64,000 bases of DNA from Verrucomicrobiaceae bacterium. GTDB lineage: Bacteria > Verrucomicrobiota > Verrucomicrobiia > Verrucomicrobiales > Verrucomicrobiaceae. Within the stretch, counting starts at the first letter, position 1. Each line of letters opens with the position of its first letter. The position numbers were made by a program, and so were the translations under genes. The stretch covers positions 1 through 64,000 of the forward strand of contig JAIXOU010000079.1 of assembly GCA_027486585.1 (NCBI GenBank). The letters are read 5' to 3'. Positions 1-64,000 of this stretch are shown here, piece after piece. The notes under the pieces were generated by a model that worked only from the letters and a program-made list of their open reading frames with translations, was not told the DNA's origin and made no database searches.

Positions 1-1
1 A

Positions 2-1060
2 GGTCTGGGCAAGACCGACTACAATTTCGAGTGGGACGCAAAGATCTACGACTCGCACGATTGGGCCACGAGGAAGCCTGATCAGCCTTTTTTTATGCAA
101 GTGCAGCTGGCTGGCGGCAAGCTGCGTGGAGGCACCGACGCCTCTGCCACGAAGCTGCTGGCTACCGCTGCTAAGGAGTTCGGTGCGGCCACCGATCCTG
201 AAAAGGTCACGCTGCCGCCCTACTACCCGCGTGATCCGGTGCTGTTGCGCGATTGGGCGGCGTTTCTCGACTCTGTGCGTCTCACGGATGCTCATGTCGG
301 CAAGGTCGTCGCTCGTTTGGAGAAGGAAGGGCTACTTGAAAACACCTTCATCATTTTCATGACCGATCACGGCATCAGTCACGCTCGAGGCAAACAGTTT
401 CTCTATAATGAAGGCACCCATATTCCTTTCGTCGTGCGCGGTCCAGGCATCGAGAAAGGAAAGGTGCGCACCGATTTGATCGAGCACATCGACATGTCCG
501 CCATCTCGCTCGCCGTAGCTGGGATCGAGATTCCGAAAATCATGCAGGCCCAGAATGTCTTCGCGGCAGATTACCAACCACGGACGCACATCTTCGCCGC
601 AAGGGACCGTTGCGATGAAACCGTTGAGCGTCTTCGCAGTGTCCGGACGGATCGATTTCTCTACATTCGGAACTTCTATCCTCAGCGTCCTCACCTTCAG
701 CCGAACGCCTATAAGGACGGTAAATCCATCGTGCAGAGCCTGCGGAATTTACATGAATTAGGCAAACTTGATGCGCTAAGCGAGGCCTTACTTTTTACTC
801 CCACACGTCCGCCTGAGGAGCTTTATGAATGGACTACCGACACATGGCAAGTGACCAACCTGGCCGCCAATCCTGCGCACAAAGCTACGCTGGAATCGCT
901 GCGGGTGCGTCTCGATCAATGGATGAAGGAAACCAACGATCACGGCCCTGAATCTGAGTCACGCTATGACAGCGACATGAAAGTGTATCTCGGCAAAGGC
1001 GATCCCGAAGTCGAAAAGAACATCGCCCTCATGAAGCAATGGGCAAAGGAAGGGAAGTAG
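2..1060 (+). CDS. Sulfatase, C-terminal part (5' end outside window)
   Basis: The frame is open from base 2, so the gene begins before the window; the first ATG at 95 is internal. It looks like the C-terminal half of a type I sulfatase (alkaline-phosphatase superfamily), which removes sulfate esters from carbohydrates, usually in the periplasm or outside the cell. The Asp-His pair of the TDHG motif (codons at 365 and 368) matches the metal ligands of the family, and it is followed by GKQFLYNEGTHIPFVVRGPG, the usual Lys-His stretch. The catalytic Cys/Ser (CxPSR) that becomes formylglycine would lie upstream and cannot be checked. The C-terminal 100 residues, with EELYEWTTDTWQVTNLA, are the normal small sulfatase domain (family reads EL YDL..DP.E..NLA). 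It is followed by a ThuA/haem protein on the same strand, as in many PVC polysaccharide clusters. Substrate cannot be told. Confidence 0.9.
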   Translation, partial: GLGKTDYNFEWDAKIYDSHDWATRKPDQPFFMQVQLAGGKLRGGTDASATKLLATAAKEFGAATDPEKVTLPPYYPRDPVLLRDWAAFLDSVRLTDAHVGKVVARLEKEGLLENTFIIFMTDHGISHARGKQFLYNEGTHIPFVVRGPGIEKGKVRTDLIEHIDMSAISLAVAGIEIPKIMQAQNVFAADYQPRTHIFAARDRCDETVERLRSVRTDRFLYIRNFYPQRPHLQPNAYKDGKSIVQSLRNLHELGKLDALSEALLFTPTRPPEELYEWTTDTWQVTNLAANPAHKATLESLRVRLDQWMKETNDHGPESESRYDSDMKVYLGKGDPEVEKNIALMKQWAKEGK

Positions 1061-1092
1061 TCTCACCGCATCGACCCAAGGTGAACGTTATG

Positions 1093-1146
1093 GGTGTCAG
1101 CTTGCAAAGGCTTTCGAGCCTTTGATTCAGCTGTATCCCTGACACC
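1093..1146. repeat. Nested inverted repeat, 54 bp
   Basis: Outer arms GGTGTCAG (1093-1100) and CTGACACC (1139-1146) are exact reverse complements. Inside them CAAAGGCT (1105-1112) and AGCCTTTG (1117-1124) form a second perfect 8-bp hairpin around a TTCG loop. It lies between the sulfatase stop and the next gene. No T-run follows, so it is not a classic intrinsic terminator. It could be a REP/MITE-like element, an mRNA-stabilising structure or a factor-dependent terminator. Confidence 0.6.
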
Positions 1147-1289
1147 TTTAGGCACGTGGTTCTCATCCAACTCCGGCATTCGTTCTCTCGGGTTGATCAA
1201 TTTTTATCCTTCATCACGGACTCACCATGAAAGGTAAGCGTATTATTGTGATAAAGACACGTCCAACGGTGCGATAACTGAGGCTTCTT

Positions 1290-4200
1290 ATGCGTTTTTT
1301 ATTCTGTTTCCTTTTTCTTGTCGCTTTTGAAACCACCTCTCTGGTTTTAGCCGCTGAAAAGCCCCTGAAGGCTCTCCTCATCGCAGGTGGCTGCTGCCAT
1401 GATTACGCGAAGCAGCACGAGGTCATCGCGAAGGGCATCCAAAGCCGCGCGAATGTGCAGGTGGATGTCATCTGGACCGACGACAAGTCCACCAATCCGC
1501 CGCTGCCGATCTATGACAAGGTGGATTGGGCCAAGGGCTACGACATCATCATCCACGACGAATGTGCAGCGAGCATGAACAACAAGGAGACGCTCACGCG
1601 CATCCTCGACGCTCACAAAACGATCCCCAGCCTTCAGCTTCACTGCGCCATGCACAGCTTCCGCACGGGCGAGGATCGCTGGTTCAAGCGTCTCGGCCTG
1701 CAATCAAACTCGCATGGCCCGCAGGAGCCGATCGCGATCACGTTTGTCGATAAAGAGCACCCGATCACCAAGACTCTCGGCGATTGGACCACGATCAAGG
1801 AGGAGCTCTACAACAATGCGAACCTCTTCGATGCGCATCCGCTCGCGATGGGTCGCCAGATGGTCAAAGGCAAGGCCGTGGATGCCATCGTGGCTTGGAC
1901 GAATGAGAAAGCTGGTGCCCGCAGCTTCAGCACGACCATCGGCCACAACACCGAGACCGTCGCCGATGCGCGTTACCTCGATTTGATCACCCGCGGCCTG
2001 CTCTGGGCCTGTGACAAGCTTACGCCGGATTTCCTCGTGCCGTTCACAGGACAGAACAAAGTCACCTTTGTCGCGGCAAAGCCTGTCGAGGCTCCGAAGC
2101 CGCCACTCGCGCCAAAAGACGCCACAGGCATCAAGACGACCGCGAGCAGCACTCAGCCGGGCAATGACACATGGAAAGCCGTCGATGGCGATGAAGGCAC
2201 GCGCTGGTGCGCTGCGGATGCGTCAAAGCCGCAATCGCTCACGCTGGAGTTGGAAAAGCCGCAGGACCTCACTGGGCTCGAAATCGTGTGGGAGCGAAAA
2301 GATAAGTCCTACCAGCACAAGATCGAGATCGACGGCAAAATGGTGGCAGACATCTCCATCTCCAAAAGCCACGTTTTGGAAGCCAAGCAGGTCAAAAAAC
2401 TCGTCATCACCTGCACAGGGAACGATCACGGCGGCTGGGCCAGCATCCGCGAGGTGCGGCTGAAAGGCCCGGGCATCAAAGCCATCGCTCCGAAGCTAAG
2501 CGCTGAGCAAAAGAAGGAGTATGACAAGGCGAACGATCCCCGCGCCAAGGAAGGCAACATCGTGCCGAAGATCGTCAAACTCACGCCTGAGGAGGAAGCC
2601 GCCATTTTGAAGGATGTAAAGGTCGCCGAGGGCTTTGAGGTCACGCTGTTCGCGAATAGCGCCGCAGCGAACTATCCTGTCTTTGTCGCCGCGGAGCCGG
2701 ATGGCACGCTTTACGTTTCGTCTGATGGAAATGGCTCGCTGGGCCGCAATCCGAAGCGCGGTCGCGTCATCCGCCTGCGCGATCTCAATGGCGATGGCCG
2801 TGCCGATGAGACGAAGGTCTTTTGCGAGATCGATGCGCCGCGCGGGCTCGTGTGGGATCACGACCGGCTTTATCTCGTGCATCCGCCGCACCTCAGCGAG
2901 TTCATTGATGCCGATCACGACGGCGTCGCGGAGAAGCAAAACATCCTCGTCAAAGACATTGCCTTTGGTTTCAAAGATCGCCCGGCGGATCACACCACGA
3001 ACGGCCTCAGTCTCGGCATCGACGGCTGGCTTTACATCGCGGGTGGTGATTTTGGCTTCATGAAGGCGACGGGCACTGATGGCAAAATGCTCCAGCATCG
3101 CGGTGGCGGCGTCATTCGCGTGCGTCCAGACGGTAGCGGGTTGGAAGTCTATTCTACCGGCACGCGCAACATCTTGGAAGTCGCGATCAGTCCGCTGATG
3201 GACATCTTCGCCCGCGACAACACGAACGACGGCGGTGGCTGGAACGTACGCTTTCACCATTTCACTGGCCTTGACGACCACGGCTACCCGCGCCTCTACA
3301 AAAATTTCACCGATGAGGCCATCCAGCCGTTAGCGGATTATGGCGGCGGCAGCGGCTGCGGCGCGGTTTACATTGATGAGCCCGGCTTCGGCACTTGGAA
3401 CAACGCTCCCTTCACCTGCGACTGGGGCAGCGGTGCTCTCTGGCATCATCAGGTGAAGCCCAAAGGCGCCACCTTTGAAGAAACCCGTAAGCCCGAGCCC
3501 TTCATCAAAATGACCCGCCCCACCGACGCCGATGTCGATGGCATGAGCCGCGTCTATTGTGCCAGTTGGAAAGGCGCGACGTTTGATTGGGCGGGCCCGG
3601 ATGTTGGTTACATCGTGCAAGTGAAGCCGAAGGGCTACAAAGCGGAGCCGTTTATGGATTTCGCGAAGGCGAAGGATGAGGAGTTGGTGAAGTTTCTCGA
3701 TCTTAGTAAGCCACAGAGCAATCGCCGCCGCATCGAAGCGCAGCGCGAGTTGCAACGTCGAGGCAATAAGCAGGCGGACAGCTATCAGGCTCAGTATGCT
3801 TCGCTGCGCACAGCGGATCGTAATCAGGTGGCTTCTCTCAAACAAACAGCCTCGGATGATGAAGTCATCGCGGCCATTGCCCATGCCGATCCTGTCATCT
3901 CGCACACAGCGATTCGCGCTGCTGCCTCTCGTCAGCTCTTCAAGCAAGCCTTTGCCGCTCTCGATGGCTCCAGCAGTGATCGCGCAGGCATCCTGCGTTC
4001 ACTCGCCATGATGCACGAGTCTAATGTCGTCACTGGTCTCATCGAGCGTCTCGCCAAAGCCACTGATCCCGCCTTGCGCCAAGGCATCCTCGGAGCACTC
4101 AGCCGCCTGCATTTCAAGGAAGGTGAATGGAAGGGCGATTCGTGGGGTACACGGCCGGACACACGGGGGCCGTATTACCAGCCTGAAGGTTGGAGTGAGA

Positions 4201-5456
4201 CCGACAAAATCTACGTCACCCTGCGCGATGCATTGGCCAAAGCGTCGCCGGAAGAAGCGACCTTCCTTGTGAGGGAGATGAGCCGGAACCGCATCCGCTC
4301 CGATGACTCACTCAAGCGCATCCTCGAACTTGCGAAGCAGGACCCGAAGGTCATCCCCGATGCCGTGGCGCAGATCGCCATGGCGGATGAGGTGCCTGCG
4401 GAGGCGGTTCCGCTGCTGGTCGGAGCTTTGCGTAGTAGCATAGGCTTTCAGCCTGTGCCGAACGGCTCCAAGGCAGCGGATGCTGAAGCACAGCCTAGAA
4501 AGGCTATGCTACTCTCGCAAGCCATCACCGCTTTGTCGAAAACCGATAGCGCTGACGGCGTCTCCGCCACGCTGGCCGCTTTGGAGCCGCTCAAGAAGCT
4601 TCCGGACTCCGGCAAAGACTACGATGCAGCCTTGGCCGCCTTCTTGAACGCGCCGAAGCTCGAAAACCACCATCAGCTTGTCGAGCAGATCGCCGAGAAG
4701 GGCGAGTGGCCGGTGTCGATGTATGCGAACGCCGCCTTGCTGAACCTCGCGAACCGCAAAACGGGCAGTCCGGAGTCCATCCAGCTCACGCAGAAGGCGC
4801 TGGACAAGGGCTGGGGCGATCCGAAACACCGCAAGCTCATCATCGACGCCATCAGCGCCTCCAAGCACATGCCCAGCGCCTCCAAGGTGCTCGCCGCGCT
4901 CGATGATCCTGATGCCGAGGTCAAAGGTGCCGCCGAACGCGCCGCAAAGTCCATGCGCCTTCAGAAGATCGAAGATAAAACACCCAAGATCATGACCTTG
5001 AAGCCCGAGGAGGCCCTCGCAGCCGTTTTGAAGACCCAAGGCAACGTGGCGCTCGGTGAGCAAATTTTCACCAAAGCCACCTGCGTGGCCTGCCACACCG
5101 TGAAGGAGACCGAAGCTCAAAAAGGCCCTTACCTCGGCAACATCGCCCAAACCTACAAGCGCCCCGATCTGGCCCAAAACATCCTCGATCCAAACAAAAC
5201 CATCGCCCAAGGCTTCGCCAGCGAGATGATCACGATGAAGGACGGCACTTCACAAATGGGCTTCATCACGCTGGAAGGATCCTCAGAGATCAAGTTGCGC
5301 AACATCGCCTCTCAGGAGTTCATCTTCAAAACCGCCGATATCAAAGAGCGTCAAAAGCTCCCGATGAGCATGATGCCGCCCGGTTTGATGATGAACTTCA
5401 CCGTGAAGGAGTTCGCTAGCTTGCTGGATTACCTGGAGTCGCTGGTGAAAAAGTGA
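1290..5456 (+). CDS. Secreted ThuA / dehydrogenase-propeller / HEAT / cytochrome c fusion protein
   Basis: The 1,388-residue product starts with a signal peptide (MRFLFCFLFLVAF, cleavage near residue 21). Order seen: a ThuA/glutamine-amidotransferase-like domain (about 27-245); a discoidin-like beta-sandwich (about 280-395, with DTWKAVDGDEGTRW); a PVC membrane-bound-dehydrogenase propeller resembling sorbosone/glucose dehydrogenases (about 440-790); a helical HEAT-like region (about 800-1230); and a C-terminal cytochrome c domain with one haem motif, CVACH, at residues 1265-1269 and the PVC-type LDPNKTI and MPPGL segments. Met in MMPPGLMM may be the distal haem ligand. This architecture is common in Verrucomicrobia and Planctomycetes and is thought to oxidise sugars in the periplasm, but the substrate is unknown. 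The upstream sulfatase fits glycan degradation. An inverted-repeat element is translated in frame within the HEAT part (see 4434-4513). No clear ribosome binding site is seen. Confidence 0.92.
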   Translation: MRFLFCFLFLVAFETTSLVLAAEKPLKALLIAGGCCHDYAKQHEVIAKGIQSRANVQVDVIWTDDKSTNPPLPIYDKVDWAKGYDIIIHDECAASMNNKETLTRILDAHKTIPSLQLHCAMHSFRTGEDRWFKRLGLQSNSHGPQEPIAITFVDKEHPITKTLGDWTTIKEELYNNANLFDAHPLAMGRQMVKGKAVDAIVAWTNEKAGARSFSTTIGHNTETVADARYLDLITRGLLWACDKLTPDFLVPFTGQNKVTFVAAKPVEAPKPPLAPKDATGIKTTASSTQPGNDTWKAVDGDEGTRWCAADASKPQSLTLELEKPQDLTGLEIVWERKDKSYQHKIEIDGKMVADISISKSHVLEAKQVKKLVITCTGNDHGGWASIREVRLKGPGIKAIAPKLSAEQKKEYDKANDPRAKEGNIVPKIVKLTPEEEAAILKDVKVAEGFEVTLFANSAAANYPVFVAAEPDGTLYVSSDGNGSLGRNPKRGRVIRLRDLNGDGRADETKVFCEIDAPRGLVWDHDRLYLVHPPHLSEFIDADHDGVAEKQNILVKDIAFGFKDRPADHTTNGLSLGIDGWLYIAGGDFGFMKATGTDGKMLQHRGGGVIRVRPDGSGLEVYSTGTRNILEVAISPLMDIFARDNTNDGGGWNVRFHHFTGLDDHGYPRLYKNFTDEAIQPLADYGGGSGCGAVYIDEPGFGTWNNAPFTCDWGSGALWHHQVKPKGATFEETRKPEPFIKMTRPTDADVDGMSRVYCASWKGATFDWAGPDVGYIVQVKPKGYKAEPFMDFAKAKDEELVKFLDLSKPQSNRRRIEAQRELQRRGNKQADSYQAQYASLRTADRNQVASLKQTASDDEVIAAIAHADPVISHTAIRAAASRQLFKQAFAALDGSSSDRAGILRSLAMMHESNVVTGLIERLAKATDPALRQGILGALSRLHFKEGEWKGDSWGTRPDTRGPYYQPEGWSETDKIYVTLRDALAKASPEEATFLVREMSRNRIRSDDSLKRILELAKQDPKVIPDAVAQIAMADEVPAEAVPLLVGALRSSIGFQPVPNGSKAADAEAQPRKAMLLSQAITALSKTDSADGVSATLAALEPLKKLPDSGKDYDAALAAFLNAPKLENHHQLVEQIAEKGEWPVSMYANAALLNLANRKTGSPESIQLTQKALDKGWGDPKHRKLIIDAISASKHMPSASKVLAALDDPDAEVKGAAERAAKSMRLQKIEDKTPKIMTLKPEEALAAVLKTQGNVALGEQIFTKATCVACHTVKETEAQKGPYLGNIAQTYKRPDLAQNILDPNKTIAQGFASEMITMKDGTSQMGFITLEGSSEIKLRNIASQEFIFKTADIKERQKLPMSMMPPGLMMNFTVKEFASLLDYLESLVKK
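4434..4513. repeat. Intragenic inverted-repeat (REP/MITE-like) element
   Basis: The arms at 4434-4458 and 4488-4513 are near-perfect reverse complements: both begin AGTAGCATAG when read inward, share CTTTC, and end in CTGTGC or GCTGTGC. They are separated by 29 bp. The element is read through in frame and encodes SIGFQPVPNGSKAADAEAQP plus RKAMLL within the HEAT region. From memory, translated GFQPV-type palindromic repeats are scattered through PVC genomes, so this looks like one insertion of such a family. Confidence 0.7.
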
Positions 5457-5462
5457 TCGCTA

Positions 5463-6863
5463 TCACAGCTCCACCGTCTGCATCAGTCGGGCGACTTCGA
5501 TGTGGCCGGTGGGGTGTTTTTCTGCGAGGGCATCTCGCAGTTTATCGGAACGCTCTGGCTCGCCATGAACAAGAAAGACGCGTTTCTTTTCGCCGCCTAC
5601 CCGGCTGAACCACTCGAGCAGTTCATTATGATCGGCATGACCCGAGAAGGAGTCGAGTGTCTCGATCTCAGCTTTGACCTCGAATTCATCACCAAGAATG
5701 TTTACATGGGTGAAGCCGTTGCGCAGCTTCCAGCCGAGGGTGTTTTCGGCGCAGTAACCGACAAACAGCAGGATGTTGTTTGAGTTGCCAACGTTGTTGC
5801 GCAGATGATGCAGGATCCGGCCGCTTTCAGCCATGCCTGAGGCGGAGATAATGATGGCGGGGCCTTTGACAAAATTGAGGCCCTTGGATTCATCTACGGT
5901 GCGGACGAGTTTTAGGCCATCAAAGCCAAAGGGATCATCCCGCATGAAGAGGGCCTCAGCTGCCGCAGGGCGAAGGTCATCGACATGCAGGCGGAAGATT
6001 TCGGTGGCCTTGACGGCTAGTGGACTGTCCACAAAGGTGGCTACGGAGGAGAAGCGATTTTCGTGATGGAGTTTATCCAGCGTGAAGAGCAATTGCTGGG
6101 TGCGTTCGACAGCAAAGGCTGGGATGATCAGGTGCGCGCGGCGCTGCTGGATCTCGCGGATGATTTTGACAAGGTGATCGGTGCTGTCGGTGGCTAGCTC
6201 ATGCTTTCTGCCCCCATAGGTGCTCTCCATGATTACGTAGTCCACTTTGTCACAAGGCGCAGGATCATTAAGGATGTCATTGCCGGGACGGCCAATATCG
6301 CCGCTGAAGAGAAGGCGGCTTTGTTTCTGTGTGGCGTGGTCGTCAATGTCTAAAATGACCTGCGCTGAGCCAAGCACATGTCCTGCATCGATGAAGGTGA
6401 GGCGCACGCCTGGAGCAATGAACATGGGCCGCTGATAGCCGAGGGTGACGAATTGTTTGAGGCAGTTTTCAGCATCAACGCGTCGATAATTCGGTGTGAG
6501 TTCAGGCAGGTCATCACGCTTCCGGTGGCGGTTTAGCCAAGCAATGTCGCTCTCATGAATGTGGGCGGCATCTGGCAGCATGATGCTGCAGAGGTCACGC
6601 GTGGCTGGCGTGGCGTAGATGTTTCCATCAAAGCCGCGCTTGCAGAGATGAGGTAAATTGCCTGTGTGATCGATGTGCGCGTGGGAGAGGACGACGCAGT
6701 CGATCTTTTCAGGATCAAAAGGGAAGTCGCTATTGCGCTCCATCGCCTCCGCACGGCGGCCCTGATAGAGTCCACAATCCAGGAGGATGCGTGTTTCATT
6801 GACCTCGATGAGATGCTTTGATCCCGTGGTGGTTCCTGCGGCTCCGCAAAAAGTGATTTTCAT
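5463..6863 (-). CDS. Beta-CASP metallo-beta-lactamase-fold hydrolase (putative ribonuclease)
   Basis: The 466-residue product is a metallo-beta-lactamase fold enzyme of the beta-CASP branch (CPSF73/RNase J-like RNA processing family, including bacterial YsiE/TTHA0252-type enzymes). The zinc-binding HAHIDH motif is at residues 61-66 in VVLSHAHIDHTG. Further ligand motifs are GHVLGSAQ, the LLFSGDIG aspartate, and C-terminal SGHADH and VHGEPE, which match beta-CASP motifs. I chose the ATG at 6863 (MKITFCGAAG) because the fold starts there; the frame extends 13 codons further upstream without homology-like content. It is expected to be cytoplasmic and to cleave RNA endo- or exonucleolytically. 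It converges on the preceding haem protein with only 6 bp between stop codons, leaving no room for a terminator, and is divergent from the nitroreductase at 6962. Confidence 0.92.
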   Translation of the reverse strand: MKITFCGAAGTTTGSKHLIEVNETRILLDCGLYQGRRAEAMERNSDFPFDPEKIDCVVLSHAHIDHTGNLPHLCKRGFDGNIYATPATRDLCSIMLPDAAHIHESDIAWLNRHRKRDDLPELTPNYRRVDAENCLKQFVTLGYQRPMFIAPGVRLTFIDAGHVLGSAQVILDIDDHATQKQSRLLFSGDIGRPGNDILNDPAPCDKVDYVIMESTYGGRKHELATDSTDHLVKIIREIQQRRAHLIIPAFAVERTQQLLFTLDKLHHENRFSSVATFVDSPLAVKATEIFRLHVDDLRPAAAEALFMRDDPFGFDGLKLVRTVDESKGLNFVKGPAIIISASGMAESGRILHHLRNNVGNSNNILLFVGYCAENTLGWKLRNGFTHVNILGDEFEVKAEIETLDSFSGHADHNELLEWFSRVGGEKKRVFLVHGEPERSDKLRDALAEKHPTGHIEVARLMQTVEL

Positions 6864-6961
6864 GGTTAATCGCATTTCAGCGGACAGCGAGTGTCTTGGC
6901 AAGAGTCAAAGCTGTCGGTTGACGAAAGAGCACACTGCGCCATGAACTGTGGCTCGCTTTT

Positions 6962-7588
6962 ATGAACGATCTCCTCACTGCCCTGAACTGGCGCTATGCG
7001 ACCAAAGTCTTTGATTCTTCCAAAAAAATCCCGGCGGAAACCTGGTCGCAATTGGAGGAGTCCCTGGTGCTCACGCCGTCCAGCTATGGCTTGCAGCCTT
7101 GGAAGTTTTTGATTGTTCAGGATGAGGCTTTGCGTGAGCAACTAGTGCCTCATGCTTGGAGTCAGCGCCAGATCGCGGACTGCTCCCATTTGGTCATCAT
7201 GCTGGTCAAAAAGGCTTTGAGTGAAGCAGATGTGGACGCTTTTCTTTCCCGCATGGTGGAGGTGCGCGGCGGCACAGCGGATGCTTTGGCGGCTTATCGT
7301 GGCATGGTCATGGGCGCGCAATCCAAAGGCTACATGTCCACTGATTGGGCGAAAAAGCAGGCTTACATCGCGCTGGGTCAGTTCATGCTCGCCACGGCTC
7401 TGCTTGGGGTCGATACCTGCCCGATGGAGGGTTTTATTCCGGCCAAGTTTGATGAGGTCCTAGGTCTGACGGACAGTGAGTTCACCTGTGCCGTGCTTTG
7501 TCCAGCGGGCTATCGCAGTGCCGATGATCGTTACGCAGACCTTCCGAAGGTGCGCTTTGAAAATAAGGTCGTTGTCGAATATCGCTAA
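6962..7588 (+). CDS. Nitroreductase family FMN-dependent NAD(P)H oxidoreductase
   Basis: The 208-residue product has the length and pattern of NfsB-type nitroreductases: an N-terminal RYATKVFDSSKKIP segment (the R-R/K-FMN phosphate region), then LTPSSYGLQPWKFLIV, which corresponds to the family's S-S-x-N/G-x-Q-PW FMN-binding stretch, and a later GVDTCPMEGF segment typical of the NfsB/YfkO group. Such enzymes are homodimeric flavoproteins that reduce nitroaromatics, quinones or related electrophiles with NAD(P)H. The physiological substrate is not visible. The gene is divergent from the beta-CASP gene across 98 bp, and the YhcH-type gene follows 5 bp after its stop, so the two are probably co-transcribed. 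Confidence 0.9.
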   Translation: MNDLLTALNWRYATKVFDSSKKIPAETWSQLEESLVLTPSSYGLQPWKFLIVQDEALREQLVPHAWSQRQIADCSHLVIMLVKKALSEADVDAFLSRMVEVRGGTADALAAYRGMVMGAQSKGYMSTDWAKKQAYIALGQFMLATALLGVDTCPMEGFIPAKFDEVLGLTDSEFTCAVLCPAGYRSADDRYADLPKVRFENKVVVEYR

Positions 7589-7593
7589 TCCTT

Positions 7594-8052
7594 ATGATTC
7601 AGGATACACTGGAAAACTCTGCCCGTTATGAAGGGCTCAATTCGCGCTTTGCTAAGGCCTTTGAATTTCTGCGTAGCGTTGATGGCACGCAGGCTCTTGG
7701 GCGGCATGTGATCGAGGAGGATAAGCTGATCGCCATCGTGGAGAGCTACACGACCAAGCCGCTGGAAAGCGCGCTGTTTGAAGCGCATCAGAAGTTCATC
7801 GACATTCAGTTTCTCTTTCGAGGACGCGAGACCATCCTGTGGGCTCCGCTGCCAAACATGCAGGAGGTCACGCGGCCCTATGAGGAAGAGAAAGACATCG
7901 GCAAATGGAAGCTCGTGGCAGATACGACGGCCCTTCATCTCAGCTCAGGCCATTTTGCGATCCTCTTTCCCCAGGATGCCCATGCACCTTGCGTGCAGTG
8001 GGATCAGCCAGAGCAAGTGTATAAGGTCGTGATGAAGGTGGCGGTGGAGTAG
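7594..8052 (+). CDS. YhcH/YjgK/YiaL (EbgC-like) family protein
   Basis: The 152-residue product matches the DUF386 family, which includes E. coli YhcH, YiaL and EbgC. These are small cupin-like beta-barrels, often near sialic acid or sugar catabolism genes. Visible family features are HQKFIDIQFLFRGRETILWAP, the central strand pair with conserved His and Glu, and HFAILFPQDAHAPCVQ, where the P-x-D-x-H-x-P metal-site segment is intact. Family members are suspected sugar isomerases/anomerases acting in the cytoplasm, but the reaction is unproven for most. The gene sits 5 bp behind the nitroreductase and converges on the adenosyltransferase gene with a 2-bp gap. No sugar operon is present around it. 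Confidence 0.88.
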   Translation: MIQDTLENSARYEGLNSRFAKAFEFLRSVDGTQALGRHVIEEDKLIAIVESYTTKPLESALFEAHQKFIDIQFLFRGRETILWAPLPNMQEVTRPYEEEKDIGKWKLVADTTALHLSSGHFAILFPQDAHAPCVQWDQPEQVYKVVMKVAVE

Positions 8053-8054
8053 GC

Positions 8055-8588
8055 TTACCGTTCTTCCCAGCGCGCCAGAAGCCAGAGGACGTCGGAGAGG
8101 CGATTCAGGAATCGACCGACGTCTTTGTTCGGCACTTCTTGGTCACTGCCGACGAGGTCCACGACGTGTCTTTCGGCGCGGCGGCAGGCAACGCGCGCGA
8201 GGTCAGCGTAGGCTCCGGTCATGACGCCAGCTTCACCGGGTAGTGCCCAGCCTTTGAATTCTAAGGCTCCACCAGCTTCTAACTTAGCGACCCATTCGTC
8301 GAGATAAGTCAGTTTTTCAGAATCGAATGGCTTGTGAGTGGCGGCGTATTTTTCCTCCAATCCTGGCGGTGTGGCCAGCTCTCCCATGAGGGCGATGAGC
8401 CAGGGCTGCACCGTGGTGATCACTTCACGTGTTTCCGGTTTCAGAGCCGCAATACGGATGGGGCCGAGGGCTGCATTGAGTTCATCCACGGCGCCGAGCG
8501 CGTGAACACGAGGATGGGATTTGGATAAACGGCAGCCGAAGAGGAGATCGGTCTCCCCTTCGTCCCCGCGACGGGTGGCGATGGACAT
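8055..8588 (-). CDS. Cob(I)alamin adenosyltransferase, PduO type
   Basis: The 177-residue product transfers adenosyl from ATP to cob(I)alamin, making coenzyme B12 in the cytoplasm. The N-terminal MSIATRRGDEGETDLLFG is the PduO-family ATP-binding motif (family form T-x-x-GD-x-G-x-T-x-L), and SKSHPRVHALGAVDELNAALG is the second conserved block. The C-terminal VACRRAERHVVDL and FLNRLSDVLWLLAR blocks are also standard. I chose the ATG at 8588 because it begins the conserved motif; a GTG two codons earlier is possible. The normal Gly after the second Gly pair is partly changed (RRGDEGE against TGDDGT), but the key Asp, Gly and Thr remain. No other cobalamin genes are seen, so it probably supports salvage. 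Confidence 0.92.
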   Translation of the reverse strand: MSIATRRGDEGETDLLFGCRLSKSHPRVHALGAVDELNAALGPIRIAALKPETREVITTVQPWLIALMGELATPPGLEEKYAATHKPFDSEKLTYLDEWVAKLEAGGALEFKGWALPGEAGVMTGAYADLARVACRRAERHVVDLVGSDQEVPNKDVGRFLNRLSDVLWLLARWEER

Positions 8589-8698
8589 GAGCACATCTTA
8601 CGCGGCTCTTGATAATCAGGCGGATAAATCTTCGCAACTTTTGCTTTTCATCTGTTTACTTGGTCCATAACATGCGCTGTCTATTGACCATCAACGCT

Positions 8699-9616
8699 AT
8701 GAGACGACATCACTCTTTTGCCATCTGGGCTTACTGCCTGATTACCGGTGTCTCCGCCGCCTATGCAGACCAAGCTGAAACCGTGATCTTGGCTGAGCGA
8801 CCGAAGTTAGCTCTGTATGCCGAAGACGTGACCATTGACGGTCTGCCGCGTCCAGACTTGGCTCGTGCCTTGAGCGATAGCCTCAGTGCAGGCCTGTTAA
8901 AGCGCGGACAAGTGCGTGTCTTCAGTCTCGAGAGTGCTGCAGGCCGTGATGCCACGGGAATGCTTGCCAGTCCGGCCTCGTCCACAGCCAATCGAGTCAA
9001 TAAACTCCTGGATGATGGGCTCGATTACGTGATGACCTTTAACGTTCTGGGCATCAACAGCGAGTATTTGATGAGTGTGAAAAAGATGCGCGCTCGTACT
9101 CATGAAGTCGTCGAGGCCCATCAGTTCACCAGTGTGGGCCGCGAGACCGGCCTCTTTAAATTGATGGCGACCGTTTTAGAGCAAGTGGACCCGCGTCCGT
9201 ATGGTCGAAGCAAGGTTTTTCCACGCACCCAGTCGCCGGCTGTGCTCGCTGCGTCGCCTCCAGTTCGTGTGGTGATCAAGCCTGAAGTGGCCGCCTATGA
9301 TCCTTGGAAACAGAATGTACCGCCAGTCCATGATCTGACGAATGTCCGCAAAGCGCTGGTGTATCGCCACCTAGGCACAGTAAACTACATCAACAATTCA
9401 TGGAAATTTTGCATCATCCGCCCGACGGAAGGCACCTCGCTAAGTGAAAATGATAACCTGCATATCCTCTGGGATGAAGGGGACGTCTATGCTGCCCTGC
9501 GAGTCTGCGCTGTTGAGCGTGGAGGGGTCGTGGCTGACATGGGGCACACGCCGAATCATCACCCGCTGTTTCATGGGGATAAGGTGTTCGGTTGGGCACC
9601 ACCTTTGCGCGAATGA
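8699..9616 (+). CDS. Exported protein with CsgG/LpoB-like fold (function unknown)
   Basis: The 305-residue product begins with a signal sequence (MRRHHSFAIWAYCLITGVSAAYA, cleavage near residue 23). I chose the ATG at 8699 because the frame upstream to 8609 lacks a better signal peptide; the ATG at 8672 is an alternative. Residues about 25-170 (KLALYAEDVTIDG, then LARALSDSLSAGLLKRGQV, then LLDDGLDYVMTFNVLGI) have the alternating strand-helix pattern of CsgG/LpoB-like domains, where a protein binds an envelope partner. This is an inference from pattern only. The C-terminal 90 residues (YINNSWKFCII, LHILWDEGDVYAALRV) resemble a small beta domain as in conserved verrucomicrobial proteins. It is followed by dnaN after 172 bp and has no obvious functional link to it. 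Confidence 0.75.
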   Translation: MRRHHSFAIWAYCLITGVSAAYADQAETVILAERPKLALYAEDVTIDGLPRPDLARALSDSLSAGLLKRGQVRVFSLESAAGRDATGMLASPASSTANRVNKLLDDGLDYVMTFNVLGINSEYLMSVKKMRARTHEVVEAHQFTSVGRETGLFKLMATVLEQVDPRPYGRSKVFPRTQSPAVLAASPPVRVVIKPEVAAYDPWKQNVPPVHDLTNVRKALVYRHLGTVNYINNSWKFCIIRPTEGTSLSENDNLHILWDEGDVYAALRVCAVERGGVVADMGHTPNHHPLFHGDKVFGWAPPLRE

Positions 9617-9723
9617 TTTAATTCAGGGATGGAAATGCAGTGTTTTAGCTGTAATTGGCCACGACATTTGCCCTAGGCAGGGTAAAAAAGGTTAAGTTCT
9701 GTGACTTTTCCCAGCCAAACTCC

Positions 9724-9752
9724 TTGCCACGGACTGAGTCGCTGGTTAAAAA
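9724..9752 (+). promoter_or_regulatory. Candidate sigma-70 promoter for dnaN
   Basis: TTGCCA (9724-9729) is separated by 17 bp from TAAAAA (9747-9752), giving a predicted transcription start about 30 bp before the dnaN ATG. The -35 box differs from consensus at one position and the -10 box at two. No other good candidate is seen in the 172-bp gap. Confidence 0.35.
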
Positions 9753-9788
9753 GCAGATGCACACATTAAGTACGTAGGCACGCCCCAT

Positions 9789-10886
9789 ATGAAGTTCACG
9801 ATCAGTAAGGAGTCATTCCAACAGGCCATTCAACAGGTACAGCACGTCGTCAGCACGCGCACGACGCTGGCCATCCTCTCCAATGTCCTGCTCCGCGCCA
9901 AAGATGGCGTGCTTGAGCTCACGACCACGGATCTCGACGTCGGTGTCACCTGTGTAGTGCCTGCCGAAGTGCATGAAGAAGGTGCCACCACTCTGCCTGC
10001 ACGCCGCTTGGCTACCATCGTTCGCGAATTGCCAGCAGAAGATATCGAAATCACCGTGGATGAAAAGAACACCGCGTCTATCCGCAGCGGCCCTTCCTTC
10101 TTCAAAGTGCTGGGTCTAACCAGTGAAGAATTCCCAGCGCTGCCACGTTTTGACGATGCCCGTGAATTCAAGATCGAGCAGGCTGCCCTGCGTGATTGCC
10201 TGAAAAAGACCTCGTATGCGATCTCCACCGATGAGACCCGCTATGTCCTCAATGGCATCCTTTTCTCCTTTAAAAACAATGCCCTAACCATGGTTGCCAC
10301 AGATGGTCGCCGTCTCGCCATGGTCGAGCAAGAATTGGAATTCCCTCAGAGTCAGGAGATCGACATTATCGTGCCGACCAAGGCTGTTAATGAATTGGCC
10401 CGACTTTTAGGTGATTCGGGAGATGTGATCATCCGCGTGACGGGCAGTCAGGTCGGCTTTGATCTCGGCGATAGCCTTCTGATCAGTAAGCTGATCGACG
10501 GTAACTATCCAAACTATCGACAAGTCATCCCTGGTGAGGCCAAGGAACGCATTGCGCTGGATCGTGAGGTCTTCCTAAAGGCGATCAGCCGTGTCTCTCT
10601 TCTCGCTAGTGAGAAATCAAATTCCGTGAAGTTCCAGTTCACACCTGGTCAGGTCGAGATCATCGCCAGTAGCCCAGACATTGGTGAGGCCCGTGAAACC
10701 ATCGCAATTAACTACAAGGGAGCGACCATCACCATCGCCTTTAATCCTGAGTTTACCATGGCTCCTCTGCGTAATCTGAGTGCCGATGAGGTTCATCTTC
10801 ATCTTATTGATGACATCAGCCCCGGAGTTCTCCGCACAGGCACCAATTTTCTCTACGTGCTCATGCCTATGCGCGTGAATAACTAA
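9789..10886 (+). CDS. dnaN: DNA polymerase III beta subunit (sliding clamp)
   Basis: The 365-residue product is full length for a bacterial beta clamp, which encircles DNA as a dimer and tethers polymerase III and repair factors. The start MKFTISKESFQQAIQQVQHVVSTR, the LTTTDLDVGV segment of domain I, FPALPRF and the domain II block DETRYVLNGILF with TDGRRLA are all standard, and domain III ends with YVLMPMRVNN, the C-terminal MPMR motif at the protein-binding pocket. It is not next to dnaA or recF here; its neighbours are an exported protein and a lipoprotein gene 33 bp downstream. No Shine-Dalgarno sequence is evident before the ATG. Confidence 0.98.
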   Translation: MKFTISKESFQQAIQQVQHVVSTRTTLAILSNVLLRAKDGVLELTTTDLDVGVTCVVPAEVHEEGATTLPARRLATIVRELPAEDIEITVDEKNTASIRSGPSFFKVLGLTSEEFPALPRFDDAREFKIEQAALRDCLKKTSYAISTDETRYVLNGILFSFKNNALTMVATDGRRLAMVEQELEFPQSQEIDIIVPTKAVNELARLLGDSGDVIIRVTGSQVGFDLGDSLLISKLIDGNYPNYRQVIPGEAKERIALDREVFLKAISRVSLLASEKSNSVKFQFTPGQVEIIASSPDIGEARETIAINYKGATITIAFNPEFTMAPLRNLSADEVHLHLIDDISPGVLRTGTNFLYVLMPMRVNN

Positions 10887-10919
10887 GTCTGTTCTCAACC
10901 CCAAACCTACCCTCCACCG

Positions 10920-11444
10920 ATGGTCCGTTCCCCTCTCATCCTTGCCTTGGCTGCCTGCACACTTTCCGCCTGCCAGCCCTACATGCAGCCACGTCCTTTT
11001 GCGGGTCGCGGCGGTCAATCACTGGACAGCCCACCACGCTATGGCGATGGCAATCGTTATGTCGAGCCGATCGCACCAGGAGCACAAACTGATCCGAGTG
11101 CTGTCGTGCCCCCAGTGCCGAGCACACCTGCCCCATCCATTCCAGGTGCCCCAGGAGTCGATCAAGGTTTGAGCCTGACACCCACACCAAGTGGACCTGC
11201 GGCCCCAACCACACCAACGGTGACAACGCCAAGCGTCCCGACAACGCCGACAGTAACGGCACCAACGCCTGCACCTACACCAGCGGCTTCTGACGTCCCT
11301 TTTGCACGCTCTGTAGCAGGCAAGCCGGGTTACGTTTACAGTCCGAAAGATCCCAAAAAGATTATCAGTGTCGATGGTCTGCGTCCCGGCTCCAAGGCTA
11401 AAGACCCAGAGACTGGCGAGATCTTCCGCGTTCCCTTCCAGTGA
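10920..11444 (+). CDS. Lipoprotein with Pro/Thr-rich linker (function unknown)
   Basis: The 174-residue product has a lipoprotein signal peptide with lipobox LSAC; the modified Cys would be residue 18. Residues about 55-125 are a low-complexity Pro/Thr/Ala/Val linker with repeats such as TTPTVT and TPAPTPA. The C-terminal 45 residues (AGKPGYVYSPKDPKKIISVD) form a compact segment ending in IFRVPFQ. That end resembles small conserved PVC lipoprotein domains, but I cannot assign a function. The linker suggests that the lipid-anchored tail reaches through the periplasm, perhaps to peptidoglycan. It lies 33 bp after dnaN and could share its transcript. Confidence 0.8.
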   Translation: MVRSPLILALAACTLSACQPYMQPRPFAGRGGQSLDSPPRYGDGNRYVEPIAPGAQTDPSAVVPPVPSTPAPSIPGAPGVDQGLSLTPTPSGPAAPTTPTVTTPSVPTTPTVTAPTPAPTPAASDVPFARSVAGKPGYVYSPKDPKKIISVDGLRPGSKAKDPETGEIFRVPFQ

Positions 11445-11496
11445 TGGTTAGCGGCTATGAAGCTGCAGTAGTCTGTCCCCTTTATCAAAAGTCAGT

Positions 11497-12411
11497 ATGT
11501 GTCCAAAATCACTTTTCGTTGGAGCCTTCACGTTCATCGCTCTAAGCGCCTCTGCCGCAGATCGGCTGAAAGTGCTCATCATTGATGGTCAAAACAATCA
11601 CAAGTGGGACATCACCACGCCCGTGCTTGTAAATGCGCTGGATAGTAGTGGTGCTTTCACCACGGAAGTTAGCACGACCCCTGCCAAAGGCTCGCCTGCT
11701 GAGGCCTGGAAAGATTGGCATCCTGACTTTGCTCAATATTCGGCAGTGGTCAGTAACTACAATGGTGAGCCATGGCCTGAGGCTGTCCGGTTGGCTTTTG
11801 ATGCTTACATGAAGAACGGCGGCGGTTTTGTCTCCGTTCACGCCGCAGATAATTCCTTTCCTGAGTGGAAAGAGTACAACCAGATGATCGGTGTCGGTGG
11901 CTGGGGAAAAAGAAACGAGGAATCAGGTCCATGGCTGTATGTCAAAGATGGCAAGCTTTTCCGCGATACCAGCAAAGGCAACGGTGGTGCCCATGGTCAG
12001 CAGCATGAGTTTGTCGTAGAGATCCAAAATACGGAGCACCCAATCACTCGTGGATTACCGCCACGCTGGCTGCACGCCAAAGATGAACTTTACAGCCGCC
12101 TTCGCGGCCCAGCAGAGAACATTGAAATCCTGGCCACAGCCAAATCAGATCTGACCTCTGAGAATGAGCCCAATCTCATGGTCCTCAGTTATGGCAAGGG
12201 CCGCGTTTTCCATACGACACTGGGACATGCTGATTACTCCATGTTGGATCGCGGATTCTATGAAACCTTTCAACGCGGTACGGAGTGGGTCGCAACTGGT
12301 GACACCAAAGCCACTGGCGATGTGCCAGTAGATTTCCCGACAGCGGAAAAGGTCTCGGTTGTGCTTTTGGACGGGCATCCCAAACAGTCAGCTCCAGCAC
12401 CCAAAAAGTAA
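11497..12411 (+). CDS. Secreted ThuA-domain protein
   Basis: The 304-residue product has a signal peptide (MCPKSLFVGAFTFIALSASAA) followed by a ThuA domain over nearly its whole length: LKVLIIDGQNNHKW, then VVSNYNGEPWPEAV, GGGFVSVHAADNSFPEW and a late GRVFHTTLGHADYSM. The family has a class I glutamine-amidotransferase-like fold, usually without the amidase triad, and is linked to trehalose/sugar use or carbohydrate hydrolysis in planctomycetes and verrucomicrobia. The reaction is unknown. It is a stand-alone form of the domain that begins the 1290-5456 fusion protein, with which it shares the GRVFHTT/GHN-type histidine segment. tRNA-Val follows 73 bp after the stop. Confidence 0.9.
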   Translation: MCPKSLFVGAFTFIALSASAADRLKVLIIDGQNNHKWDITTPVLVNALDSSGAFTTEVSTTPAKGSPAEAWKDWHPDFAQYSAVVSNYNGEPWPEAVRLAFDAYMKNGGGFVSVHAADNSFPEWKEYNQMIGVGGWGKRNEESGPWLYVKDGKLFRDTSKGNGGAHGQQHEFVVEIQNTEHPITRGLPPRWLHAKDELYSRLRGPAENIEILATAKSDLTSENEPNLMVLSYGKGRVFHTTLGHADYSMLDRGFYETFQRGTEWVATGDTKATGDVPVDFPTAEKVSVVLLDGHPKQSAPAPKK

Positions 12412-12437
12412 GACTTTGACATACTCATAAAAATCAG

Positions 12438-12466
12438 TTGCTCAATGCCGCTGAGAAGAGTATGAA
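12438..12466 (+). promoter_or_regulatory. Weak candidate promoter for tRNA-Val
   Basis: TTGCTC (12438-12443), a 17-bp spacer and TATGAA (12461-12466) lie upstream of the tRNA start. A perfect -35 hexamer, TTGACA, is at 12416-12421 but has no good -10 at the right distance. Either box set is weak, so the exact promoter is uncertain. Confidence 0.25.
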
Positions 12467-12484
12467 GACTGCCCTTTGGATCAC

Positions 12485-12559
12485 GCGCGGTTAGCTCAGT
12501 GGTAGAGCATTACCTTGACATGGTAGGGGTCACAGGTTCGAACCCTGTACCGCGCACCA
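12485..12559 (+). tRNA. tRNA-Val (anticodon GAC)
   Basis: A full cloverleaf is visible: acceptor stem GCGCGGT (12485-12491) with ACCGCGC (12549-12555), D-arm GCTC/GAGC, anticodon stem TACC/GGTA within TTACC and GGTAG, loop TTGACAT with anticodon GAC at 12517-12519, a 5-bp T-arm ACAGG/CCTGT around TTCGAAC, discriminator A and an encoded CCA end (12557-12559). The anticodon reads valine codons GUC and GUU. Confidence 0.97.
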
Positions 12560-12666
12560 TCTTTGACGAAGCCAGCTTTAAAAGCTCAATCGCTTCAGAA
12601 GATGAGTCGATCCAATTAGAATCTGAGGAAGAAGCACTTCCTGAAACGCGTAATGACAGCCTTCGT

Positions 12667-13104
12667 ATGATTCGTCTTTCGCTTACACTGCTGGTCGCTT
12701 GCCTGCTCTCTTCTTGCTCCACGGCTTTTAAATGTGAATGGAAAACGGCGACGGCTCTCGGCCCACAATCAGGCATTGAGGGCGCCTGGCAGGGCACTTG
12801 GTTGAGTTCAGCAAACGGACATCATGGGAATCTGCGCTGCATCGTGGGACCCAAGAAGAATGTCCAAGGTGACCGTGAATTTCATTATCATGCTACTTGG
12901 GCCGGTCTTGTCGGAGGTGCCTATCGTGCCACGCATCGCGTGAATGTATCCAAGGGGGCTTCGACTTTTACCGGTGAACATCAGATGCCGCGCTGGGCTG
13001 GGGGGCGCTATGTTTATGGAGGCACGATCCAGGGAGATGCCTTTAATGCCTGTTATGAATGCTCCAAGGATAAGGGCACTTTTCAGATGCAGCGGGTGAG
13101 ATAG
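12667..13104 (+). CDS. Small lipoprotein (function unknown)
   Basis: The 145-residue product begins MIRLSLTLLVACLLSSCSTA, a lipoprotein signal with lipobox LSSC and modified Cys at residue 17. I chose the ATG at 12667 because the frame upstream runs through the tRNA and carries no signal peptide. The mature part is a small beta-rich domain: IEGAWQGTWLSSANGHHG, later LRCIVGPK and FHYHATWAGLVGGAYRATHRV, which look like alternating strands of a lipocalin/YceI-type or similar barrel. It ends GDAFNACYECSKDKGTFQM, with four Cys in the mature part counting those in LRC and KFKCEW-type segments. Function is not recognised. It follows tRNA-Val by 107 bp and precedes the P-type ATPase by 67 bp. Confidence 0.75.
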   Translation: MIRLSLTLLVACLLSSCSTAFKCEWKTATALGPQSGIEGAWQGTWLSSANGHHGNLRCIVGPKKNVQGDREFHYHATWAGLVGGAYRATHRVNVSKGASTFTGEHQMPRWAGGRYVYGGTIQGDAFNACYECSKDKGTFQMQRVR

Positions 13105-13171
13105 GCAAATTTTGACCCAACTTTCACAAGCAAGGCTGAGACGGTGAGGTGGGGCTGGCGATAATGCGCTG

Positions 13172-15538
13172 ATGCCATCCCATAGCTCCTGCAAACACTG
13201 CGGATCTCCCGTGCCAGCGAACCGCGATGACGAGTTCTGCTGCTCGGGATGTGTGTATGTGTTTGATTTGCTTCATCAGCAGGGTCTTGATCATTTCTAT
13301 GATTTAAAGGGCGGTCTTTCATTGCCACCTGTTTCCCCGCAGAGTCTGCGTGAACGCGATTATGAATGGCTGGTGGAGCTCGGGCGCAACGCTGCTCCGC
13401 AGGGCGAGCTTTGCCTGGCGCTACAGGGCATCTCCTGTGTGGGTTGTATCTGGCTGATCGAAAAAGTCTTTGCTCGTCATGCGGGTGGGCTGAGGGTCAA
13501 TGTGGATGTTGTTCACGGTGATCTATTCTTTTGCTATGATCCGGCAGTGTTTGATGTGGTGGCCTTTGCCAAAGACATGCAGGCGTTTGGGTATCTTGTT
13601 GGACCGCCACGTGAGGGCGAAGAGCGTAAACAAACCTCTGGCTTGGAACGGCGCATGGGCGTGTGTGGAGCCTTCGCTATGAATGCTATGGCCTTCTGTC
13701 TGCCTGCCTATTATGGCATGCCAGCGGACTTTGTTTTTGCGCCCTGGTTTGATATGATCGCTGCGGTCTCTGCCACTTTGGCCATGTTGGTCGGTGGGTC
13801 CTATTTCATTGAAAAAGCCTGGCGCAGCCTACAGGCCGGAGCGCTGCACATTGATACACCTATCGCGCTGGGGATCATTGCGGCTTACGTTGGCTCTATC
13901 GCTGGGTGGATTGCCGGAGTGCCAGGGCTGAAGTACTTCGACTTTGTGGCCATCTTCATTTTTCTCATGCTCGTGGGGCGCTGGGCGCAGCAGGCAGCCG
14001 TGGAAAGGAATCGCCGTAAGCTCATGCGTGACACCTCGATCCCAGACTCGGTGACACTGCTTGAAGAGGATAAGCCGCGCCCTCTCAGTGCCTTGAAAGC
14101 TGGAGTGCGCTTTGCCATCAAGCCTGGGCAATCCATCCCGGTTGCCTGCCGATTGCTGAGTTCACAAGCTTCTGTCAGTCTTGAGTGGATCAATGGTGAA
14201 AGCGAAGCTCAGCTGCGTGATGAGGGCCAATTGCTGCCATCGGGTGCCTTAAATATTGGCTCACGCGGACTGGAGGCAGAGGCTCTGGAAGGCTGGCCGG
14301 ATAGCACGTTGCGGAAGCTTTTAGAAGCCCGCCGCCCAGGTGAATTTCGCGATCTGAAATTGGAGCGCCTCTTGCGCTGGTATCTAGGCATCGTTGTCAT
14401 CATTGGCATTGCTGGGGCTTTCTGGTGGGCTTTGCATGGGGCTGGTGTGGTGCAGGCTGTTCAGGTCATGATCTCCATCTTTGTCGTCTCCTGCCCTTGT
14501 GCCCTCGGCGTGGCTGTGCCATTGGCGGAAGAATTAGCTGCGGCACGTGCTGAAAAACTAGGCGTTTTTGTTCGGACGCTCGGCCTTTGGAAGCGCCTGA
14601 TGCGTGTGCAGCGGACGGTCTTTGATAAAACAGGAACGCTGACTTTGGAAAATCCAGTCTTGGAGAATCGGGAGGTGATTAACCAACTGGATGACCAAGC
14701 TCGCCGCGCACTGCGCACTTTAGTCACAGGGAATCTGCATCCTGTGAGTCGGAGCTTGTTTGATGCCGTCGGTCCCGGTGCGCTTAGCACGAATGAGGTC
14801 CATGAAGTCATCGGCCAAGGCTTGTCGTTTACCGATGAATCTGGCCACGAATGGTTTCTCGGTCGCGGTGCGGGTGCCGATGCATTGCTAGGCTTGGATG
14901 GCGTGGCCCTGGCGGGCTTTCGCTTTCGAGATGAACTGCGTGCAGAGTCACTTCATGAAGTGCGTACGCTGCAAGAGCGCGGCATTTCTGTGCACATCCT
15001 CAGTGGTGATCGCGAGGCCAAAGTCGCACATATCGCCGCCCAGCTTGGTTTGAAAAACAAAGACTGGCAGGCAGGCCTGACCCCTGAGCAAAAAGCAGCG
15101 TGGGTGACAGAACAAAACGACAATGACACTCTCTACATCGGTGACGGAGCCAATGACAGCCTTGCCTTTGACGCTGCGCTTTGTGCGGGAAGTCCGGTTA
15201 CTGGACGCAGCTTCCTGGAGCAAAAGGCGGATTTCTTTTTCCTCGGGCACAGTCTGCGTTTTGTCAGCGGCCTGATGGACGTCGCTCGACTGCATCGCAG
15301 CGCGACACGACGTGTTTTTGCTTTTTCAGTCACTTATAATGCCGTCACCATCGTGGCTGGTCTCATGGGCCATCTTAGCCCTCTTGCCGCAGCGATTCTT
15401 ATGCCGCTGAGTTCAGTCGCGACCTTGAGTATTGTAGCGCTGACCTTTGCAGGAAAAAAGCAGACCTTCGAGAAGGCCTCGTTGGCTGAGGAGCTATTCC
15501 CAAACAATCAGACTGCGGGCCACCTCGCCACGCTCTAA
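13172..15538 (+). CDS. Heavy-metal (probably copper) P1B-type ATPase, CcoI/FixI-like
   Basis: The 788-residue product pumps a metal ion, most likely Cu(I), across the inner membrane using ATP. Residues 7-27 form a Cys-rich zinc-ribbon-like metal-binding domain (CKHCGSP and CCSGC), characteristic of the CcoI/FixI group that supplies copper to cbb3 oxidase. An HMA-like domain follows with CVGC at 89-92. The membrane ion-binding CPC motif is at 441-443, the phosphorylated Asp in DKTGT at 485 and the hinge GDGAND at 657-662, so the catalytic set is complete. The last 45 bp overlap the convergent alcohol dehydrogenase gene. No cco oxidase genes are in the window, so the link to cbb3 assembly is from family resemblance only; the cargo could be copper efflux. 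Confidence 0.93.
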   Translation: MPSHSSCKHCGSPVPANRDDEFCCSGCVYVFDLLHQQGLDHFYDLKGGLSLPPVSPQSLRERDYEWLVELGRNAAPQGELCLALQGISCVGCIWLIEKVFARHAGGLRVNVDVVHGDLFFCYDPAVFDVVAFAKDMQAFGYLVGPPREGEERKQTSGLERRMGVCGAFAMNAMAFCLPAYYGMPADFVFAPWFDMIAAVSATLAMLVGGSYFIEKAWRSLQAGALHIDTPIALGIIAAYVGSIAGWIAGVPGLKYFDFVAIFIFLMLVGRWAQQAAVERNRRKLMRDTSIPDSVTLLEEDKPRPLSALKAGVRFAIKPGQSIPVACRLLSSQASVSLEWINGESEAQLRDEGQLLPSGALNIGSRGLEAEALEGWPDSTLRKLLEARRPGEFRDLKLERLLRWYLGIVVIIGIAGAFWWALHGAGVVQAVQVMISIFVVSCPCALGVAVPLAEELAAARAEKLGVFVRTLGLWKRLMRVQRTVFDKTGTLTLENPVLENREVINQLDDQARRALRTLVTGNLHPVSRSLFDAVGPGALSTNEVHEVIGQGLSFTDESGHEWFLGRGAGADALLGLDGVALAGFRFRDELRAESLHEVRTLQERGISVHILSGDREAKVAHIAAQLGLKNKDWQAGLTPEQKAAWVTEQNDNDTLYIGDGANDSLAFDAALCAGSPVTGRSFLEQKADFFFLGHSLRFVSGLMDVARLHRSATRRVFAFSVTYNAVTIVAGLMGHLSPLAAAILMPLSSVATLSIVALTFAGKKQTFEKASLAEELFPNNQTAGHLATL

Positions 15539-16606
15539 CGCAGCGTAGGCTTCATTGATTTCATCGAGCCGCCAAGTGCGTGTCAGTAGTTCATCGAGCT
15601 TTATGGCACCGGTCTGATGCAGATCCATGAGGCGCGGCAGATCAATGCGTGGGCGCATGGAGCCGTAGAGGCTGCCTTTGAGCGTCTTCTCGGCATAGAG
15701 CAGCTGGTTGGTATTGATGCGTGCACGGGCATCTCCACGGCTGATACCTGTGACGACGCAAGTGCCACCTTTGCGCAGCGAATCAAAAGCTTGCTCGATG
15801 GGTTCTGGCAGACCGATGGCTTCAAAAGTGAAGTCAGCGCCGAGTCCGCCCGTGAGATCTTTGATCGCCTGCACTGGATCACTGGTGCTGCTATTGATGA
15901 AGTGGGTGGCCCCGAGTGCGCGAGCATGGACTTCTTTTCCAGCCACCGTATCCACAGCGATGATCTTCCGTGCGCTGACCATGCTCGCGCCTTGGATGAT
16001 GTTTAGGCCGATACCGCCACAGCCAAAGACCGCCACCGTGGCCCCAGGTCGCACCTGAGCAGCATGAGTCACCGCGCCGATGCCAGTGATGACGCCGCAA
16101 CTAATCAACGCCGCTTTCCACAGTGGAAAATCAGGATCGATCTTGACCACGGCAGCCTCAGGCATGGTGGACATGGAGCTAAAGGTGGAGACGCCCGCGT
16201 AATGGCGGATGCTGTCTCCTCGTGAGTTACGAAAGCGCGTCTGACCATCTGGCATAAGCCCCGTGAAACGCATGGTCGTGCCAAGATCGCAAAGTGCAGG
16301 CCGCCCTTGCTGGCAGTAGTCGCAGCGACCGCAGGACGAGCGCCAAATCGGGATCACATGATCCCCTGGCACCACACTGGTCACACCCGGCCCCACAGCC
16401 TCGACGATGCCTGCGCCTTCATGCCCCGGAATGATCGGCATTGGCATCGGCAGGTCGCCATTCATAACATGCAGATCACTGTGACAGACCCCAGCCGCTT
16501 TCATCCGTACCAAGACTTCACCTGCCTGTGGCGGTAAAACTTCCACCTCCTCAATGACGAGTGGCTTTCCTGATTCATAAAGGACGGCAGCTAGGGCGGT
16601 GGGCAT
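15494..16606 (-). CDS. Zinc-dependent alcohol dehydrogenase
   Basis: The 370-residue product is a medium-chain dehydrogenase that oxidises alcohols with NAD(H) or a related nicotinamide cofactor. Catalytic zinc ligands are C41 and the H62-E63 pair of the GHEGAG motif, with structural zinc cysteines C92, C95, C98 and C106 (CGRCDYCQQGRPALC). The Rossmann motif FGCGGIGLN is present. The pattern is that of the class III/NDMA-dependent Zn-ADH group (Rxyl_3153-like), and the substrate cannot be fixed. The gene starts 14 bp after the DUF885 gene stop, so it may be the tail of a minus-strand transcript. Its 3' end overlaps the convergent P-type ATPase by 45 bp. Confidence 0.9.
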   Translation of the reverse strand: MPTALAAVLYESGKPLVIEEVEVLPPQAGEVLVRMKAAGVCHSDLHVMNGDLPMPMPIIPGHEGAGIVEAVGPGVTSVVPGDHVIPIWRSSCGRCDYCQQGRPALCDLGTTMRFTGLMPDGQTRFRNSRGDSIRHYAGVSTFSSMSTMPEAAVVKIDPDFPLWKAALISCGVITGIGAVTHAAQVRPGATVAVFGCGGIGLNIIQGASMVSARKIIAVDTVAGKEVHARALGATHFINSSTSDPVQAIKDLTGGLGADFTFEAIGLPEPIEQAFDSLRKGGTCVVTGISRGDARARINTNQLLYAEKTLKGSLYGSMRPRIDLPRLMDLHQTGAIKLDELLTRTWRLDEINEAYAALERGEVARSLIVWE

Positions 16607-16620
16607 GGTGTGATTTAAAA

Positions 16621-18351
16621 TCAGTTTTTAGTCGTCGCATCAAACTTCCAGCTCGTTTTAAAATCGTGGGTGAGGGGCTGTTTTAGCAGGCTGGCTCGCA
16701 CAAGTTCAATGGGGATGGGGCCGAGGTGGAGGATGGCGTCGTGGAATTGTTTTTCGGTCACCTTACCGCTGGTGACGAGTTCTTTGTGCAGGGCGATGAG
16801 CTGGAGTCCGCCGAGCATGTAGCCGCATTGATAGAGCGGGGAGTAGTCGCCTTTGATGAAGCGGCGGACTTCACTCGTGGCTCCGAATTTCTCGTGACCG
16901 ACTCGATCAACGAGAAATTTCACCATCTCGTCTGACTTCATTTGGCCGAGGTGAAACTTGAGCGTGACGATGATTCGCGCGCAGCGATGCATGCGCCAGA
17001 AGAGTGCGCCGATGCGGTCCTCGGGAGTGGTTTGATAGCCGAGATCCCAGAGGCGCATCTCCCAGTAAAGAGCCCAGCCTTCGACATTGAATGGGGTGCT
17101 AAAGCCTTGGCGATGGATGCTGTGGCGGTCGGCCATGTAGCGCTGGAGATGGTGACCGGGGATGAGTTCGTGAGGCACGACGTTGCGCATGAAGGGGCGA
17201 TTGTTGCCACGCATGGACATCATTTTGTCTTCGTGCTTCATGCTCTCATTGGCATAGGCGACGAGGATGTCGTGTCCACTGTAGGCAGCATAGGGCATCT
17301 CTTTCTGCTCCTGCGGGCCTAGCATCCGTGTGCCCCACCACTCCGCGCAATCGGTAGGCACGGTGACAAGGTCGCGCTTGGTGACGAACTCGATGGCGCG
17401 TTTGCCTTCAGCGCGGACAAACGTTTCTTGCTCGCCAGGGCGGACGTATTGGAGCTTCACGCGGAGCAGGGCCTTTTTCCAATCGTCGCCAAGCTTCATC
17501 TCCTCGGCGGCTTTTTTCATTTCGTTCTCACACCAGGTGAACTCACGCTCGGCGATGCTGATGAGCTCGTCGGGAGTATAAGGGATGAACTCATGCGCGA
17601 GCTGCTCTTGCAGGTTGCTAGCCCCCTGAGCTTTGCCGAGCAAGGGGGCGTCGTCCTTGCCTTTGATACCGGCGATCTCTTCACGCAGATATTTGGCGTA
17701 GCCTTCCAGAGCCTTGGCGGCCTCGTCATAGGGCTGCTTGATCCACCAGTTAAAGTCGGGCAAAAAACCCTCGTAGTTGCCTAACCAAGATTTCAAAGAA
17801 TCCCGCATGGCATCCACTGAATCCGCAGCGCGCACGGCTTGTAGTGGTGTGGGCAGGGCAGGGGAGAGCGGCTTTTTTTCACCCTCCGACTTCTTCTCCT
17901 TAGCTGACTTGAGCTTGTTTTGCAGATCAATCACGTCTTTGGCCAATGGCGCTAGTGTAGTGGCTGCCTTTTCGACATTCAACGGATCACCGTGAACGCG
18001 CTGCTCAGTGAGGTTGTCGATGATCGGGCGGAAGGGCAGCCATGGCGTGAGTTCTAGGGCATCATCTCGGCGATCTCCGAGGCGCATGAGTGTGGCCTCA
18101 AGGTCATTGCGGAGCAGGATGTAGTCGATCTGATCTGGCGATTCGAGGTTGGTGAAGTCCAGCTTTCCAAGTCGCGTCAGCCATCTCTGAGTCAGTTCCT
18201 GCTCACGGTCATACGACTTGGCCGAGTCCCCCGTGATGGCCCAGTGACGCTGGTGCAGGCTGGCATCCGCTGCGTATTGCTCGATGAGCTCCCGAGGGCT
18301 TTCAGCGCAGAGTTGGGTGGAAAGGAAAAGAAAAAGGAAGTAGCGACTCAC
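16621..18351 (-). CDS. DUF885 family secreted putative zinc peptidase
   Basis: The 576-residue product starts at a GTG (18351) and has a signal peptide (MSRYFLFLFLSTQLCA). The DUF885 family is related to M32-type metallopeptidases. The zinc motif HELIPGHH begins at H394, with family-like Glu-His spacing, and the later LYWEMRLWDLGY segment supplies the usual downstream Glu. Such proteins are periplasmic or lipoprotein peptidases of unknown substrate. Two 5-7 residue charged stretches (KSAKEKKSEGEKK) mark a linker near residue 150. It lies 43 bp after the last permease gene and 14 bp before the ADH gene on the same strand, so it might be carried on the tail of the YtrA-type operon transcript, but no terminator decides this. 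Confidence 0.85.
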   Translation of the reverse strand: MSRYFLFLFLSTQLCAESPRELIEQYAADASLHQRHWAITGDSAKSYDREQELTQRWLTRLGKLDFTNLESPDQIDYILLRNDLEATLMRLGDRRDDALELTPWLPFRPIIDNLTEQRVHGDPLNVEKAATTLAPLAKDVIDLQNKLKSAKEKKSEGEKKPLSPALPTPLQAVRAADSVDAMRDSLKSWLGNYEGFLPDFNWWIKQPYDEAAKALEGYAKYLREEIAGIKGKDDAPLLGKAQGASNLQEQLAHEFIPYTPDELISIAEREFTWCENEMKKAAEEMKLGDDWKKALLRVKLQYVRPGEQETFVRAEGKRAIEFVTKRDLVTVPTDCAEWWGTRMLGPQEQKEMPYAAYSGHDILVAYANESMKHEDKMMSMRGNNRPFMRNVVPHELIPGHHLQRYMADRHSIHRQGFSTPFNVEGWALYWEMRLWDLGYQTTPEDRIGALFWRMHRCARIIVTLKFHLGQMKSDEMVKFLVDRVGHEKFGATSEVRRFIKGDYSPLYQCGYMLGGLQLIALHKELVTSGKVTEKQFHDAILHLGPIPIELVRASLLKQPLTHDFKTSWKFDATTKN

Positions 18352-18394
18352 ACTGGGATTGGAATCGGAAAGCTCTTGGAATGCAAGCGGCGGC

Positions 18395-19960
18395 TCATTT
18401 CATCTCGATGAGACGCTGCATGTCTTCTACGCTGGTATCTAGTTCCACCACACCGCACTCCACCGGCCACCAGAGGTCTAGCGTGCTGTCATTGAGCCAG
18501 TCTTGAAGCTTTAATCCGGCGATGTCCATCTGTGGGCGGGGGTGAGAGAACGAAAAATTCACGGGACGTTTTTGATGGCGCTCCAGCAGGCCATCATGGG
18601 ACCAGTAGTGCTCATCGCCCTCGCTCGCCGTGCGTACCTCGCGGATGCTGGGGGAGTGTAGGAGTATGAGAAAATTATCTTCCGTTCGTGTGCCATTGAT
18701 CGTGAAGCGGTTTTGTTCAGTCCGCGGAGCCAGCATAGGGAAGCTATGCCTCAGCTCTGCTCCGAAAGTGAGTCTGCTGTGCTTGTTGAGGTCCTGGATG
18801 TGAAAATCCAGTCGGCGGCCTGCGTCCACCACTACCTTATGATGGCCTCTCTGGCTCATCGGCAGCGTGTGCAGCTTGGTCATACGTTGCACAGCCAGTT
18901 TGATTCGCCATGGTTTGGGTTCATTCCCGATGATTTTTTTTAGAGGTGTTCGACTGGCTAAATCTACTTTGCCATGCCAAAGCGAACCTGCTGGGTAATG
19001 AGACATGAGTGCGCGAGTATGCTCCTGAGTCATCCAGCGATTACGCTGGGTCACGAGGCCTGAAATTTCTTGGGTTATCGTATAGTCTGAAAACACGCTT
19101 TTTTTGCCAAACTCTGACAATGACACGACACTTGCGACATGATCAGCGGGCAGACCTGTTAGATAGAGCCCTGGCCAAAGCTCTTGTGAATTCGCTTCAG
19201 GCTTTTTTCCAAAATGCAGCGCTAGTTTTGAATCTGCGAATACAGGTTCTGGCCGCGCACGCCAATCCCAGCGCCAAAAATACACTGCTAGCAGAATCAA
19301 TGCAGTGCCTGTGAATAGCACTGGCCATGCACGACGAGCCAAGCTCAACCGCCACCAAGCCCCAATCATGGTTACACACCACACACAGGCCGCCACAGCC
19401 CAAATGTAGCGCACGTCGGGATTCTCAAGTTTCACCGTGCTTTCCAGGAACCATTGGCCAATGAAAACGGAGATGCCGATGCCACTCAGGATCATATTTC
19501 TTCGACCCGAGCTGCTGCCACAAACAAGAACGGCGACGAAGCTGCCCAAGATGACTGCGGGTAGTGCACGGCCTAGCACCGTAAAAAGCCACTCTACCGC
19601 ACCAAAGCCCAAGCCTTGGAACTCTGGCCACACACAGGCCGTCCTGGGAAGCAGCAGCGCCAGTATGAAGAACAATACCTTGGCCAGCCACACCGCGTCA
19701 CGGCCCAGTGGGCGTGTGTGGGAATTTACGTCAGCATTCATTGGCGCATCTACCCGTACGCTACGCACCACGATGAGCAGAGCCAAGATGCCCGGCAGCC
19801 AATCTGGAAGTGGGATCTTTGACGGGGCATCTTTCACCACCTCCCAACACTGGAATCCTAGTGCCGCCCACCAAAGTAAAACCAGTCCACGCTGGGCTCG
19901 CCATTCTTGCGCGAATTGATGGCTTACTCGGGAACTAAAAGTTGTAGAGGATAAGCTCAT
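18395..19960 (-). CDS. ABC exporter-type permease B' (paralogue of 22545-24236)
   Basis: The 521-residue product has about seven hydrophobic segments in the N-terminal half (for example LVLLWWAALGFQCW, LAKVLFFILALLLPRTACVW and VILGSFVAVLVC) and a C-terminal domain of about 280 residues outside the membrane. It is clearly related in order and motifs to the 563-residue B protein: both begin with a HQF-EWR segment, have TRP(L/I)G followed by LWLGKLAF-like text, a LWPGLYLTGL / LWPTLRITGL block, and end in a basic-to-acidic ELDxS or DLELS segment. I chose the ATG at 19960, whose ATGA overlaps the A' stop. It is the last permease gene of the operon. Function as an ABC transporter membrane subunit is inferred from co-transcription with the ATPase. 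Confidence 0.8.
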   Translation of the reverse strand: MSLSSTTFSSRVSHQFAQEWRAQRGLVLLWWAALGFQCWEVVKDAPSKIPLPDWLPGILALLIVVRSVRVDAPMNADVNSHTRPLGRDAVWLAKVLFFILALLLPRTACVWPEFQGLGFGAVEWLFTVLGRALPAVILGSFVAVLVCGSSSGRRNMILSGIGISVFIGQWFLESTVKLENPDVRYIWAVAACVWCVTMIGAWWRLSLARRAWPVLFTGTALILLAVYFWRWDWRARPEPVFADSKLALHFGKKPEANSQELWPGLYLTGLPADHVASVVSLSEFGKKSVFSDYTITQEISGLVTQRNRWMTQEHTRALMSHYPAGSLWHGKVDLASRTPLKKIIGNEPKPWRIKLAVQRMTKLHTLPMSQRGHHKVVVDAGRRLDFHIQDLNKHSRLTFGAELRHSFPMLAPRTEQNRFTINGTRTEDNFLILLHSPSIREVRTASEGDEHYWSHDGLLERHQKRPVNFSFSHPRPQMDIAGLKLQDWLNDSTLDLWWPVECGVVELDTSVEDMQRLIEMK

Positions 19961-22548
19961 GGCTTCGACGTCGTGTTGAGTTTCCACTGGAGTTTTTCCG
20001 GGTCGTATCGAAAATCATGCGCGCTCCAAGTGCGGCAGTTCTTGATGAATGCCGCCGTATCTGCGCGCTGTATCGATTCACCGAAAACTGAGCTATGAAA
20101 ATTTTGAATTGCGCCCTCATGAGATAGGTTTGCGTCATCAAACAAGCCGAATATTCGCAGTGCCAAATCTAATGCTTTGATATCACCCAATAAAGATTTG
20201 CACGCGATGATGCTGAAAGACTTTTCTCTTCTGAATAAAGCTGCCCGAGGTATTTTTAGATACTCTTGGTCAACGATGATCTTGGCTTTATCTCGGTAAA
20301 AGGGATCAAGCAAGAGTCTTTTTAGGTCCCAATCATCCATGTATAAGAAAGGTTTTCTGCAAAATTTTTCCCAGATGTTCTCTGTGGTCTCCGAAGTATT
20401 TTCTTCACGTTCCATGAGCGGTCGCAGAGGTTCATCAGAGTGTGTTTTTAGAGCTTGGATTATGGCTGTGGATATTTTAGACCAATCTTGCTCAAATGAA
20501 GAGATCCACGGTTCTTGATTTGTGTGTTGCTCGCCGCCCTGGGCGGTTGCTTCTAAAACACGCATGAAAAAACCTGGGATCTTAGCTTCAAACAGCACTT
20601 CACTGACAATGCGTTTTTTCAAAGTCCCTTCGTTGAATGGCATGCTTGCGACTATGGCGCTGATGATTTCGGGATGTTCGATGATTACAGGCGCTAGCAA
20701 TGCAGCGACCTCTCGTTCGTTGTCTAACCAGCGCTGCTGATTGAATTTATCTATATTGTACCGATTGGAGAATGCTAGAGAGGCCGAACATACTGTAGCT
20801 ACAAAGCGTGCAGCCTCATCTTTGCTTGCTCCTTTTTGCGGTCTGGGGATTCCTTTTACATGTTTTAAAAAAGCTTCATGAGGATATCCGCTTTCTACAG
20901 CGACCTTAGTGCGCGGCCATATATCCAAGTCATGAATGTGATCACTCAGCACGAAATTCTCAACCTTCACCTCATGCCGCGACGTGCCTAGATATTCTCC
21001 ACCGATCCACACCAGCTCCTGCTCCGCAAGATTCTCTGACGTGACACCGCTGCCAGGTATCAGGACGCCATGCAGGAAGGTGACTGTGCGCGAGATCGTC
21101 ACCCAGCCCTGATTCGCGCCGCGCTCTTGTGTAGCCCCGTCCATCACCTGATGCCACAGCAGGCGCTTGTCTTTTCCGAGTAAGCAAAGACGCGAGGAGA
21201 TCGGAAGCATCTTGTTTCGGCCCGCGAAGGTCGTGTGTCGCTCGAGCAGTTTCAGTGTGATGGCTGCCGGATCTTTATGCCCTTGATTATCAAAGCCGGC
21301 GATGACCTCCATTACCTCAATTTCGCTATCCTGCGTGCAGATGTTCGCTCCAGGCTTCAAAGGCATGCGACCTAATTCACGCAGCCGCATCCACTCCGCA
21401 GACAGATCTCGGTCCAGCGTGATCGGAGTATGCGTGTCTGTTTTTATGTCGACCGTGGCCAGGTTGGTTTCTTGTGCTGGTTCTTCCATGACCGCCAGTG
21501 TGTCACTCGGCCAAGCTGCTGGCAGGTAAGGCACCAGAGACTGATTAAAGGTCACTCGATTTAGCTCCCAAACGGCTGCTTTCGTTTTCAGACTAATCTT
21601 TTCCACGTCTGGCAACGGCTGACCTTTTTGGTTCATTTTATGACGCACCACATGCCAGTGCGGCACGATCTCTGGAGGCAGACCATTCAAGGGAATCTGA
21701 GCAACCAGTTGGTGTTTGTTTTCAGTTGACGTTAAAACTGAGATCTTATGATGATCAATCACCAGCTGGCGATCTTTGACAAGCTCATCGACAAGCGCCT
21801 GGTCATGCGGTCGCTCCAAGCGACTAGGGATCAACATGGATTGCGCAAGCGCCGATAACAGTAGTCCCATGATCAGCGGCAATCCTAGACGTACGGACTT
21901 TCCAAATGGATGATGAGCGTGCCAGTAGGCGCAAATGAAAATAAGAGGAAGTAGGCACCCGCCCGAGATGAGCATCGTGCTGGAGTCATAAAACCGCTGC
22001 TCTTCTCCTCGATAGGCAAGGCCAAGCCCTTCAAAAATCGAAGTCGAAAGTGATCCGCCCAAGCCATAGATAAACAGCACGAGCGCCACATACTTCTCCC
22101 AACCGCGAAACAACGCCGCTGCTGGTAGCAGCCACAGAAGCATCACCGCTGCAGCAAGCCCCGTTTCCAGCATCCCTGTTCGGAGATCCACCCAACCGCG
22201 ACCGCTTAACAGTAAAAAAGCCGCGTTTTCGAGTATTAATGGCAGCATCATCAGCAGGACTCCTGTCATCAGTCGTGCCTGCCAATAATCACGGCGCGAA
22301 AGCGGGCGTGTTCCGTGAAACGCAGCATCGCGATCTTCTGGCGGCACGCACAACATGAACCAGCATGCTATAATCCACATCGGCAGACTCAAAAAGAACG
22401 ACGGCAACATGATGTTCGACTCCTGCGAGATCGGAAAAACCCATTGCATCTGCAACGCCAAATCGAAACAGATCGCTAACAACAACCCACACCAGCGCAG
22501 CCACAGGTAGCGGAAGTCTTTGATAAAATGATGAAGAGTAAGGTTCAT
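19957..22548 (-). CDS. ABC exporter-type permease A' (paralogue of 24233-26782)
   Basis: The 863-residue product has about seven N-terminal transmembrane segments (residues about 15-250, for example WCGLLLAICFDLALQMQWVF and AAVMLLWLLPAAALFRG) and then about 600 residues that are not hydrophobic. It is a clear paralogue of A at 24233-26782: both start MNL(T/V)LHHF-K(D/E)F-YL-LRW, both have the TRPL(S/P)-R-YW block and a similar C-terminus ending with D(F)-Y-PE-WKL. The large soluble part alternates beta-rich (residues about 280-560) and helical (about 580-863) stretches; the latter may include ARM/HEAT-like helices. Its start overlaps the B stop (ATGA at 22545-22548) and its stop overlaps B' (ATGA at 19957-19960), so translation is probably coupled. 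Confidence 0.8.
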   Translation of the reverse strand: MNLTLHHFIKDFRYLWLRWCGLLLAICFDLALQMQWVFPISQESNIMLPSFFLSLPMWIIACWFMLCVPPEDRDAAFHGTRPLSRRDYWQARLMTGVLLMMLPLILENAAFLLLSGRGWVDLRTGMLETGLAAAVMLLWLLPAAALFRGWEKYVALVLFIYGLGGSLSTSIFEGLGLAYRGEEQRFYDSSTMLISGGCLLPLIFICAYWHAHHPFGKSVRLGLPLIMGLLLSALAQSMLIPSRLERPHDQALVDELVKDRQLVIDHHKISVLTSTENKHQLVAQIPLNGLPPEIVPHWHVVRHKMNQKGQPLPDVEKISLKTKAAVWELNRVTFNQSLVPYLPAAWPSDTLAVMEEPAQETNLATVDIKTDTHTPITLDRDLSAEWMRLRELGRMPLKPGANICTQDSEIEVMEVIAGFDNQGHKDPAAITLKLLERHTTFAGRNKMLPISSRLCLLGKDKRLLWHQVMDGATQERGANQGWVTISRTVTFLHGVLIPGSGVTSENLAEQELVWIGGEYLGTSRHEVKVENFVLSDHIHDLDIWPRTKVAVESGYPHEAFLKHVKGIPRPQKGASKDEAARFVATVCSASLAFSNRYNIDKFNQQRWLDNEREVAALLAPVIIEHPEIISAIVASMPFNEGTLKKRIVSEVLFEAKIPGFFMRVLEATAQGGEQHTNQEPWISSFEQDWSKISTAIIQALKTHSDEPLRPLMEREENTSETTENIWEKFCRKPFLYMDDWDLKRLLLDPFYRDKAKIIVDQEYLKIPRAALFRREKSFSIIACKSLLGDIKALDLALRIFGLFDDANLSHEGAIQNFHSSVFGESIQRADTAAFIKNCRTWSAHDFRYDPEKLQWKLNTTSKP

Positions 22549-24236
22549 GGCTTCTTCGGTTCAGGCTTCGGCTCCGCTAACACTTGGGCCATCTGTTTAG
22601 CGCTGAGTTCGAGATCGACGGTACCGCGCTCTTCGGCGTGCCAGAGGCTGGCGTTGAGGCGGTTCACCCAGTCCTCGTGTTTGGTTTTCAGGATGAGATG
22701 CTGCACGCGTGGCGGCCACAGGCGGGGGTTGAATCCTTGGGATTCCTCCACTTGAAAGGCAAAGTTTTGCTGACGATTTTGCATGTAGCCACGCTGCCCA
22801 GGACCGAGATCGTAGGCGGCGTTTTCATGAAGTTCGGGATCTTCGAGCACGAGAAAGAAAGCGTCTGCCAACGTCTGGCCGCGTGAGATGGCAGGCAGGT
22901 TTGGTCGTGGTGGAAGGAGCAGCGAATGAACGCGATACAGTCTGCCATTCAGCTCCCATGCCCCATTGGAAGGGACAAAGGGTCGAGTCTCAACGCGCAG
23001 ACCTGGTCGAATGGGGAAGGTATTGTTCTGGGTCCAGAACTGCTTGAATGGCACACTGGTAACGCGGCGCATCTCATGCACGGCCAACCGCAGACGCCAG
23101 CGTGCAGGCATGGCCTTAGGATCGAGTCGCAGAGGCTTGATCGCTTCCTGAATTTTCTGCCGTCCGCTGTAATAGCCGTCATTGTTTAAATAGTCCTGCC
23201 AGAGCGTGGTGGGCGGGCTGTGTTTGAGCAGCGCGCGGACGTGATCCCGGTGCATCCATGAATCGAAACCACGCTTGTTTTCCGGGAGATCGGTGTAGCT
23301 GCCCAGCGGCGGCCATGGGGTGTCATTTTCACTCATGGGCGCGAGGTCGATGATGCTGGCGACCTCGTCTTTGCCGAGGCCGGTGATGCGCAGGGTGGGC
23401 CAAAGGGATCGACCAGGAGTTTTGTCGGCTGGATCAGCTTTGCCGACCTTCACGCCGAGCTTGGCGGCAGGATAAGCCAGCGTGGGTGGTGTGATCCAGT
23501 CCGTCTTCCACATGGCCATGACCAGCGGTGCCTGTAGCAGACTCAGCAGCAGCAAAGCCGCCGCCCACGCACGACGGCGCGGCACCGTAGCCGTCCACCA
23601 GGCGATGAAGACGCCGACACAGGCGATCACACTCGCGATGATGCCACCACAGATGCGTGCTGAATCTGGCGTGGCTTTGGGATCGACAGGAGTGCTGCCC
23701 ATGGTGAAACCAAGTGTCAGCCAGATGCCCGCGCCGAGCACGCCAAGCACCGCAATGGCGATGACCTGCCGCGTGTTGCTGGCAAGCGCTGTCAGTGCCC
23801 CGGTGATGCCCACCACGAGAGCTGCGGAGAAAATCCAACCACTGCTGAGAGCCAACCATGCGGCAAGGCCATGCTGGAAACCCACCCAGCCCGTGCTTTC
23901 GACCATCACCAGCGGCAAGACGACACCGCAGGCCAGAAAGGCGAGTTTGCCCAACCAAAGAGCTGTTTGCCCGATGGGTCGAGTGAGCGTGGCGCAGTCG
24001 GTATTTGAGGGTGAATCGGAACGCACGCACAGCCATGCCACGGTGACAGCCATGAGGATGGTGATGAGTGGGATAAGGTCCACCAAGTAGAGATACGCAA
24101 AGGTGCCGTCCTCATCTTGGTGCAGATAAAGCCAGCGAAGGATCACCCACAGAATCCAGGCGATGATCCAGCCGCGATGGTGCCGCCACTCGGTGCGAAA
24201 CTGATGCGTGATGCGGAATGGGAGTGCGGCAGTCAT
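22545..24236 (-). CDS. ABC exporter-type permease B
   Basis: The 563-residue product begins MTAALPFRITHQFRTEWRHH and has about seven membrane segments (WIIAWILWVILRWLYL, LIPLITILMAVTVAWLCV, LAFLACGVVLPLVMV, WIFSAALVVGITGALTALA and others), then a soluble domain of about 330 residues from LAYPAAKLGVKVGKA onwards. It is the paralogue of B'. The ordering of a short N-terminal helix, membrane region and exposed C-terminal domain recalls ABC-2-type membrane proteins of the YtrC/YtrD kind, but is longer. It overlaps both neighbours by ATGA (24233-24236 with A and 22545-22548 with A'). No catalytic motif is visible in the soluble part, which may be a substrate or stress sensor. Confidence 0.82.
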   Translation of the reverse strand: MTAALPFRITHQFRTEWRHHRGWIIAWILWVILRWLYLHQDEDGTFAYLYLVDLIPLITILMAVTVAWLCVRSDSPSNTDCATLTRPIGQTALWLGKLAFLACGVVLPLVMVESTGWVGFQHGLAAWLALSSGWIFSAALVVGITGALTALASNTRQVIAIAVLGVLGAGIWLTLGFTMGSTPVDPKATPDSARICGGIIASVIACVGVFIAWWTATVPRRRAWAAALLLLSLLQAPLVMAMWKTDWITPPTLAYPAAKLGVKVGKADPADKTPGRSLWPTLRITGLGKDEVASIIDLAPMSENDTPWPPLGSYTDLPENKRGFDSWMHRDHVRALLKHSPPTTLWQDYLNNDGYYSGRQKIQEAIKPLRLDPKAMPARWRLRLAVHEMRRVTSVPFKQFWTQNNTFPIRPGLRVETRPFVPSNGAWELNGRLYRVHSLLLPPRPNLPAISRGQTLADAFFLVLEDPELHENAAYDLGPGQRGYMQNRQQNFAFQVEESQGFNPRLWPPRVQHLILKTKHEDWVNRLNASLWHAEERGTVDLELSAKQMAQVLAEPKPEPKKP

Positions 24237-26782
24237 GGTTGGCGGAGTTTCCAGGCGCGTTGTTCCGGCAGATAATCGAAGTCACTCACCTTGAGGTGGC
24301 GGTAGCGCGGCCATTGCTTTTCTCTGTCCACCTTCTGTTGCCAGAGCTTCGATCCATCGGCTTTGAGGAGATTTGGAAACGGCGTACTGCAACTCGGTGA
24401 AGGCACATCGCCAGCCAAAGCCATCCAGCGCAGGCAGACATCAAGTGCATCATGATCACCGAAGTCAGCCGCGATCTGGAAACGTTCAGCTACCCACCAG
24501 CCCTGATCCTTGAGCAAAGGCGTCTGGTTTTGAATGATCTCGCGGGAGAGCTTTTCGAGTCTTGGGCGCAAGGCTGGCACTAGGTTCAGTTGCTTAAAAG
24601 TATCTTCTTGAGCGAAACTGCGCTGCTCCTGCATGAGCTTTTCGTGGGAGGCTTCATCTCCCCATTTTAGCAGCAGTTCGTCCGCTCCATGCGGAAGCTT
24701 TGGCAATGAGAGTAATCGTGGCTGCAAACGACGTGCCGACTCCGTCCAGCCTTTGCGGATCAAGGTGTTGGTGAGCACCGAGTTCGTCATCACGAGGTCG
24801 ATGGCCATTTCGCGTTGAGCTTCGGTGAGGTATTCGTCGAGCAGCTTTTTCGGCGGCTGATTGTTCCATCCGGGCCAGAGGCTACTCGGCAGTTCCAGCA
24901 TCAGCGGCAAATGATACTGCATCAGTGGACGGAAGGCGTCCGACACCTCTTTTAATGCCGCCGTTTGATGGGCTACATCGGTAGTGCTAACGGTGGCGAG
25001 CAGGTCATAAAGATAGCGCCTTACTTCCGGCTCCGGTGTGCTGGCAGTGGGTGCTTTGAGCGTTGCCAGCCGATCTTGGAAAGCCTTGATCTCCCGCCCA
25101 ATATAGATGTTCTGATTGTGGATAGTCGGGGCACTCATCTGCGATGGATGATCACGCAGGACGATGTCGGGTGACTTCCAGGTCCACTCGCTGCTGCCGA
25201 GAAAACGGCTGCGCAGCATGATGAGGCGAAGCTGGGAGACATCCACGCCGGCGTCCTCGCCATCGGCATAGTTCAGCACCTTGCGCCAGCCGAGGCGGAG
25301 AGTATGTCGGCTCCAGCCAGAGGCTCCGGCACGGGGGGCGCTGCCTGTTTGAAAAGCTGGCTCCAGCCAGACCAGACGCCGCTGCGGTGAATAGAGAAGC
25401 ACGGTATTGGCGCTTGGTAGTCCGATCTCGACACCACGGGTCTGCACATGCAGTTCCACATTCACCTGCCCGAGACTCGGCGTGCCGGTTTCGTTTTGGT
25501 TCTCTTGCACCTGAATCACACGCCACGCGTGACTCTCAGACTGCCCTGTGCTTCCCACTTTCAGCGGGATGTTCAGTTCGAGATCGCGCTGATACCAGTC
25601 GATCTCGCACTCCGTTGTCACCCGCAGCGGCTTCTCAGGATTCGGGTAGGACGGCTTGAACTCAGCGAGGTGAGTGTTGGTCTCCGAATACATGCCCCAC
25701 ATCGACCTTTCGTTGGTCGTGGTGAAGATCGTGCCTGCTGGAAAAAGATCACGCAGCACCTGATCCGTGTTCATGACCGTTTCGAACGGCAGGCGGAAAT
25801 TGTTCCGACGTGTGCGGTGGTAGAGATTCGGAACGGAGATCTGGTCACGCCCCTCTTGCGTGATGCGTGCTCGCTGCGGTCGCAGCAACACTGACACAGA
25901 GGCATCACCTGTCTCTGCACGCACCTGGCCGAACATCTGCCGGTACATCTCTTCTTCGAACCCATTGAATCCATAAGAGGTGAGATCGAGTTCGGCCTTG
26001 AATTTCGTGGCCAGTTCACGAACGCGCGCCTGATCGAACGGCTCATCCTGCTCATGCCATGGCCAGAATCGCGCCGAAAGGAAACACGTCAGACCAATGC
26101 CAAACATGATCAGCAGGCGGCGACGAAACGTCGCCACGCGACTCCATTGATGCCGCCAGGCCATCCACAGGATGCCCGCTGCAAACATGAGCATTCCCAT
26201 AGTGGCACCCGTCACACTTTGATCCGCGCTCAAAATCGTGTTCGAGACTGTGAGCGCGATGAAATCGGCCAAACGCCCTACGATCAGCCAACCAGCCGCC
26301 AGCAATCCCAGCGCCGCCCAAAACTCACCCCGCCGCCACAGCGCGGTCATCGGCAGCAGCCACGCTGTGCATTGAATCACCCACACGGCGCGTGCCCAAG
26401 TTCCATCCAAAACTTCCATGGTGGGACGACCCGAAAGCATGAGGTAAAGCGCATTTTGCAGCAGGACGGGAAGCACCAAAAGCAGCAGCCACAAAGCCAC
26501 GCGCGTCAGCCAATACGCCCGCGTCGGCAAAGGTCGTGTGCTGATGAAGCTGCGATCACTGCCCGGCTTGTCTTCAGGACATGATCCCAGCAAACTCACC
26601 CCCGCCAGCATCAACACCCACGGCAGATAGACCAGCCACGCCGGAGGCTGCACACCCGCCCGTAGCGGGAAGAGCCATTCCAGATTCACTGCCAGCTCAA
26701 AACCCAGCAGTGCCAGAAAGCCAAACCAACGAAGCCGCAGATACGCGAACTCTTTGCGAAAGTGATGAAGGACGAGGTTCAT
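24233..26782 (-). CDS. ABC exporter-type permease A
   Basis: The 849-residue product starts MNLVLHHFRKEFAYLRLRWF, an amphipathic helix of the ABC-2 kind, followed by about seven membrane segments up to residue about 250 (for example WLVYLPWVLMLAGVSLLG, LWLLLLVLPVLLQNALYLML and RRLLIMFGIGLTCFLSARF), then about 600 soluble residues. The first part of that region (about 290-560) is beta-rich, while the rest is helical (FRPLMQYHLPLMLELPSSLW and similar). It is the first of the four permease genes, 3 bp after the ATPase stop. Family resemblance to YtrC-like ABC membrane proteins is an inference from the amphipathic N-terminus, the membrane topology and the YtrA/ATPase context. The role of the large C-terminal domain is unknown. 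Confidence 0.82.
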   Translation of the reverse strand: MNLVLHHFRKEFAYLRLRWFGFLALLGFELAVNLEWLFPLRAGVQPPAWLVYLPWVLMLAGVSLLGSCPEDKPGSDRSFISTRPLPTRAYWLTRVALWLLLLVLPVLLQNALYLMLSGRPTMEVLDGTWARAVWVIQCTAWLLPMTALWRRGEFWAALGLLAAGWLIVGRLADFIALTVSNTILSADQSVTGATMGMLMFAAGILWMAWRHQWSRVATFRRRLLIMFGIGLTCFLSARFWPWHEQDEPFDQARVRELATKFKAELDLTSYGFNGFEEEMYRQMFGQVRAETGDASVSVLLRPQRARITQEGRDQISVPNLYHRTRRNNFRLPFETVMNTDQVLRDLFPAGTIFTTTNERSMWGMYSETNTHLAEFKPSYPNPEKPLRVTTECEIDWYQRDLELNIPLKVGSTGQSESHAWRVIQVQENQNETGTPSLGQVNVELHVQTRGVEIGLPSANTVLLYSPQRRLVWLEPAFQTGSAPRAGASGWSRHTLRLGWRKVLNYADGEDAGVDVSQLRLIMLRSRFLGSSEWTWKSPDIVLRDHPSQMSAPTIHNQNIYIGREIKAFQDRLATLKAPTASTPEPEVRRYLYDLLATVSTTDVAHQTAALKEVSDAFRPLMQYHLPLMLELPSSLWPGWNNQPPKKLLDEYLTEAQREMAIDLVMTNSVLTNTLIRKGWTESARRLQPRLLSLPKLPHGADELLLKWGDEASHEKLMQEQRSFAQEDTFKQLNLVPALRPRLEKLSREIIQNQTPLLKDQGWWVAERFQIAADFGDHDALDVCLRWMALAGDVPSPSCSTPFPNLLKADGSKLWQQKVDREKQWPRYRHLKVSDFDYLPEQRAWKLRQP

Positions 26783-26785
26783 GGC

Positions 26786-27688
26786 TCATTTCCCTTCGAG
26801 ACGGTAAGCGCGAGCCAGAGCGACGAAGATCTCGCGCAGGCTCATCGGGCGGATTTCAGGAAGTGATGCACTCGGCAGCGCTTCGCGGAGCATGGAAGCG
26901 AGCTGCGCGTCGTTTTGAAAGCGGCTCGCGGTGAAGCGTAGCGTGCGTCCGGCCTGCTCGGCGTGCAGCCAGTCGGTGGGTAGATTCACGGGCGACCGCA
27001 CTTGATCGGGAAGTATGATTTCCACAGCACGGAAGCGGCTTTGCAGGCTGTCGCTCGTTTCATCAAGAGCGAGCTGGCCGCGATTGATGATGGCGATGCG
27101 ATCGGCGAGGCGCTGCACTTCCTCAATGTCGTGCGAGGACACAAAAACCGTCCAGCCTTCCTGCTCGGTAAGTTCGAGCAGACCGCGGATGAATTCATCG
27201 CGCACGAGTGGATCGAGTCCGCTAAAGGGTTCGTCGAGCACGACGAGCTTCGGCCGATACGCGAGGCTGCTTAGCAGGGCGGCTTTCATCCGCATGCCGC
27301 GCGAGAGATCTTTGAGCTTCGTGGCGAGGGGGAGATCGAATTGCGTGAGAAGTTGTTTCTCGAACGCAGCGTCCCAGTTCGGATAGAGTGGGCGGCAGTA
27401 ATCGAGGAACTGCTTCACCGTCATCCACAGCGGCAGTTCCATGTTTTCCGACACATAGCCGATCTGCGTGAACTCCTTCGGCCCGAGTTTTCGCGAATCA
27501 ACTCCCAGGATGGTGGCGCTACCGCTATCGGGCCGGTGCAGATTGAGCAGGCACTTGATGGTGGTGCTCTTGCCAGCGCCATTCGGGCCCAGGAAGGCGG
27601 TGACTTGGCCTTCGGGCACGTGCAGGCTCAAACCAGCGACGGCTTCGGTTTTACGGAAGCGTTTATGAAGATCGGTGATGGTGATCAT
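26786..27688 (-). CDS. ABC transporter ATP-binding protein (YtrB/CcmA-like)
   Basis: The 300-residue product is a cytoplasmic ABC ATPase of the export type. Walker A GPNGAGKST is at residues 34-42, the signature loop LSRGM at 128-132 (the usual second Gly is replaced by the conserved LSRG form of YtrB-type proteins), Walker B LVVLDEP at 148-154, and the H-loop His in SSHD at 186. The N-terminal 210 residues are the nucleotide-binding domain, and about 80 more residues follow as a C-terminal extension. It is the only ATPase in the operon and so must serve as the motor for four membrane proteins, presumably as a homodimer. It overlaps the regulator gene stop by ATGA (27685-27688), and the A permease starts 3 bp after it. 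Confidence 0.96.
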   Translation of the reverse strand: MITITDLHKRFRKTEAVAGLSLHVPEGQVTAFLGPNGAGKSTTIKCLLNLHRPDSGSATILGVDSRKLGPKEFTQIGYVSENMELPLWMTVKQFLDYCRPLYPNWDAAFEKQLLTQFDLPLATKLKDLSRGMRMKAALLSSLAYRPKLVVLDEPFSGLDPLVRDEFIRGLLELTEQEGWTVFVSSHDIEEVQRLADRIAIINRGQLALDETSDSLQSRFRAVEIILPDQVRSPVNLPTDWLHAEQAGRTLRFTASRFQNDAQLASMLREALPSASLPEIRPMSLREIFVALARAYRLEGK

Positions 27689-28047
27689 AGGCTTTTAAGG
27701 TGGGCGATGATTTGTTCGAGGGTGAGATTGAGATCGGCGGCTTCTTTGAGAAGGGATCGGCATGCGGGCGTGATTTGGGTGAGGCGCTCGGGGAGATCTG
27801 GCTGGTCGGGGACGGTGACAACCATGCCGATGCCGGGCCGCGAGTTGAGCCAGCCAGCGTCTTTGAGTAGCAAGACGACCTTGTGGGCAGTTGTCGGGCT
27901 GATTTTCAGCTCCTGACTCAGCGTTCGAACACTGGGAAACTCATCGCCTGCTTTCATCTGTCCAGTGAGGAGGGCCTTCCGGACGGCCAGAAGTATCTGG
28001 TCAGAAGCTGGCGCGCCGTCTTGGATCTGGATTGAAAAGGGCAGCAT
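27685..28047 (-). CDS. GntR-family regulator, YtrA subfamily
   Basis: The 120-residue product has the winged-helix domain of GntR regulators (residues about 10-75: ILLAVRKALLTGQMKAGDEFPSVR then LSQELKISPTTAHKVVLLL) followed by a short C-terminal tail of about 45 residues. The short length with no effector-binding domain is typical of the YtrA subfamily, whose members repress ABC-exporter operons and respond to cell-wall stress. The recognition helix is in ISPTTAHKVV. It is the first gene of the operon, with its stop overlapping the ATPase start. The perfect inverted repeat at 28062-28088, ending 14 bp before its ATG, is its likely binding site, so it is probably an autorepressor. No Shine-Dalgarno sequence is seen. 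Confidence 0.93.
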   Translation of the reverse strand: MLPFSIQIQDGAPASDQILLAVRKALLTGQMKAGDEFPSVRTLSQELKISPTTAHKVVLLLKDAGWLNSRPGIGMVVTVPDQPDLPERLTQITPACRSLLKEAADLNLTLEQIIAHLKSL

Positions 28048-28061
28048 GGAGTGGGTGTGTT

Positions 28062-28088
28062 TAGTGTAACAGTATTATTGTTACACTA
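28062..28088. promoter_or_regulatory. YtrA-type operator (perfect inverted repeat)
   Basis: TAGTGTAACA (28062-28071) and TGTTACACTA (28079-28088) are exact reverse complements with a 7-bp spacer. Within it AGTGTA (28063-28068) and TACACT (28082-28087) are 13 bp apart, the spacing I remember for the Bacillus YtrA operator. On the minus strand the centre reads AATAAT (28079-28074), a -10-like box, so a bound repressor would cover the operon promoter. It lies 14 bp upstream of the regulator and 86 bp upstream of the giant gene. Confidence 0.8.
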
Positions 28089-28125
28089 GCAAATGATTTT
28101 TGAAAAACCCAGGGCTAGCTCGGTA

Positions 28126-28149
28126 AATAGTTAATATTTATTAACTATT
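28126..28149. promoter_or_regulatory. AT-rich palindrome upstream of the giant gene
   Basis: Arms AATAGTTAATA (28126-28136) and TATTAACTATT (28139-28149) are exact reverse complements around a 2-bp centre. It begins 38 bp after the YtrA-type operator and ends 24 bp before the giant gene ATG at 28174. Sequence and arm length differ from the YtrA operator, so a second regulator may act here. A perfect -10 hexamer TATAAT at 28170-28175 lies just downstream. Confidence 0.6.
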
Positions 28150-28173
28150 AATGTAATTTATATTGAAATTATA

Positions 28174-31100
28174 ATGAATATGAGTAGAATTGATTTATCC
28201 ATAAAAATAATGACTTCAACTTTTGGTAATCTAGCAGATGTGCGCACCCCTATTAGTGGGCTGCGCTCTGTCTCTCGATGCCTCAACTGCGCCGCTGCAC
28301 AGTTGATGCTGATCGCTTTATGGTTAGGCGTTTTGGTTGCAGATATCTCAGCACAAACAACGGGCACTAATTATAAAGTGACGCGCATAGGCAAGGATGT
28401 GCTCGGTGGTGAAGCGTATGCGCAATCTCAATGCATCATGGGAATGTCTCCCAATGGTCAATACACCACGGGCATGCGCTTTGGTTCAACGACGCGGGGG
28501 TTCATCATGACGACGTCTGGTACGCCAGTGATGACAGATATTGCTAAGCTTGCTTCAACGCATCCCTATGCCGTTGGTGCTGACGTGAATGATGAGGGAG
28601 ATGTGCTCGGCTTTGAGCGCTGGACTTCGGGCTCGAAGATTAACGTGGTGGCCTGGTTTTATGATCGCAGTGCCAATACCGTAGTGCGTCTTTTGACTCC
28701 ATTTGATAGTAGCACCAGCTTGATTGTGACTCCGGTGGCTATCACCGCTGGTAGCGGTCATGCATTTGGAACAGTGGATCCAGATGGCGTGAATGGATCG
28801 ACGGCGCTTGTGGGTGGTTTTTGGAATCTGACGACACTGGCCTGGACTGGCATCAGCGGTGTGCGTGAAGTTTTAGATGCCTCAGCGGATGGATCGGTGT
28901 TGTTGGTGGTCGATACGGCAGGCAATGGCAAGATCATCAAGGGCAGTATCGGTGCTGGTTGGGCGACGACCGTTGCAAGTTTCAACGTTTTGAGTGGTGG
29001 TAAGGTCAGTCCTGATGGGCGCTATGTCGCGTCCTCTGAAAGGGTTGCAGGCGTCCCGGCGCCGTTTTTGTATGATACCGTGACTAGCACACGGACGAAT
29101 CTTGGCCTGGTCAGCGGCGTTGACACGCAAGGGGCTAAAATCGGTGCGGTCAGTGACACCGCTCGCGTGCTCGGCACGGTTAATAGCAGTAGTGGTAGCC
29201 ACGCGGTGATGTGGACTCTCTCAGCCAGTGCTTATCAAAGATTTTCCACGATCCTCGCGACCGATGGTCATGTGGCCATCGATGCAGCTTACTCAAATTG
29301 GAATATCTATAATGGTGGCGATGGAATCTCAGCCGACGGTTTGACTATCGGGCTCTATGGGAACAATCCAGCGGTGTTGGAAGACTCATTGTTGATCAAG
29401 CAACAATGCCCAACGATCACGGTGAATCCTACTTCATTAAGCAATGGCGTGGTGGGTAGTTCATACACTCAGACTGTCAGTGCAAGCGGCGGCGTCGCGG
29501 CTTACACGTATGCTTTGACGAGTGGGACTTTGCCTGCAGGACTGGTCTTTAATAGTTCAACAGGAGCCATCACGGGAACGCCCACAATGAGTAATGGAGC
29601 CGGCACGTCGCTCACATTCCGCGCAACAGATGCCAATGGTTGTTATGGGACACGTGTGCTTACTCTGAAAATTTGTCCGGTGATCGCCGTCAATCCCACG
29701 ACACTTAGCAACGGCACAGTTGGCTCGGTTTACAGTCAAACAATTTCAGCAACGGGTGGTGCGACCCCTTATGCTTTCAGCGTAAGTTCGGGTGCACTGC
29801 CTGCTTGGGCCACGCTGAATCCGACGACAGGAGTTCTTGCAGGAACGCCAAATGCCACGACGACAGCGAATTTCACGATCACTGTGACCGATGCTAATGG
29901 TTGCGTTGGCAGCCGAGTTTATAGCATCACGCCTGTTTGCCCGGTGATTACAGTTTCGCCAAGCCTGATGGCTCAGGGCAGGGTCGGTGTCGCTTATTCA
30001 CAGGCCATGAGTGCTTCAGGCGGAACTGCTGCCTATACTTGGACAATTACGGCGGGTTCTTTGCCTGCCGGCCTAACTTTGACAGCTTCGACGGGTGTGA
30101 TTGCAGGCACGCCGACGGCCTCAGCAAGTCCTGCAACGAGCTTCACGATCTCTGCAACGGATTCTTTTGGCTGTGTTGGTTCACAGGTGGTGAGCTTGCA
30201 GGTTTGCCCTGTGATATCGCTAAGCCCAGTTACTTTGATCGACGGTGTGGTCGGGACGGCTTATTCGCAAACGGTGTCCGCTTCTGGCGGTGCAGCTGCC
30301 TACACCTTCAATATTAGCAATGGTGCGTTGCCGAGCTGGGCTTCTCTCAATTCAACGACGGGTGTGATCAGCGGAACACCGAACTCGACTGCTACGGCCT
30401 CATTTACCGTGCGCGCAGTGGATGCCAATGGCTGTGCTGCAACAAGGGCCTATACGATCACACCGGTTTGTCCTGCAATTTCGATTTCTCCCACAAGTCT
30501 GGCATCAGGAATCGTTGGTTCTGTTTATTCGGCTGCTCTGAGTGCCTCCGGCGGAGTGGCTCCGTATGGTGCCTGGACGATCACAGCAGGTGCTTTGCCT
30601 GCGGGACTTACACTGAATGCTAGCACAGGTGTCGTCAGTGGAACGCCCACAGCTTTTGCTAGCCCAGCCACGAGTTTCACGGTGCGTGTGAATGATGCCA
30701 ATGGTTGCCAAGGAAGCCAATCGGTGAGTTTGCAGATCTGCCCAGTCATCACGATGAATCCATCTGCGGCAGCCGCGGGTGTTGTCGGCACATCCTACAG
30801 CCAAGCGATCAGCGCAACAGGTGGTACGGCTCCTTACACGTTTGCGGTTAGCTCGGGTGTGTTGCCAACTGGATTAACTTTAAATGCCAGCACAGGTGTT
30901 GTCAGTGGCACGCCAACCGTTGAGATCAGCAGCAATGTGACGATTCAGGCGACTGATGCCAATGGTTGCAGAGGATCACGCAGCTTGGTTTTTGCGATGA
31001 GCTGTCCGCCTATCACGATGACACCTTCATCTTTGCCTGTGGGTGCGGTTGGGGTTTCTTACTCGCAGACCCTGACCGCCACGGGTGGCACGCCCGCTTA

Positions 31101-34100
31101 TGCTTGGACCGTGACGAGTGGAACTCTGCCTGCAGGTTTAACGTTAAATACTGCAACGGGTCTGCTCAGTGGCACGCCCTCGGCTGGTAACGGCACTGGA
31201 GTAAGCATCACGGTTCGTGCGACTGACAGCTTGGCCTGTTTTGGCGTGCAGACATATACTTTAAAAATCTGTCCAGTGATTACCTTGAGCCCAACCACAC
31301 TGAGCAACGGCATTGTGGGCACTGTTTACAGCCAGACGGTCACGGCTGGTGGCGGTGCCACTCCCTATGCTTTCAGTGTATCAACTGGCGCATTGCCAAC
31401 CTGGGCTACTTTGAATCCTGCGACGGGTGTGATCTCAGGCACGCCGACTTCGGTCACGGCAGCTTCCTTTACGGTTCAAGCAACAGATGCCAATGGTTGC
31501 AGCGGCACACGGGCGTTTTCGATCACGCCGGTGTGCCCAGCGATCAGTATCACACCGACGGCTGCATTGCAGGGCACGGTTGGTGTTGCTTACAGTCAAT
31601 CCTTTGCCGCTTCAGGAGGGACAGCTCCTTACAATAGCTGGACTCTAACGGCGGGTTCGTTGCCTGCGGGTCTGTCGTTAAATGCAGCTACGGGATTGAT
31701 CAGTGGTACGCCCACTGCAAGTGCTAGCCCAGCGGCAAACCTGACATTGCGCGTGACTGATTCTTTTGGCTGCCAAGGAACACAAGTGGTGACTCTGCAA
31801 ATTTGTCCTTTGATCACCGTGAGCCCAACGTCCTTGCTCAATGGTGTGGTGGGGACGGCCTACTCGCAGACAGTTTCTGCCACTGGTGGCTCTTCACCCT
31901 ATGCCTTCACTCTTGCTTCAGGTGCTCTGCCAGCGTGGGCCAGCCTGAATGCTACGACTGGGGTGATCTCTGGCACGCCTAACAGCACAACGACTGCTAG
32001 CTTTACGATTCGTGCAACAGACTCCAATGGTTGTTCCGCGACTCAGAGCTACACGGTTTTTCCCGTGTGCCCTTCAGTGACCGTGAATCCTAGCACGCTC
32101 AGTAATGGGGTAGTCGGTCAAGCTTACTCGCAGACTGTGAGTGGGGCTGGTGGCACAGCTCCCTATAGCTTTGCCGTTAGTGTCGGCAGTTTGCCTGCTG
32201 GGCTGGCTCTGAATGCAAGCTCAGGCTTGATTTCTGGCACACCGACAAGCCCAGTCGCTGCTTCCTTCACAATCCGTGCCACGGATACTTTTGGGTGCCA
32301 GGGTTCACGTGCTTTTATTGTTACACCGGTTTGCCCGACGATTGCGGTTAGCCCAGCGACTCTTGCCATCGGTAGCGTCGGTTCTGCTTATAGTCAGACA
32401 CTCAGTGCGACTGGCGGAACGAGCCCGTATAGCTTTGCGCTGACGACCGGGACTTTGCCTGCCGGACTAAGCCTGAATGCAAGCACTGGGGGAATCACTG
32501 GCACGCCGACTGCGGGGAATGGTGCAGGTTTTACCCTGACTTTCACCGTTACAGATAATTTTGGTTGCCAGGGGACACGGACTGCGACGCTTCAGATTTG
32601 TCCGGTTGTCAGCGTCAATCCAAGTTCACTTGCCAATGGCGTCGTTGGTACTGCCTATTCGGCTGCTATCACGGCCAGTGGTGGTGCTACGCCCTACCTT
32701 TACACGGTGACAAGTGGTGTGCTGCCGTCCTGGGCTGTCTTGAATAGCAGCACGGGTGTCATTACCGGAACGCCTAACAGCGTGACGACAGCTTCATTCA
32801 CGATTTCAGCAACAGATGCGAACGGTTGCTTTGGCTCCCGTGCTTATACGGTGACTCCTGTTTGCCCTGTCGTGACACTGTCGCCAGCGACACTGGTTAA
32901 TGGCATTGTTGGTTCGGCCTACAGTCAGACCGTGAGTGGGGTAGGTGGCAGTTCGCCCTATGTTTATTCTATCAGTGCAGGCTCGTTGCCTGCTGGATTG
33001 AATCTGAATACCAGCACAGGACTCATCTCTGGAACACCTTCAAGTGCTGCTGCCGCTAACTTCACGATTCGCGTGACGGACAACTTCGGCTGTCAAGGTG
33101 CCCAGGCTTATACCGTTACTCCAGTTTGTCCGGCTATCACAGTCAATCCGACGACTCTGCCCGATGGCACAGTTGGGGCACTCTACTCGCAGACGATTAG
33201 TGCTGCTGGGGGCACGGCGGCCTATAGTTTTGCTTTGAGTTCAGGGACCTTACCTGCTGGATTGACGCTAAATTCAAGTTCAGGTGTACTCTCTGGAACG
33301 CCAACGGCCAGCACTGGAACTGCCGTTTCATTAACGTTTCGTGCTACCGATGCTTTTGGCTGTCAGGGCACGCGAACAGCTACGTTGAAAATTTGCCCTG
33401 TCATCACGCTGACGCCGTCCTCACTGCCAGCGGGCACCGTCGGGTCAGCTTACAGTCAATCGGTTAGCGCAAGTGGTGGTGTAGCTCCTTATGGTTATGC
33501 GGTGACCTTGGGGACTTTGCCTGCTGGATTGAGCCTGAATCCAACGACAGGTGCTATCACGGGGACCCCAACAGCAGAAATCAGTGCGAATGTGACGATC
33601 ACTGCAACGGATGCCAACGCCTGCACAGGTTCTCGTTCCTACACATTGGCTATGAGTTGTCCTCCGATCACGATCGCGCCAAATACCTTGCCAGTAGGTA
33701 CTCTCGGCGCTGCTTACAGTCAGCTGATTACGGCGACAGGTGGGACAGCGCCCTATGCATGGAATGTGAGTGCCGGCACTCTTCCCGCAGGCTTAGTTCT
33801 TAGCTCCAGTGGACTGCTTAGTGGAACTCCAACGGCTAGCAATGGTGCTGGCGTTTCCGTTACCGTGCGAGCTGTGGATAACTTTAATTGCGTCACTACA
33901 AAGAGTTATCTGATTCAGATCTGCCCAGTCATCAGCATCAGTCCAGTGACTTTAGGCACGGCGACGGTCGGCACGGCCTACAGTCAGACGATCACTGCTA
34001 GTAACGGCGCGACTCCTTACCTTTATAGTCTGGCTTCGGGTTCTTTGCCCGCCGGCCTGAGCTTGAATGGAACGACCGGAGTGATCAGTGGGACGCCGAC

Positions 34101-37100
34101 AAGCACCACAAGTGCCTCTTTCACCATTAATGCTGCTGATGCCAACGGTTGCGCAGCCACACGTGCTTATTCATTGGCACCTGTCTGCCCAGTCATCACA
34201 ATCGGCCCCGCTTCCTTGCCTAGTGCCACGATTGGTGTTGCTTATAGTCAGGTGATCAGTGCTAGTGGTGGCACAGCTAGTTATACTTACAGCATCACGA
34301 GTGGCACATTGCCTGCTGGTTTGAACTTTAATTCCACTACATCGGTTTTGAGTGGTACACCAACGGCAAGCAATGGCGCGGGCGTTTCAGTCACCTTTCG
34401 TGCCGTAGATGCCTATGGTTGTGTCGGAACAACTCCCCTCACTGTGAAGGTTTGTCCTGTCATTACGGTAAGTCCTAGCACGCTTTCCAATGGCATTGTG
34501 GGCACTGCCTACAGTCAGACGGTTTCTGCTGCTGGCGGTGCTTCACCTTATGTCTTTACTGTGGCTAATGGAGCGCTTCCAGCCTGGGCCACTCTGGATT
34601 CTGCAACAGGCGTGGTGAGCGGCACTCCGAACAGTGCTACGACCTCCACCTTTGGTATCCGTGCTACGGATGCAAATGGCTGTTTTGGCACGCAGTCTTA
34701 CACGATCACGCCAGTGTGTCCGAGCATCACCATCAGTCCTATCTCGCTCACTGTTCCGACGGTAGGTAACGCATACAGCCAGACTTTCAGCGGCACGGGA
34801 GGGACTTCACCTTATACGTTTAACGTGATCTCTGGATTGTTGCCAACGGGACTTTCTTTGAATGCTACTACCGGTGTCATCTCTGGCACTGCGACGAGCA
34901 CTGCGAACGCTAGCTTTACGATCCGCGCAACAGATGCCAATGGCTGTATCGGAGTGCGCAGCTATAGTGTCACGCCAGTCTGTCCGGCTATTACATTAAA
35001 CCCAACATCACTGCCCAATGGCACGGTCGGAGTAAGTTACAGTCAGACGCTCAGCACAACGGGTGGCATTGCTCCCTTTACCTATACTGTGTCAGCGGGT
35101 GCATTGCCTGTGGGTTTAAGCTTAAATGCAACTTCTGGCACACTCAGTGGTACGCCAACGAGCACCGCTACGGCCACTCTAACGATCCGCGTGACTGACA
35201 CCAATGGTTGCCAAGGCACGCGCGCTTATGTGATCACTCCGGTATGCCCGACGATCACGCTGAATCCTTCTGCTATAGCTGCGGGCTTGTCGGGTAGTAG
35301 CTATCAGCAGACTTTAGGTGCATCTGGCGGCACTGCGCCCTACACCTTCAGTGTGATTTCTGGGGTTTTGCCTTCTGGCTTGGCATTAAACTCGGTCACG
35401 GGTGATCTTGCTGGCACGCCAACCTCTGCCAATGGCGGCGGTGCTAGTCTGACCATGGCAGCAACAGATGCTAATGGTTGCGTTGGAACACGTGTTTACA
35501 ATTTGAAGATTTGTCCGGTCATTACCCTGGCTCCGGCGTCTCTGCCAGATGCAGTCGTTGGCACCAACTACTCGCAGGCTGTGTCTGCTGGGAATGGCGG
35601 CGCGCCATACGTTTATTCGGTTGCCACAGGCAGCTTGCTTTCTGGTCTTACACTGGATCCTATCAGCGGTGTGATTAGCGGCACACCAAGCGCAGCCACT
35701 TCAGCGGGATTTACCGTGCGAGTGACCGATGTGAATGGTTGCCAAGCAACACGCAGTTATACGATTTCTGCTTCCTGCTCAGTGATCGCTCTGAATCCTG
35801 TCACACTCCCAACTGCAACAGTTGGCAGTCTCTTTAGCACTACGTTTAGCCCTAGTGTCGGCTCTGCGCCCTTCACTTTCTCGATTACCACGGGTGCTCT
35901 GCCGTCTGGTCTGATCTTGGATAGCTCCAGCGGCATACTCAGTGGCACGCCGATCAATACGACGACATCAAATTTCACGGTTCGCGTGGTGGATCAGTAT
36001 GGCTGCTCTGGCACACGTGCTTACTCAATCACACCCGTTTGTCCGGCGATGACTATCACCCCTGGGGTATTTTCCTCTGCGTTTGTTGGAGTCGCTTATA
36101 CTCAAGCGTTGGCTGTAGGAGGCGGAACAGCTCCTTATACCTGGACACAAACTTCAGGAGTGCTCCCTGCTGGATTAATCTTTGATGCTGCCACGGCGAC
36201 TCTTTCGGGAACTCCGACGGCTACGAATGGTGCTGGTGTCTCGTTGAGTTTCCGAGTGACTGACGTCTATGGCTGTCAGTCCACGTTGAATTCGGTGTTT
36301 GTGGTTTGTCCCGTCATCACCCTGACTCCGACGACTCTTCCTGACGCCTCTGTTGGCGTTGCCTATTCAAGGACCATCAGTGCCAGTGGTGGGGTGTCAC
36401 CTTACATCTACAGTGTTAGCAGTGGCAGCTTGCCTATTGGTCTTAGCATGAGTAGCGCGGGTGTGATCACAGGCACAGCTACCAATTCTGAGCCAGGAAC
36501 TTTCGTGGTTACGGCGACCGATGTGAATGGTTGCGTTGGCACTCGGACCTACAGTATCACCACGGGTTGCGCTGTTATTACACTTTCCCCCACCACATTG
36601 CCAGACCTGACGGTGGGATCGGCTTACACTCAAACGCTGAGCGCCACGCCGCAGAGTGGACTGATTGGGCAGTATTACTCAGGAACAAATTTCAGCTCAC
36701 TGGTATTGACCCGTTCAGATGCTTCAATCGATTTTGATTGGGGCACAGGGTCGCCATCAGCATCAGTGCCAGTCAATGGTTTCTCCGTTCGCTGGACGGG
36801 GACACTGTTGCCAAATTCGACAGGTAATCACACATTCCAAGCCACCACGGATGACGGCTTCCGTCTCTGGGTGAATAATAATCTTGTGATTGATCGCTGG
36901 AATGATCAGGGAGCTACCAATCATACAGCCGTAGTAGCTTTGACTGCAGGTGTGGCTGCGACTGTGCGTGTCGAATATTATGAAAACGCAGGTTCTGCTG
37001 TCGCTCGTCTTCAGTGGTCAGGCCCAGGCTTCACACTGCAACCAGTAACAGGATGGCAGACCTATCGCTACACTGTGGCCACAGGTGCTTTGCCAGCAGG

Positions 37101-40100
37101 ACTTTCATTGAATGCTACGACAGGCCAGATCAGTGGCACGCCGACGGTGCCAGGAAGCTTTACTTTCACCGTCCGTGCATCAGACGGAGGTCCTTGTTTC
37201 GGCACCCGCAGCTATACCGTGAATTCTGTTTGTCCTGCGCTGGCTATCACGACAACGTCTCTTCCTGATGGGTTCACGGGCAATAGTTACTCACGGACTC
37301 TTAATGCTACTGGTGGTAATCCTCCACTCACGTGGAGCCTTTCAAGCGGCACTCTTCCTGCTGGCTTAAGTCTGAGCAGTGCTGGCGAAATCACAGGAAC
37401 GCCTACTGCTGCAACCACCGCTAATATCACTGTACGTGTCACAGATTTAGGCGGCTGTTTTGCCACTCAAGCACTCACACTTCAGGTGCGCAATATGGGT
37501 ATTGGTAACCAGGTATGGGTTGATACGAACAATGATGGACTGCGTGGAAGTACTGAGGCAGGTGTTCCCAATCTAAGAGTCGAGCTCTGGTCACCAGGCT
37601 CAGATGGTCAGCGGAACAACGGCGGTGGTGATGACGTGAAAATTACCGAGCAAGATACCGATTCCAATGGTCTTTACGCCTTCTCCAATCTCCTTGCGGG
37701 CGTCTATTACGTTCGTCTGCCGACTCCGCCTACCTATTATCCCAGCATCAGTACGACGGTAGTAACGACTGACAATGGAGTCAATAATGACAACAATGGG
37801 GTTCAATCAGGCGGTATGGGTTCACCAGTAGTTAGTCCGCTCATTACCTTGAGCGTCGGAGGTGAGCCTGCTGCCGGTGTTGATGGCGACGATTCAGATC
37901 GTGATAGCACCATTGACTTTGCTTTTGCCAACCTCGACCTTTGCTATACAAACACACTGGTGGACAACGCCAGTTTCGAGTTCCAACAGCTTTCCAATAG
38001 CACTGGTACAGCGAGTGCCCTTTTAAATTACAATGGTAGTGGCACATCATTGGGGCTTGGTATCAATGGGTTCCAATGGCTGGGAGGCACCAATGGAACG
38101 AGTGGTCTTGGTGAGCCTATTCAACGCGTGCAAGTCTTGGCTGGAAATGCAGGGTCAAGAGTGAGCTGGGTGGAGTCTGTAAAGGCTCGTCATGGTAAAC
38201 GATACATGCTTTTCCAGGGGGCTAACTCCTGTGTCAGTCTGCGTGCAGCAGGTGGTGGCGAATGGAGCTCGGTTTTGCAGGCTGGTCGTGAATATCAGGT
38301 CTCTATCTGGGCGGCTAATGCGAGTAGTGCTGCTGCATCGATTGTTTTAGATCTAGGCGCGAACACTCAGATCTATCAGGTCATCAGTGGATCGACGCCA
38401 GGTTTGTATCAATATTACACCGTAAGTCAGGGTGAAATGACCGGCACGGCCCCTGGTGAACAACAGTGTTGCGGGTTTAGTGGCAGCGGTGGCTCCTTCT
38501 CAAGCTTTGGAAGTGCCGACTACAATAATTGGTCAGAGGCTAGCACAAACACAGCGCAGCCTATGTGGCGTCAGTTTACTTGGCGCTTCCGTATCGCGAA
38601 TTCAGCGACGCCTACCCAAATTGACACAGCTACGATGATTTTCTCTGGTGGTTCCAATACTGGTCCGATAGCTATGGATCATTTAACTCTTTGTCAGGTC
38701 AGCGCCTCTAGCACGCTGACTTTGGGTAACCAAATTTGGAATGATACAAATAACAATGGTCTGCGTGACGGCACGGAGCTGGGTATCGGTGGAGCTTCTG
38801 TGCAGCTCTACTCGAGTATTAACAACATTTCGGGTGATGCAGACGATATTTTGATTTCTAGCACCACCAGTTCCTCAGGCGGTGCTTATAACTTCACAGG
38901 GTTGAATGCTGGGAAATATGTTGTCAAAGTCACACCGACAACTGGACAGCCTGCGACGAGTGGCATCCCTGTAATAGTGGATAATGGTGTCAACAATGAC
39001 AACAATGGTAGCCAGCCCGGCGGTCCAGGAACGCCCCTATTTAGCCCAGTGATTGATCTGGCGACGGGAAGCGAGCCCATCACGGATGGTGATACGAACC
39101 CAGATACAGAACTGAGTATCGATTTTGGTCTATGGAGCGGGATCAGTATTGGGAATCTGGTTTGGAGTGATGTTAACAGTGACGGTGTTTTTCAAAGTGG
39201 CACGGAATCTGGGATTAGCGGCGTGGCATTAGAGCTGCTCGACAGTTCAAATAACGTCTTGAGAACAACGACCACGAACAGCAGTGGTATTTATAACTTT
39301 GTCACCTACCAACCAGGTCAATATCGAATTCGTATCCCCACGCCGCCATCCTCGCTGCCTTTGATTACAGCGGTGAATGATCCGGCGGATAATGGTGAAG
39401 ACAATGATAGCAATGCCATCCAATCAGGTGGTGTTGGCACTGCAGTGACCAGCCCTCTGATCACTCTGACAGCTGGCGCTGAGCCTGGGATCGTCGGTAC
39501 AACGAACAATGAAAACACGATCGACTTTGGATTCCGTGTCTGCCCTACGATCAGTGTCAGTCCGACGGCTTTGACGACAGCGACTCAATATAGCCCGTTC
39601 AGCGTTAATTTAAGCGCCACAGGTGGCACTGGGCCTTACACATGGTCTGTTACGAGCGGGACTTTGCCTGCGGGTCTAACCCTGACGACGGCAGGTTCTC
39701 TCAGTGGTACGCCTACCGCGGCCGCTCTTCCAGGTTATTACACTTTCACGCTGCGGGCGCTGGATGGTCCTACCGGATGTTCTGCTTCACGCACTTATAC
39801 CCTGACTTTGCTTTGCCCGCTTATCACGGTGTCTCCCGCTTCTCTCACGGGTGGTGTTCAGTATTCAAGTTACTCTCAATCTTTGACTGCTAGTGGTGGT
39901 ACATCTCCGTATTCATGGAGTGTTAGCCCTGCGCTGCCTTCGGGCGCGGTCTCCTGGTGGATCGCTGAAAATGGTCCCGCAGACGTGCTTTCCAATAACT
40001 TTTCGGTTTCTTACAATGGACTGGCTTATCAGACTGGTGCTGTTGGTCGCGCTTTCAACTTTGATGGAGTGGATGACCTCGTGGAGGCAGCGGATAGCAG

Positions 40101-43100
40101 TTCACTACAACCTGCTCAACTAACTTTGGAAGCATGGGTGAACCCAGCCACTTCTGGATTGCCGAGCAACGCTACGGTCATTACGAAGACCAGCAGTTCT
40201 GTGGGCACAGATGGTTATGGTCTTGGTTATCTCGGCAGCACAACCAGCTTTGGCTTCTGGGTGAATGACCGCACGAACAATCGAATTACAACAACGCTCA
40301 CTGCTGGTGTTTGGTCCCATATCGCAGCCACGTATGATGGTTCTAACATGAGGCTCTATGTGAATGGGGTACAAGTGGCTGTGAAGGTCTATGCGACGCC
40401 GATTGCTCATAGCGCTGACGTTTTGCGTATTGGTAATAATGGAGGTGGCAGTACCGCTTGGAAAGGTGGCATTGATGAAGTGGCACTCTATAACCGTGCT
40501 CTCAGTGTTGCTGAGGTCCTTAGCCGCTACAATTCGACGATAACAGGTAATAATGGCATGCCGATTGGATTAACGGTTAACGCAACCACTGGTGCGATGA
40601 GCGGCACGCCAACGAGTGTGCCCGCGATCTATAGTTTTATTGCTCGCGCTAATGATGCCAGCGGCTGCGCTGGAGTGAGGAGTTATTCACTTGTGATCGG
40701 CTGCCCAGTCATTTCCATCACTCCCACGACTCTTCCAAATGCCACGCAGTATGCTTCTTACGCCTCACAGGCCTTGATCGGAAATGGTGGCACATCACCT
40801 TACACTTGGAGTTTGTTCTCTGGCGCACTACCGACTGGAATGACGCTTAGCAGTGCTGGCGTTTTGAGTGGCACTCCAGGCGCTAATCCAGGTGCCTATA
40901 ATTTCACAGTTCAGGCTCGTGATGTGAACAATTGCACGACGACCCGCAGCTATACCCTGACAGTTGTTTGTCCTCCAGTGACTCTTTCTAACACGAGCTT
41001 TGCCAGCGCTCAGCAGTTTTCTGCCTACACAGCGCAGACGGTAACCTCGTCTGGTGGAAATTCACCTTACAGTTACTCGATCACAAGCGGTGCCTTACCC
41101 ACAGGCATGAATCTGACAGCCTCAGGCCTTGTCAGTGGCACACCGACTGCGATTCCTGGGACTTATTCTTTCACCATTCAGGCTACAGATGCGCAAAACT
41201 GTTCTGGAACCCGGGCTTACTCCATCTTGGTGACCTGTCCCTTGATTACTGTTGATCCAAGTTTGATCACATCGTCCACACAGTATGCCTCGTATTCACA
41301 GACCTTAAGTGCCACAGGTGGAAATGGTAGTTACGTTTGGAATGTGAGTTCTGGAGCTTTGCCCAATGGATTGACGTTGAGTGCAGCAGGTATCATCAGT
41401 GGCACTGCGACAGCGGCCCCTGGGAATTATAGTTTCACTGCGCGTGCTGTTGATACCCAGACTTGTGCGGGACTTCGGGCCTACACTTTGACAGTGCTTT
41501 GCCCAGCTGTGGCTGTATCACCCACCAGCATTGCGTCTGGAACTGCTACGCAGGCTTACAGTCAGACACTGACTGCTACGGGTGGAACGTCTGCTTATAC
41601 ATGGAGCGTGCAAAGTGGTGCATTACCAACTGGGATCACACTCTCTTCCGCAGGTGTAATCAGCGGCACAACCAACCAAATTGGTGGGTTTAATTTTGTG
41701 GCTCTGGCCACTGATTCGAATGGCTGCACAGGCACTCGTAGCTACACCCTGAGCATCAGCTGCCCGACGATCACGATTGCGCCAGCATCACTGCCAGATG
41801 CAACAACATCTTCAGCTTACAGTCAGTCAGTGACAGCCACGGGTGGAGTCGGTGCCATCAGTTGGTCACTTGCTAGTGGAGCTCTGCCGACTGGGTTGAC
41901 ACTCAGTAACGCTGGTCTGATCAGCGGCACGCCGAGTGGTGCCCCTGGTATCTACAGTTTTATTGTACGCTCAGCAGACTCCAATAATTGTGAGGCCACC
42001 AAGAGCTATGTGATAAATCTACTTTGCCCTGTGGTAAGCATAACGACAGCCAGTGTGAGTAATGGTACGACTGGAATAGCCTATAGTGTAAGCCTTGCTG
42101 CTGCGGGTGGCACGGCCCCACACTCTTGGGGTTTGAGCTCGGGAACGCTGCCGTTGGGACTTAGCCTCAGCCCAGGTGGCATAATCAGCGGTGTGCCAAC
42201 AGCTGCCGGTTCCAGCACTTTCACGGTCAGCGTGAATGATTCGTATAACTGCTCTGCATCTAAGTCGTTTACTCTGACCACAGCCTGTCCGGTGTTAACA
42301 TTATCTCCTGCAATTCTTGGCGGTGGCAATCGTGGTGTCGCTTACAATCAATCATTGATCACCTCTGGAGGAACAGCTCCTTATAGTTATACGATTTCAA
42401 GTGGTTCCTTGCCTGCTGGCCTTAGCATGAATGGATCAGGAGTGATCTCTGGTGTGCCAACAGGATCAGGTAGCTCAACCTTCACGGTCAAATCGGATGA
42501 TGCTAATGGATGCTCAGTTTCAGCTACACGTTCGATTAATGTGACAGGGCTGAGCCTTGGCGATCTCGTCTGGAATGATTTGAATCAAGATGGTGCTTTT
42601 GATGCAGGTGAAAGTGGTGTGTCTGGTGTTTCCTTGCAGCTCTTTAGTACGACTAACACTGTGATAGGAGATGGTGATGACGTCTCTGTAGGCACGACCG
42701 CGACGAATGGTTCAGGTATCTATGGTTTTGCCAATCTAGCTCCTGGCCGTTATTTCATCCGCATTGCCACCCCACCCGCAGGTCTGCCTTTCTCCTCGGG
42801 TATCATTGTCACCACTGACAATGGCGTGAACAATGACAATAATGGCATTCAGTCAGGAGGCTCGGGAACAGCAGTGACTAGCCCTGTCATTACTCTTGCT
42901 GTAGGGCGCGAGCCAGGTGACTTCACCGGTGGCGGTGATAGTGATGCAAGTGTGGACTTTGGTTTCCGTTCAGTGCCGACAGTATCACCCTTGCTGGAGT
43001 ATGATATGAACATCACCAGTGGTGGTTTGCCAGCGCCTCCGAGTTATCAGAATCCTTGCATTGTCAGTTCGGCAAAAATTCAGGTCGAAGAGGATCTTAA

Positions 43101-46100
43101 TGGTCTTACGGATGTTAGTGAGCCAGCCTACAGTGGTCCGATCAAAGGTGGGGCAAGAAGTCGTCGTGTGCGTGATTGGGATGATACCTTTGATGCTGCT
43201 TACAGCACAGCCCGCAGTAACCTCACCCAGAATCGTGACAGTCTCTGGGTGCGTTTTGATATGGACCCAACAGCCACAGGGACCGTCGGAAAACTGTTGA
43301 TGGATGTTCAACGTGTGAACTCGACCTCGCCAGTGAATGGCAGGGCCTATTTAACATGGAATGACGGATCTGGTTTCCGAACGGCCAGGACGGACGCTTT
43401 TGTGATTGCTGCCCAGCCTACTTGGTATTCGTTGAATCTAAACTGGACGACTTTCCTCGGTGGTGCCACTGCCTTGCCCACTGCTTCCCAACTTGCAGGG
43501 AAATCATTCCTTCTCGAAATCTATCTTTGGGGCGGTGACAGCACTGGTTACATTGACTTTGATAACATCGTCCTTGAAGGCAGCGCTACCTGCGCGCCAC
43601 CTACACTTTCTGTCGGTGACTTTGTTTGGAGTGATCTAAACTGTAACGGCCTTAAAAATTCACGTGAACCAGGACTTCCTGGCGTAACGGTTGAGCTTTG
43701 GCGTGCAGGTGCTGACAATACAGCTAATACGATTGATGATGCCTTGCACGCGACCATGGTGACCGATGCTAATGGCTACTATCTTTTCAGTGGTCTTGCT
43801 GCGGGGAAATACTTCGTGAAGATCCCAATGCCTAGCACTGACTGGCCGACTGCTGCCCCTGCGGTCAATCTGGACAATGGTGTGGACAATGATAGCAACG
43901 GTCTTCAGCCTGGGGGCTCTGGAACCGCAGTGAATAGCCCAGTCATCACACTCGCACTGAGTACTGAGCCCGGAAGCACAGGAACGACAAATCGTGATAT
44001 GAGCATTGATTTTGGTTTTTGTGCCAGCATGAGCATTGGTAATTTGGTCTTTAGTGACGTGAATAACAATGGTCTGGTCGATAGTGGTGAAGGCGGTGTT
44101 ATTGGTGCCCAAGTTGAGCTTTTTCAGTCCACCGATACGACGGTGAATAATAGTGATGATGTGAAGATCGGCAGCACATTCACGACGGATGCGACAGGTG
44201 GTTACAATTTCACAGCACTGACGATTGGTCGTTATTATATCAAGTTGACGCCGCCTATCTCGCATCCCCGCCGCAGCAGTACAAGCAGTAGCAGTGATAA
44301 CGGCGTGGATAATGATAACAATGGTATCAGCCAATCCGCAACGAGCGCCCCTATTTATTCCATGATGGTTACCTTATCGGCATTGACCGAGCCTGGTAAT
44401 CTTTTGGCACCCTTTGGAAGCAATGCAGAGACCACGATCGACTTTGGTTTGCGTCCAGTTTTTGTGAGCATTGGTAACGTCGTCTTCAAGGACGGCAATA
44501 ACAATAATCGTTTTGATACTGGTGAAGGTGTCGGAAATGTCCGAGTCGAGTTGCTCAATGAGGCTGGTGTGTTTGTTCGTAATTTGAGCACGAGTAATGT
44601 GGCGAGCACGCGCGGACAGTATAACTTCACAAATGTTATTCCTGGTAACTATTTTGTTCGCATTCCTCCGAGTGAATTTGGTTCAGGCATGGCTTTGGCA
44701 AACACGCTTTCCATTCAGCCTAGTAGTCCAGTGGACGATGATCAGGATGATGATCAAATCACTGGTGATAGCGGTGTGGATAATGCCACGCCAGCCTCAA
44801 GTGGAATTTCCAGCCCGCTATTGGCTGTCTTTGAAGATACCCAGCCGACTCTTGCTACTGGTGAATCTGGTTTTGGTGCCACTCTAGATGATAGTGACGA
44901 TAACAACGGCAATATGACGGTCGATTTTGGATTCCGTTCTACAGGGCCGACAGAAACTGGCTGTTATCATTTTGTTTTCGGAGACAACAACCAGGATGGC
45001 ACACTTCTGAGTAAGGCAACGGAATGGGTGCCAGCTCAAGCTTATGATTTTAATTATGCGGGTAACATCGCTACCATCGATAATTTTGATCTCGTTTATG
45101 ATGCTCCGACAAAGCGCCTTATTTTAGACTCGAGCTTTACTCAGGTGAGTGGTCGCAAAGTCGATGCCATCTGGATGTTGGTGAGCACGGGGTCCAATCC
45201 AGCAAATGCCGAGCATGCAGTGATTTATATGGACGGTTTCAATCGTAATGCTCCTCAGCTCACGATCTATCGCTACGACCCAGCCCAAGGTCAGCTGAGT
45301 TGGCAGTCTGCCTCTAATATCATGGTGAGCACGGTCGTTGGCGGAGCCAATAGCGCAGACGTTCTTCAGGATAAGGTTACAGAGACGGGTACAAGTGTGC
45401 GTTTCCAATTCGTGATCGACGTCAACCGCGTTAATACGGCCACCAATTGGACTGCCATGGGTGTCAATGCGGCCACTTGGGAAGGGCTTTTGATGGCAGG
45501 ATCGTCTGGCGTTGTTTTGCGCACTGTTGATCTTAACAGTGCGCCGACGTATGATTCATCGGGTCGATTGACGGCATTTAATTACACTCCTAGTAGCACC
45601 ACACAAGGTACGTTTGAAACTGATCCAGCAGGTGTCTTTACCATTGCCACTGAGCCCTGCTCGACTTCACCCTGGGTGAATCTTGGGAATTTGGTATGGA
45701 GTGACACGAATTGGAATGGTCTCAAGGACTCTAGTGAACTCGGTGTGAGTGGTGCTACTGTGCAGCTCTTTGACCCAGGGGCTGATGCTGCTGTTGGTGG
45801 CATTGGGCTTAACGCAGATTTCCAGGTGGGATCATCCTTGGTAACAAATAGTACGGGTGCTTATAACTTTACGAATCTTGTGCCAGGCAAGTATTATGTG
45901 CGTGTTACGCCACCCGCGACTTTCCCTTCGAGCGGCGGATCCGTTGTGACCGTGGATAACAATGTGGATAACGATAATAATGGCAGTCAGCCAGGTGGTC
46001 CGGGTACGAATCTTTTCAGTCCCGTCATTGATCTAGCCGTCGGTTCTGAACCAACCTCTGCAGTGGATGGTGATGGCACGAGTGGAAACGCGACTGTTGA

Positions 46101-49100
46101 TTTCGGCCTCTGGAGTGGCTTCACGATTGGTGATTTAGTCTGGAGTGATTTGAATAATAATGGGCTCAAGGACACGACCGAGTCAGGTGTGAGCGGGGTC
46201 ACTGTCGAGCTAATGAATCCAGGTGCTGATGGCTTTGTTGGTGGCACAGGATTGAATGCCGATACCGTGCTGCTAACGACGAGCACAAACAGCTCTGGTG
46301 CTTATAGCTTCCGATCCTACACGCAGGGTCTTCAATATGTGCGGATCACTCCGACGGCGGCGCTTTCTCTGGCTAGTTCCGTGGTGGTAAGCAGTGACAA
46401 CGGTAGTAATAATGACAACAACGGGACTCAACCGGGCGGTGCTGGAAGTGATATCTCATCCATGATCATCATGCTGACTCCTGGTGGCGAGCCTGGTAAT
46501 ACGGGCACGACCAACAGTGAGACGACGATCGACTTTGGCCTGCGCGGCTGCCCAGCGATCACAATCAGTCCGACATCACTGCCTGTGGTGACTTTGGGGT
46601 CACCTTACAGTCAGACTCTCACAGGTTCTGGTGGTAACTCACCCTACACATGGAGCCTGATAAGTGGCACTCTGCCCACGGGTCTGAGCTTGAGCAGTGG
46701 TGGTGTGCTCAGTGGCTCGACGACTGCTGCGATTGGTAATTACAATCTTACGGTTCAGTTGACTGATCTATCCGGCTGCAAGGTGACGCGTGCTTACACA
46801 CTCACTTTAGTTTGCCCCGCTTTGTCGATGTCTCCTTCCATTCTTTCAAGCGGTACACAGGGCTCCGCTTACAGTCAGACCATGGCTGCTGGTGGTGGCA
46901 CGGCACCTTATACTTGGACGGTTGCATTGGGTGCGGTGCCTTCTGGAATGACGCTTAGCACTAGCGGTTTATTCTCAGGAACACCGACACTGCCAGGAAG
47001 CTACACCTTTACGATTCGTGCAACGGATGCCCGCTCCTGTTTTGTGGATACAAGCTACACCATGGCGGTTTCTTGCCCGACAATTAGCGTGACTCCGAGC
47101 TCTCTTTCGGACGCAACATTGGCTGCGCTATACACGCCAGTGGCATTCAGTGCATCAGGTGGTAGTGCGCCTTATACATGGAGCCTCACCGGCACCCTGC
47201 CAACCGGCATGAGCCTGAGCAGCACGGGCTCTCTGAGTGGCACGCCGAGCGGTGCCCCTGGCGTTTATACCATCACGGCAATTGTTACCGATGCTAATCT
47301 TTGCACTGGCAGTCGCGCCCTCAATCTCCAGGTGAATTGTGGAGCCTTTTCCATCAGTCCATCTACTCTTCCTGCCTCCATTCAGAATGCTGCTTACAGT
47401 GCGCAGACGATTTCTGCTTCGGGAGGAACAGCACCCTACACTTGGGCTGTTACTGTTGGCGGGCTACCTGCCGGCATGACTCTATCACCAGCAGGTGTAT
47501 TGAGCGGCACTCCGACGGCTGCACCAGGCACTTATAATTTCACCGCTCGTGCTACAGATGGTTTTGCCTGCCAAAGTTCACGCGCTTATGCCTTTGTAGT
47601 GAATTGCCCACCCGTCGCTGTGACGACCGCTTCTCTAAATGGTGCTGTGCAGTTTGTAAGCTTCAGCCAAACCTTGGCGGCTAACAGTGGCACATCACCT
47701 TACTCGTGGAGCATCACCAGCGGTACCTTGCCTTCAGGAATGAATTTTTCCTCTGGTGGAGTGCTGAGCGGTACGCCCACACAAATAGGCACCTTCCCGC
47801 TTACTTTCCGTGCGGTAGATAGCAACGGCTGTGCAGCAACTCGTGCTCTTACTCTCACTGTTGCCTGTCCCGTGATCACGTTGACACCAACGACGTTGAT
47901 TGGTGCCCAGAATAACACGGCTTATAATCAGCAGCTTTCGGCGAATGGCGGCACTGGACCGTATGTTTACACTCGGATTAGCGGTGCAATACCGACGGGT
48001 ATGACCTTCACTTCTCAAGGCCTATTGTTTGGTTCACCCATCTCTGGTCCAGGGAACTATACCTTCGCCGTGCAAGCAACGGATGCTTCTGGTACATGTG
48101 CTGGCAGCCAGAGCTACACACTCACAGTCACTTGCCCAACGATCACGCTTTCACCCTCTACCTTGGCCAACGGGACCGTCGGCACGACCTATACGAGCAG
48201 CTTGTCCACCGCAGGTGGCACAGCACCTTATGCCTACTCGGTTATTTCCGGTGCGTTGCCTGCGGGGCTGACAATGTCAGGTTCTGGTTTGATTTCGGGC
48301 ACACCAACAGCTGCTGCGACTGCCAGCTTTACGATCCAGACCAAGGATGCGTTTAACTGCACTGGCACGCGGGCCTATACATTGACCATTGTTTGTCCCG
48401 CAATCACCATCACTCCTTCAACCCTGAATGATGCTTATTACAATTTAGCCTACTCTCAGGCAATGACGGCGACTGGTGGCACTGGGCCTTATGCTTGGAG
48501 TATCGTTGCTGGCACTCCTCCTTCTGGCATCACTTTAAGTCCTGCTGGCGTGCTTAGTGGCACGAGCATTGCTTTTGGTTCAGCATCCTTCAGCGTACGT
48601 GTGACTGATTTGTACGGTTGCCAATCGACTTTAAACACGACTCTTACGGTGAAAGGTTTAGCCATTGGTGATCTGGTCTGGGATGATGTGGACTACAATG
48701 GTATCCATGATGCAGGTGAAGCAGGGGTTAAAGATGTCACCGTGCAGCTTTGGGATCCAGGAGCAGACAATGCCATTGGTGGCACAGGGCCAGATGCAGA
48801 CGTACAGGTGGGTGCAGATAAGACGACGAGTGCTTTCGGGACTTTTGCCTTCCAGAATTTGTTACCTGGTTATTATTACTTGCGCGTCTTCCCACCGACA
48901 AATCTGCCGCTTCCCGGTGGATCTCCGGTCGATGCTGACAACGGCGTGGACAATGACAATAACTCAGCTCAACAGCCTGATGGCCCTGGCACAGTGATTT
49001 ATGGCCCTGTCGTAGAGCTTTCCACTGGCAGCGAGACGATCGATGAGGATGGTGATCATGATACGGACTTCACCGTGGACTTTGGTCTCTATCGTGGCTT

Positions 49101-52100
49101 GACTATTGGCAATCCAGGATCTCCAAACTTTGTTTGGGAAGATGCCAATGATAATGGCATCAAAAATTCGGGTGAGCCTGGTATTGACGGCGTATCCGTC
49201 CAGCTTTGGTTTGCGGGATCAGATCAGCGCATTGGTGGTAGTGATGATGCACTTCGTCAGACCACTACGACATCTGGTGGCGGTAAGTATAGTTTTGTCA
49301 CTTTACCTCCAGGTAAATATTATCTGCGCATTCCGACCACGCCTCAAGCCCAGCCTCTTTCCAGCTCTAGCTCGGTGCTGCTTGATAATGGTATCAATGA
49401 TGATGATAATGGTCATCAAGTCGCAGCAGGGAGCATTTATAGTCCCTTGATCACGCTGACCTCAGGTCAGGAAGTAAGTGATGGTGGCTACAATGAAAAC
49501 ACCATCGATTTTGGTCTTATCCCAGTGACCCCCACTGTTTATCTCTCTGCAACTCAGGACGACAGTATTCAGACCTATAATGCGGCCAGCGGTAAATACA
49601 GCGGTGCCTTGAGACATCCATTTGGGACAAGTCATAACCAAGGAGATGGTAATCCTTTTGATGTGCCCTATGGCATGGAGCTGGGACCTGATGGCAATTG
49701 GTATGTAGCTCACTTTGGTGACAGTAATCTCTATCGTCTCAGTCCTGCAGGAGTCCAGACGGCAGGCGTGCTCAATACCAGCAGTGCATCACTGAGTCAG
49801 ATTCAGGTTTTTGCCATCGGGCCTGATGGTAACTTTTATGTCGTGGATCATAATGGTGGGCGTATTGTCCGATTCGCAGGTCCGCTAAGCAGCACGCCAG
49901 GTGTGCCGATGGGTACAAGTCCGTTTACCTTCCTGACACAATCTGGAATTCAAGATGTGGCCTTTGGCCCAGATGGTAATCTTTATCTTGTCGTGCAAAG
50001 CGGCACAACACGGGAAATCCGGCGCTACAATGCCACGAACGGTGTGCTCATGAATGTCATCGCGACAGATTCTCAGATCGTCTCTATGGTAGCCGGAGGT
50101 CAGCCTGTTTCATTGGTTTCAGGGATAGATATTCATGGGAGCACTCTTTATGGCGTCAATCGCTCTGATGGTGAAATCTTCCGCATCAATCTGACAAATC
50201 CTGCTGCTCCTGGTGCACCTCAGATTGTGGCCACAATCGCCAGTGCAGGTAAGGGGGATGTGGATACACGTGACATTGAGTACAACCCCAAAGATGATCT
50301 GCTTTACTTGACCGGTTACAATTGGGGTAAACCAGTCGTTGCCGGAACTTACAGCAGCGGAGCTATGCTGCGGGTCAGCCTTACTGGGGCCGTTGATATC
50401 TTTGAAGCTCCGATTCCGACACCGCCTGGTCCAAATAATGAAATCTGGGCGGGGCCTCGAGACATCTCGATTGGTAAACCATTCAGCGTTGTCGCCGAGA
50501 CGGTCGCTGTGGGTAGTATTGTGTGGAATGACACCAATGCGAACGGCATCCATGATGCTGGTGAAAATGGCATTCCAAATGTTCGAGTAGAACTCTGGCG
50601 CGACATTGATGGGAACAGTTCTAATGGTGCTGAGTCACGCATTGGCTGGACCTTCACGAACTCACGAGGAATGTATTATTTCTCAGGGGAAGATCCTGGT
50701 GTGTATCAGCTGAAGGTGAGCTCACATAACTTTACGGATGGACAACCTCTGGCTGGATCTGGTTACAGCAGTCCAGTCACTGTTAGCACGGACAATCAGA
50801 TTGATGGAGATGATAATGGTATTCAGACGGGTGGTAACCGCACTGAGACGCTCAGTCCGCTGATTACACTGAACCCAGGTTCCGAGCCTCAAGGTAATGG
50901 TGCGACAGGCGTTGAACTCGGCGTTGGTGGTGAATTGGATAATTTTATCGTAGATGCCAATGGTGACATGACCGTTGACTTCGGCTTCGTAGAGCCAGGC
51001 ATCATGGCTCTGGGTAACTTGGTCTTCAATGATGCCAATGGTAATCGCCGTTTTGACAATGGTGAAGGTTTGGATGGTGTCGCCGTGCAACTTTACTATT
51101 GGGGCCAGACACCAGGCGCAAGCCAACCTGTGGCAACAACGGTGACTGCCAATGGTGGTAAATACCTCTTCAATAACTTGTGGCAGGGGCAATACTTCGT
51201 GCATCTGCCTGCCGCCCAGTTCCAGTCCACTGGGGACTTGCGTGGTCTATTCAGTCTTCAAGATGTCCAAGCTGGGGATGATGATGTGGGAGAAGACTCC
51301 ATTGATACCCTAACTCCATTTACCTCGGGTCTGAGCACCGGACGCATCATCATGACCGCTGACAGCGCCCCGACAAATAGCACCGGTGAAACGGGTGTGA
51401 ATGCATCGAGTGATGATAGCAATGATAACAACACCGATCTTACCGTGGACTTTGGTCTCTTCCGACCTGTGGCGATTGGCAACTTGGTCTTCTTTGATGG
51501 AAATGCCAATGGTCATGCCGATAGTGGTGAAGGTATCAATGGTGTTACTATTCAGCTTTATACCCATGATCAGATTCCCGGCACTGACACGCCGATTGCC
51601 ACGACGACCAGCATCAATGGCGGTAAGTATCTCTTCAGCTTCCTGCGTCCTGGAAACTATCGACTGCATATTCCATCGTCAATGTTCCAAGATGGTGCGG
51701 TGCTTTTCCGCCGAGTAAGCATTGATGAAGGACTCTCAGGTGATGATGATTCTGGAGAAGATGGTCTCAATGACACCATCCCTTCGCAGCAGGGAGTTTC
51801 GACCAATATTGTGACCATTTTCCCAGGTGCCAGCCCCACAGATCAGACGGGCGAATCGGGTGTCGATTCCACTGCTGATAATGACAACGACGCATCTGTC
51901 GATCTCACGGTGGACTTTGGATTCCAGAGTCCTGTTGGGATTGGAAATCTGGTCTTCATTGATGCGAATCAAAATGGTCGTGCTGATGCTGGTGAAGGTG
52001 TCGATGATGTGACCGTTGAAATTTATAGTGCCGATCAGACTCCTGGAAGCGTGACTCCGCTCTTCACACAGAGCACGCAGAATGGCGGTAAATATGCCTT

Positions 52101-55100
52101 CAATTTCCTTTCTACTGGAAGCTATATTGTCTTTATCCCAGCTAGCCAGTTCGCAGTCGGACAGCCGCTGAGCGGAGTCGTCTCAATGACCGGTTCACAG
52201 AATAGCACTGCAGATGATGACGTCGGAGAAGATGGCATCGACGATGCTGCTCCTGGTATCAATGGTATACGCAGTCGTAACATTTCTCTGAATGTGGATG
52301 GTGCTCCAGTAGATGCGGGGACCGAAAGAGGTCTCTATAAGACCGACGATAGTTTTGATGATGATAACTTCGATCTAACCATCGACTTTGGTTTCGCGCC
52401 ATCCAATCCAAATCTCGTTGGCGTGGGTAACCTTGTATATGCGGATGCTAATGGAAATGGCACTTATGATCTCGGAGAAGGTGTCAATGGCGTCGCCGTG
52501 CAATTGTTCAGTTCTCTGGCAGACCCACAGACGGCTCAGCCAATGCGCACAACTATCACTTCCAATGAAGGTGTCTATCTATTCAGCGGTCTGGATGCGG
52601 GGGACTACATCATTCACATTCCAGCTTCTCAATTTGGTGCAGGCAAACCTCTAAGTGGCTGGAGTTCTATGGTGGGTCAGGGCAATGACAATCAAATCGA
52701 TGACAATACAGATGAGAATGGCGGTGGACTGGGCTTGCCAGGTGTTGTCGGGGTTACCTCCACCGTCATCTCACTCTTGCCTGATAGTGAGCCTCAAAAC
52801 GTTTCCGGTGAATCTGGTCGTGACGCATTCATGGACGATGCCAATGACGACAACACCGATTTGACTGTGGATTTTGGGTTCTTCAAACCTGTCGCTGTTG
52901 GTAATCTGGTCTTCCTTGATGCCAACTACAATGGCCGCGCAGAGTCTTCGGAAGGTCTTGCCGAAGTCGAAGTTCAGCTCTTTGAGGCAGGAGACTCCAC
53001 AGTCTTTGATCAGCCATTGTTCACCACAACGACTGACTCATCGGGTCGCTATCTATTTGAAAATTTAGCAGCAGGTAGCTACTTCATTCATGTGCCGCCT
53101 TACATGTTTGCCTTTGGTTCGCCGCTTTACCTGCGGGCCAGTGTTGCAGATGTGCAGTCAGGTGACGATAACTTAGGTGAGGACGGCATTGATGAAGGGC
53201 GTCCGAATGCTTATGGGGTGAGCACCGGAGTCTTCACCCTTACTCCGACAGGTAGCCCTATTGGTTCCGCTGAAGCTGGTCTTTCGGGAACCAGCGATGA
53301 CGCTTCTGATGCTGCAACTGACCTAACAATTGACCTTGGTTTTGTGCCGCGTGTGCAGATCGGAAATCTGGTCTTCCGTGATGCGAATAGCGACGGCGTC
53401 TTTGATCCAAATATTGAAACAGGTATTGATGGAGTGACGGTCGAGCTCTGGTCAGGTCAGGCGAATGCCACGGCACCACTGGCAACCACTACGACCTTTA
53501 ATGGCGGTCTCTACAGCTTCGGTATCGCACCAGGCTCCTATCATATTCGTATTCCAGCGAGTGCCTTTGGATCAGGTGGAGCTGCAGAAAATCTCGTGGA
53601 CACCGCCCCTACGGCTAATACTTCAGGCTTCTCCGCTGATGATGATGCGGGGCAAGACGGTTACCTCACTGGTAGTAGTGTCACTAGCAATGGTGTGCGC
53701 ACGGCAAACTTCACCGTCCTTCCAGGGCTAACACCAGATGCCACGAACGGAGAAACTGGATTCTTGTCCTATGACGATGACACCTTTGAGTATGATTCTG
53801 ATCTCACGGTGGACATTGGGCTGGCTCCAAAACCCATCGGCGTTGGAAACCTAGTGTTCAATGACAGCAATGGTGATAAGCGTTTCACGTCGGGCACTGA
53901 CTTTGGCATTTCGGGTGTGCTCATTGAACTTTATTCAGCAGGCAGCGTGCCCGGATCCAATACGCCTCTGGCCCAGACCTACAGCAAAGAAGGTGGTCTC
54001 TATGAGCTTCGTGCTCCTGGGGCGGGTGACTATTTTATGTTCATTCCTGCCTCTCAGTTTTCTTCAGGCAATGCTCTCTTTGGTGGCTCAGTGGTAACAG
54101 GCTTTGGTGATGACCTGGTGCCGCAGGATGACAATCTCAATGAAGACACTTTGAATGCGCCGTCACCAGCATCGACTGGTGTTTACTCCATTCCCTTCAC
54201 CTTGGTCTATGGCACTGAGCCGGCGGGCTCCGTGGAATCGGGTTCAGGGGGCAATCTCGATGACGCCCGTGACGCTGATTATGATTATACCATTGACTTT
54301 GGTTTCACAGGGATCGCTGCACCACTGAATCTTGGGGTCGGCAACTTGGTCTTCTTTGATACAAACAACAATGGCCGCTACGACAGTGGTGAAGGCAAAT
54401 CTGGCGTCTGGGTTATCCTCTACCGTGGTAGCTCCAATGTGGGGCCATTCACCCCCTTCCGCAGTGCCATCACGGACAGTGCAGGTCGTTATCTCTTTAG
54501 TAGTCTGCCTGCGGATACGTATCGGGTTCACATCGCCGCAGATAACTTTAAAAGCAACATCACCCTTCCCGGCTCCACGACTCAGGGCAATGGTCCGCTC
54601 TATGGTATGGTCTCAGTCACGGGTAATCAAAACGCGGCGACCTCTGCCGATGACAATCTTGGAGAAGATGGCGAGGATATTTCCAATCCATCCCTGTGGG
54701 GCATCAGCAGCCCATTCTTCAGTGTCCAAGCCGGAACCGCGCCTGTCGGCACCGCGGAGGCAGGCTTTGAGGGGTCCACTGACAATGCCAATGATTCAAA
54801 CGTGAATTTGACCATCGACTTTGGATTCAAAAATGCACCGGTGCCAGCGACTCTGAAGGTCGGGAACTTAGTCTTCCATGATCTAAACAACAATGGTATC
54901 GCTGATGTAGGTGAAGGTATCGGTGGCGTATTGGTGCAGCTCTTCAGTGCTGGCGCTAATCCTGTGACAGCCACGCCTGTCGCCTCTATGACGACTGTAA
55001 TGACGGGATCATTGATGGGCCAATATCTCTTTGAAAATCTAGCGCCTGGAAACTACTTCATCTTCATCCCTGCTTCGAATTTTGCCTCGGCCAGTTCACC

Positions 55101-57720
55101 TCTGTATCGCAAGCTTTCTCTTTACGGCGCGCAGGCTAATTCGGCTGACGATAATGCAGGGGAAGATGGTCTTGATAACTCCAAGCCTGAAGCCAATGGT
55201 ATCCGCTCAGCCGATTTTACCTTAATTTCAGGGACAGCACCCGCAGGCACTTCTGAGTTAGGCTTCATGGGCACCAGTGACGATACCGCTGATGGCGATG
55301 CGAATCTGACTATCGACTTTGGTTTCATCAACCGCATAGGTCTTGGGAATCTTGTTTTCATTGATCTCAATGCTGACGGCAAATATACCGCTGGCGTCGA
55401 TTCGACCGTTGATGGCGTTACAGTTGAAGCCGTCCGCATGAGTGGCAACAGCGAAGTGGCCGTCGTGGACACCACCGTCACTGCGAATGGTGGGATCTAT
55501 CGTCTAAATGTGTCTCCTGGAACTTACAAAGGCCGCGTTCCAGCCTCCATGTTTGCTCCTGGCGGTAAGTTAGCCAACCTCAAAGCCTCCACCATCACCG
55601 GCACAGGCTTTGACGACAATCTGAATCAAGATGGTATCACCAGCGCTAGCCCCATCACCACCGGCATCTCGACCTCGACCTATAACTTTGCACTGGGAGC
55701 CCAGTCTACAGACGCGAACGGACAGGAAGCTGGCACCGATAAAACCAGTGACAATGATGAAGACTCCAATGTGAATCTTACTGGCGACTTCGGCTTCGTG
55801 CCAAATGGCCCCGCAGTGGGTAACTTTGTCTTCCGTGACAACAACGGCGACTCCAAATACACCTCTAGCACAGATGTAGCCATTCCTGGCGTTACCTTGA
55901 AGCTCTTCGCTGCTGGGGTGAACCCTCAAACAGGCTCGCCAGTCGCATCCACCAACAGTGCGGCAGATGGCAGCTATCTGCTTTTTGCCCCGAGCGCAGG
56001 CAGCTACTTCATCCATGTAAACTATAGCAATTTCCTAGCGTCACAGTCTGGTGCGCTTGTCGGGATGAAAGCCAGTTCGATTGCAGGATCCCCCACGGCA
56101 TCGACTGACGACAACTTCGATCAGAACGCTATCAGTGTTAGTTCCCCATCGGTCAATGGCATCAGCACTGGTTTCTTTACTCTCGGAATCAATACCATGC
56201 CCCTCGACAGCACCGGCACCACTGGTGAGTCAGGCTACATGAAGACTCTCGACAACTTCGCTGACTCCTGGGGTAACATGACGATTGACCTTGGTTTTGA
56301 ATTAGCTCCTCAAGGCTTTGCTTTGGCTGACAGAGATCGTAACGGAGCTATCACGACTGTTCCAACAACCGTGGACGTGGCCCCAGTGACGACTCCGCAA
56401 ACAACGACTACACCTGCCACATTCGCTAGATGGCAGTTGGATCATCCTGGCACAGCAGAATCAGATACAGACGACGATTCTGCTTCTAATCTCTTGGAGT
56501 ACGCCATGGGCAGTGAGGTTAGCAGCGGTGCTTCTCAGCCTATCTTTAAGCTGACTTCAGATACGGCAACGGGTCGGGTTGATATGGTGATCACTCGCCC
56601 TACAGGTGGTCGTGCAGACATCCGTTACATTTTGAGTGCCAAGGCTGATACCCGCAACACTGCTTGGGCGCGTCTTAGCCTGGCACCTGAGATCACTCAG
56701 AACAATGATGGCACTGAAAACGTTCGTTATGCCAACATTGCCAGCGCTACTGTTTTTGCTGGATCGAATCTCGGTCTAGTTCGTCTAGAAACACAGCTTG
56801 ATGCCAATCTCGATGGAACTCCAGAGGCTACCTCCTACAGCACCACTCAGGTCTGGATACGCCGCAGCATCTCAGAGCGCATGACCTTCTCGATGCCTCT
56901 CCTTAAAGCTGATTTATTCCGTGGACGTATCACCAGCACATTAGGCAATAGACTTCGTTCGGGAAGCCAGGTCTGGACGACGTTGTTAACTGCCGATCGT
57001 CTGTTCTACATCGAAGTCACCTCTGGAGTCTATGAAGGTCACCGCTTTGACCTTGATGCGTCTGCTACGACATCGACAGATCTTGTGATTGAAGGTAGTC
57101 TGCCTGCTGGGCTGATCGGTGCCACCTTTGCTTTACGCAGCCATTGGACCGTGGATGAACTCTTCCCTACCACTCTCTTTAAGGCTGGCCCTAGCGCAGA
57201 TGAAGCTGACCGTCTGCTCTTCTTTGATGGCAAGACGAATGCCTTCCGCAGCTCTTGGCTGGCTAACGACGGTTGGACAGGCTCGGCAGTCGGTACGAGC
57301 ATCTTGGCGCCAGGTGAAGGTCTTATTGTTCATGCACGGACAAGCGCAGTGACGCTCACCCTGACGGGCAGCCTGCGTAGCAATCAGTTCCACCTGCCAT
57401 TGAAAGCTGGTGCTCAATTGGTTGGCAGCGGCTTCCCAATGGATCATAGCCCGGTCAGTCTCGGTCTCACCACGACCAATGGCTTCACCTCCGGCACCCG
57501 TGCCTCATCCGCTGATCGACTCCGCCTCTGGGAGGGGGACACGACTGAAGGCGCTGCAACCTACCGCAGTCTATTCCTCCAGCAGCGCAGCGCAGGCTCG
57601 ATCTGGATTCAGGAAAATGATGCAGGCCAGCTTGATCAATCTCGCGCCGTTCTTATAGCGCCTAGCCAAGCACTATTCCTTCTTCCGAAGACTGCTCAGC
57701 CTGACTTCAGAGAGCCTTAG
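28174..57720 (+). CDS. Giant secreted multi-domain surface protein (9,848 aa), likely adhesin/fibre
   Basis: One uninterrupted frame encodes about 9,848 residues, probably about 1 MDa. A signal-like hydrophobic segment ([17 protein letters not shown], from residue 45) follows a long N-region. Next: HAF-repeat-like segment (about 64-410); 29 He_PIG/putative-Ig repeats (412-3105); SdrD-B-like module 1; an insert domain (3255-3510); SdrD-B 2-3; 9 Ig repeats; SdrD-B 4; insert (4935-5141); SdrD-B 5-7; insert (5591-5829); SdrD-B 8-9; 8 Ig repeats; SdrD-B 10-11; a beta-propeller (7120-7440); SdrD-B 12-23; then a C-terminal region (9380-9848) of the kind shared by verrucomicrobial exported proteins. 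No enzyme active site is recognised. The acidic Asn/Asp-rich loops suggest calcium binding. Probably an exported adhesin or cell-surface fibre. The exact start is uncertain (28174, 28210 or 28306). Divergent from the YtrA-type operon. Confidence 0.9.
28366..29406 (+). other. Giant protein N-terminal HAF-repeat-like region
   Basis: Residues about 65-411 lack the Ig signature and have repeating units of the type [29 protein letters not shown] and [11 protein letters not shown], each a short strand pair with a Gly/Asp turn and a following aromatic. This resembles the HAF (extracellular) repeats of bacterial exported proteins, which form a propeller-like fold. It sits before the first Ig repeat. 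Confidence 0.6.
29407..37490 (+). repeat. He_PIG/putative-Ig array 1, about 29 repeats
   Basis: About 29 units of about 80-95 residues begin with CP-x-I(T/A/S)(V/L/I)-x-P at 29407, 29674, 29938 and so on to 37228. Each contains Y(S/T)QT(V/I)SA-GG-x-x-PY, SG(A/T)LPAG(L/W), STG-x-I-SGTP and A(T/V)DANGC-G(S/T)R. One Cys is at the start and one near the end, giving a regular Cys pattern. The repeat that begins near 36565 is interrupted by a PA14 domain. Nucleotide sequences differ strongly between units. Confidence 0.9.
36652..37053 (+). other. PA14 domain nested in Ig repeat 28 of the giant protein
   Basis: Residues about 2827-2957 begin [11 protein letters not shown] and contain [23 protein letters not shown]-like [24 protein letters not shown] and [20 protein letters not shown], the full PA14 signature set. 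PA14 domains bind carbohydrates in many surface proteins. The host Ig repeat starts before it ([20 protein letters not shown]) and resumes after it at [15 protein letters not shown]. Confidence 0.9.
37498..39537 (+). repeat. SdrD-B-like modules 1-3 with an inserted jelly-roll-like domain
   Basis: Modules start with [14 protein letters not shown] (37498), [13 protein letters not shown] (about 38725) and [13 protein letters not shown] (about 39145) and end in DFAF/DFGL/DFGF. They contain the [10 protein letters not shown] loop, as in calcium-binding SdrD B repeats. Between modules 1 and 2 (37936-38710, residues about 3255-3510) is a domain with [16 protein letters not shown] and [11 protein letters not shown] blocks that recalls galactose-binding-like jelly rolls (DUF642/CBM-like). 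That last identification is weak. Confidence 0.8.
39541..42545 (+). repeat. He_PIG/putative-Ig array 2, about 9 repeats
   Basis: Units begin with CP at about 39541, 39813, 40702, 40969, 41233, 41500, 41761, 42025 and 42286. Several use [11 protein letters not shown] or [10 protein letters not shown] beginnings and S(A/S)AGV(L/I)SGTP centres. The second repeat is split by a LamG domain. The ninth ends at TGLSLGD, the start of the next SdrD-B module. Confidence 0.88.
39949..40557 (+). other. LamG/concanavalin-like domain nested in an Ig repeat
   Basis: Residues about 3926-4120 contain [54 protein letters not shown] and [15 protein letters not shown], the classic LamG/LamGL3 motifs. It interrupts an Ig repeat, which starts before it at [17 protein letters not shown] and resumes after it at [14 protein letters not shown]. 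Such domains bind carbohydrate or matrix ligands. Confidence 0.92.
42553..46544 (+). repeat. SdrD-B-like modules 4-9 with two insert domains
   Basis: Module starts: 42553 ([13 protein letters not shown]), about 43612 ([13 protein letters not shown]), about 44032 ([13 protein letters not shown]), about 44467 ([13 protein letters not shown]), about 45679 ([13 protein letters not shown]) and about 46123 ([13 protein letters not shown]). Inserts lie at 42976-43596 ([27 protein letters not shown]; a jelly-roll-like ending) and 44944-45660 ([34 protein letters not shown]). I do not recognise either insert confidently. Confidence 0.8.
46549..48655 (+). repeat. He_PIG/putative-Ig array 3, 8 repeats
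   Basis: Units start with C near 46549, 46813, 47074, 47338 ([11 protein letters not shown], without the usual Pro), 47605, 47866, 48130 and 48391. They keep the SYTLT-x-x-CP joint and the LSGTP turn seen in the other arrays. The array leads into SdrD-B module 10 at [11 protein letters not shown]. Confidence 0.88.
48661..49530 (+). repeat. SdrD-B-like modules 10-11
   Basis: Module 10 begins [15 protein letters not shown] and module 11 begins [20 protein letters not shown], which carries a short insertion. Both have the DNG(V/I)(D/N)(N/D)DN Asp/Asn loop and end in VDFGL or IDFGL. They join Ig array 3 to the propeller. Confidence 0.82.
49531..50500 (+). other. Beta-propeller (NHL/Vgb-like) domain of the giant protein
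   Basis: Residues about 7120-7440 contain repeated blades with [71 protein letters not shown] and [16 protein letters not shown]. The G-P-D-G-N-x-Y pattern is that of NHL/SMP-30-like six- or seven-blade propellers. At least five blades are visible. It lies between SdrD-B modules 11 and 12. Confidence 0.8.
50506..56310 (+). repeat. SdrD-B-like modules 12-23
   Basis: Twelve tandem modules of about 150-165 residues start near 50506, 51007, 51472, 51937, 52420, 52890, 53353, 53838, 54330, 54855, 55335 and 55812, with (V/I)GNLVF-D-NxNG(R/K) starts, a YLF-L-PG-Y(F/H)IxIPAS centre and VDFGF ends. From module 13 on, the usual [10 protein letters not shown] loop is replaced by a DD(D/N)xGEDG(I/L) loop and a G(E/T)xG-x-x-DD-x-D-x-N end. 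Module 12 mixes both forms. Confidence 0.88.
56311..57720 (+). other. Giant protein C-terminal region
   Basis: Residues about 9380-9848 begin with a Thr/Pro linker, then [32 protein letters not shown] and a block of about 380 residues with [39 protein letters not shown] and [10 protein letters not shown]. This resembles a C-terminal region seen in several exported verrucomicrobial proteins (TIGR02597 from memory). It lacks LPXTG, PEP-CTERM and type 9 signal features. It may be the part that sorts the protein to the surface. Confidence 0.6.
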
Positions 57721-57956
57721 TCTGCAATCGGGTATGGCCGATCCGCTGACTTGCATGTGTCATTGATTCCATAAGGCTATATTAACTCCCGGCCAGTATT
57801 CCCAGGATACAACTCTGCGAGACAAAAAAGCCCTGTGAAACCAAGCTCTGGCAGCACTCAACGATCGATTCCTCTAGGCCTGCTTTCAAGAGTCTAAATG
57901 GCGGATATTACAAGAGGGCGATAGTGGCTCACGGAGTTCAACCACAGCTCAAAAAG

Positions 57957-57989
57957 AAAAAACCGTGAACCAGCAGTTCACGGTTTTTT
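57957..57989. terminator. Bidirectional intrinsic terminator
   Basis: AACCGTGAAC (57961-57970), loop CAGCA and GTTCACGGTT (57976-57985) form a perfect 10-bp stem, with A-run before (57957-57960) and T-run after (57984-57989). It lies 237 bp after the giant gene stop and 22 bp before the stop of the gene on the other strand, so it can serve both. Confidence 0.9.
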
Positions 57990-58010
57990 GGGGAGAAACT
58001 TGAATCTCAA

Positions 58011-58367
58011 TTACACAGCAGCCGCAGCAGTTGCCGAAGTGGTGGCAGTGCGGGCAGAAATGGATTCGTCAGCACGAGCGAGGCGATTGACGCTGGAAGC
58101 TTGATCTAATCCTTCAAGGCCACGGTAGGTTTTGTCTTTTTTCTGCACCAAGCCGCTGCTGGCCAGCTTCAGGAGCTTTTCATAGCAACGGAGGCGTAAC
58201 ATTTCTTCACCACCACTCACAGCATTCTTTTTCTTTAATCCTTCAAAAACTTTTGCGAACAGGGCTTTGAACTCAATGGTCTCTCCTCCAGCGAGGGCGA
58301 TGACGAGTTCATCCGTAACATGATCGACTGAGCGGCGGAGGAATGTAGTGCGTTTAAGTGTGGACAT
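58011..58367 (-). CDS. Small protein of unknown function
   Basis: The 118-residue product is not recognised. It starts MSTLKRTTFLRRSVDHVTDE, has helical stretches with basic residues (FKALFAKVFEGLKKKN, RLRCYEKLLKLASSGLVQKK) and an Ala/Thr-rich C-terminus. The helix-turn-helix-like spacing with a following basic strand might indicate a small winged-helix or nucleic-acid-binding protein, but this is weak. It ends next to a bidirectional terminator and is followed upstream by 429 bp with no confident gene. Confidence 0.6.
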   Translation of the reverse strand: MSTLKRTTFLRRSVDHVTDELVIALAGGETIEFKALFAKVFEGLKKKNAVSGGEEMLRLRCYEKLLKLASSGLVQKKDKTYRGLEGLDQASSVNRLARADESISARTATTSATAAAAV

Positions 58368-58796
58368 GGACGGCTATAGTAACCGCAAATTGCCATCTTG
58401 GCCTCTAATAATTCATGAAAGTGACCGCTTTCCTGCACTTTGCTTTAAATATCTGTATTTAGCCTCTTAAAATATGAAGATTCTCAAAATTCAGCCTTAA
58501 TTTTGGGGTGGTGGATAGAATATCAATTGATCTAAAATAGTAATTTCGGTTCTTGTTGAGTTTTATTCGTAATGAATTTTGAATGACTGATTGGTTTGAG
58601 TAGTGAAATCCTTGTTGTCTATCGACCATGCGCCATTTGATGACACCTTAAATCAGCGGAGTCCTTATGAAGCGGGCAATGTGCCGCACTTTTTTTTACC
58701 AGTCCGTGATATGGACCAAAATCGAAATAATGGCTAAAGCGGGGTATTGATGCTGAATCGCTTGTGTTGTGAGGCGATTTATTCCAAGCATGGCTC
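58368..58796. other. 429-bp gap between the small gene and dprA
   Basis: No reading frame with coding character is seen. The middle (58440-58620) is AT-rich. A hairpin followed by T8 lies at 58672-58697. The rest holds presumably the promoters of dprA and the small minus-strand gene, but no good -35/-10 pair can be picked out. Confidence 0.5.
58672..58697 (+). terminator. Candidate hairpin terminator or leader structure
   Basis: GCGGGCA (58672-58678), loop ATG and TGCCGC (58682-58687) pair with one bulged G, followed by AC and eight T (58690-58697). No annotated plus-strand gene ends just upstream, so it could end a short RNA or attenuate dprA, whose ATG is 100 bp further on. Confidence 0.45.
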
Positions 58797-59897
58797 ATGA
58801 CTCGAAAAGAAGCATGGATCGCTCTCAATCTGATTCCCCAGGTGGGGCCGGTGCGCGTGCGGAAGCTGCTACAATCATTAGGCACGCCAGAGTGCATTCT
58901 TTCAGCTAAGCCTTCAGAACTCATGCAGGCAGAAGGCATCGGTAGAGCACAGGCCGATGCGATTGCTGCTTGGCAGTCTAGCGTCAATTTGGAAGCGGAA
59001 CTGAAAAAGATCCAAGAGCGCGGTCTGACGATTTTGACACAAGAAGATGAGCTGTATCCGCCGCTGTTAAAAGCTATTCATGATCCTCCCCTCGTCCTTT
59101 ATGTTTGGGGTGAATTAACCAAGCGAGATCATCAGGCCGTAGGTGTCGTCGGTAGCCGACATGCCACAATGTATGGGCTGAATGCCACGAAGAAGATGAG
59201 TTTTCAGATCGCCTACTCAGGATTCACGGTGATCAGCGGTCTAGCGCGTGGAATCGATACTGCAGCTCATGAATCAGCCCTAGCGGCGAAAGGCCGCACG
59301 GTGGCCGTGCTCGGCTCTGGCATTGGTAAACTTTATCCGCCGGAAAATATGGCCCTCGCTGAAAGGATCGCCCAAAATGGTGCGGTCATCAGTGAGTACC
59401 CAGTGGATCGCGTTGCGGACAAGCAGACCTTCCCTTATCGAAATCGCATCGTTGCAGGTTGGTGCAGTGGGCTGCTGGTGGTGGAGGCACCTCTACGCAG
59501 TGGCTCATTGATCACAGCGCAGCAGGCCACAGAGCAGGGGCGCACGGTGTATGCCGTGCCGGGGCCGATTGATAAACCCACCTCGGCAGGCTGTAACCGG
59601 TTGATTCAGCAGGGGGCAAAGCTGGTCATGGATGGCGGGGATGTGCTGGATGATCTTATGACCCTTTTCCCGACTGCACCTAAGGCCCCATTGATCGAGC
59701 AGCCTGCAGCTGTCGTAAAGCTTTCTTTGGATGAAGAAATCTTGTTCCGAGCCTTGGACGCTGAGGAGCGCCACATCGACGATCTGGCCCAGCTCTCAGG
59801 ACTAACTCCGGCTACGATCAATGTGACCTTAATGCGTCTAGAAATGAAACGCCTGATCCGTGCCCTGCCAGGCCGACGTTTTGTTCGACTCGTGTGA
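58797..59897 (+). CDS. dprA: DNA processing protein DprA
   Basis: The 366-residue product is full length. DprA binds incoming single-stranded DNA during natural transformation and loads RecA. The Rossmann-like domain has VGVVGSRHATMYG, TVISGLARGIDTAAH, KGRTVAVLGSGIGKLYPPENM, the SEYPVDR block and RSGSLITAQQATEQGRTVYAVPGPID, all diagnostic. An N-terminal helix-hairpin-helix part (residues about 1-70, with LIPQVGPVRVRKLLQSLG) precedes it, and a C-terminal winged-helix of about 60 residues (EEILFRALDAEERHIDDLAQLSG) follows, as in the longer DprA forms. Its stop is 3 bp from the stop of the convergent unknown gene. Confidence 0.97.
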   Translation: MTRKEAWIALNLIPQVGPVRVRKLLQSLGTPECILSAKPSELMQAEGIGRAQADAIAAWQSSVNLEAELKKIQERGLTILTQEDELYPPLLKAIHDPPLVLYVWGELTKRDHQAVGVVGSRHATMYGLNATKKMSFQIAYSGFTVISGLARGIDTAAHESALAAKGRTVAVLGSGIGKLYPPENMALAERIAQNGAVISEYPVDRVADKQTFPYRNRIVAGWCSGLLVVEAPLRSGSLITAQQATEQGRTVYAVPGPIDKPTSAGCNRLIQQGAKLVMDGGDVLDDLMTLFPTAPKAPLIEQPAAVVKLSLDEEILFRALDAEERHIDDLAQLSGLTPATINVTLMRLEMKRLIRALPGRRFVRLV

Positions 59898-59900
59898 GGT

Positions 59901-60653
59901 TTAAACGACGACTCGCAAGGCTGGTGAGTGATCTTGTAGAAGCCGTGAAGTTAGTCGTGGCAGGTTAGCCAAGGGCGGACTTCCCGAAAGATCACGTGTC
60001 GCTGTTTGCCACTCTAGCCGCAGATACTCAGCGATCAGGTTGGTCAGGCTAAGCTGGAAAAAATGTCCCACGGCTGCCCAGACGCTGAGAAAGTGGCCAG
60101 GAGCACGACCCTCTTCGACAGCTGTGCGATAATGTTTTAATATGCCCTGATACCTCGCGCCACGCGTCGCCTTTAGAAGAAGATGTCCGGCTTCCAAGCT
60201 CTGGGCGTTTTCTTTGTTGGAGAGGCTCGCTCCAAAGTTGACATCGGCGGAAATGAGGGACCCTAACTGCATGGCCTCTGCCGCTTCCCAGGCTTTCATG
60301 AGCTGGGGAACCAGTAGGGATTGCAGGGATTCTTGGGCAAACTTTTCCCAAGCGATCTGAAAGCGCAGAAGTTTTCCAGAAGCTGGGGGCTGGAAATGCA
60401 GATGCGTCATGCGCTGGCGGATGCCGGAAAAGAGCCACTCCACCCACTCTAGCCCGCGCGCCCAGTCGCTCAGAGCTTGCTCGGCTGACTCATCGGCGTC
60501 CGCTAGCAGAGTGACAGCTCTGAGCTCATGGCCAGCAGACTGCGTCTCCGCCGCAGGTGCGCGGGGAACTTTGTCATCCATTCGTTGCAAGAGCCGAATC
60601 ATCCGTGAAAGATGAAACGCGTCGCGCCTATCTGCGAACGCAAAATTTCTCAT
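59901..60653 (-). CDS. Protein of unknown function, possibly UreF-like helical fold
   Basis: The 250-residue product is mostly helical. The stretch LVPQLMKAWEAAEAMQLGSL, then ISADVNFGASLSNKENAQSLEAGHLLL and APGHFLSVWAAVGHFFQL recall the order of blocks in UreF urease accessory proteins, but the PVGAFSHSQGLE start of UreF is absent and there are no urease genes here. I therefore do not assign a function. The start is at 60653, whose CAT shares bases with the divergent ATG at 60652; an ATG at 60605 would avoid that overlap. It converges on dprA. Confidence 0.6.
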   Translation of the reverse strand: MRNFAFADRRDAFHLSRMIRLLQRMDDKVPRAPAAETQSAGHELRAVTLLADADESAEQALSDWARGLEWVEWLFSGIRQRMTHLHFQPPASGKLLRFQIAWEKFAQESLQSLLVPQLMKAWEAAEAMQLGSLISADVNFGASLSNKENAQSLEAGHLLLKATRGARYQGILKHYRTAVEEGRAPGHFLSVWAAVGHFFQLSLTNLIAEYLRLEWQTATRDLSGSPPLANLPRLTSRLLQDHSPALRVVV

Positions 60654-61005
60654 GTCTGAAATCCCATCTCTTGACAGTTCAAAACCTTATTACCAATGCG
60701 TCCGCTGCGGGAACTGCTGCCGCTGGCCTGGTGATGTGAATGTGACACCGGAAGAGGTGAGCACGATCGCTGCCTTTCTAGGGCGTGATGAAGCGGAGTT
60801 CATCTCAAGCTGTACCCGCTTGAATGCCAATCGCACGGGTCTCTCAATCATCGATAAGCCCAATGGTGAATGCTTGTTTTTAGAGGGCGTGAATACTTGC
60901 CAAATCCAGTCTGTGAAGCCCATTCAATGTGCTGGGTTCCCCAATGTCTGGAACTTCCCAGGCTGGCGGGAAAAGTGTGAAGCCGTGGAGGTGGCAGCCA
61001 GTTAA
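60652..61005 (+). CDS. YkgJ-type cysteine-cluster protein (zinc/iron chelating)
   Basis: The 117-residue product belongs to the YkgJ family. The cysteine cluster YYQCVRCGNCCRWPGDV has Cys at 16, 19, 22 and 23, and further Cys occur in SSCTRLN, GECLFLEG, NTCQIQ and PIQCAGFP. This matches the family pattern Cx2CGxCC with later Cx5-14C, thought to bind zinc or an iron-sulfur cluster. Function in the cell is unknown; the family has been linked to modification of other proteins. The start ATG overlaps the divergent gene's start by two bases, so its promoter must lie inside that gene. Confidence 0.85.
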   Translation: MSEIPSLDSSKPYYQCVRCGNCCRWPGDVNVTPEEVSTIAAFLGRDEAEFISSCTRLNANRTGLSIIDKPNGECLFLEGVNTCQIQSVKPIQCAGFPNVWNFPGWREKCEAVEVAAS

Positions 61006-61077
61006 TCAGAGTATTTCACATCAAAACAGGGATTTTGGCTGCGTGTAGCTGGGTTTAGGCGTTTGATGAGAGAGCTT

Positions 61078-61866
61078 ATGTCTGCGACTGTTCCTACCTC
61101 CTCCATCACCACTTCTGGTCGCGTCGTTCGTGCGGCACTGATCATTTTTCCTTTTGGCACCATTATCCTTGGCATCGCCTCCTTTGGCTTTTGGTGGGTC
61201 AAACGTGTCCAGGTCGAAGAGCGCAGCTACTCTTATGCCACAGCTCTGCGTCGTGATATGACCCCGACCGCTTTAGAGCGCTATGTCAGCATCTTTAAGG
61301 ACGTCTTACAGCTTCCAGAGGTGGAGCGTTTGCCCTCGGTAGCGAGTTTTGCTGAATCCTCGATGAGCTCAGACAACATGGGCTATGAGCCCAGACGGGA
61401 TCGATTTTTCTCAGGCAGTCAGGAAGTGTCCAATGTCGATGCAGAGATGGCAGGTGCCCAGCGGCTGCGTGAGGTACGCCTCATCTTAGTCGTCTATGGC
61501 GATCAAGCGCGCGCTCAGGCCGAGTCTCACGCCCTTGGCGGCATGATGAGTCTAGCGAATGCCATGGCGGGCAAGCGCGCAGAGGATACCCTGCGTTTTG
61601 CCGCTGTGCCCATGGGGGTGAAGGACCCCAGCGGGCGCAGCGCGTTGGAGCGGTTTGCCTTTGGCATGGCCAATCGTGGAGAGCGTCTCATGAAGGTCAC
61701 CTTACTCGGCGGGGCAGGGGAGCAGGTGCTCTCAGATGTCTCTCTTGCGTTTCGGACCGCTCAAACGGGAGCGGTGGTAGAAAGTATTCCTGAAACACTA
61801 GATACAACAGCTACACTGGCTGCGATGACTGCATTGAAAAAGAATTTTGAGCTGGCACCCCAGTAA
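61078..61866 (+). CDS. Membrane-anchored protein resembling a degenerate M28 peptidase
   Basis: The 262-residue product has one N-terminal transmembrane helix (ALIIFPFGTIILGIASFGFWWV, residues about 18-40) and an exported domain. The order VRLILVVYGDQARAQAESHALGGMMSLANAMAGK and AEDTLRFAAVPMG mirrors the M28 aminopeptidase pattern (a strand with an HxD metal ligand, a Gly-rich helix, then TLRFVAFGxEE), but the metal ligands and the Glu-Glu are not there. So it is probably an inactive homologue with a structural or binding role. I chose 61078 because GAGAG (61068-61072) lies 6 bp before the ATG; the frame is open from a TTG at 61063. Confidence 0.65.
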   Translation: MSATVPTSSITTSGRVVRAALIIFPFGTIILGIASFGFWWVKRVQVEERSYSYATALRRDMTPTALERYVSIFKDVLQLPEVERLPSVASFAESSMSSDNMGYEPRRDRFFSGSQEVSNVDAEMAGAQRLREVRLILVVYGDQARAQAESHALGGMMSLANAMAGKRAEDTLRFAAVPMGVKDPSGRSALERFAFGMANRGERLMKVTLLGGAGEQVLSDVSLAFRTAQTGAVVESIPETLDTTATLAAMTALKKNFELAPQ

Positions 61867-62048
61867 AATTCATTTTAGAACGTGTATTCGTTGGTGACAA
61901 AAAAGGTCGGCCTGCTAATCTCGCGTCTCATTTCCGAAAAAATCATCCACATTTTACCCCTGAAAGTGCCAGTTTTGACCGCCCCTTTTTGCCTCCAGCA
62001 CACTTTTTGTCCACTTTCCTGTTTCTGATTTCATTTACTTTGGCTGCC

Positions 62049-64000
62049 ATGTTTTACCGTCCGATGAACCTTCTGCGTCACACTTTCTGCGCTGCATTGA
62101 TTTTGGCCTCAGGCTCTGATCTGCTGATCGCTCAGGCCCCGCCACCAGCCCCCGCCGCGTCTGCTGCACCCGCAGCCGCTCCAGCTGCCGGTGGTGCCCT
62201 AAATATTCAGGCCGAGACGGAGGCTTTAATGAATGCTGGTCTGGCTTTGTTCTCAGAAGGGAAATACACTGAGGCGCTTGCCAAGATCGGTGAGGCAAAG
62301 AAAAACCTGAACAATAAGCCTTTCCCTCAGATCCTCTTTGTTGAAGGTGCCTCCTATTTTAACCTGAATGACTACCCCAATGCGATCACTGCCTTGGAAG
62401 GTTATCAGACCCACTTCGCAGATGGTGAATACATCAATCCTGTCCGCTTAGCTCTTGGCCGCTCCTACATCAATAAGGGCGAGCCGGATAAAGGTATCGA
62501 GATCCTCAAAGGAGTCGTGAACAGCGCACCAACCATGAAGGCAGAGGCGGGTTTGTTTGTCGCTGAAGCTCTAAAAAAACAGGGTAAAAACGATGATGCC
62601 TTAGCTGTCTTAAAATCAATCGTAGCAGACGGCACCCGCAGCGCCGAAGGGATTCAGGCAGCGATGATGGCCGCTGATCTCTATGTAGCCAAAGGCGAGC
62701 TGGATGAAGCTGGTAAGCTGATGGAAAACATCAAAAGCTTTGCCAGTGGCGGTGACAACGTTGCCCAGATGAATAACATTTATCTGAAGCTCGGCGACCA
62801 GATGCTGGAGAAAAAAAGCTTCCGTGAGGCGCTCGGCGCTTATCAGTTGGTCCGCAAAAAGAATGAAATCTCTCGCTTGCAGAAGGATGTCATCGCCAAG
62901 CTTGAGCTTAGCCTGAAAAACCCAGGTAAAGGTCCGATTAAAGGTACCAAAGAAGAGCTTGAAGATAAATTGAAGGTGAATAATGGCCTCCTCGAGGAAT
63001 TGGAAAAGCGCACGGACTACGACGCTTCTCTCTACTACCGCCTCGGTCGTTGCTATTATGAAATGTCCCGTCAGTGGGAGTCCATCTTGGCCTTTGACGT
63101 AATCGTCAAAGATTTCAAAGACTTCCCACAGCGTGATCGCTGCATGTTTGGCATGATCATCGCTAATGCCCAGCTCAAGCGCGTTAAAGCTGCCCGCGAG
63201 CTTTGTGAGAAATACATCGCCGACTTCCCAGATGGCAATGATCTTGGCACCGTCTCCGAAATGTTCGGCATGTTGGCCTATGAAAATGGCAAGCTTCAAG
63301 AGGCTGCCGACGCTTTCGATAAAGCCGAAGGCTTCCCCAAAGCCGATAAAGAGCGCCTCCGCTTCTTGCGTGGCAATGTGTTTTTTGAAATGCAGCGCTT
63401 CGACGATGCCCGCACGACTTTCGAGCTGCTCATCAATGAGTTTCCCAATACCCCTTATAAAGACGATGCCCAATACCGCATCGCCCTCATTTATTTCTAT
63501 CAGAATGACTCGATCAATACAAGTAAGGCTCTGAAGACCTACATGAAGGAGAATCCAAAAGGACAATACGTGGTAGATGCCCGCTATCGTCTCGCCTTCA
63601 TCAAGTTTCAGGCTCGGGATATTGAAGATGCCATGAAGGACCTGAAGGGAATCGCAGCCGATGCGCCCAATGATCCAAACATTGGCCAAGTCTATTCCTT
63701 GTTGGGAGATGGTTACAATCAGATCCCTGATTCTCCCAATTTAAAAGAAGGTGAGCAGACCAATGCAGAGAAATCGCTCGAAAACTTTGCCCTAGCTGTC
63801 GATAAAGCCAAATCGGACGACGTCCTCAAATACGCCATGGATCAGGCAACCGATCTTTATGCTTCCATGAGTAAGTGGAAAGAAATCGGCGACATGTGGG
63901 AGAAATACCTCAAAACTCACAAGGACAACGAGGAGCAGGAACTGAAAGCCGTTCTTTGGATCTCCCGTGCTCGCGTGAAGGAAAACAAACCAGAGGACGC
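62049..64000 (+). CDS. Exported TPR-repeat protein, 3' end outside window
   Basis: The frame from the ATG at 62049 stays open to the window end, giving 650 residues so far. It begins with a signal-peptide-like segment (LRHTFCAALILASGSDLLIAQ) followed by a Pro/Ala-rich linker, then tetratricopeptide-like helical pairs: ALMNAGLALFSEGKYTEALAK, ILFVEGASYFNLNDYPNAIT, YYRLGRCYYEMSRQWESILA, and others. These are typical of periplasmic TPR proteins of the BamD/YbgF kind, which act as scaffolds. The exact partner is unknown. The long open frame on the opposite strand (62616-63689) is a shadow of this gene. Confidence 0.9.
   Translation, partial: MFYRPMNLLRHTFCAALILASGSDLLIAQAPPPAPAASAAPAAAPAAGGALNIQAETEALMNAGLALFSEGKYTEALAKIGEAKKNLNNKPFPQILFVEGASYFNLNDYPNAITALEGYQTHFADGEYINPVRLALGRSYINKGEPDKGIEILKGVVNSAPTMKAEAGLFVAEALKKQGKNDDALAVLKSIVADGTRSAEGIQAAMMAADLYVAKGELDEAGKLMENIKSFASGGDNVAQMNNIYLKLGDQMLEKKSFREALGAYQLVRKKNEISRLQKDVIAKLELSLKNPGKGPIKGTKEELEDKLKVNNGLLEELEKRTDYDASLYYRLGRCYYEMSRQWESILAFDVIVKDFKDFPQRDRCMFGMIIANAQLKRVKAARELCEKYIADFPDGNDLGTVSEMFGMLAYENGKLQEAADAFDKAEGFPKADKERLRFLRGNVFFEMQRFDDARTTFELLINEFPNTPYKDDAQYRIALIYFYQNDSINTSKALKTYMKENPKGQYVVDARYRLAFIKFQARDIEDAMKDLKGIAADAPNDPNIGQVYSLLGDGYNQIPDSPNLKEGEQTNAEKSLENFALAVDKAKSDDVLKYAMDQATDLYASMSKWKEIGDMWEKYLKTHKDNEEQELKAVLWISRARVKENKPED

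Follow-up and report, generated by a model that had tools for sequence, protein, structure and literature searches.

We describe an operon of a Verrucomicrobiaceae bacterium in which a YtrA-type regulator gene (R) and one ABC ATPase gene (N) precede two pairs of large, paralogous membrane proteins (A-B and A'-B'). The reading that we favour, with modest confidence, is an exporter under YtrA-type repression: a single ATPase dimer would drive alternative A-B and A'-B' heterodimers carrying periplasmic caps. The operon lies in the window, as we call the whole 64,000-nucleotide stretch analysed (positions 1-64,000, forward strand, of contig JAIXOU010000079.1, assembly GCA_027486585.1; relative genomes are labelled G and mapped loci or stretches L, each with a number). 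Its six ORFs, all on the minus strand and in the order given by an initial annotation of this DNA (R, ATPase, A, B, A', B'), fill positions 18395-28047, and an operator precedes them:

28063..28087, minus strand: operator AGTGTA-13-TACACT (AGTGTAACA-N7-TGTTACACT), an exact palindrome 15 bp 5' of the R ATG
27685..28047, minus strand: R, putative YtrA-type GntR repressor, 120 aa (Pfam GntR 2e-10)
26786..27688, minus strand: N, ABC ATPase, 300 aa (Pfam ABC_tran 6.8e-23, Walker A/B)
24233..26782, minus strand: A, permease, 849 aa (AlphaFold2 model)
22545..24236, minus strand: B, permease, 563 aa (AlphaFold2 model, NosY match)
19957..22548, minus strand: A', second A-type permease, 863 aa (BLASTP to A, own clade 100/100)
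18395..19960, minus strand: B', second B-type permease, 521 aa (BLASTP to B, own clade 98/97)

The length of B' is counted from an ATG; the mechanical ORF begins at an upstream GTG. As the initial annotation had it, ATGA overlaps join R to N (27685-27688), A to B (24233-24236), B to A' (22545-22548) and A' to B' (19957-19960), and a 3-bp gap separates N from A. Among family loci and in G091, a genome of another family, A is directly followed by B in every module where both are seen. Ends compatible with a 4-bp overlap occur at 34 of 36 junctions (32 ATGA, one GTGA and one TTGA; the count takes in one R|N and 35 permease junctions but neither the L035 nor the L048 A|B junction), the exceptions being the A'-B' junction in L041 and a junction in L055. 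Through such overlapping start and stop codons A and B, and likewise A' and B', would be made 1:1. Comparison of the window operon with that of G040 (proteins 93-98% identical) gave dN/dS of 0.06-0.29 per gene, so all six genes are under purifying selection as gene averages; positive selection as a gene average was not seen between these two operons, and the highest value by domain was 0.41, for the soluble part of B'. A DUF885-family gene (16621-18351, minus strand) lies directly downstream on the same strand, 43 bp from B'; among the mapped family loci it is present elsewhere only at the G040 locus.

The GntR domain of R spans residues 15-77 of its 120 aa (Pfam, 2e-10), and the closest solved structures are those of the short GntR proteins Lin1836 (E 2e-7) and Lmo0741 (E 7e-7). 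YtrA-subfamily regulators are described in passages of PMC6746942 as proteins of ~120-130 aa with a GntR winged helix and a short C-terminal part, encoded at the head of operons that also contain an ABC transporter or membrane proteins. R, with 120 aa and a GntR domain, agrees in size and domain and is the first gene of an ABC-transporter operon, and the exact long palindrome at 28063-28087 supplies a further mark of the subfamily, an operator. Its half-sites and spacing are identical to those of the B. subtilis YtrA site, AGTGTA-13-TACACT, as given in a passage of PMC8060467 that cites Salzberg 2011, and this bears out the earlier description of the operon as YtrA-type. The palindrome is the sole site with three or fewer mismatches in the 6.5-Mb genome, and 0.01 sites would be expected by chance within the window.

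In the family, the palindrome with at most two mismatches was found in 20 of 68 genomes, at one place in each (a reversed control pattern gave 0), and the coordinates of these sites put them at the regulator gene. All 20 genomes fall among the 22 family genomes with a match to B; the remaining two, G012 and G061, have sites with three mismatches. Over the 23 operons, half-site mismatches at the best site number 0 in 9 operons, 1 in 7, 2 in 3, 3 in 2 and 4 in 2 (G060 and G091), where the figure for G060 comes from a shorter stretch, a genome search having found an exact site there. Sites with three or four mismatches are not beyond chance (9 to 70 of 200 shuffles); G091, G061 and G012 retain a recognisable palindrome of the CTGTAAC/ACTGTAC type. 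Among more distant regulators 3 of 18 have a site with two or fewer mismatches, and several carry other palindromes there, so the exact operator is mostly not kept outside the family. Predicted YtrA-type control is strongly supported by the operator match, and we infer that R represses its own operon. Counting against our model, a strict promoter scan gave, for the operon strand, no sigma-70 promoter that coincides with the operator.

The 15 bp between the operator and the R ATG (28048-28062) show no ribosome-binding sequence evident by eye, so the transcript leader may be very short or absent. A divergent plus-strand ORF of 9848 aa with many repeated segments (28174-57720) starts 126 bp from the R start, so that this gene and R share the operator-bearing intergenic region; the repeats, judged by eye, are presumably Ig-like and SdrD/B-like. 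An edge ORF of 1691 aa has the corresponding position next to the operon of G040 (L033).

The translation of N contains Walker A (GPNGAGKST) and Walker B (LVVLDEP) motifs. Matched by Pfam ABC_tran (6.8e-23) and encoded in the same operon as the permeases, N has what is expected of the dedicated ABC ATPase of an ABC-2 system; it also matches the NCBIfam DrrA model, below the cut-off. Family loci have one ATPase gene per operon irrespective of the number of pairs. Between the window and G040, synonymous divergence reaches 0.50 in N, against 0.05-0.17 for the remaining genes compared, and DNA identity drops to low values at ~26,000-27,500 (one other 250-base segment, 21000-21249 in A', is as low), which suggests a likely recombinant patch, at ~26000-27500, centred on the ATPase gene. 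We did not rely on an ATPase tree, which covered 22 of the 23 genomes (N of G057 is broken) and included twelve rows with untrimmed 5' ends (325-694 aa). A defence system was also considered; PADLOC matched N alone, to generic ATPase models, and we make no such claim.

The four permeases are paralogues. BLASTP aligns A with A' at 24% over 683 columns (E 4e-33) and B with B' at 26% over 558 columns (E 1e-44), and these alignments show both the similarity and the shared motif blocks that the initial annotation had claimed for each couple. A more distant paralogy links A to B (BLASTP E 9e-6; profile-profile probability 98.8, E 4.7e-17, 378 columns), the homology spanning the membrane part and the first beta part. 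All four permeases thus share one ancestor. None of them matched a Pfam or NCBIfam family, and no further A or B copies beyond A' and B' were found in the genome.

The AlphaFold2 model of A (pLDDT 83.0, pTM 0.79) predicts seven membrane helices (~1-243), a beta-domain (~262-536) and a helical domain (~564-830); that of B (pLDDT 79.8, pTM 0.79) predicts seven membrane helices (~1-242) and a beta-domain (~261-544). Residues 7-221 of B match NosY (Z 13.8, 196 aligned, 3.7 A), and the best 50 matches of the B membrane domain relate it to NosY, ABCG, ABCA and a mycobacterial efflux pump at Z 11.3-13.8; a Z of 13.8 for B is just above what helical bundles can reach by common arrangement. For the membrane part of A, a weak likeness to CcmB (Z 7.9) is within the range that bundles reach in this way. 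As modelled, the B membrane domain has the ABC-2 fold, to which A is linked through its homology to B. Foldseek searches with the A and B models gave no match at E 0.001 or better (best for B, 1.9e-3). The Pfam ABC-2 models did not match the window permeases, which counts against an exporter; their best E was 0.02, in one of 23 B-type proteins (0 of 23 A-type), and weak matches below the cut-off appeared in 3 of ten distant relatives. Searching the PDB by sequence with profiles of A and of B returned nothing better than E 0.026. Hydropathy alone also counts against the model, as it gives six membrane segments in A and B, not seven; it gives seven in the membrane part of A'.

The clearest block common to A, A', B and B' is a TRP motif in the TM2-TM3 loop. 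In ABC-2 proteins the coupling helix, the contact with the ATPase, lies between TM2 and TM3. A motif shared at this place fits one ATPase serving all four permeases.

The soluble part comprises ~605-620 residues in A and A', ~320 in B and ~280 in B', so that the 500-600-residue soluble domains initially described are found in the A-type proteins but not in the B-type ones. In both models the soluble region is predicted to exceed the membrane region in size. A count of seven helices, together with a basic loop ahead of the final one, would place the large C-terminal parts in the periplasm. The HExxH zinc-protease motif is absent from every A, B and distant row examined. On this absence, and with no Pfam match in the window permeases, the soluble domains were rejected as enzymes; an M1-peptidase-like A was dropped as well, the matches to leukotriene A4 hydrolase (Z 4.6-5.4) being within noise. 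In one of the ten distant relatives (L096), the protein ends in a carboxypeptidase-regulatory-like segment.

The main rival to the exporter model is a transmembrane signalling or mechanical device without transport, in which hydrolysis by N would move the periplasmic domains so that these work on a partner in the periplasm or bound to the wall, much as FtsEX works on hydrolases. Such a device is favoured by the size of the predicted soluble parts relative to the membrane part, and by the absence of HExxH from the rows checked and of Pfam enzyme domains from the window permeases. A role of this kind is discussed for the Bacillus Ytr proteins in passages of PMC8060467 and PMC12772383; according to the latter, a 2025 study, Bacillus ytr may not be a transporter, which counts against the exporter model. 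The nearest fold matches of B, however, belong to the ABC-2 proteins, many of which transport substrates, and we regard the device as rather unlikely, though deserving of weight.

Homology makes the window operon one version of a layout spread more widely in the Verrucomicrobiota, with weak relatives across the phylum. A B query matched 22 of 68 family genomes; the other 46 had no match, so the system is dispensable. In genome samples that overlap, the A profile matched 26 of 288 genomes of the order and 16 of 384 of the class, and the B profile 22 of 387 of the phylum. Outside the family G091 matches at 1.7e-260; the rest are weak hits (E 6e-19 to 1e-3), for the most part confined to the membrane part. 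In 25 mapped stretches, from outside the family or from extra contigs, R-like and N-like genes precede the permease gene(s) in 20, and an N-like gene alone does so in five (L095, L100, L102, L108 and L109); permease length in these stretches ranges from 236 aa (L110, almost tailless) to 1498 aa (L099).

Pair content varies among the 23 operon genomes (22 of the family plus G091). A-B stands alone in seven (G034, G026, G022, G023, G009, G091 and G042, the last on two contigs) and A'-B' alone in three (G059, G035 and G005), each behind its own R-N. Both pairs occur in five (the window genome, G040, G021, G019 and G032, the last on two contigs), deep-branching single pairs in another five (G012, G013, G017, G060 and G061), and two (G056 and G057) are left outside the pair classes, their contigs ending inside B. 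In G047, A3-B3-A-B-A' lie on one contig and B' at the end of another, which probably makes an operon with three pairs behind one ATPase. The A-B-A'-B' form is that of a named strain, Brevifollis gellanilyticus NBRC 108608. One, two and probably three pairs in relatives suggest swappable channel parts, that is, an export machine in which these are gained, lost or swapped and the motor stays constant.

Between N and the first permease gene, G047, G009, G023 and G022 carry a PIN-domain toxin-like pair of ~700 bp (Pfam PIN 9e-6 to 1e-4, three of four above the cut-off):

L036, 5858-6500, antisense to the operon: PIN-pair insertion
L039, 5689-6319, antisense to the operon: PIN-pair insertion
L045, 11776-12454, antisense to the operon: PIN-pair insertion
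L044, 7199-7865, antisense to the operon: PIN-pair insertion

The gap between N and the first permease gene is an insertion hot spot. A '240-aa gene' between N and A in G047, G009 and G023 was rejected as a permease, as it is antisense to the PIN toxin-like pair. In L034, L038, L044, L050 and L053 the operon is followed by a conserved gene for a protein with MKRRxFLLACGSTAFAA near its start (oxidoreductase-like by eye), and in these five loci the operon probably lies at a shared genomic site; the neighbours of the window operon differ from theirs.

The initial annotation spoke of a tandem duplication, which stands as a description of the window operon; judged from the trees, however, A-B and A'-B' are old paralogous lineages of a modular system and not the products of a recent duplication, and relatives carry single-pair operons of either type. 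Single-copy operons in close relatives, with A' and B' arising elsewhere, had been named as what would speak against the duplication, and the A-B-only and A'-B'-only operons answer to this in part. A' and B' form clades of their own (100/100 and 98/97), both of which take in genomes with A'-B' alone. In an A tree rooted with four distant outgroups, which left out six of the 30 A rows, A' separates close to the base from all remaining A proteins of the family (other side 82/93), so the duplication is old. Either tandem duplication with later loss or the joining of two operons may have brought the pairs together, as both fit.

It is also conceivable that ancient tandem duplication and differential loss produced the mixed pair content on their own, with no exchange between lineages. 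The basal split of A' agrees with this, as does the existence of extra old lineages such as A3, which makes hidden paralogues possible. On an rpoB tree of 20 of the 23 genomes (G056, G057 and G022, with no or partial rpoB, were left out), six changes are needed for A'-B' presence and five for A-B presence, counts that score the five deep single-pair genomes as without both pair types. The A proteins of G047 and G042 are sister to the window A; rpoB places both genomes beside G021 and G034. In a topology-test tree of 13 of the 30 A rows, imposing the rpoB grouping on six A proteins lowers the log-likelihood by 401 units (p-AU 3e-38), which argues against loss alone. So does the A of G091, which sits inside the genus: forcing it outside costs 56 log-likelihood units (p-AU 4e-8), for a constraint group picked after inspection of the tree and a draft assembly in which the contig may be misplaced. 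Exchange of permease modules would be the simplest cause of the conflict between A and rpoB, with hidden paralogy or a misplaced G091 contig as alternatives, and we give loss alone a minor but not negligible chance.

Distinctly improbable, in our judgement, is that A'-B' is a modifier, which regulates or caps A-B or shares one ATPase dimer with it so that all four permeases sit there together: branch lengths do indicate faster divergence of A'-B' than of A-B, but A'-B' occurs alone behind its own R-N in G059, G035 and G005, so that A-B is not needed, and A' and B' are under purifying selection as gene averages.

In the exporter model, R would sit on AGTGTA-13-TACACT just upstream of its own start and keep the whole R-N-A-B-A'-B' operon off. 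Its release, triggered, by analogy with Bacillus, by a disturbed membrane-bound cell-wall precursor cycle, would allow expression. An N homodimer would then power two alternative ABC-2-type exporters, the A-B and A'-B' heterodimers. With its seventh membrane helix, each subunit would have its C-terminal part on the periplasmic side. There the beta-domains, joined in A and A' by the helical domain, would build a cap for receiving the substrate or for contact with a partner. Separate pairs would serve separate hydrophobic or amphiphilic envelope compounds, a guess at the substrate guided by the ABC-2 fold. Of the envelope-stress exporter proposed by the initial annotation, the ABC-2 exporter part is supported by the fold of B and by the ATPase, whereas a stress role would follow by analogy only. 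Beyond the exporter model itself, we consider it possible, though somewhat doubtful, that the operon is a cassette exporter: a conserved repressor-ATPase chassis that would gain, lose or exchange between species heterodimeric pairs whose large periplasmic domains change fast, so that one motor would run one to three pumps of different specificity. If true, this would give the Verrucomicrobiota something comparable to the combinatorial loci of receptors or immunity.

The system resembles Bacillus subtilis ytrGABCDEF in having a YtrA-type repressor gene in an ABC-transporter operon and an identical operator (passages of PMC8060467). Passages of PMC8060467 and PMC12772383 give Bacillus two ATPases, YtrB and YtrE, with YtrC, YtrD and YtrF; the window operon, in contrast, has one ATPase and two pairs of permeases of 521-863 aa, in which Pfam searches up to E 1 gave no FtsX or ATPase match. 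With one ATPase and no YtrF-like gene, the transporter differs from Bacillus YtrBCDEF and is set apart by its gene content. A second YtrA target, ywoBCD, is named for Bacillus in a passage of PMC8060467, whereas the window genome has a single site. Bacillus ytr is induced by lipid II-cycle inhibitors, and passages of the 2025 study doubt a dedicated antibiotic-stress role (PMC12772383).

A likeness to staphylococcal Pmt is seen in matches of R to NCBIfam PmtR (37.3 bits, curated cut-off 200) and of N to PmtA (148.5 bits, curated cut-off 350), and in a PmtCD chain (PDB) among the Foldseek matches for B (E 0.22); the matches of R and N, however, fall well below the curated cut-offs. To our knowledge, the Pmt system is without large periplasmic domains. 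With the ABC-2 exporters (NosY, ABCG, ABCA, CcmB) B shares the fold of its membrane domain, ~200 residues, to which the A and B models add a seventh helix and a C-terminal soluble domain, with no clear Pfam match.

No published verrucomicrobial or duplicated-pair YtrA system was found among the matches listed from the open-licence PMC literature. New here are permeases that belong to no Pfam family, their large soluble tails, and the presence of one to three pairs per ATPase under a YtrA regulator of known type. The Bacillus-type YtrA operator ties this uncharacterised permease family to a well-used cell-wall-stress reporter. One shared ATPase for several permeases is also described, in published abstracts, for MsmK/MsmX, where the permeases serve sugar uptake; here, in contrast, the proposed exporter pairs lie in the same operon as the ATPase. 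Operons with one to three pairs amount to a natural test of whether a single exporter ATPase is able to power several permease pairs.

Follow-up and report, generated by a model that had tools for sequence, protein, structure and literature searches.

The 64,000-nucleotide stretch of DNA analysed here (the window) holds a single open reading frame of 9,848 codons, raising the questions of whether so large a gene is genuine and, if so, what its product does for the cell. The uninterrupted frame described in the initial annotation proved exact: it occupies 28174..57720 on the + strand and runs from ATG to TAG without an internal stop, and an in-frame stop lies 13 codons upstream of its start. 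The mature form of the 9,848-residue product comes to ~995 kDa (roughly one megadalton) with a pI of 4.24. Its description as one of the longest bacterial genes was too strong, as a planctomycete gene of 36,239 bp (PMC5177795) and an Omnitrophota ORF of 39,678 residues (PMC10066038) have been published, and orthologues within the genus reach 12,114 residues.

Because the source genome is a draft assembly in 147 contigs, the gene could be viewed as an assembly artefact, a reading to which we assign a negligible probability. No exact direct repeat within it exceeds 22 bp, and a self-comparison gives just eight weak matches, making a short-read collapse very unlikely. Further, a close relative whose genome was assembled separately (G152, record JAIXZA010000050.1) has a frame of identical length, 9,848 codons, which differs by 819 substitutions, 621 of them in third codon positions, and by no indels. 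The dN/dS ratio of the gene is 0.10 against this relative, and 0.14 and 0.09 in two other orthologue pairs (G012/G028 and G034/G019, respectively); across these three pairs it stays below 0.2 in each 1,000-codon block having differences. Orthologues are also present in 12 further genomes, including on a 2.7-Mb contig and in a cultured strain. Repeat collapse and frameshift, the two ways in which the initial annotation had suggested that the frame might fail, are thus ruled out by the 22-bp maximum repeat, the indel-free frame of the relative and the dN/dS values. Purifying selection along the entire length indicates that the whole frame is very probably translated. In a separate observation, residues 4001-5000 (window 40174-43173) are almost identical between the two close relatives, with a dS of 0 as against ~0.1 elsewhere, which may mean that the strains recombined recently or that one of the metagenome-assembled genomes (MAGs) is chimeric here.

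From the N-terminus to the C-terminus, the features of the gene and its immediate 3' flank are as follows:

28174..57720, + strand: the whole giant gene, 9,848 aa, assessed by frame, selection and composition.
28174..28356, + strand: signal peptide with a long n-region (residues 1-61; hydrophobic core 37-58); orthologues have similarly long signals.
28357..29406, + strand: genus-specific N-terminal propeller-like domain (residues 62-411), with a weak TolB-propeller match.
29407..36558, + strand: 27 tandem He_PIG Ig-like domains, a species-variable array (profile matches, orthologue comparison).
36568..37221, + strand: Ig 28, split and holding a nested PA14 domain (trained profile, model).
36658..37062, + strand: the PA14 domain nested in Ig 28, with a DDG sugar-site motif at residue 2893 (profile, fold, motif).
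37231..37926, + strand: Ig 29 and SdrD_B-like domain 1 (trained profiles).
37927..38721, + strand: 265-aa CBM4-like insert, a core marker of the family (fold match, genome survey).
38722..39804, + strand: SdrD_B-like domains 2-3 and Ig 30 (trained profiles, model).
39814..40692, + strand: Ig 31, split by a nested LamG domain at ~40030-40548 (profiles, model, fold match).
40702..42966, + strand: seven Ig domains (32-38) and SdrD_B-like domain 4 (trained profiles).
42967..43611, + strand: 215-aa insert without a family match, kept in 10 of 12 orthologues.
43612..44934, + strand: SdrD_B-like domains 5-7 (trained profiles).
44935..45681, + strand: 249-aa insert without a family match, likewise kept in 10 of 12 orthologues.
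45682..49518, + strand: SdrD_B-like domains 8-9, eight Ig domains (39-46) and SdrD_B-like domains 10-11 (trained profiles).
49519..50508, + strand: internal propeller, DUF6923/ScyE/NHL-like (profile matches).
50509..56298, + strand: twelve SdrD_B-like domains (12-23; trained profiles).
56299..57720, + strand: C-terminal verrucomicrobial module, comprising a DxDxDG..NLLEYALG part and a TIGR02597-like part (profiles, genome survey).
57957..57989, unstranded: hairpin of 15 pairs 3' of the giant gene, called terminator-like on the - strand.

The bulk of the protein thus consists of two kinds of repeats, whose numbers, obtained with profiles trained on the giant protein itself, exactly reproduce those proposed earlier: 46 Ig-like He_PIG domains (44 whole and two split) and 23 SdrD_B-like domains. 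Both also exceed the gathering scores of the respective Pfam families: segments score as high as 541 bits for He_PIG (PF05345), whose cut-off is 24, and the SdrD_B repeats likewise pass that of PF17210. Many of the SdrD_B-like domains have EF-hand-like calcium loops, and all but one of the 23 lack cysteine. Exactly two cysteines are found in every one of the 44 whole Ig domains. Across the giant proteins, 559 of the 575 Ig domains having the first cysteine possess the second, located in the FG turn, and in no domain does the second occur by itself; domains at the ends of arrays keep both. This pairing, together with the array-end domains, favours a bond inside each Ig over one to a neighbouring domain, and we predict that a disulfide probably links the first residue to the FG turn within each.

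Beyond the repeats, the internal propeller of the earlier description is borne out by matches to DUF6923 (E 4e-10) and to the ScyE family (E 1e-10). The N-terminal domain (residues 62-411) has no Pfam match and only a weak relationship to the TolB propeller (E 0.017), and neither it nor the C-terminal module matched any of the sequences of solved structures. No clear hydrophobic helix was found in the protein besides the signal peptide. A search for hairpins near the gene returned two against 1.2 expected, which is not evidence of function; the one at 57957-57989 is a candidate shared terminator. It lies between the giant gene and a convergent ORF just beyond it (58011-58367, - strand), which codes for 118 residues with an Ala/Thr-rich tail.

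Sequence comparisons place the giant protein in a family rather than leaving it a singleton. The named orthologue records are from Verrucomicrobiaceae MAGs, Prosthecobacter MAGs and Brevifollis gellanilyticus NBRC 108608, a cultured strain with the longest of the complete orthologues, which span 7,659 to 12,114 residues. Their C-terminal ~6,700 residues show a single domain order, mostly at 45-83% identity, save for local losses in one pair (G034/G019) and slight changes in repeat number; most SdrD_B-like repeats of this core match the positional counterpart from another species. The N-terminal half is variable: its Ig domains number as few as three or form long arrays, and between 0 and ~3,300 additional residues precede the propeller. 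Here, the Ig domains are 54-73% identical to one another, mostly equalling or exceeding their match to any orthologue, which points to later growth of the N-terminal array. Of 34 other genomes of the genus, 16 have the N-terminal domain itself, which is 50-60% identical between orthologues; it was not recovered in any of 21 genomes from the other genera of the order. Of at least 48 same-genus genomes, 28 carry the 265-aa insert, as do six from other genera of the family (two with weak matches); among 289 genomes of the order, it is absent beyond the family. The gene is missing from about half of the same-genus genomes, which counts against reading its product as an adhesive fibre.

Two further observations concern this distribution. 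Among the same-genus genomes listed, those of ~4.5 Mb or less are without the core insert, and most carriers are of 5.6 Mb or more. In three genomes from other genera of the family (G124, G107 and G060; loci L099-L106), giants of 8,600-10,000 residues lie 99-277 bp after another giant ORF.

The PA14 and LamG domains noted earlier are indeed present, with domain profiles detecting PA14 at E 2e-27 and Laminin_G_3 at E 4e-33. They are not simply lined up with the repeats but nested inside Ig domains: Ig 28 is interrupted by PA14 in one of its early loops and Ig 31 by LamG in a later one, at places that correspond across orthologues. AlphaFold2 models, built on alignments from the window and related loci only and of medium confidence overall (mean pLDDT 77 and 76), allow these domains to be compared with solved structures. 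The modelled PA14 superimposes on a PA14 of Clostridium clariflavum with Z 22.6 and 1.2 A across 135 residues, and on the sugar-binding PA14 of Marinomonas MpIBP with Z about 15. Of 12 orthologues, 11 retain its DD(G) calcium/sugar motif; the remaining one gave no PA14 match. By its modelled fold and DD motif, it is predicted to be one of the sugar-binding PA14 domains. The 265-aa insert is modelled as a CBM4-like sandwich (Z 13.2 to CBM4-2), with a weak match to Pfam CBM_4_9 (E 0.2) and chance-level matches to the sequences of solved structures. The modelled LamG approaches pentraxin and PAPP-A (Z 18) as well as the arabinan-binding domain of AbnA (Z ~17). The fold matches to the binding fragments of tetanus and botulinum toxins reflect the ConA-like jelly roll common to pentraxins and carbohydrate-binding modules, and were not taken as a link to toxins.

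The initial annotation had placed ligand-binding heads along a stalk of Ig and SdrD_B repeats without enzyme motifs, and both elements are sustained. Three modelled heads, two of them in split Ig domains, resemble sugar-binding modules, and profile searches recognised no enzyme domain in the giant protein. Its matches to xylosidase, Vgb-lyase, SGL and sialidase families are partial, below cut-off and reflect the PA14, propeller or LamG folds; likewise, a Dioxygenase match of 29.4 bits against 27.3 is limited to a transthyretin-like stretch of one SdrD_B repeat.

How the protein might be held at the cell may turn on its C-terminus, which had been called verrucomicrobial in type. This assignment is upheld on two counts. 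One is a weak, partial match to TIGR02597 (3.5e-9, 36 bits, below the curated cut-off of 50), a model that matches part of the module in six of seven orthologues (E < 0.01) and nothing in 14 control genomes. The other is the spread of the last ~440 residues: a profile of the module finds all or part of them in 105 of the 289 genomes surveyed from the phylum, and they recur in other giants, unrelated to this one, within its own genome. The module is 33-53% conserved among orthologues, below the level of the core, and some stand-alone proteins of ~360 residues correspond to parts of it; the TIGR02597 family also has short stand-alone members. The lower conservation and the stand-alone forms make its role in anchoring uncertain.

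Several hallmarks of established surface-display systems are absent here. RTX nonapeptide motifs and an LPXTG motif are absent from the protein, and NCBIfam reports no type IX sorting-domain family in its C-terminal region; hence, we rejected an RTX adhesin, an LPXTG adhesin and a recognised type IX sorting domain. SprA had no match in the genome, in a search that also found none in the control genomes and so had no positive control. Domain searches run without a dedicated profile returned no LapA-type retention domain, and a Sec-type signal is present. No secretion or chaperone partner is conserved beside the gene. Synteny is confined to close sub-clades, where the neighbours are housekeeping genes, such that no dedicated partner is evident. 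On the - strand at 18395-27688, an ABC ATPase is followed by four large, probably membrane, proteins without a Pfam family above cut-off, two of which look like diverged copies of one another.

Taken together, we propose, with a probability of about 0.62, that the giant protein is a Sec-exported, disulfide-clipped, probably C-terminally anchored surface fibre that binds glycans and mediates adhesion. In this proposal, Sec export and a predicted passage through the outer membrane would deliver it to the cell surface, where the Ig-like and SdrD_B-like domains would form a long stalk, perhaps stiffened by calcium. At 4-5 nm per domain, a rough estimate of its length would be near 0.3 micrometre. 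Glycan-binding modules would project from this stalk, with PA14 and LamG mounted through split Ig domains, and with the CBM4-like module, the two inserts without family match and the propeller placed between SdrD_B repeats. Retention at the cell is most likely due to the C-terminal module, the natural candidate in being shared and non-repetitive; this would leave the species-variable N-terminal half distal. The glycans bound are presumably external, and sticking to them is the probable role of the fibre, adhesion being a good inference from its sugar-binding-like heads and stalk.

More tentatively, and with clearly less confidence, the giants may represent a new fibre family of Verrucomicrobiota with its own means of export and anchoring through the C-terminal module, independently evolved split-domain heads, and a core conserved repeat by repeat and bearing an interchangeable N-terminal tip.

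It is rather unlikely that the giants instead form a structural coat or matrix, that is, a sheath or envelope layer, for example around the cell or its prosthecae, in which the lectin-like domains bind the organism's own polysaccharide. The fixed length and domain order of the core, the acidic, disulfide-clipped repeats and the presence in one genome of several giants with the same C-terminus would all suit such a layer, but the variable N-terminal half and the several different lectin-like heads suggest external, changing ligands, and half of the genus does without the gene. A scaffold for nutritional capture, holding polysaccharides near the cell for separate hydrolases with attachment as a secondary effect, is also doubtful: while the nearest folds to PA14, CBM4 and LamG come from proteins that sense or degrade polysaccharides, no catalytic domain, cohesin or dockerin was recognised in the chain, and no conserved hydrolase adjoins the gene.

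Predation, which the initial annotation had offered beside adhesion, found no specific support, whereas adhesion is backed by the sugar-binding-like heads on a stalk. A prey-capture fibre akin to the grappling hooks of Aureispira is improbable despite the large size of the protein, an unspecific match in fold to the base of GhpA and the link of giant ORFs with predation in Omnitrophota (PMC10066038), given that the GhpA match is one expected of Ig-like chains in general, that no type IX sorting domain or toxin/lytic partner was recognised and that the hosts are large-genome bacteria, one a cultured isolate. Finally, a polyprotein processed, once exported, into a set of soluble proteins that bind glycans would explain the distinct blocks with inserts between them, but is highly improbable given the short linkers, with Ig and SdrD_B units abutting with few residues between.

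Among the closest known parallels of the proposed adhesive fibre are the RTX adhesins, whose ligand-binding domains are held away from the axis of the fibre by split Ig-like domains (PMC12077191, PMC10865825). Like MpIBP, FrhA and AhLap, the protein is a giant single chain of Ig-like extenders with PA14 or other putative glycan-binding heads emerging from split Ig domains. Unlike them, it has no RTX nonapeptides, bears a Sec signal peptide instead of using type I secretion, and combines mid-chain heads, SdrD_B repeats and a verrucomicrobial C-terminus. This suggests a separate origin, outside the RTX adhesins, of lectin heads mounted through split Ig domains. With the staphylococcal MSCRAMMs SdrC and SdrD it shares tandem SdrD B-like domains with EF-hand-like loops, and the SdrD A2-A3-B1-B2 crystal structure heads the fold matches of the second model. 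In contrast to these, it has no LPXTG motif or sign of an N2-N3 ligand-binding region, its host is of Gram-negative type, and it mixes 23 B-like repeats with Ig arrays. Aureispira GhpA, a known surface protein that appears in the fold list, is similarly giant and rich in beta-sandwich domains, but this resemblance is generic and no type IX sorting domain was found in the protein described here.

Genes of over 20 kb coding for extracellular proteins are likewise known from Omnitrophota and Planctomycetes, with Laminin_G_3 in some of those from Omnitrophota (PMC10066038, PMC5177795). Giant surface proteins of the superphylum are therefore not new (PMC5177795, PMC10066038), nor is any of the recognised domain types. 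However, the Omnitrophota giants have been described as poorly conserved or as having transmembrane helices, whereas here the core is conserved genus-wide and no transmembrane helix is evident past the signal peptide. In the literature searched, we found no account of giant proteins from Prosthecobacter or Brevifollis; by the same measure, a conserved-core family found across the genus, the use of split-Ig heads beyond the RTX adhesins and their union with a verrucomicrobial C-terminus are new. Giant genes of the superphylum have often been called poorly conserved and difficult to interpret. A protein of ~1 MDa conserved domain by domain, with sugar-binding-like heads and a cultured strain in the genus, makes its role directly testable. 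Moreover, the shared C-terminal module may serve as a signal for anchoring or sorting in Verrucomicrobiota, whose surface-protein export is little understood.

The same genome holds additional genes that touch on this module. A second giant, of 5,123 codons (contig C83, ~73,000-92,000), has ~21 SdrD_B repeats, which score much more strongly (up to 138 bits), and ends in the same C-terminal module. Two others are cut by contig ends, on C27 (L071, 1-12670) and C69 (L070). On C27, a giant ends in the C-terminal module and ~190 bp further on another starts with the propeller N-terminus, indicating that giants can stand in tandem. On a further contig (C138; L072, 1-16285), two proteins of ~235 residues with PEP-CTERM-like tails are flanked by a 553-residue protein having the C-terminal module of the giants and by a truncated giant.
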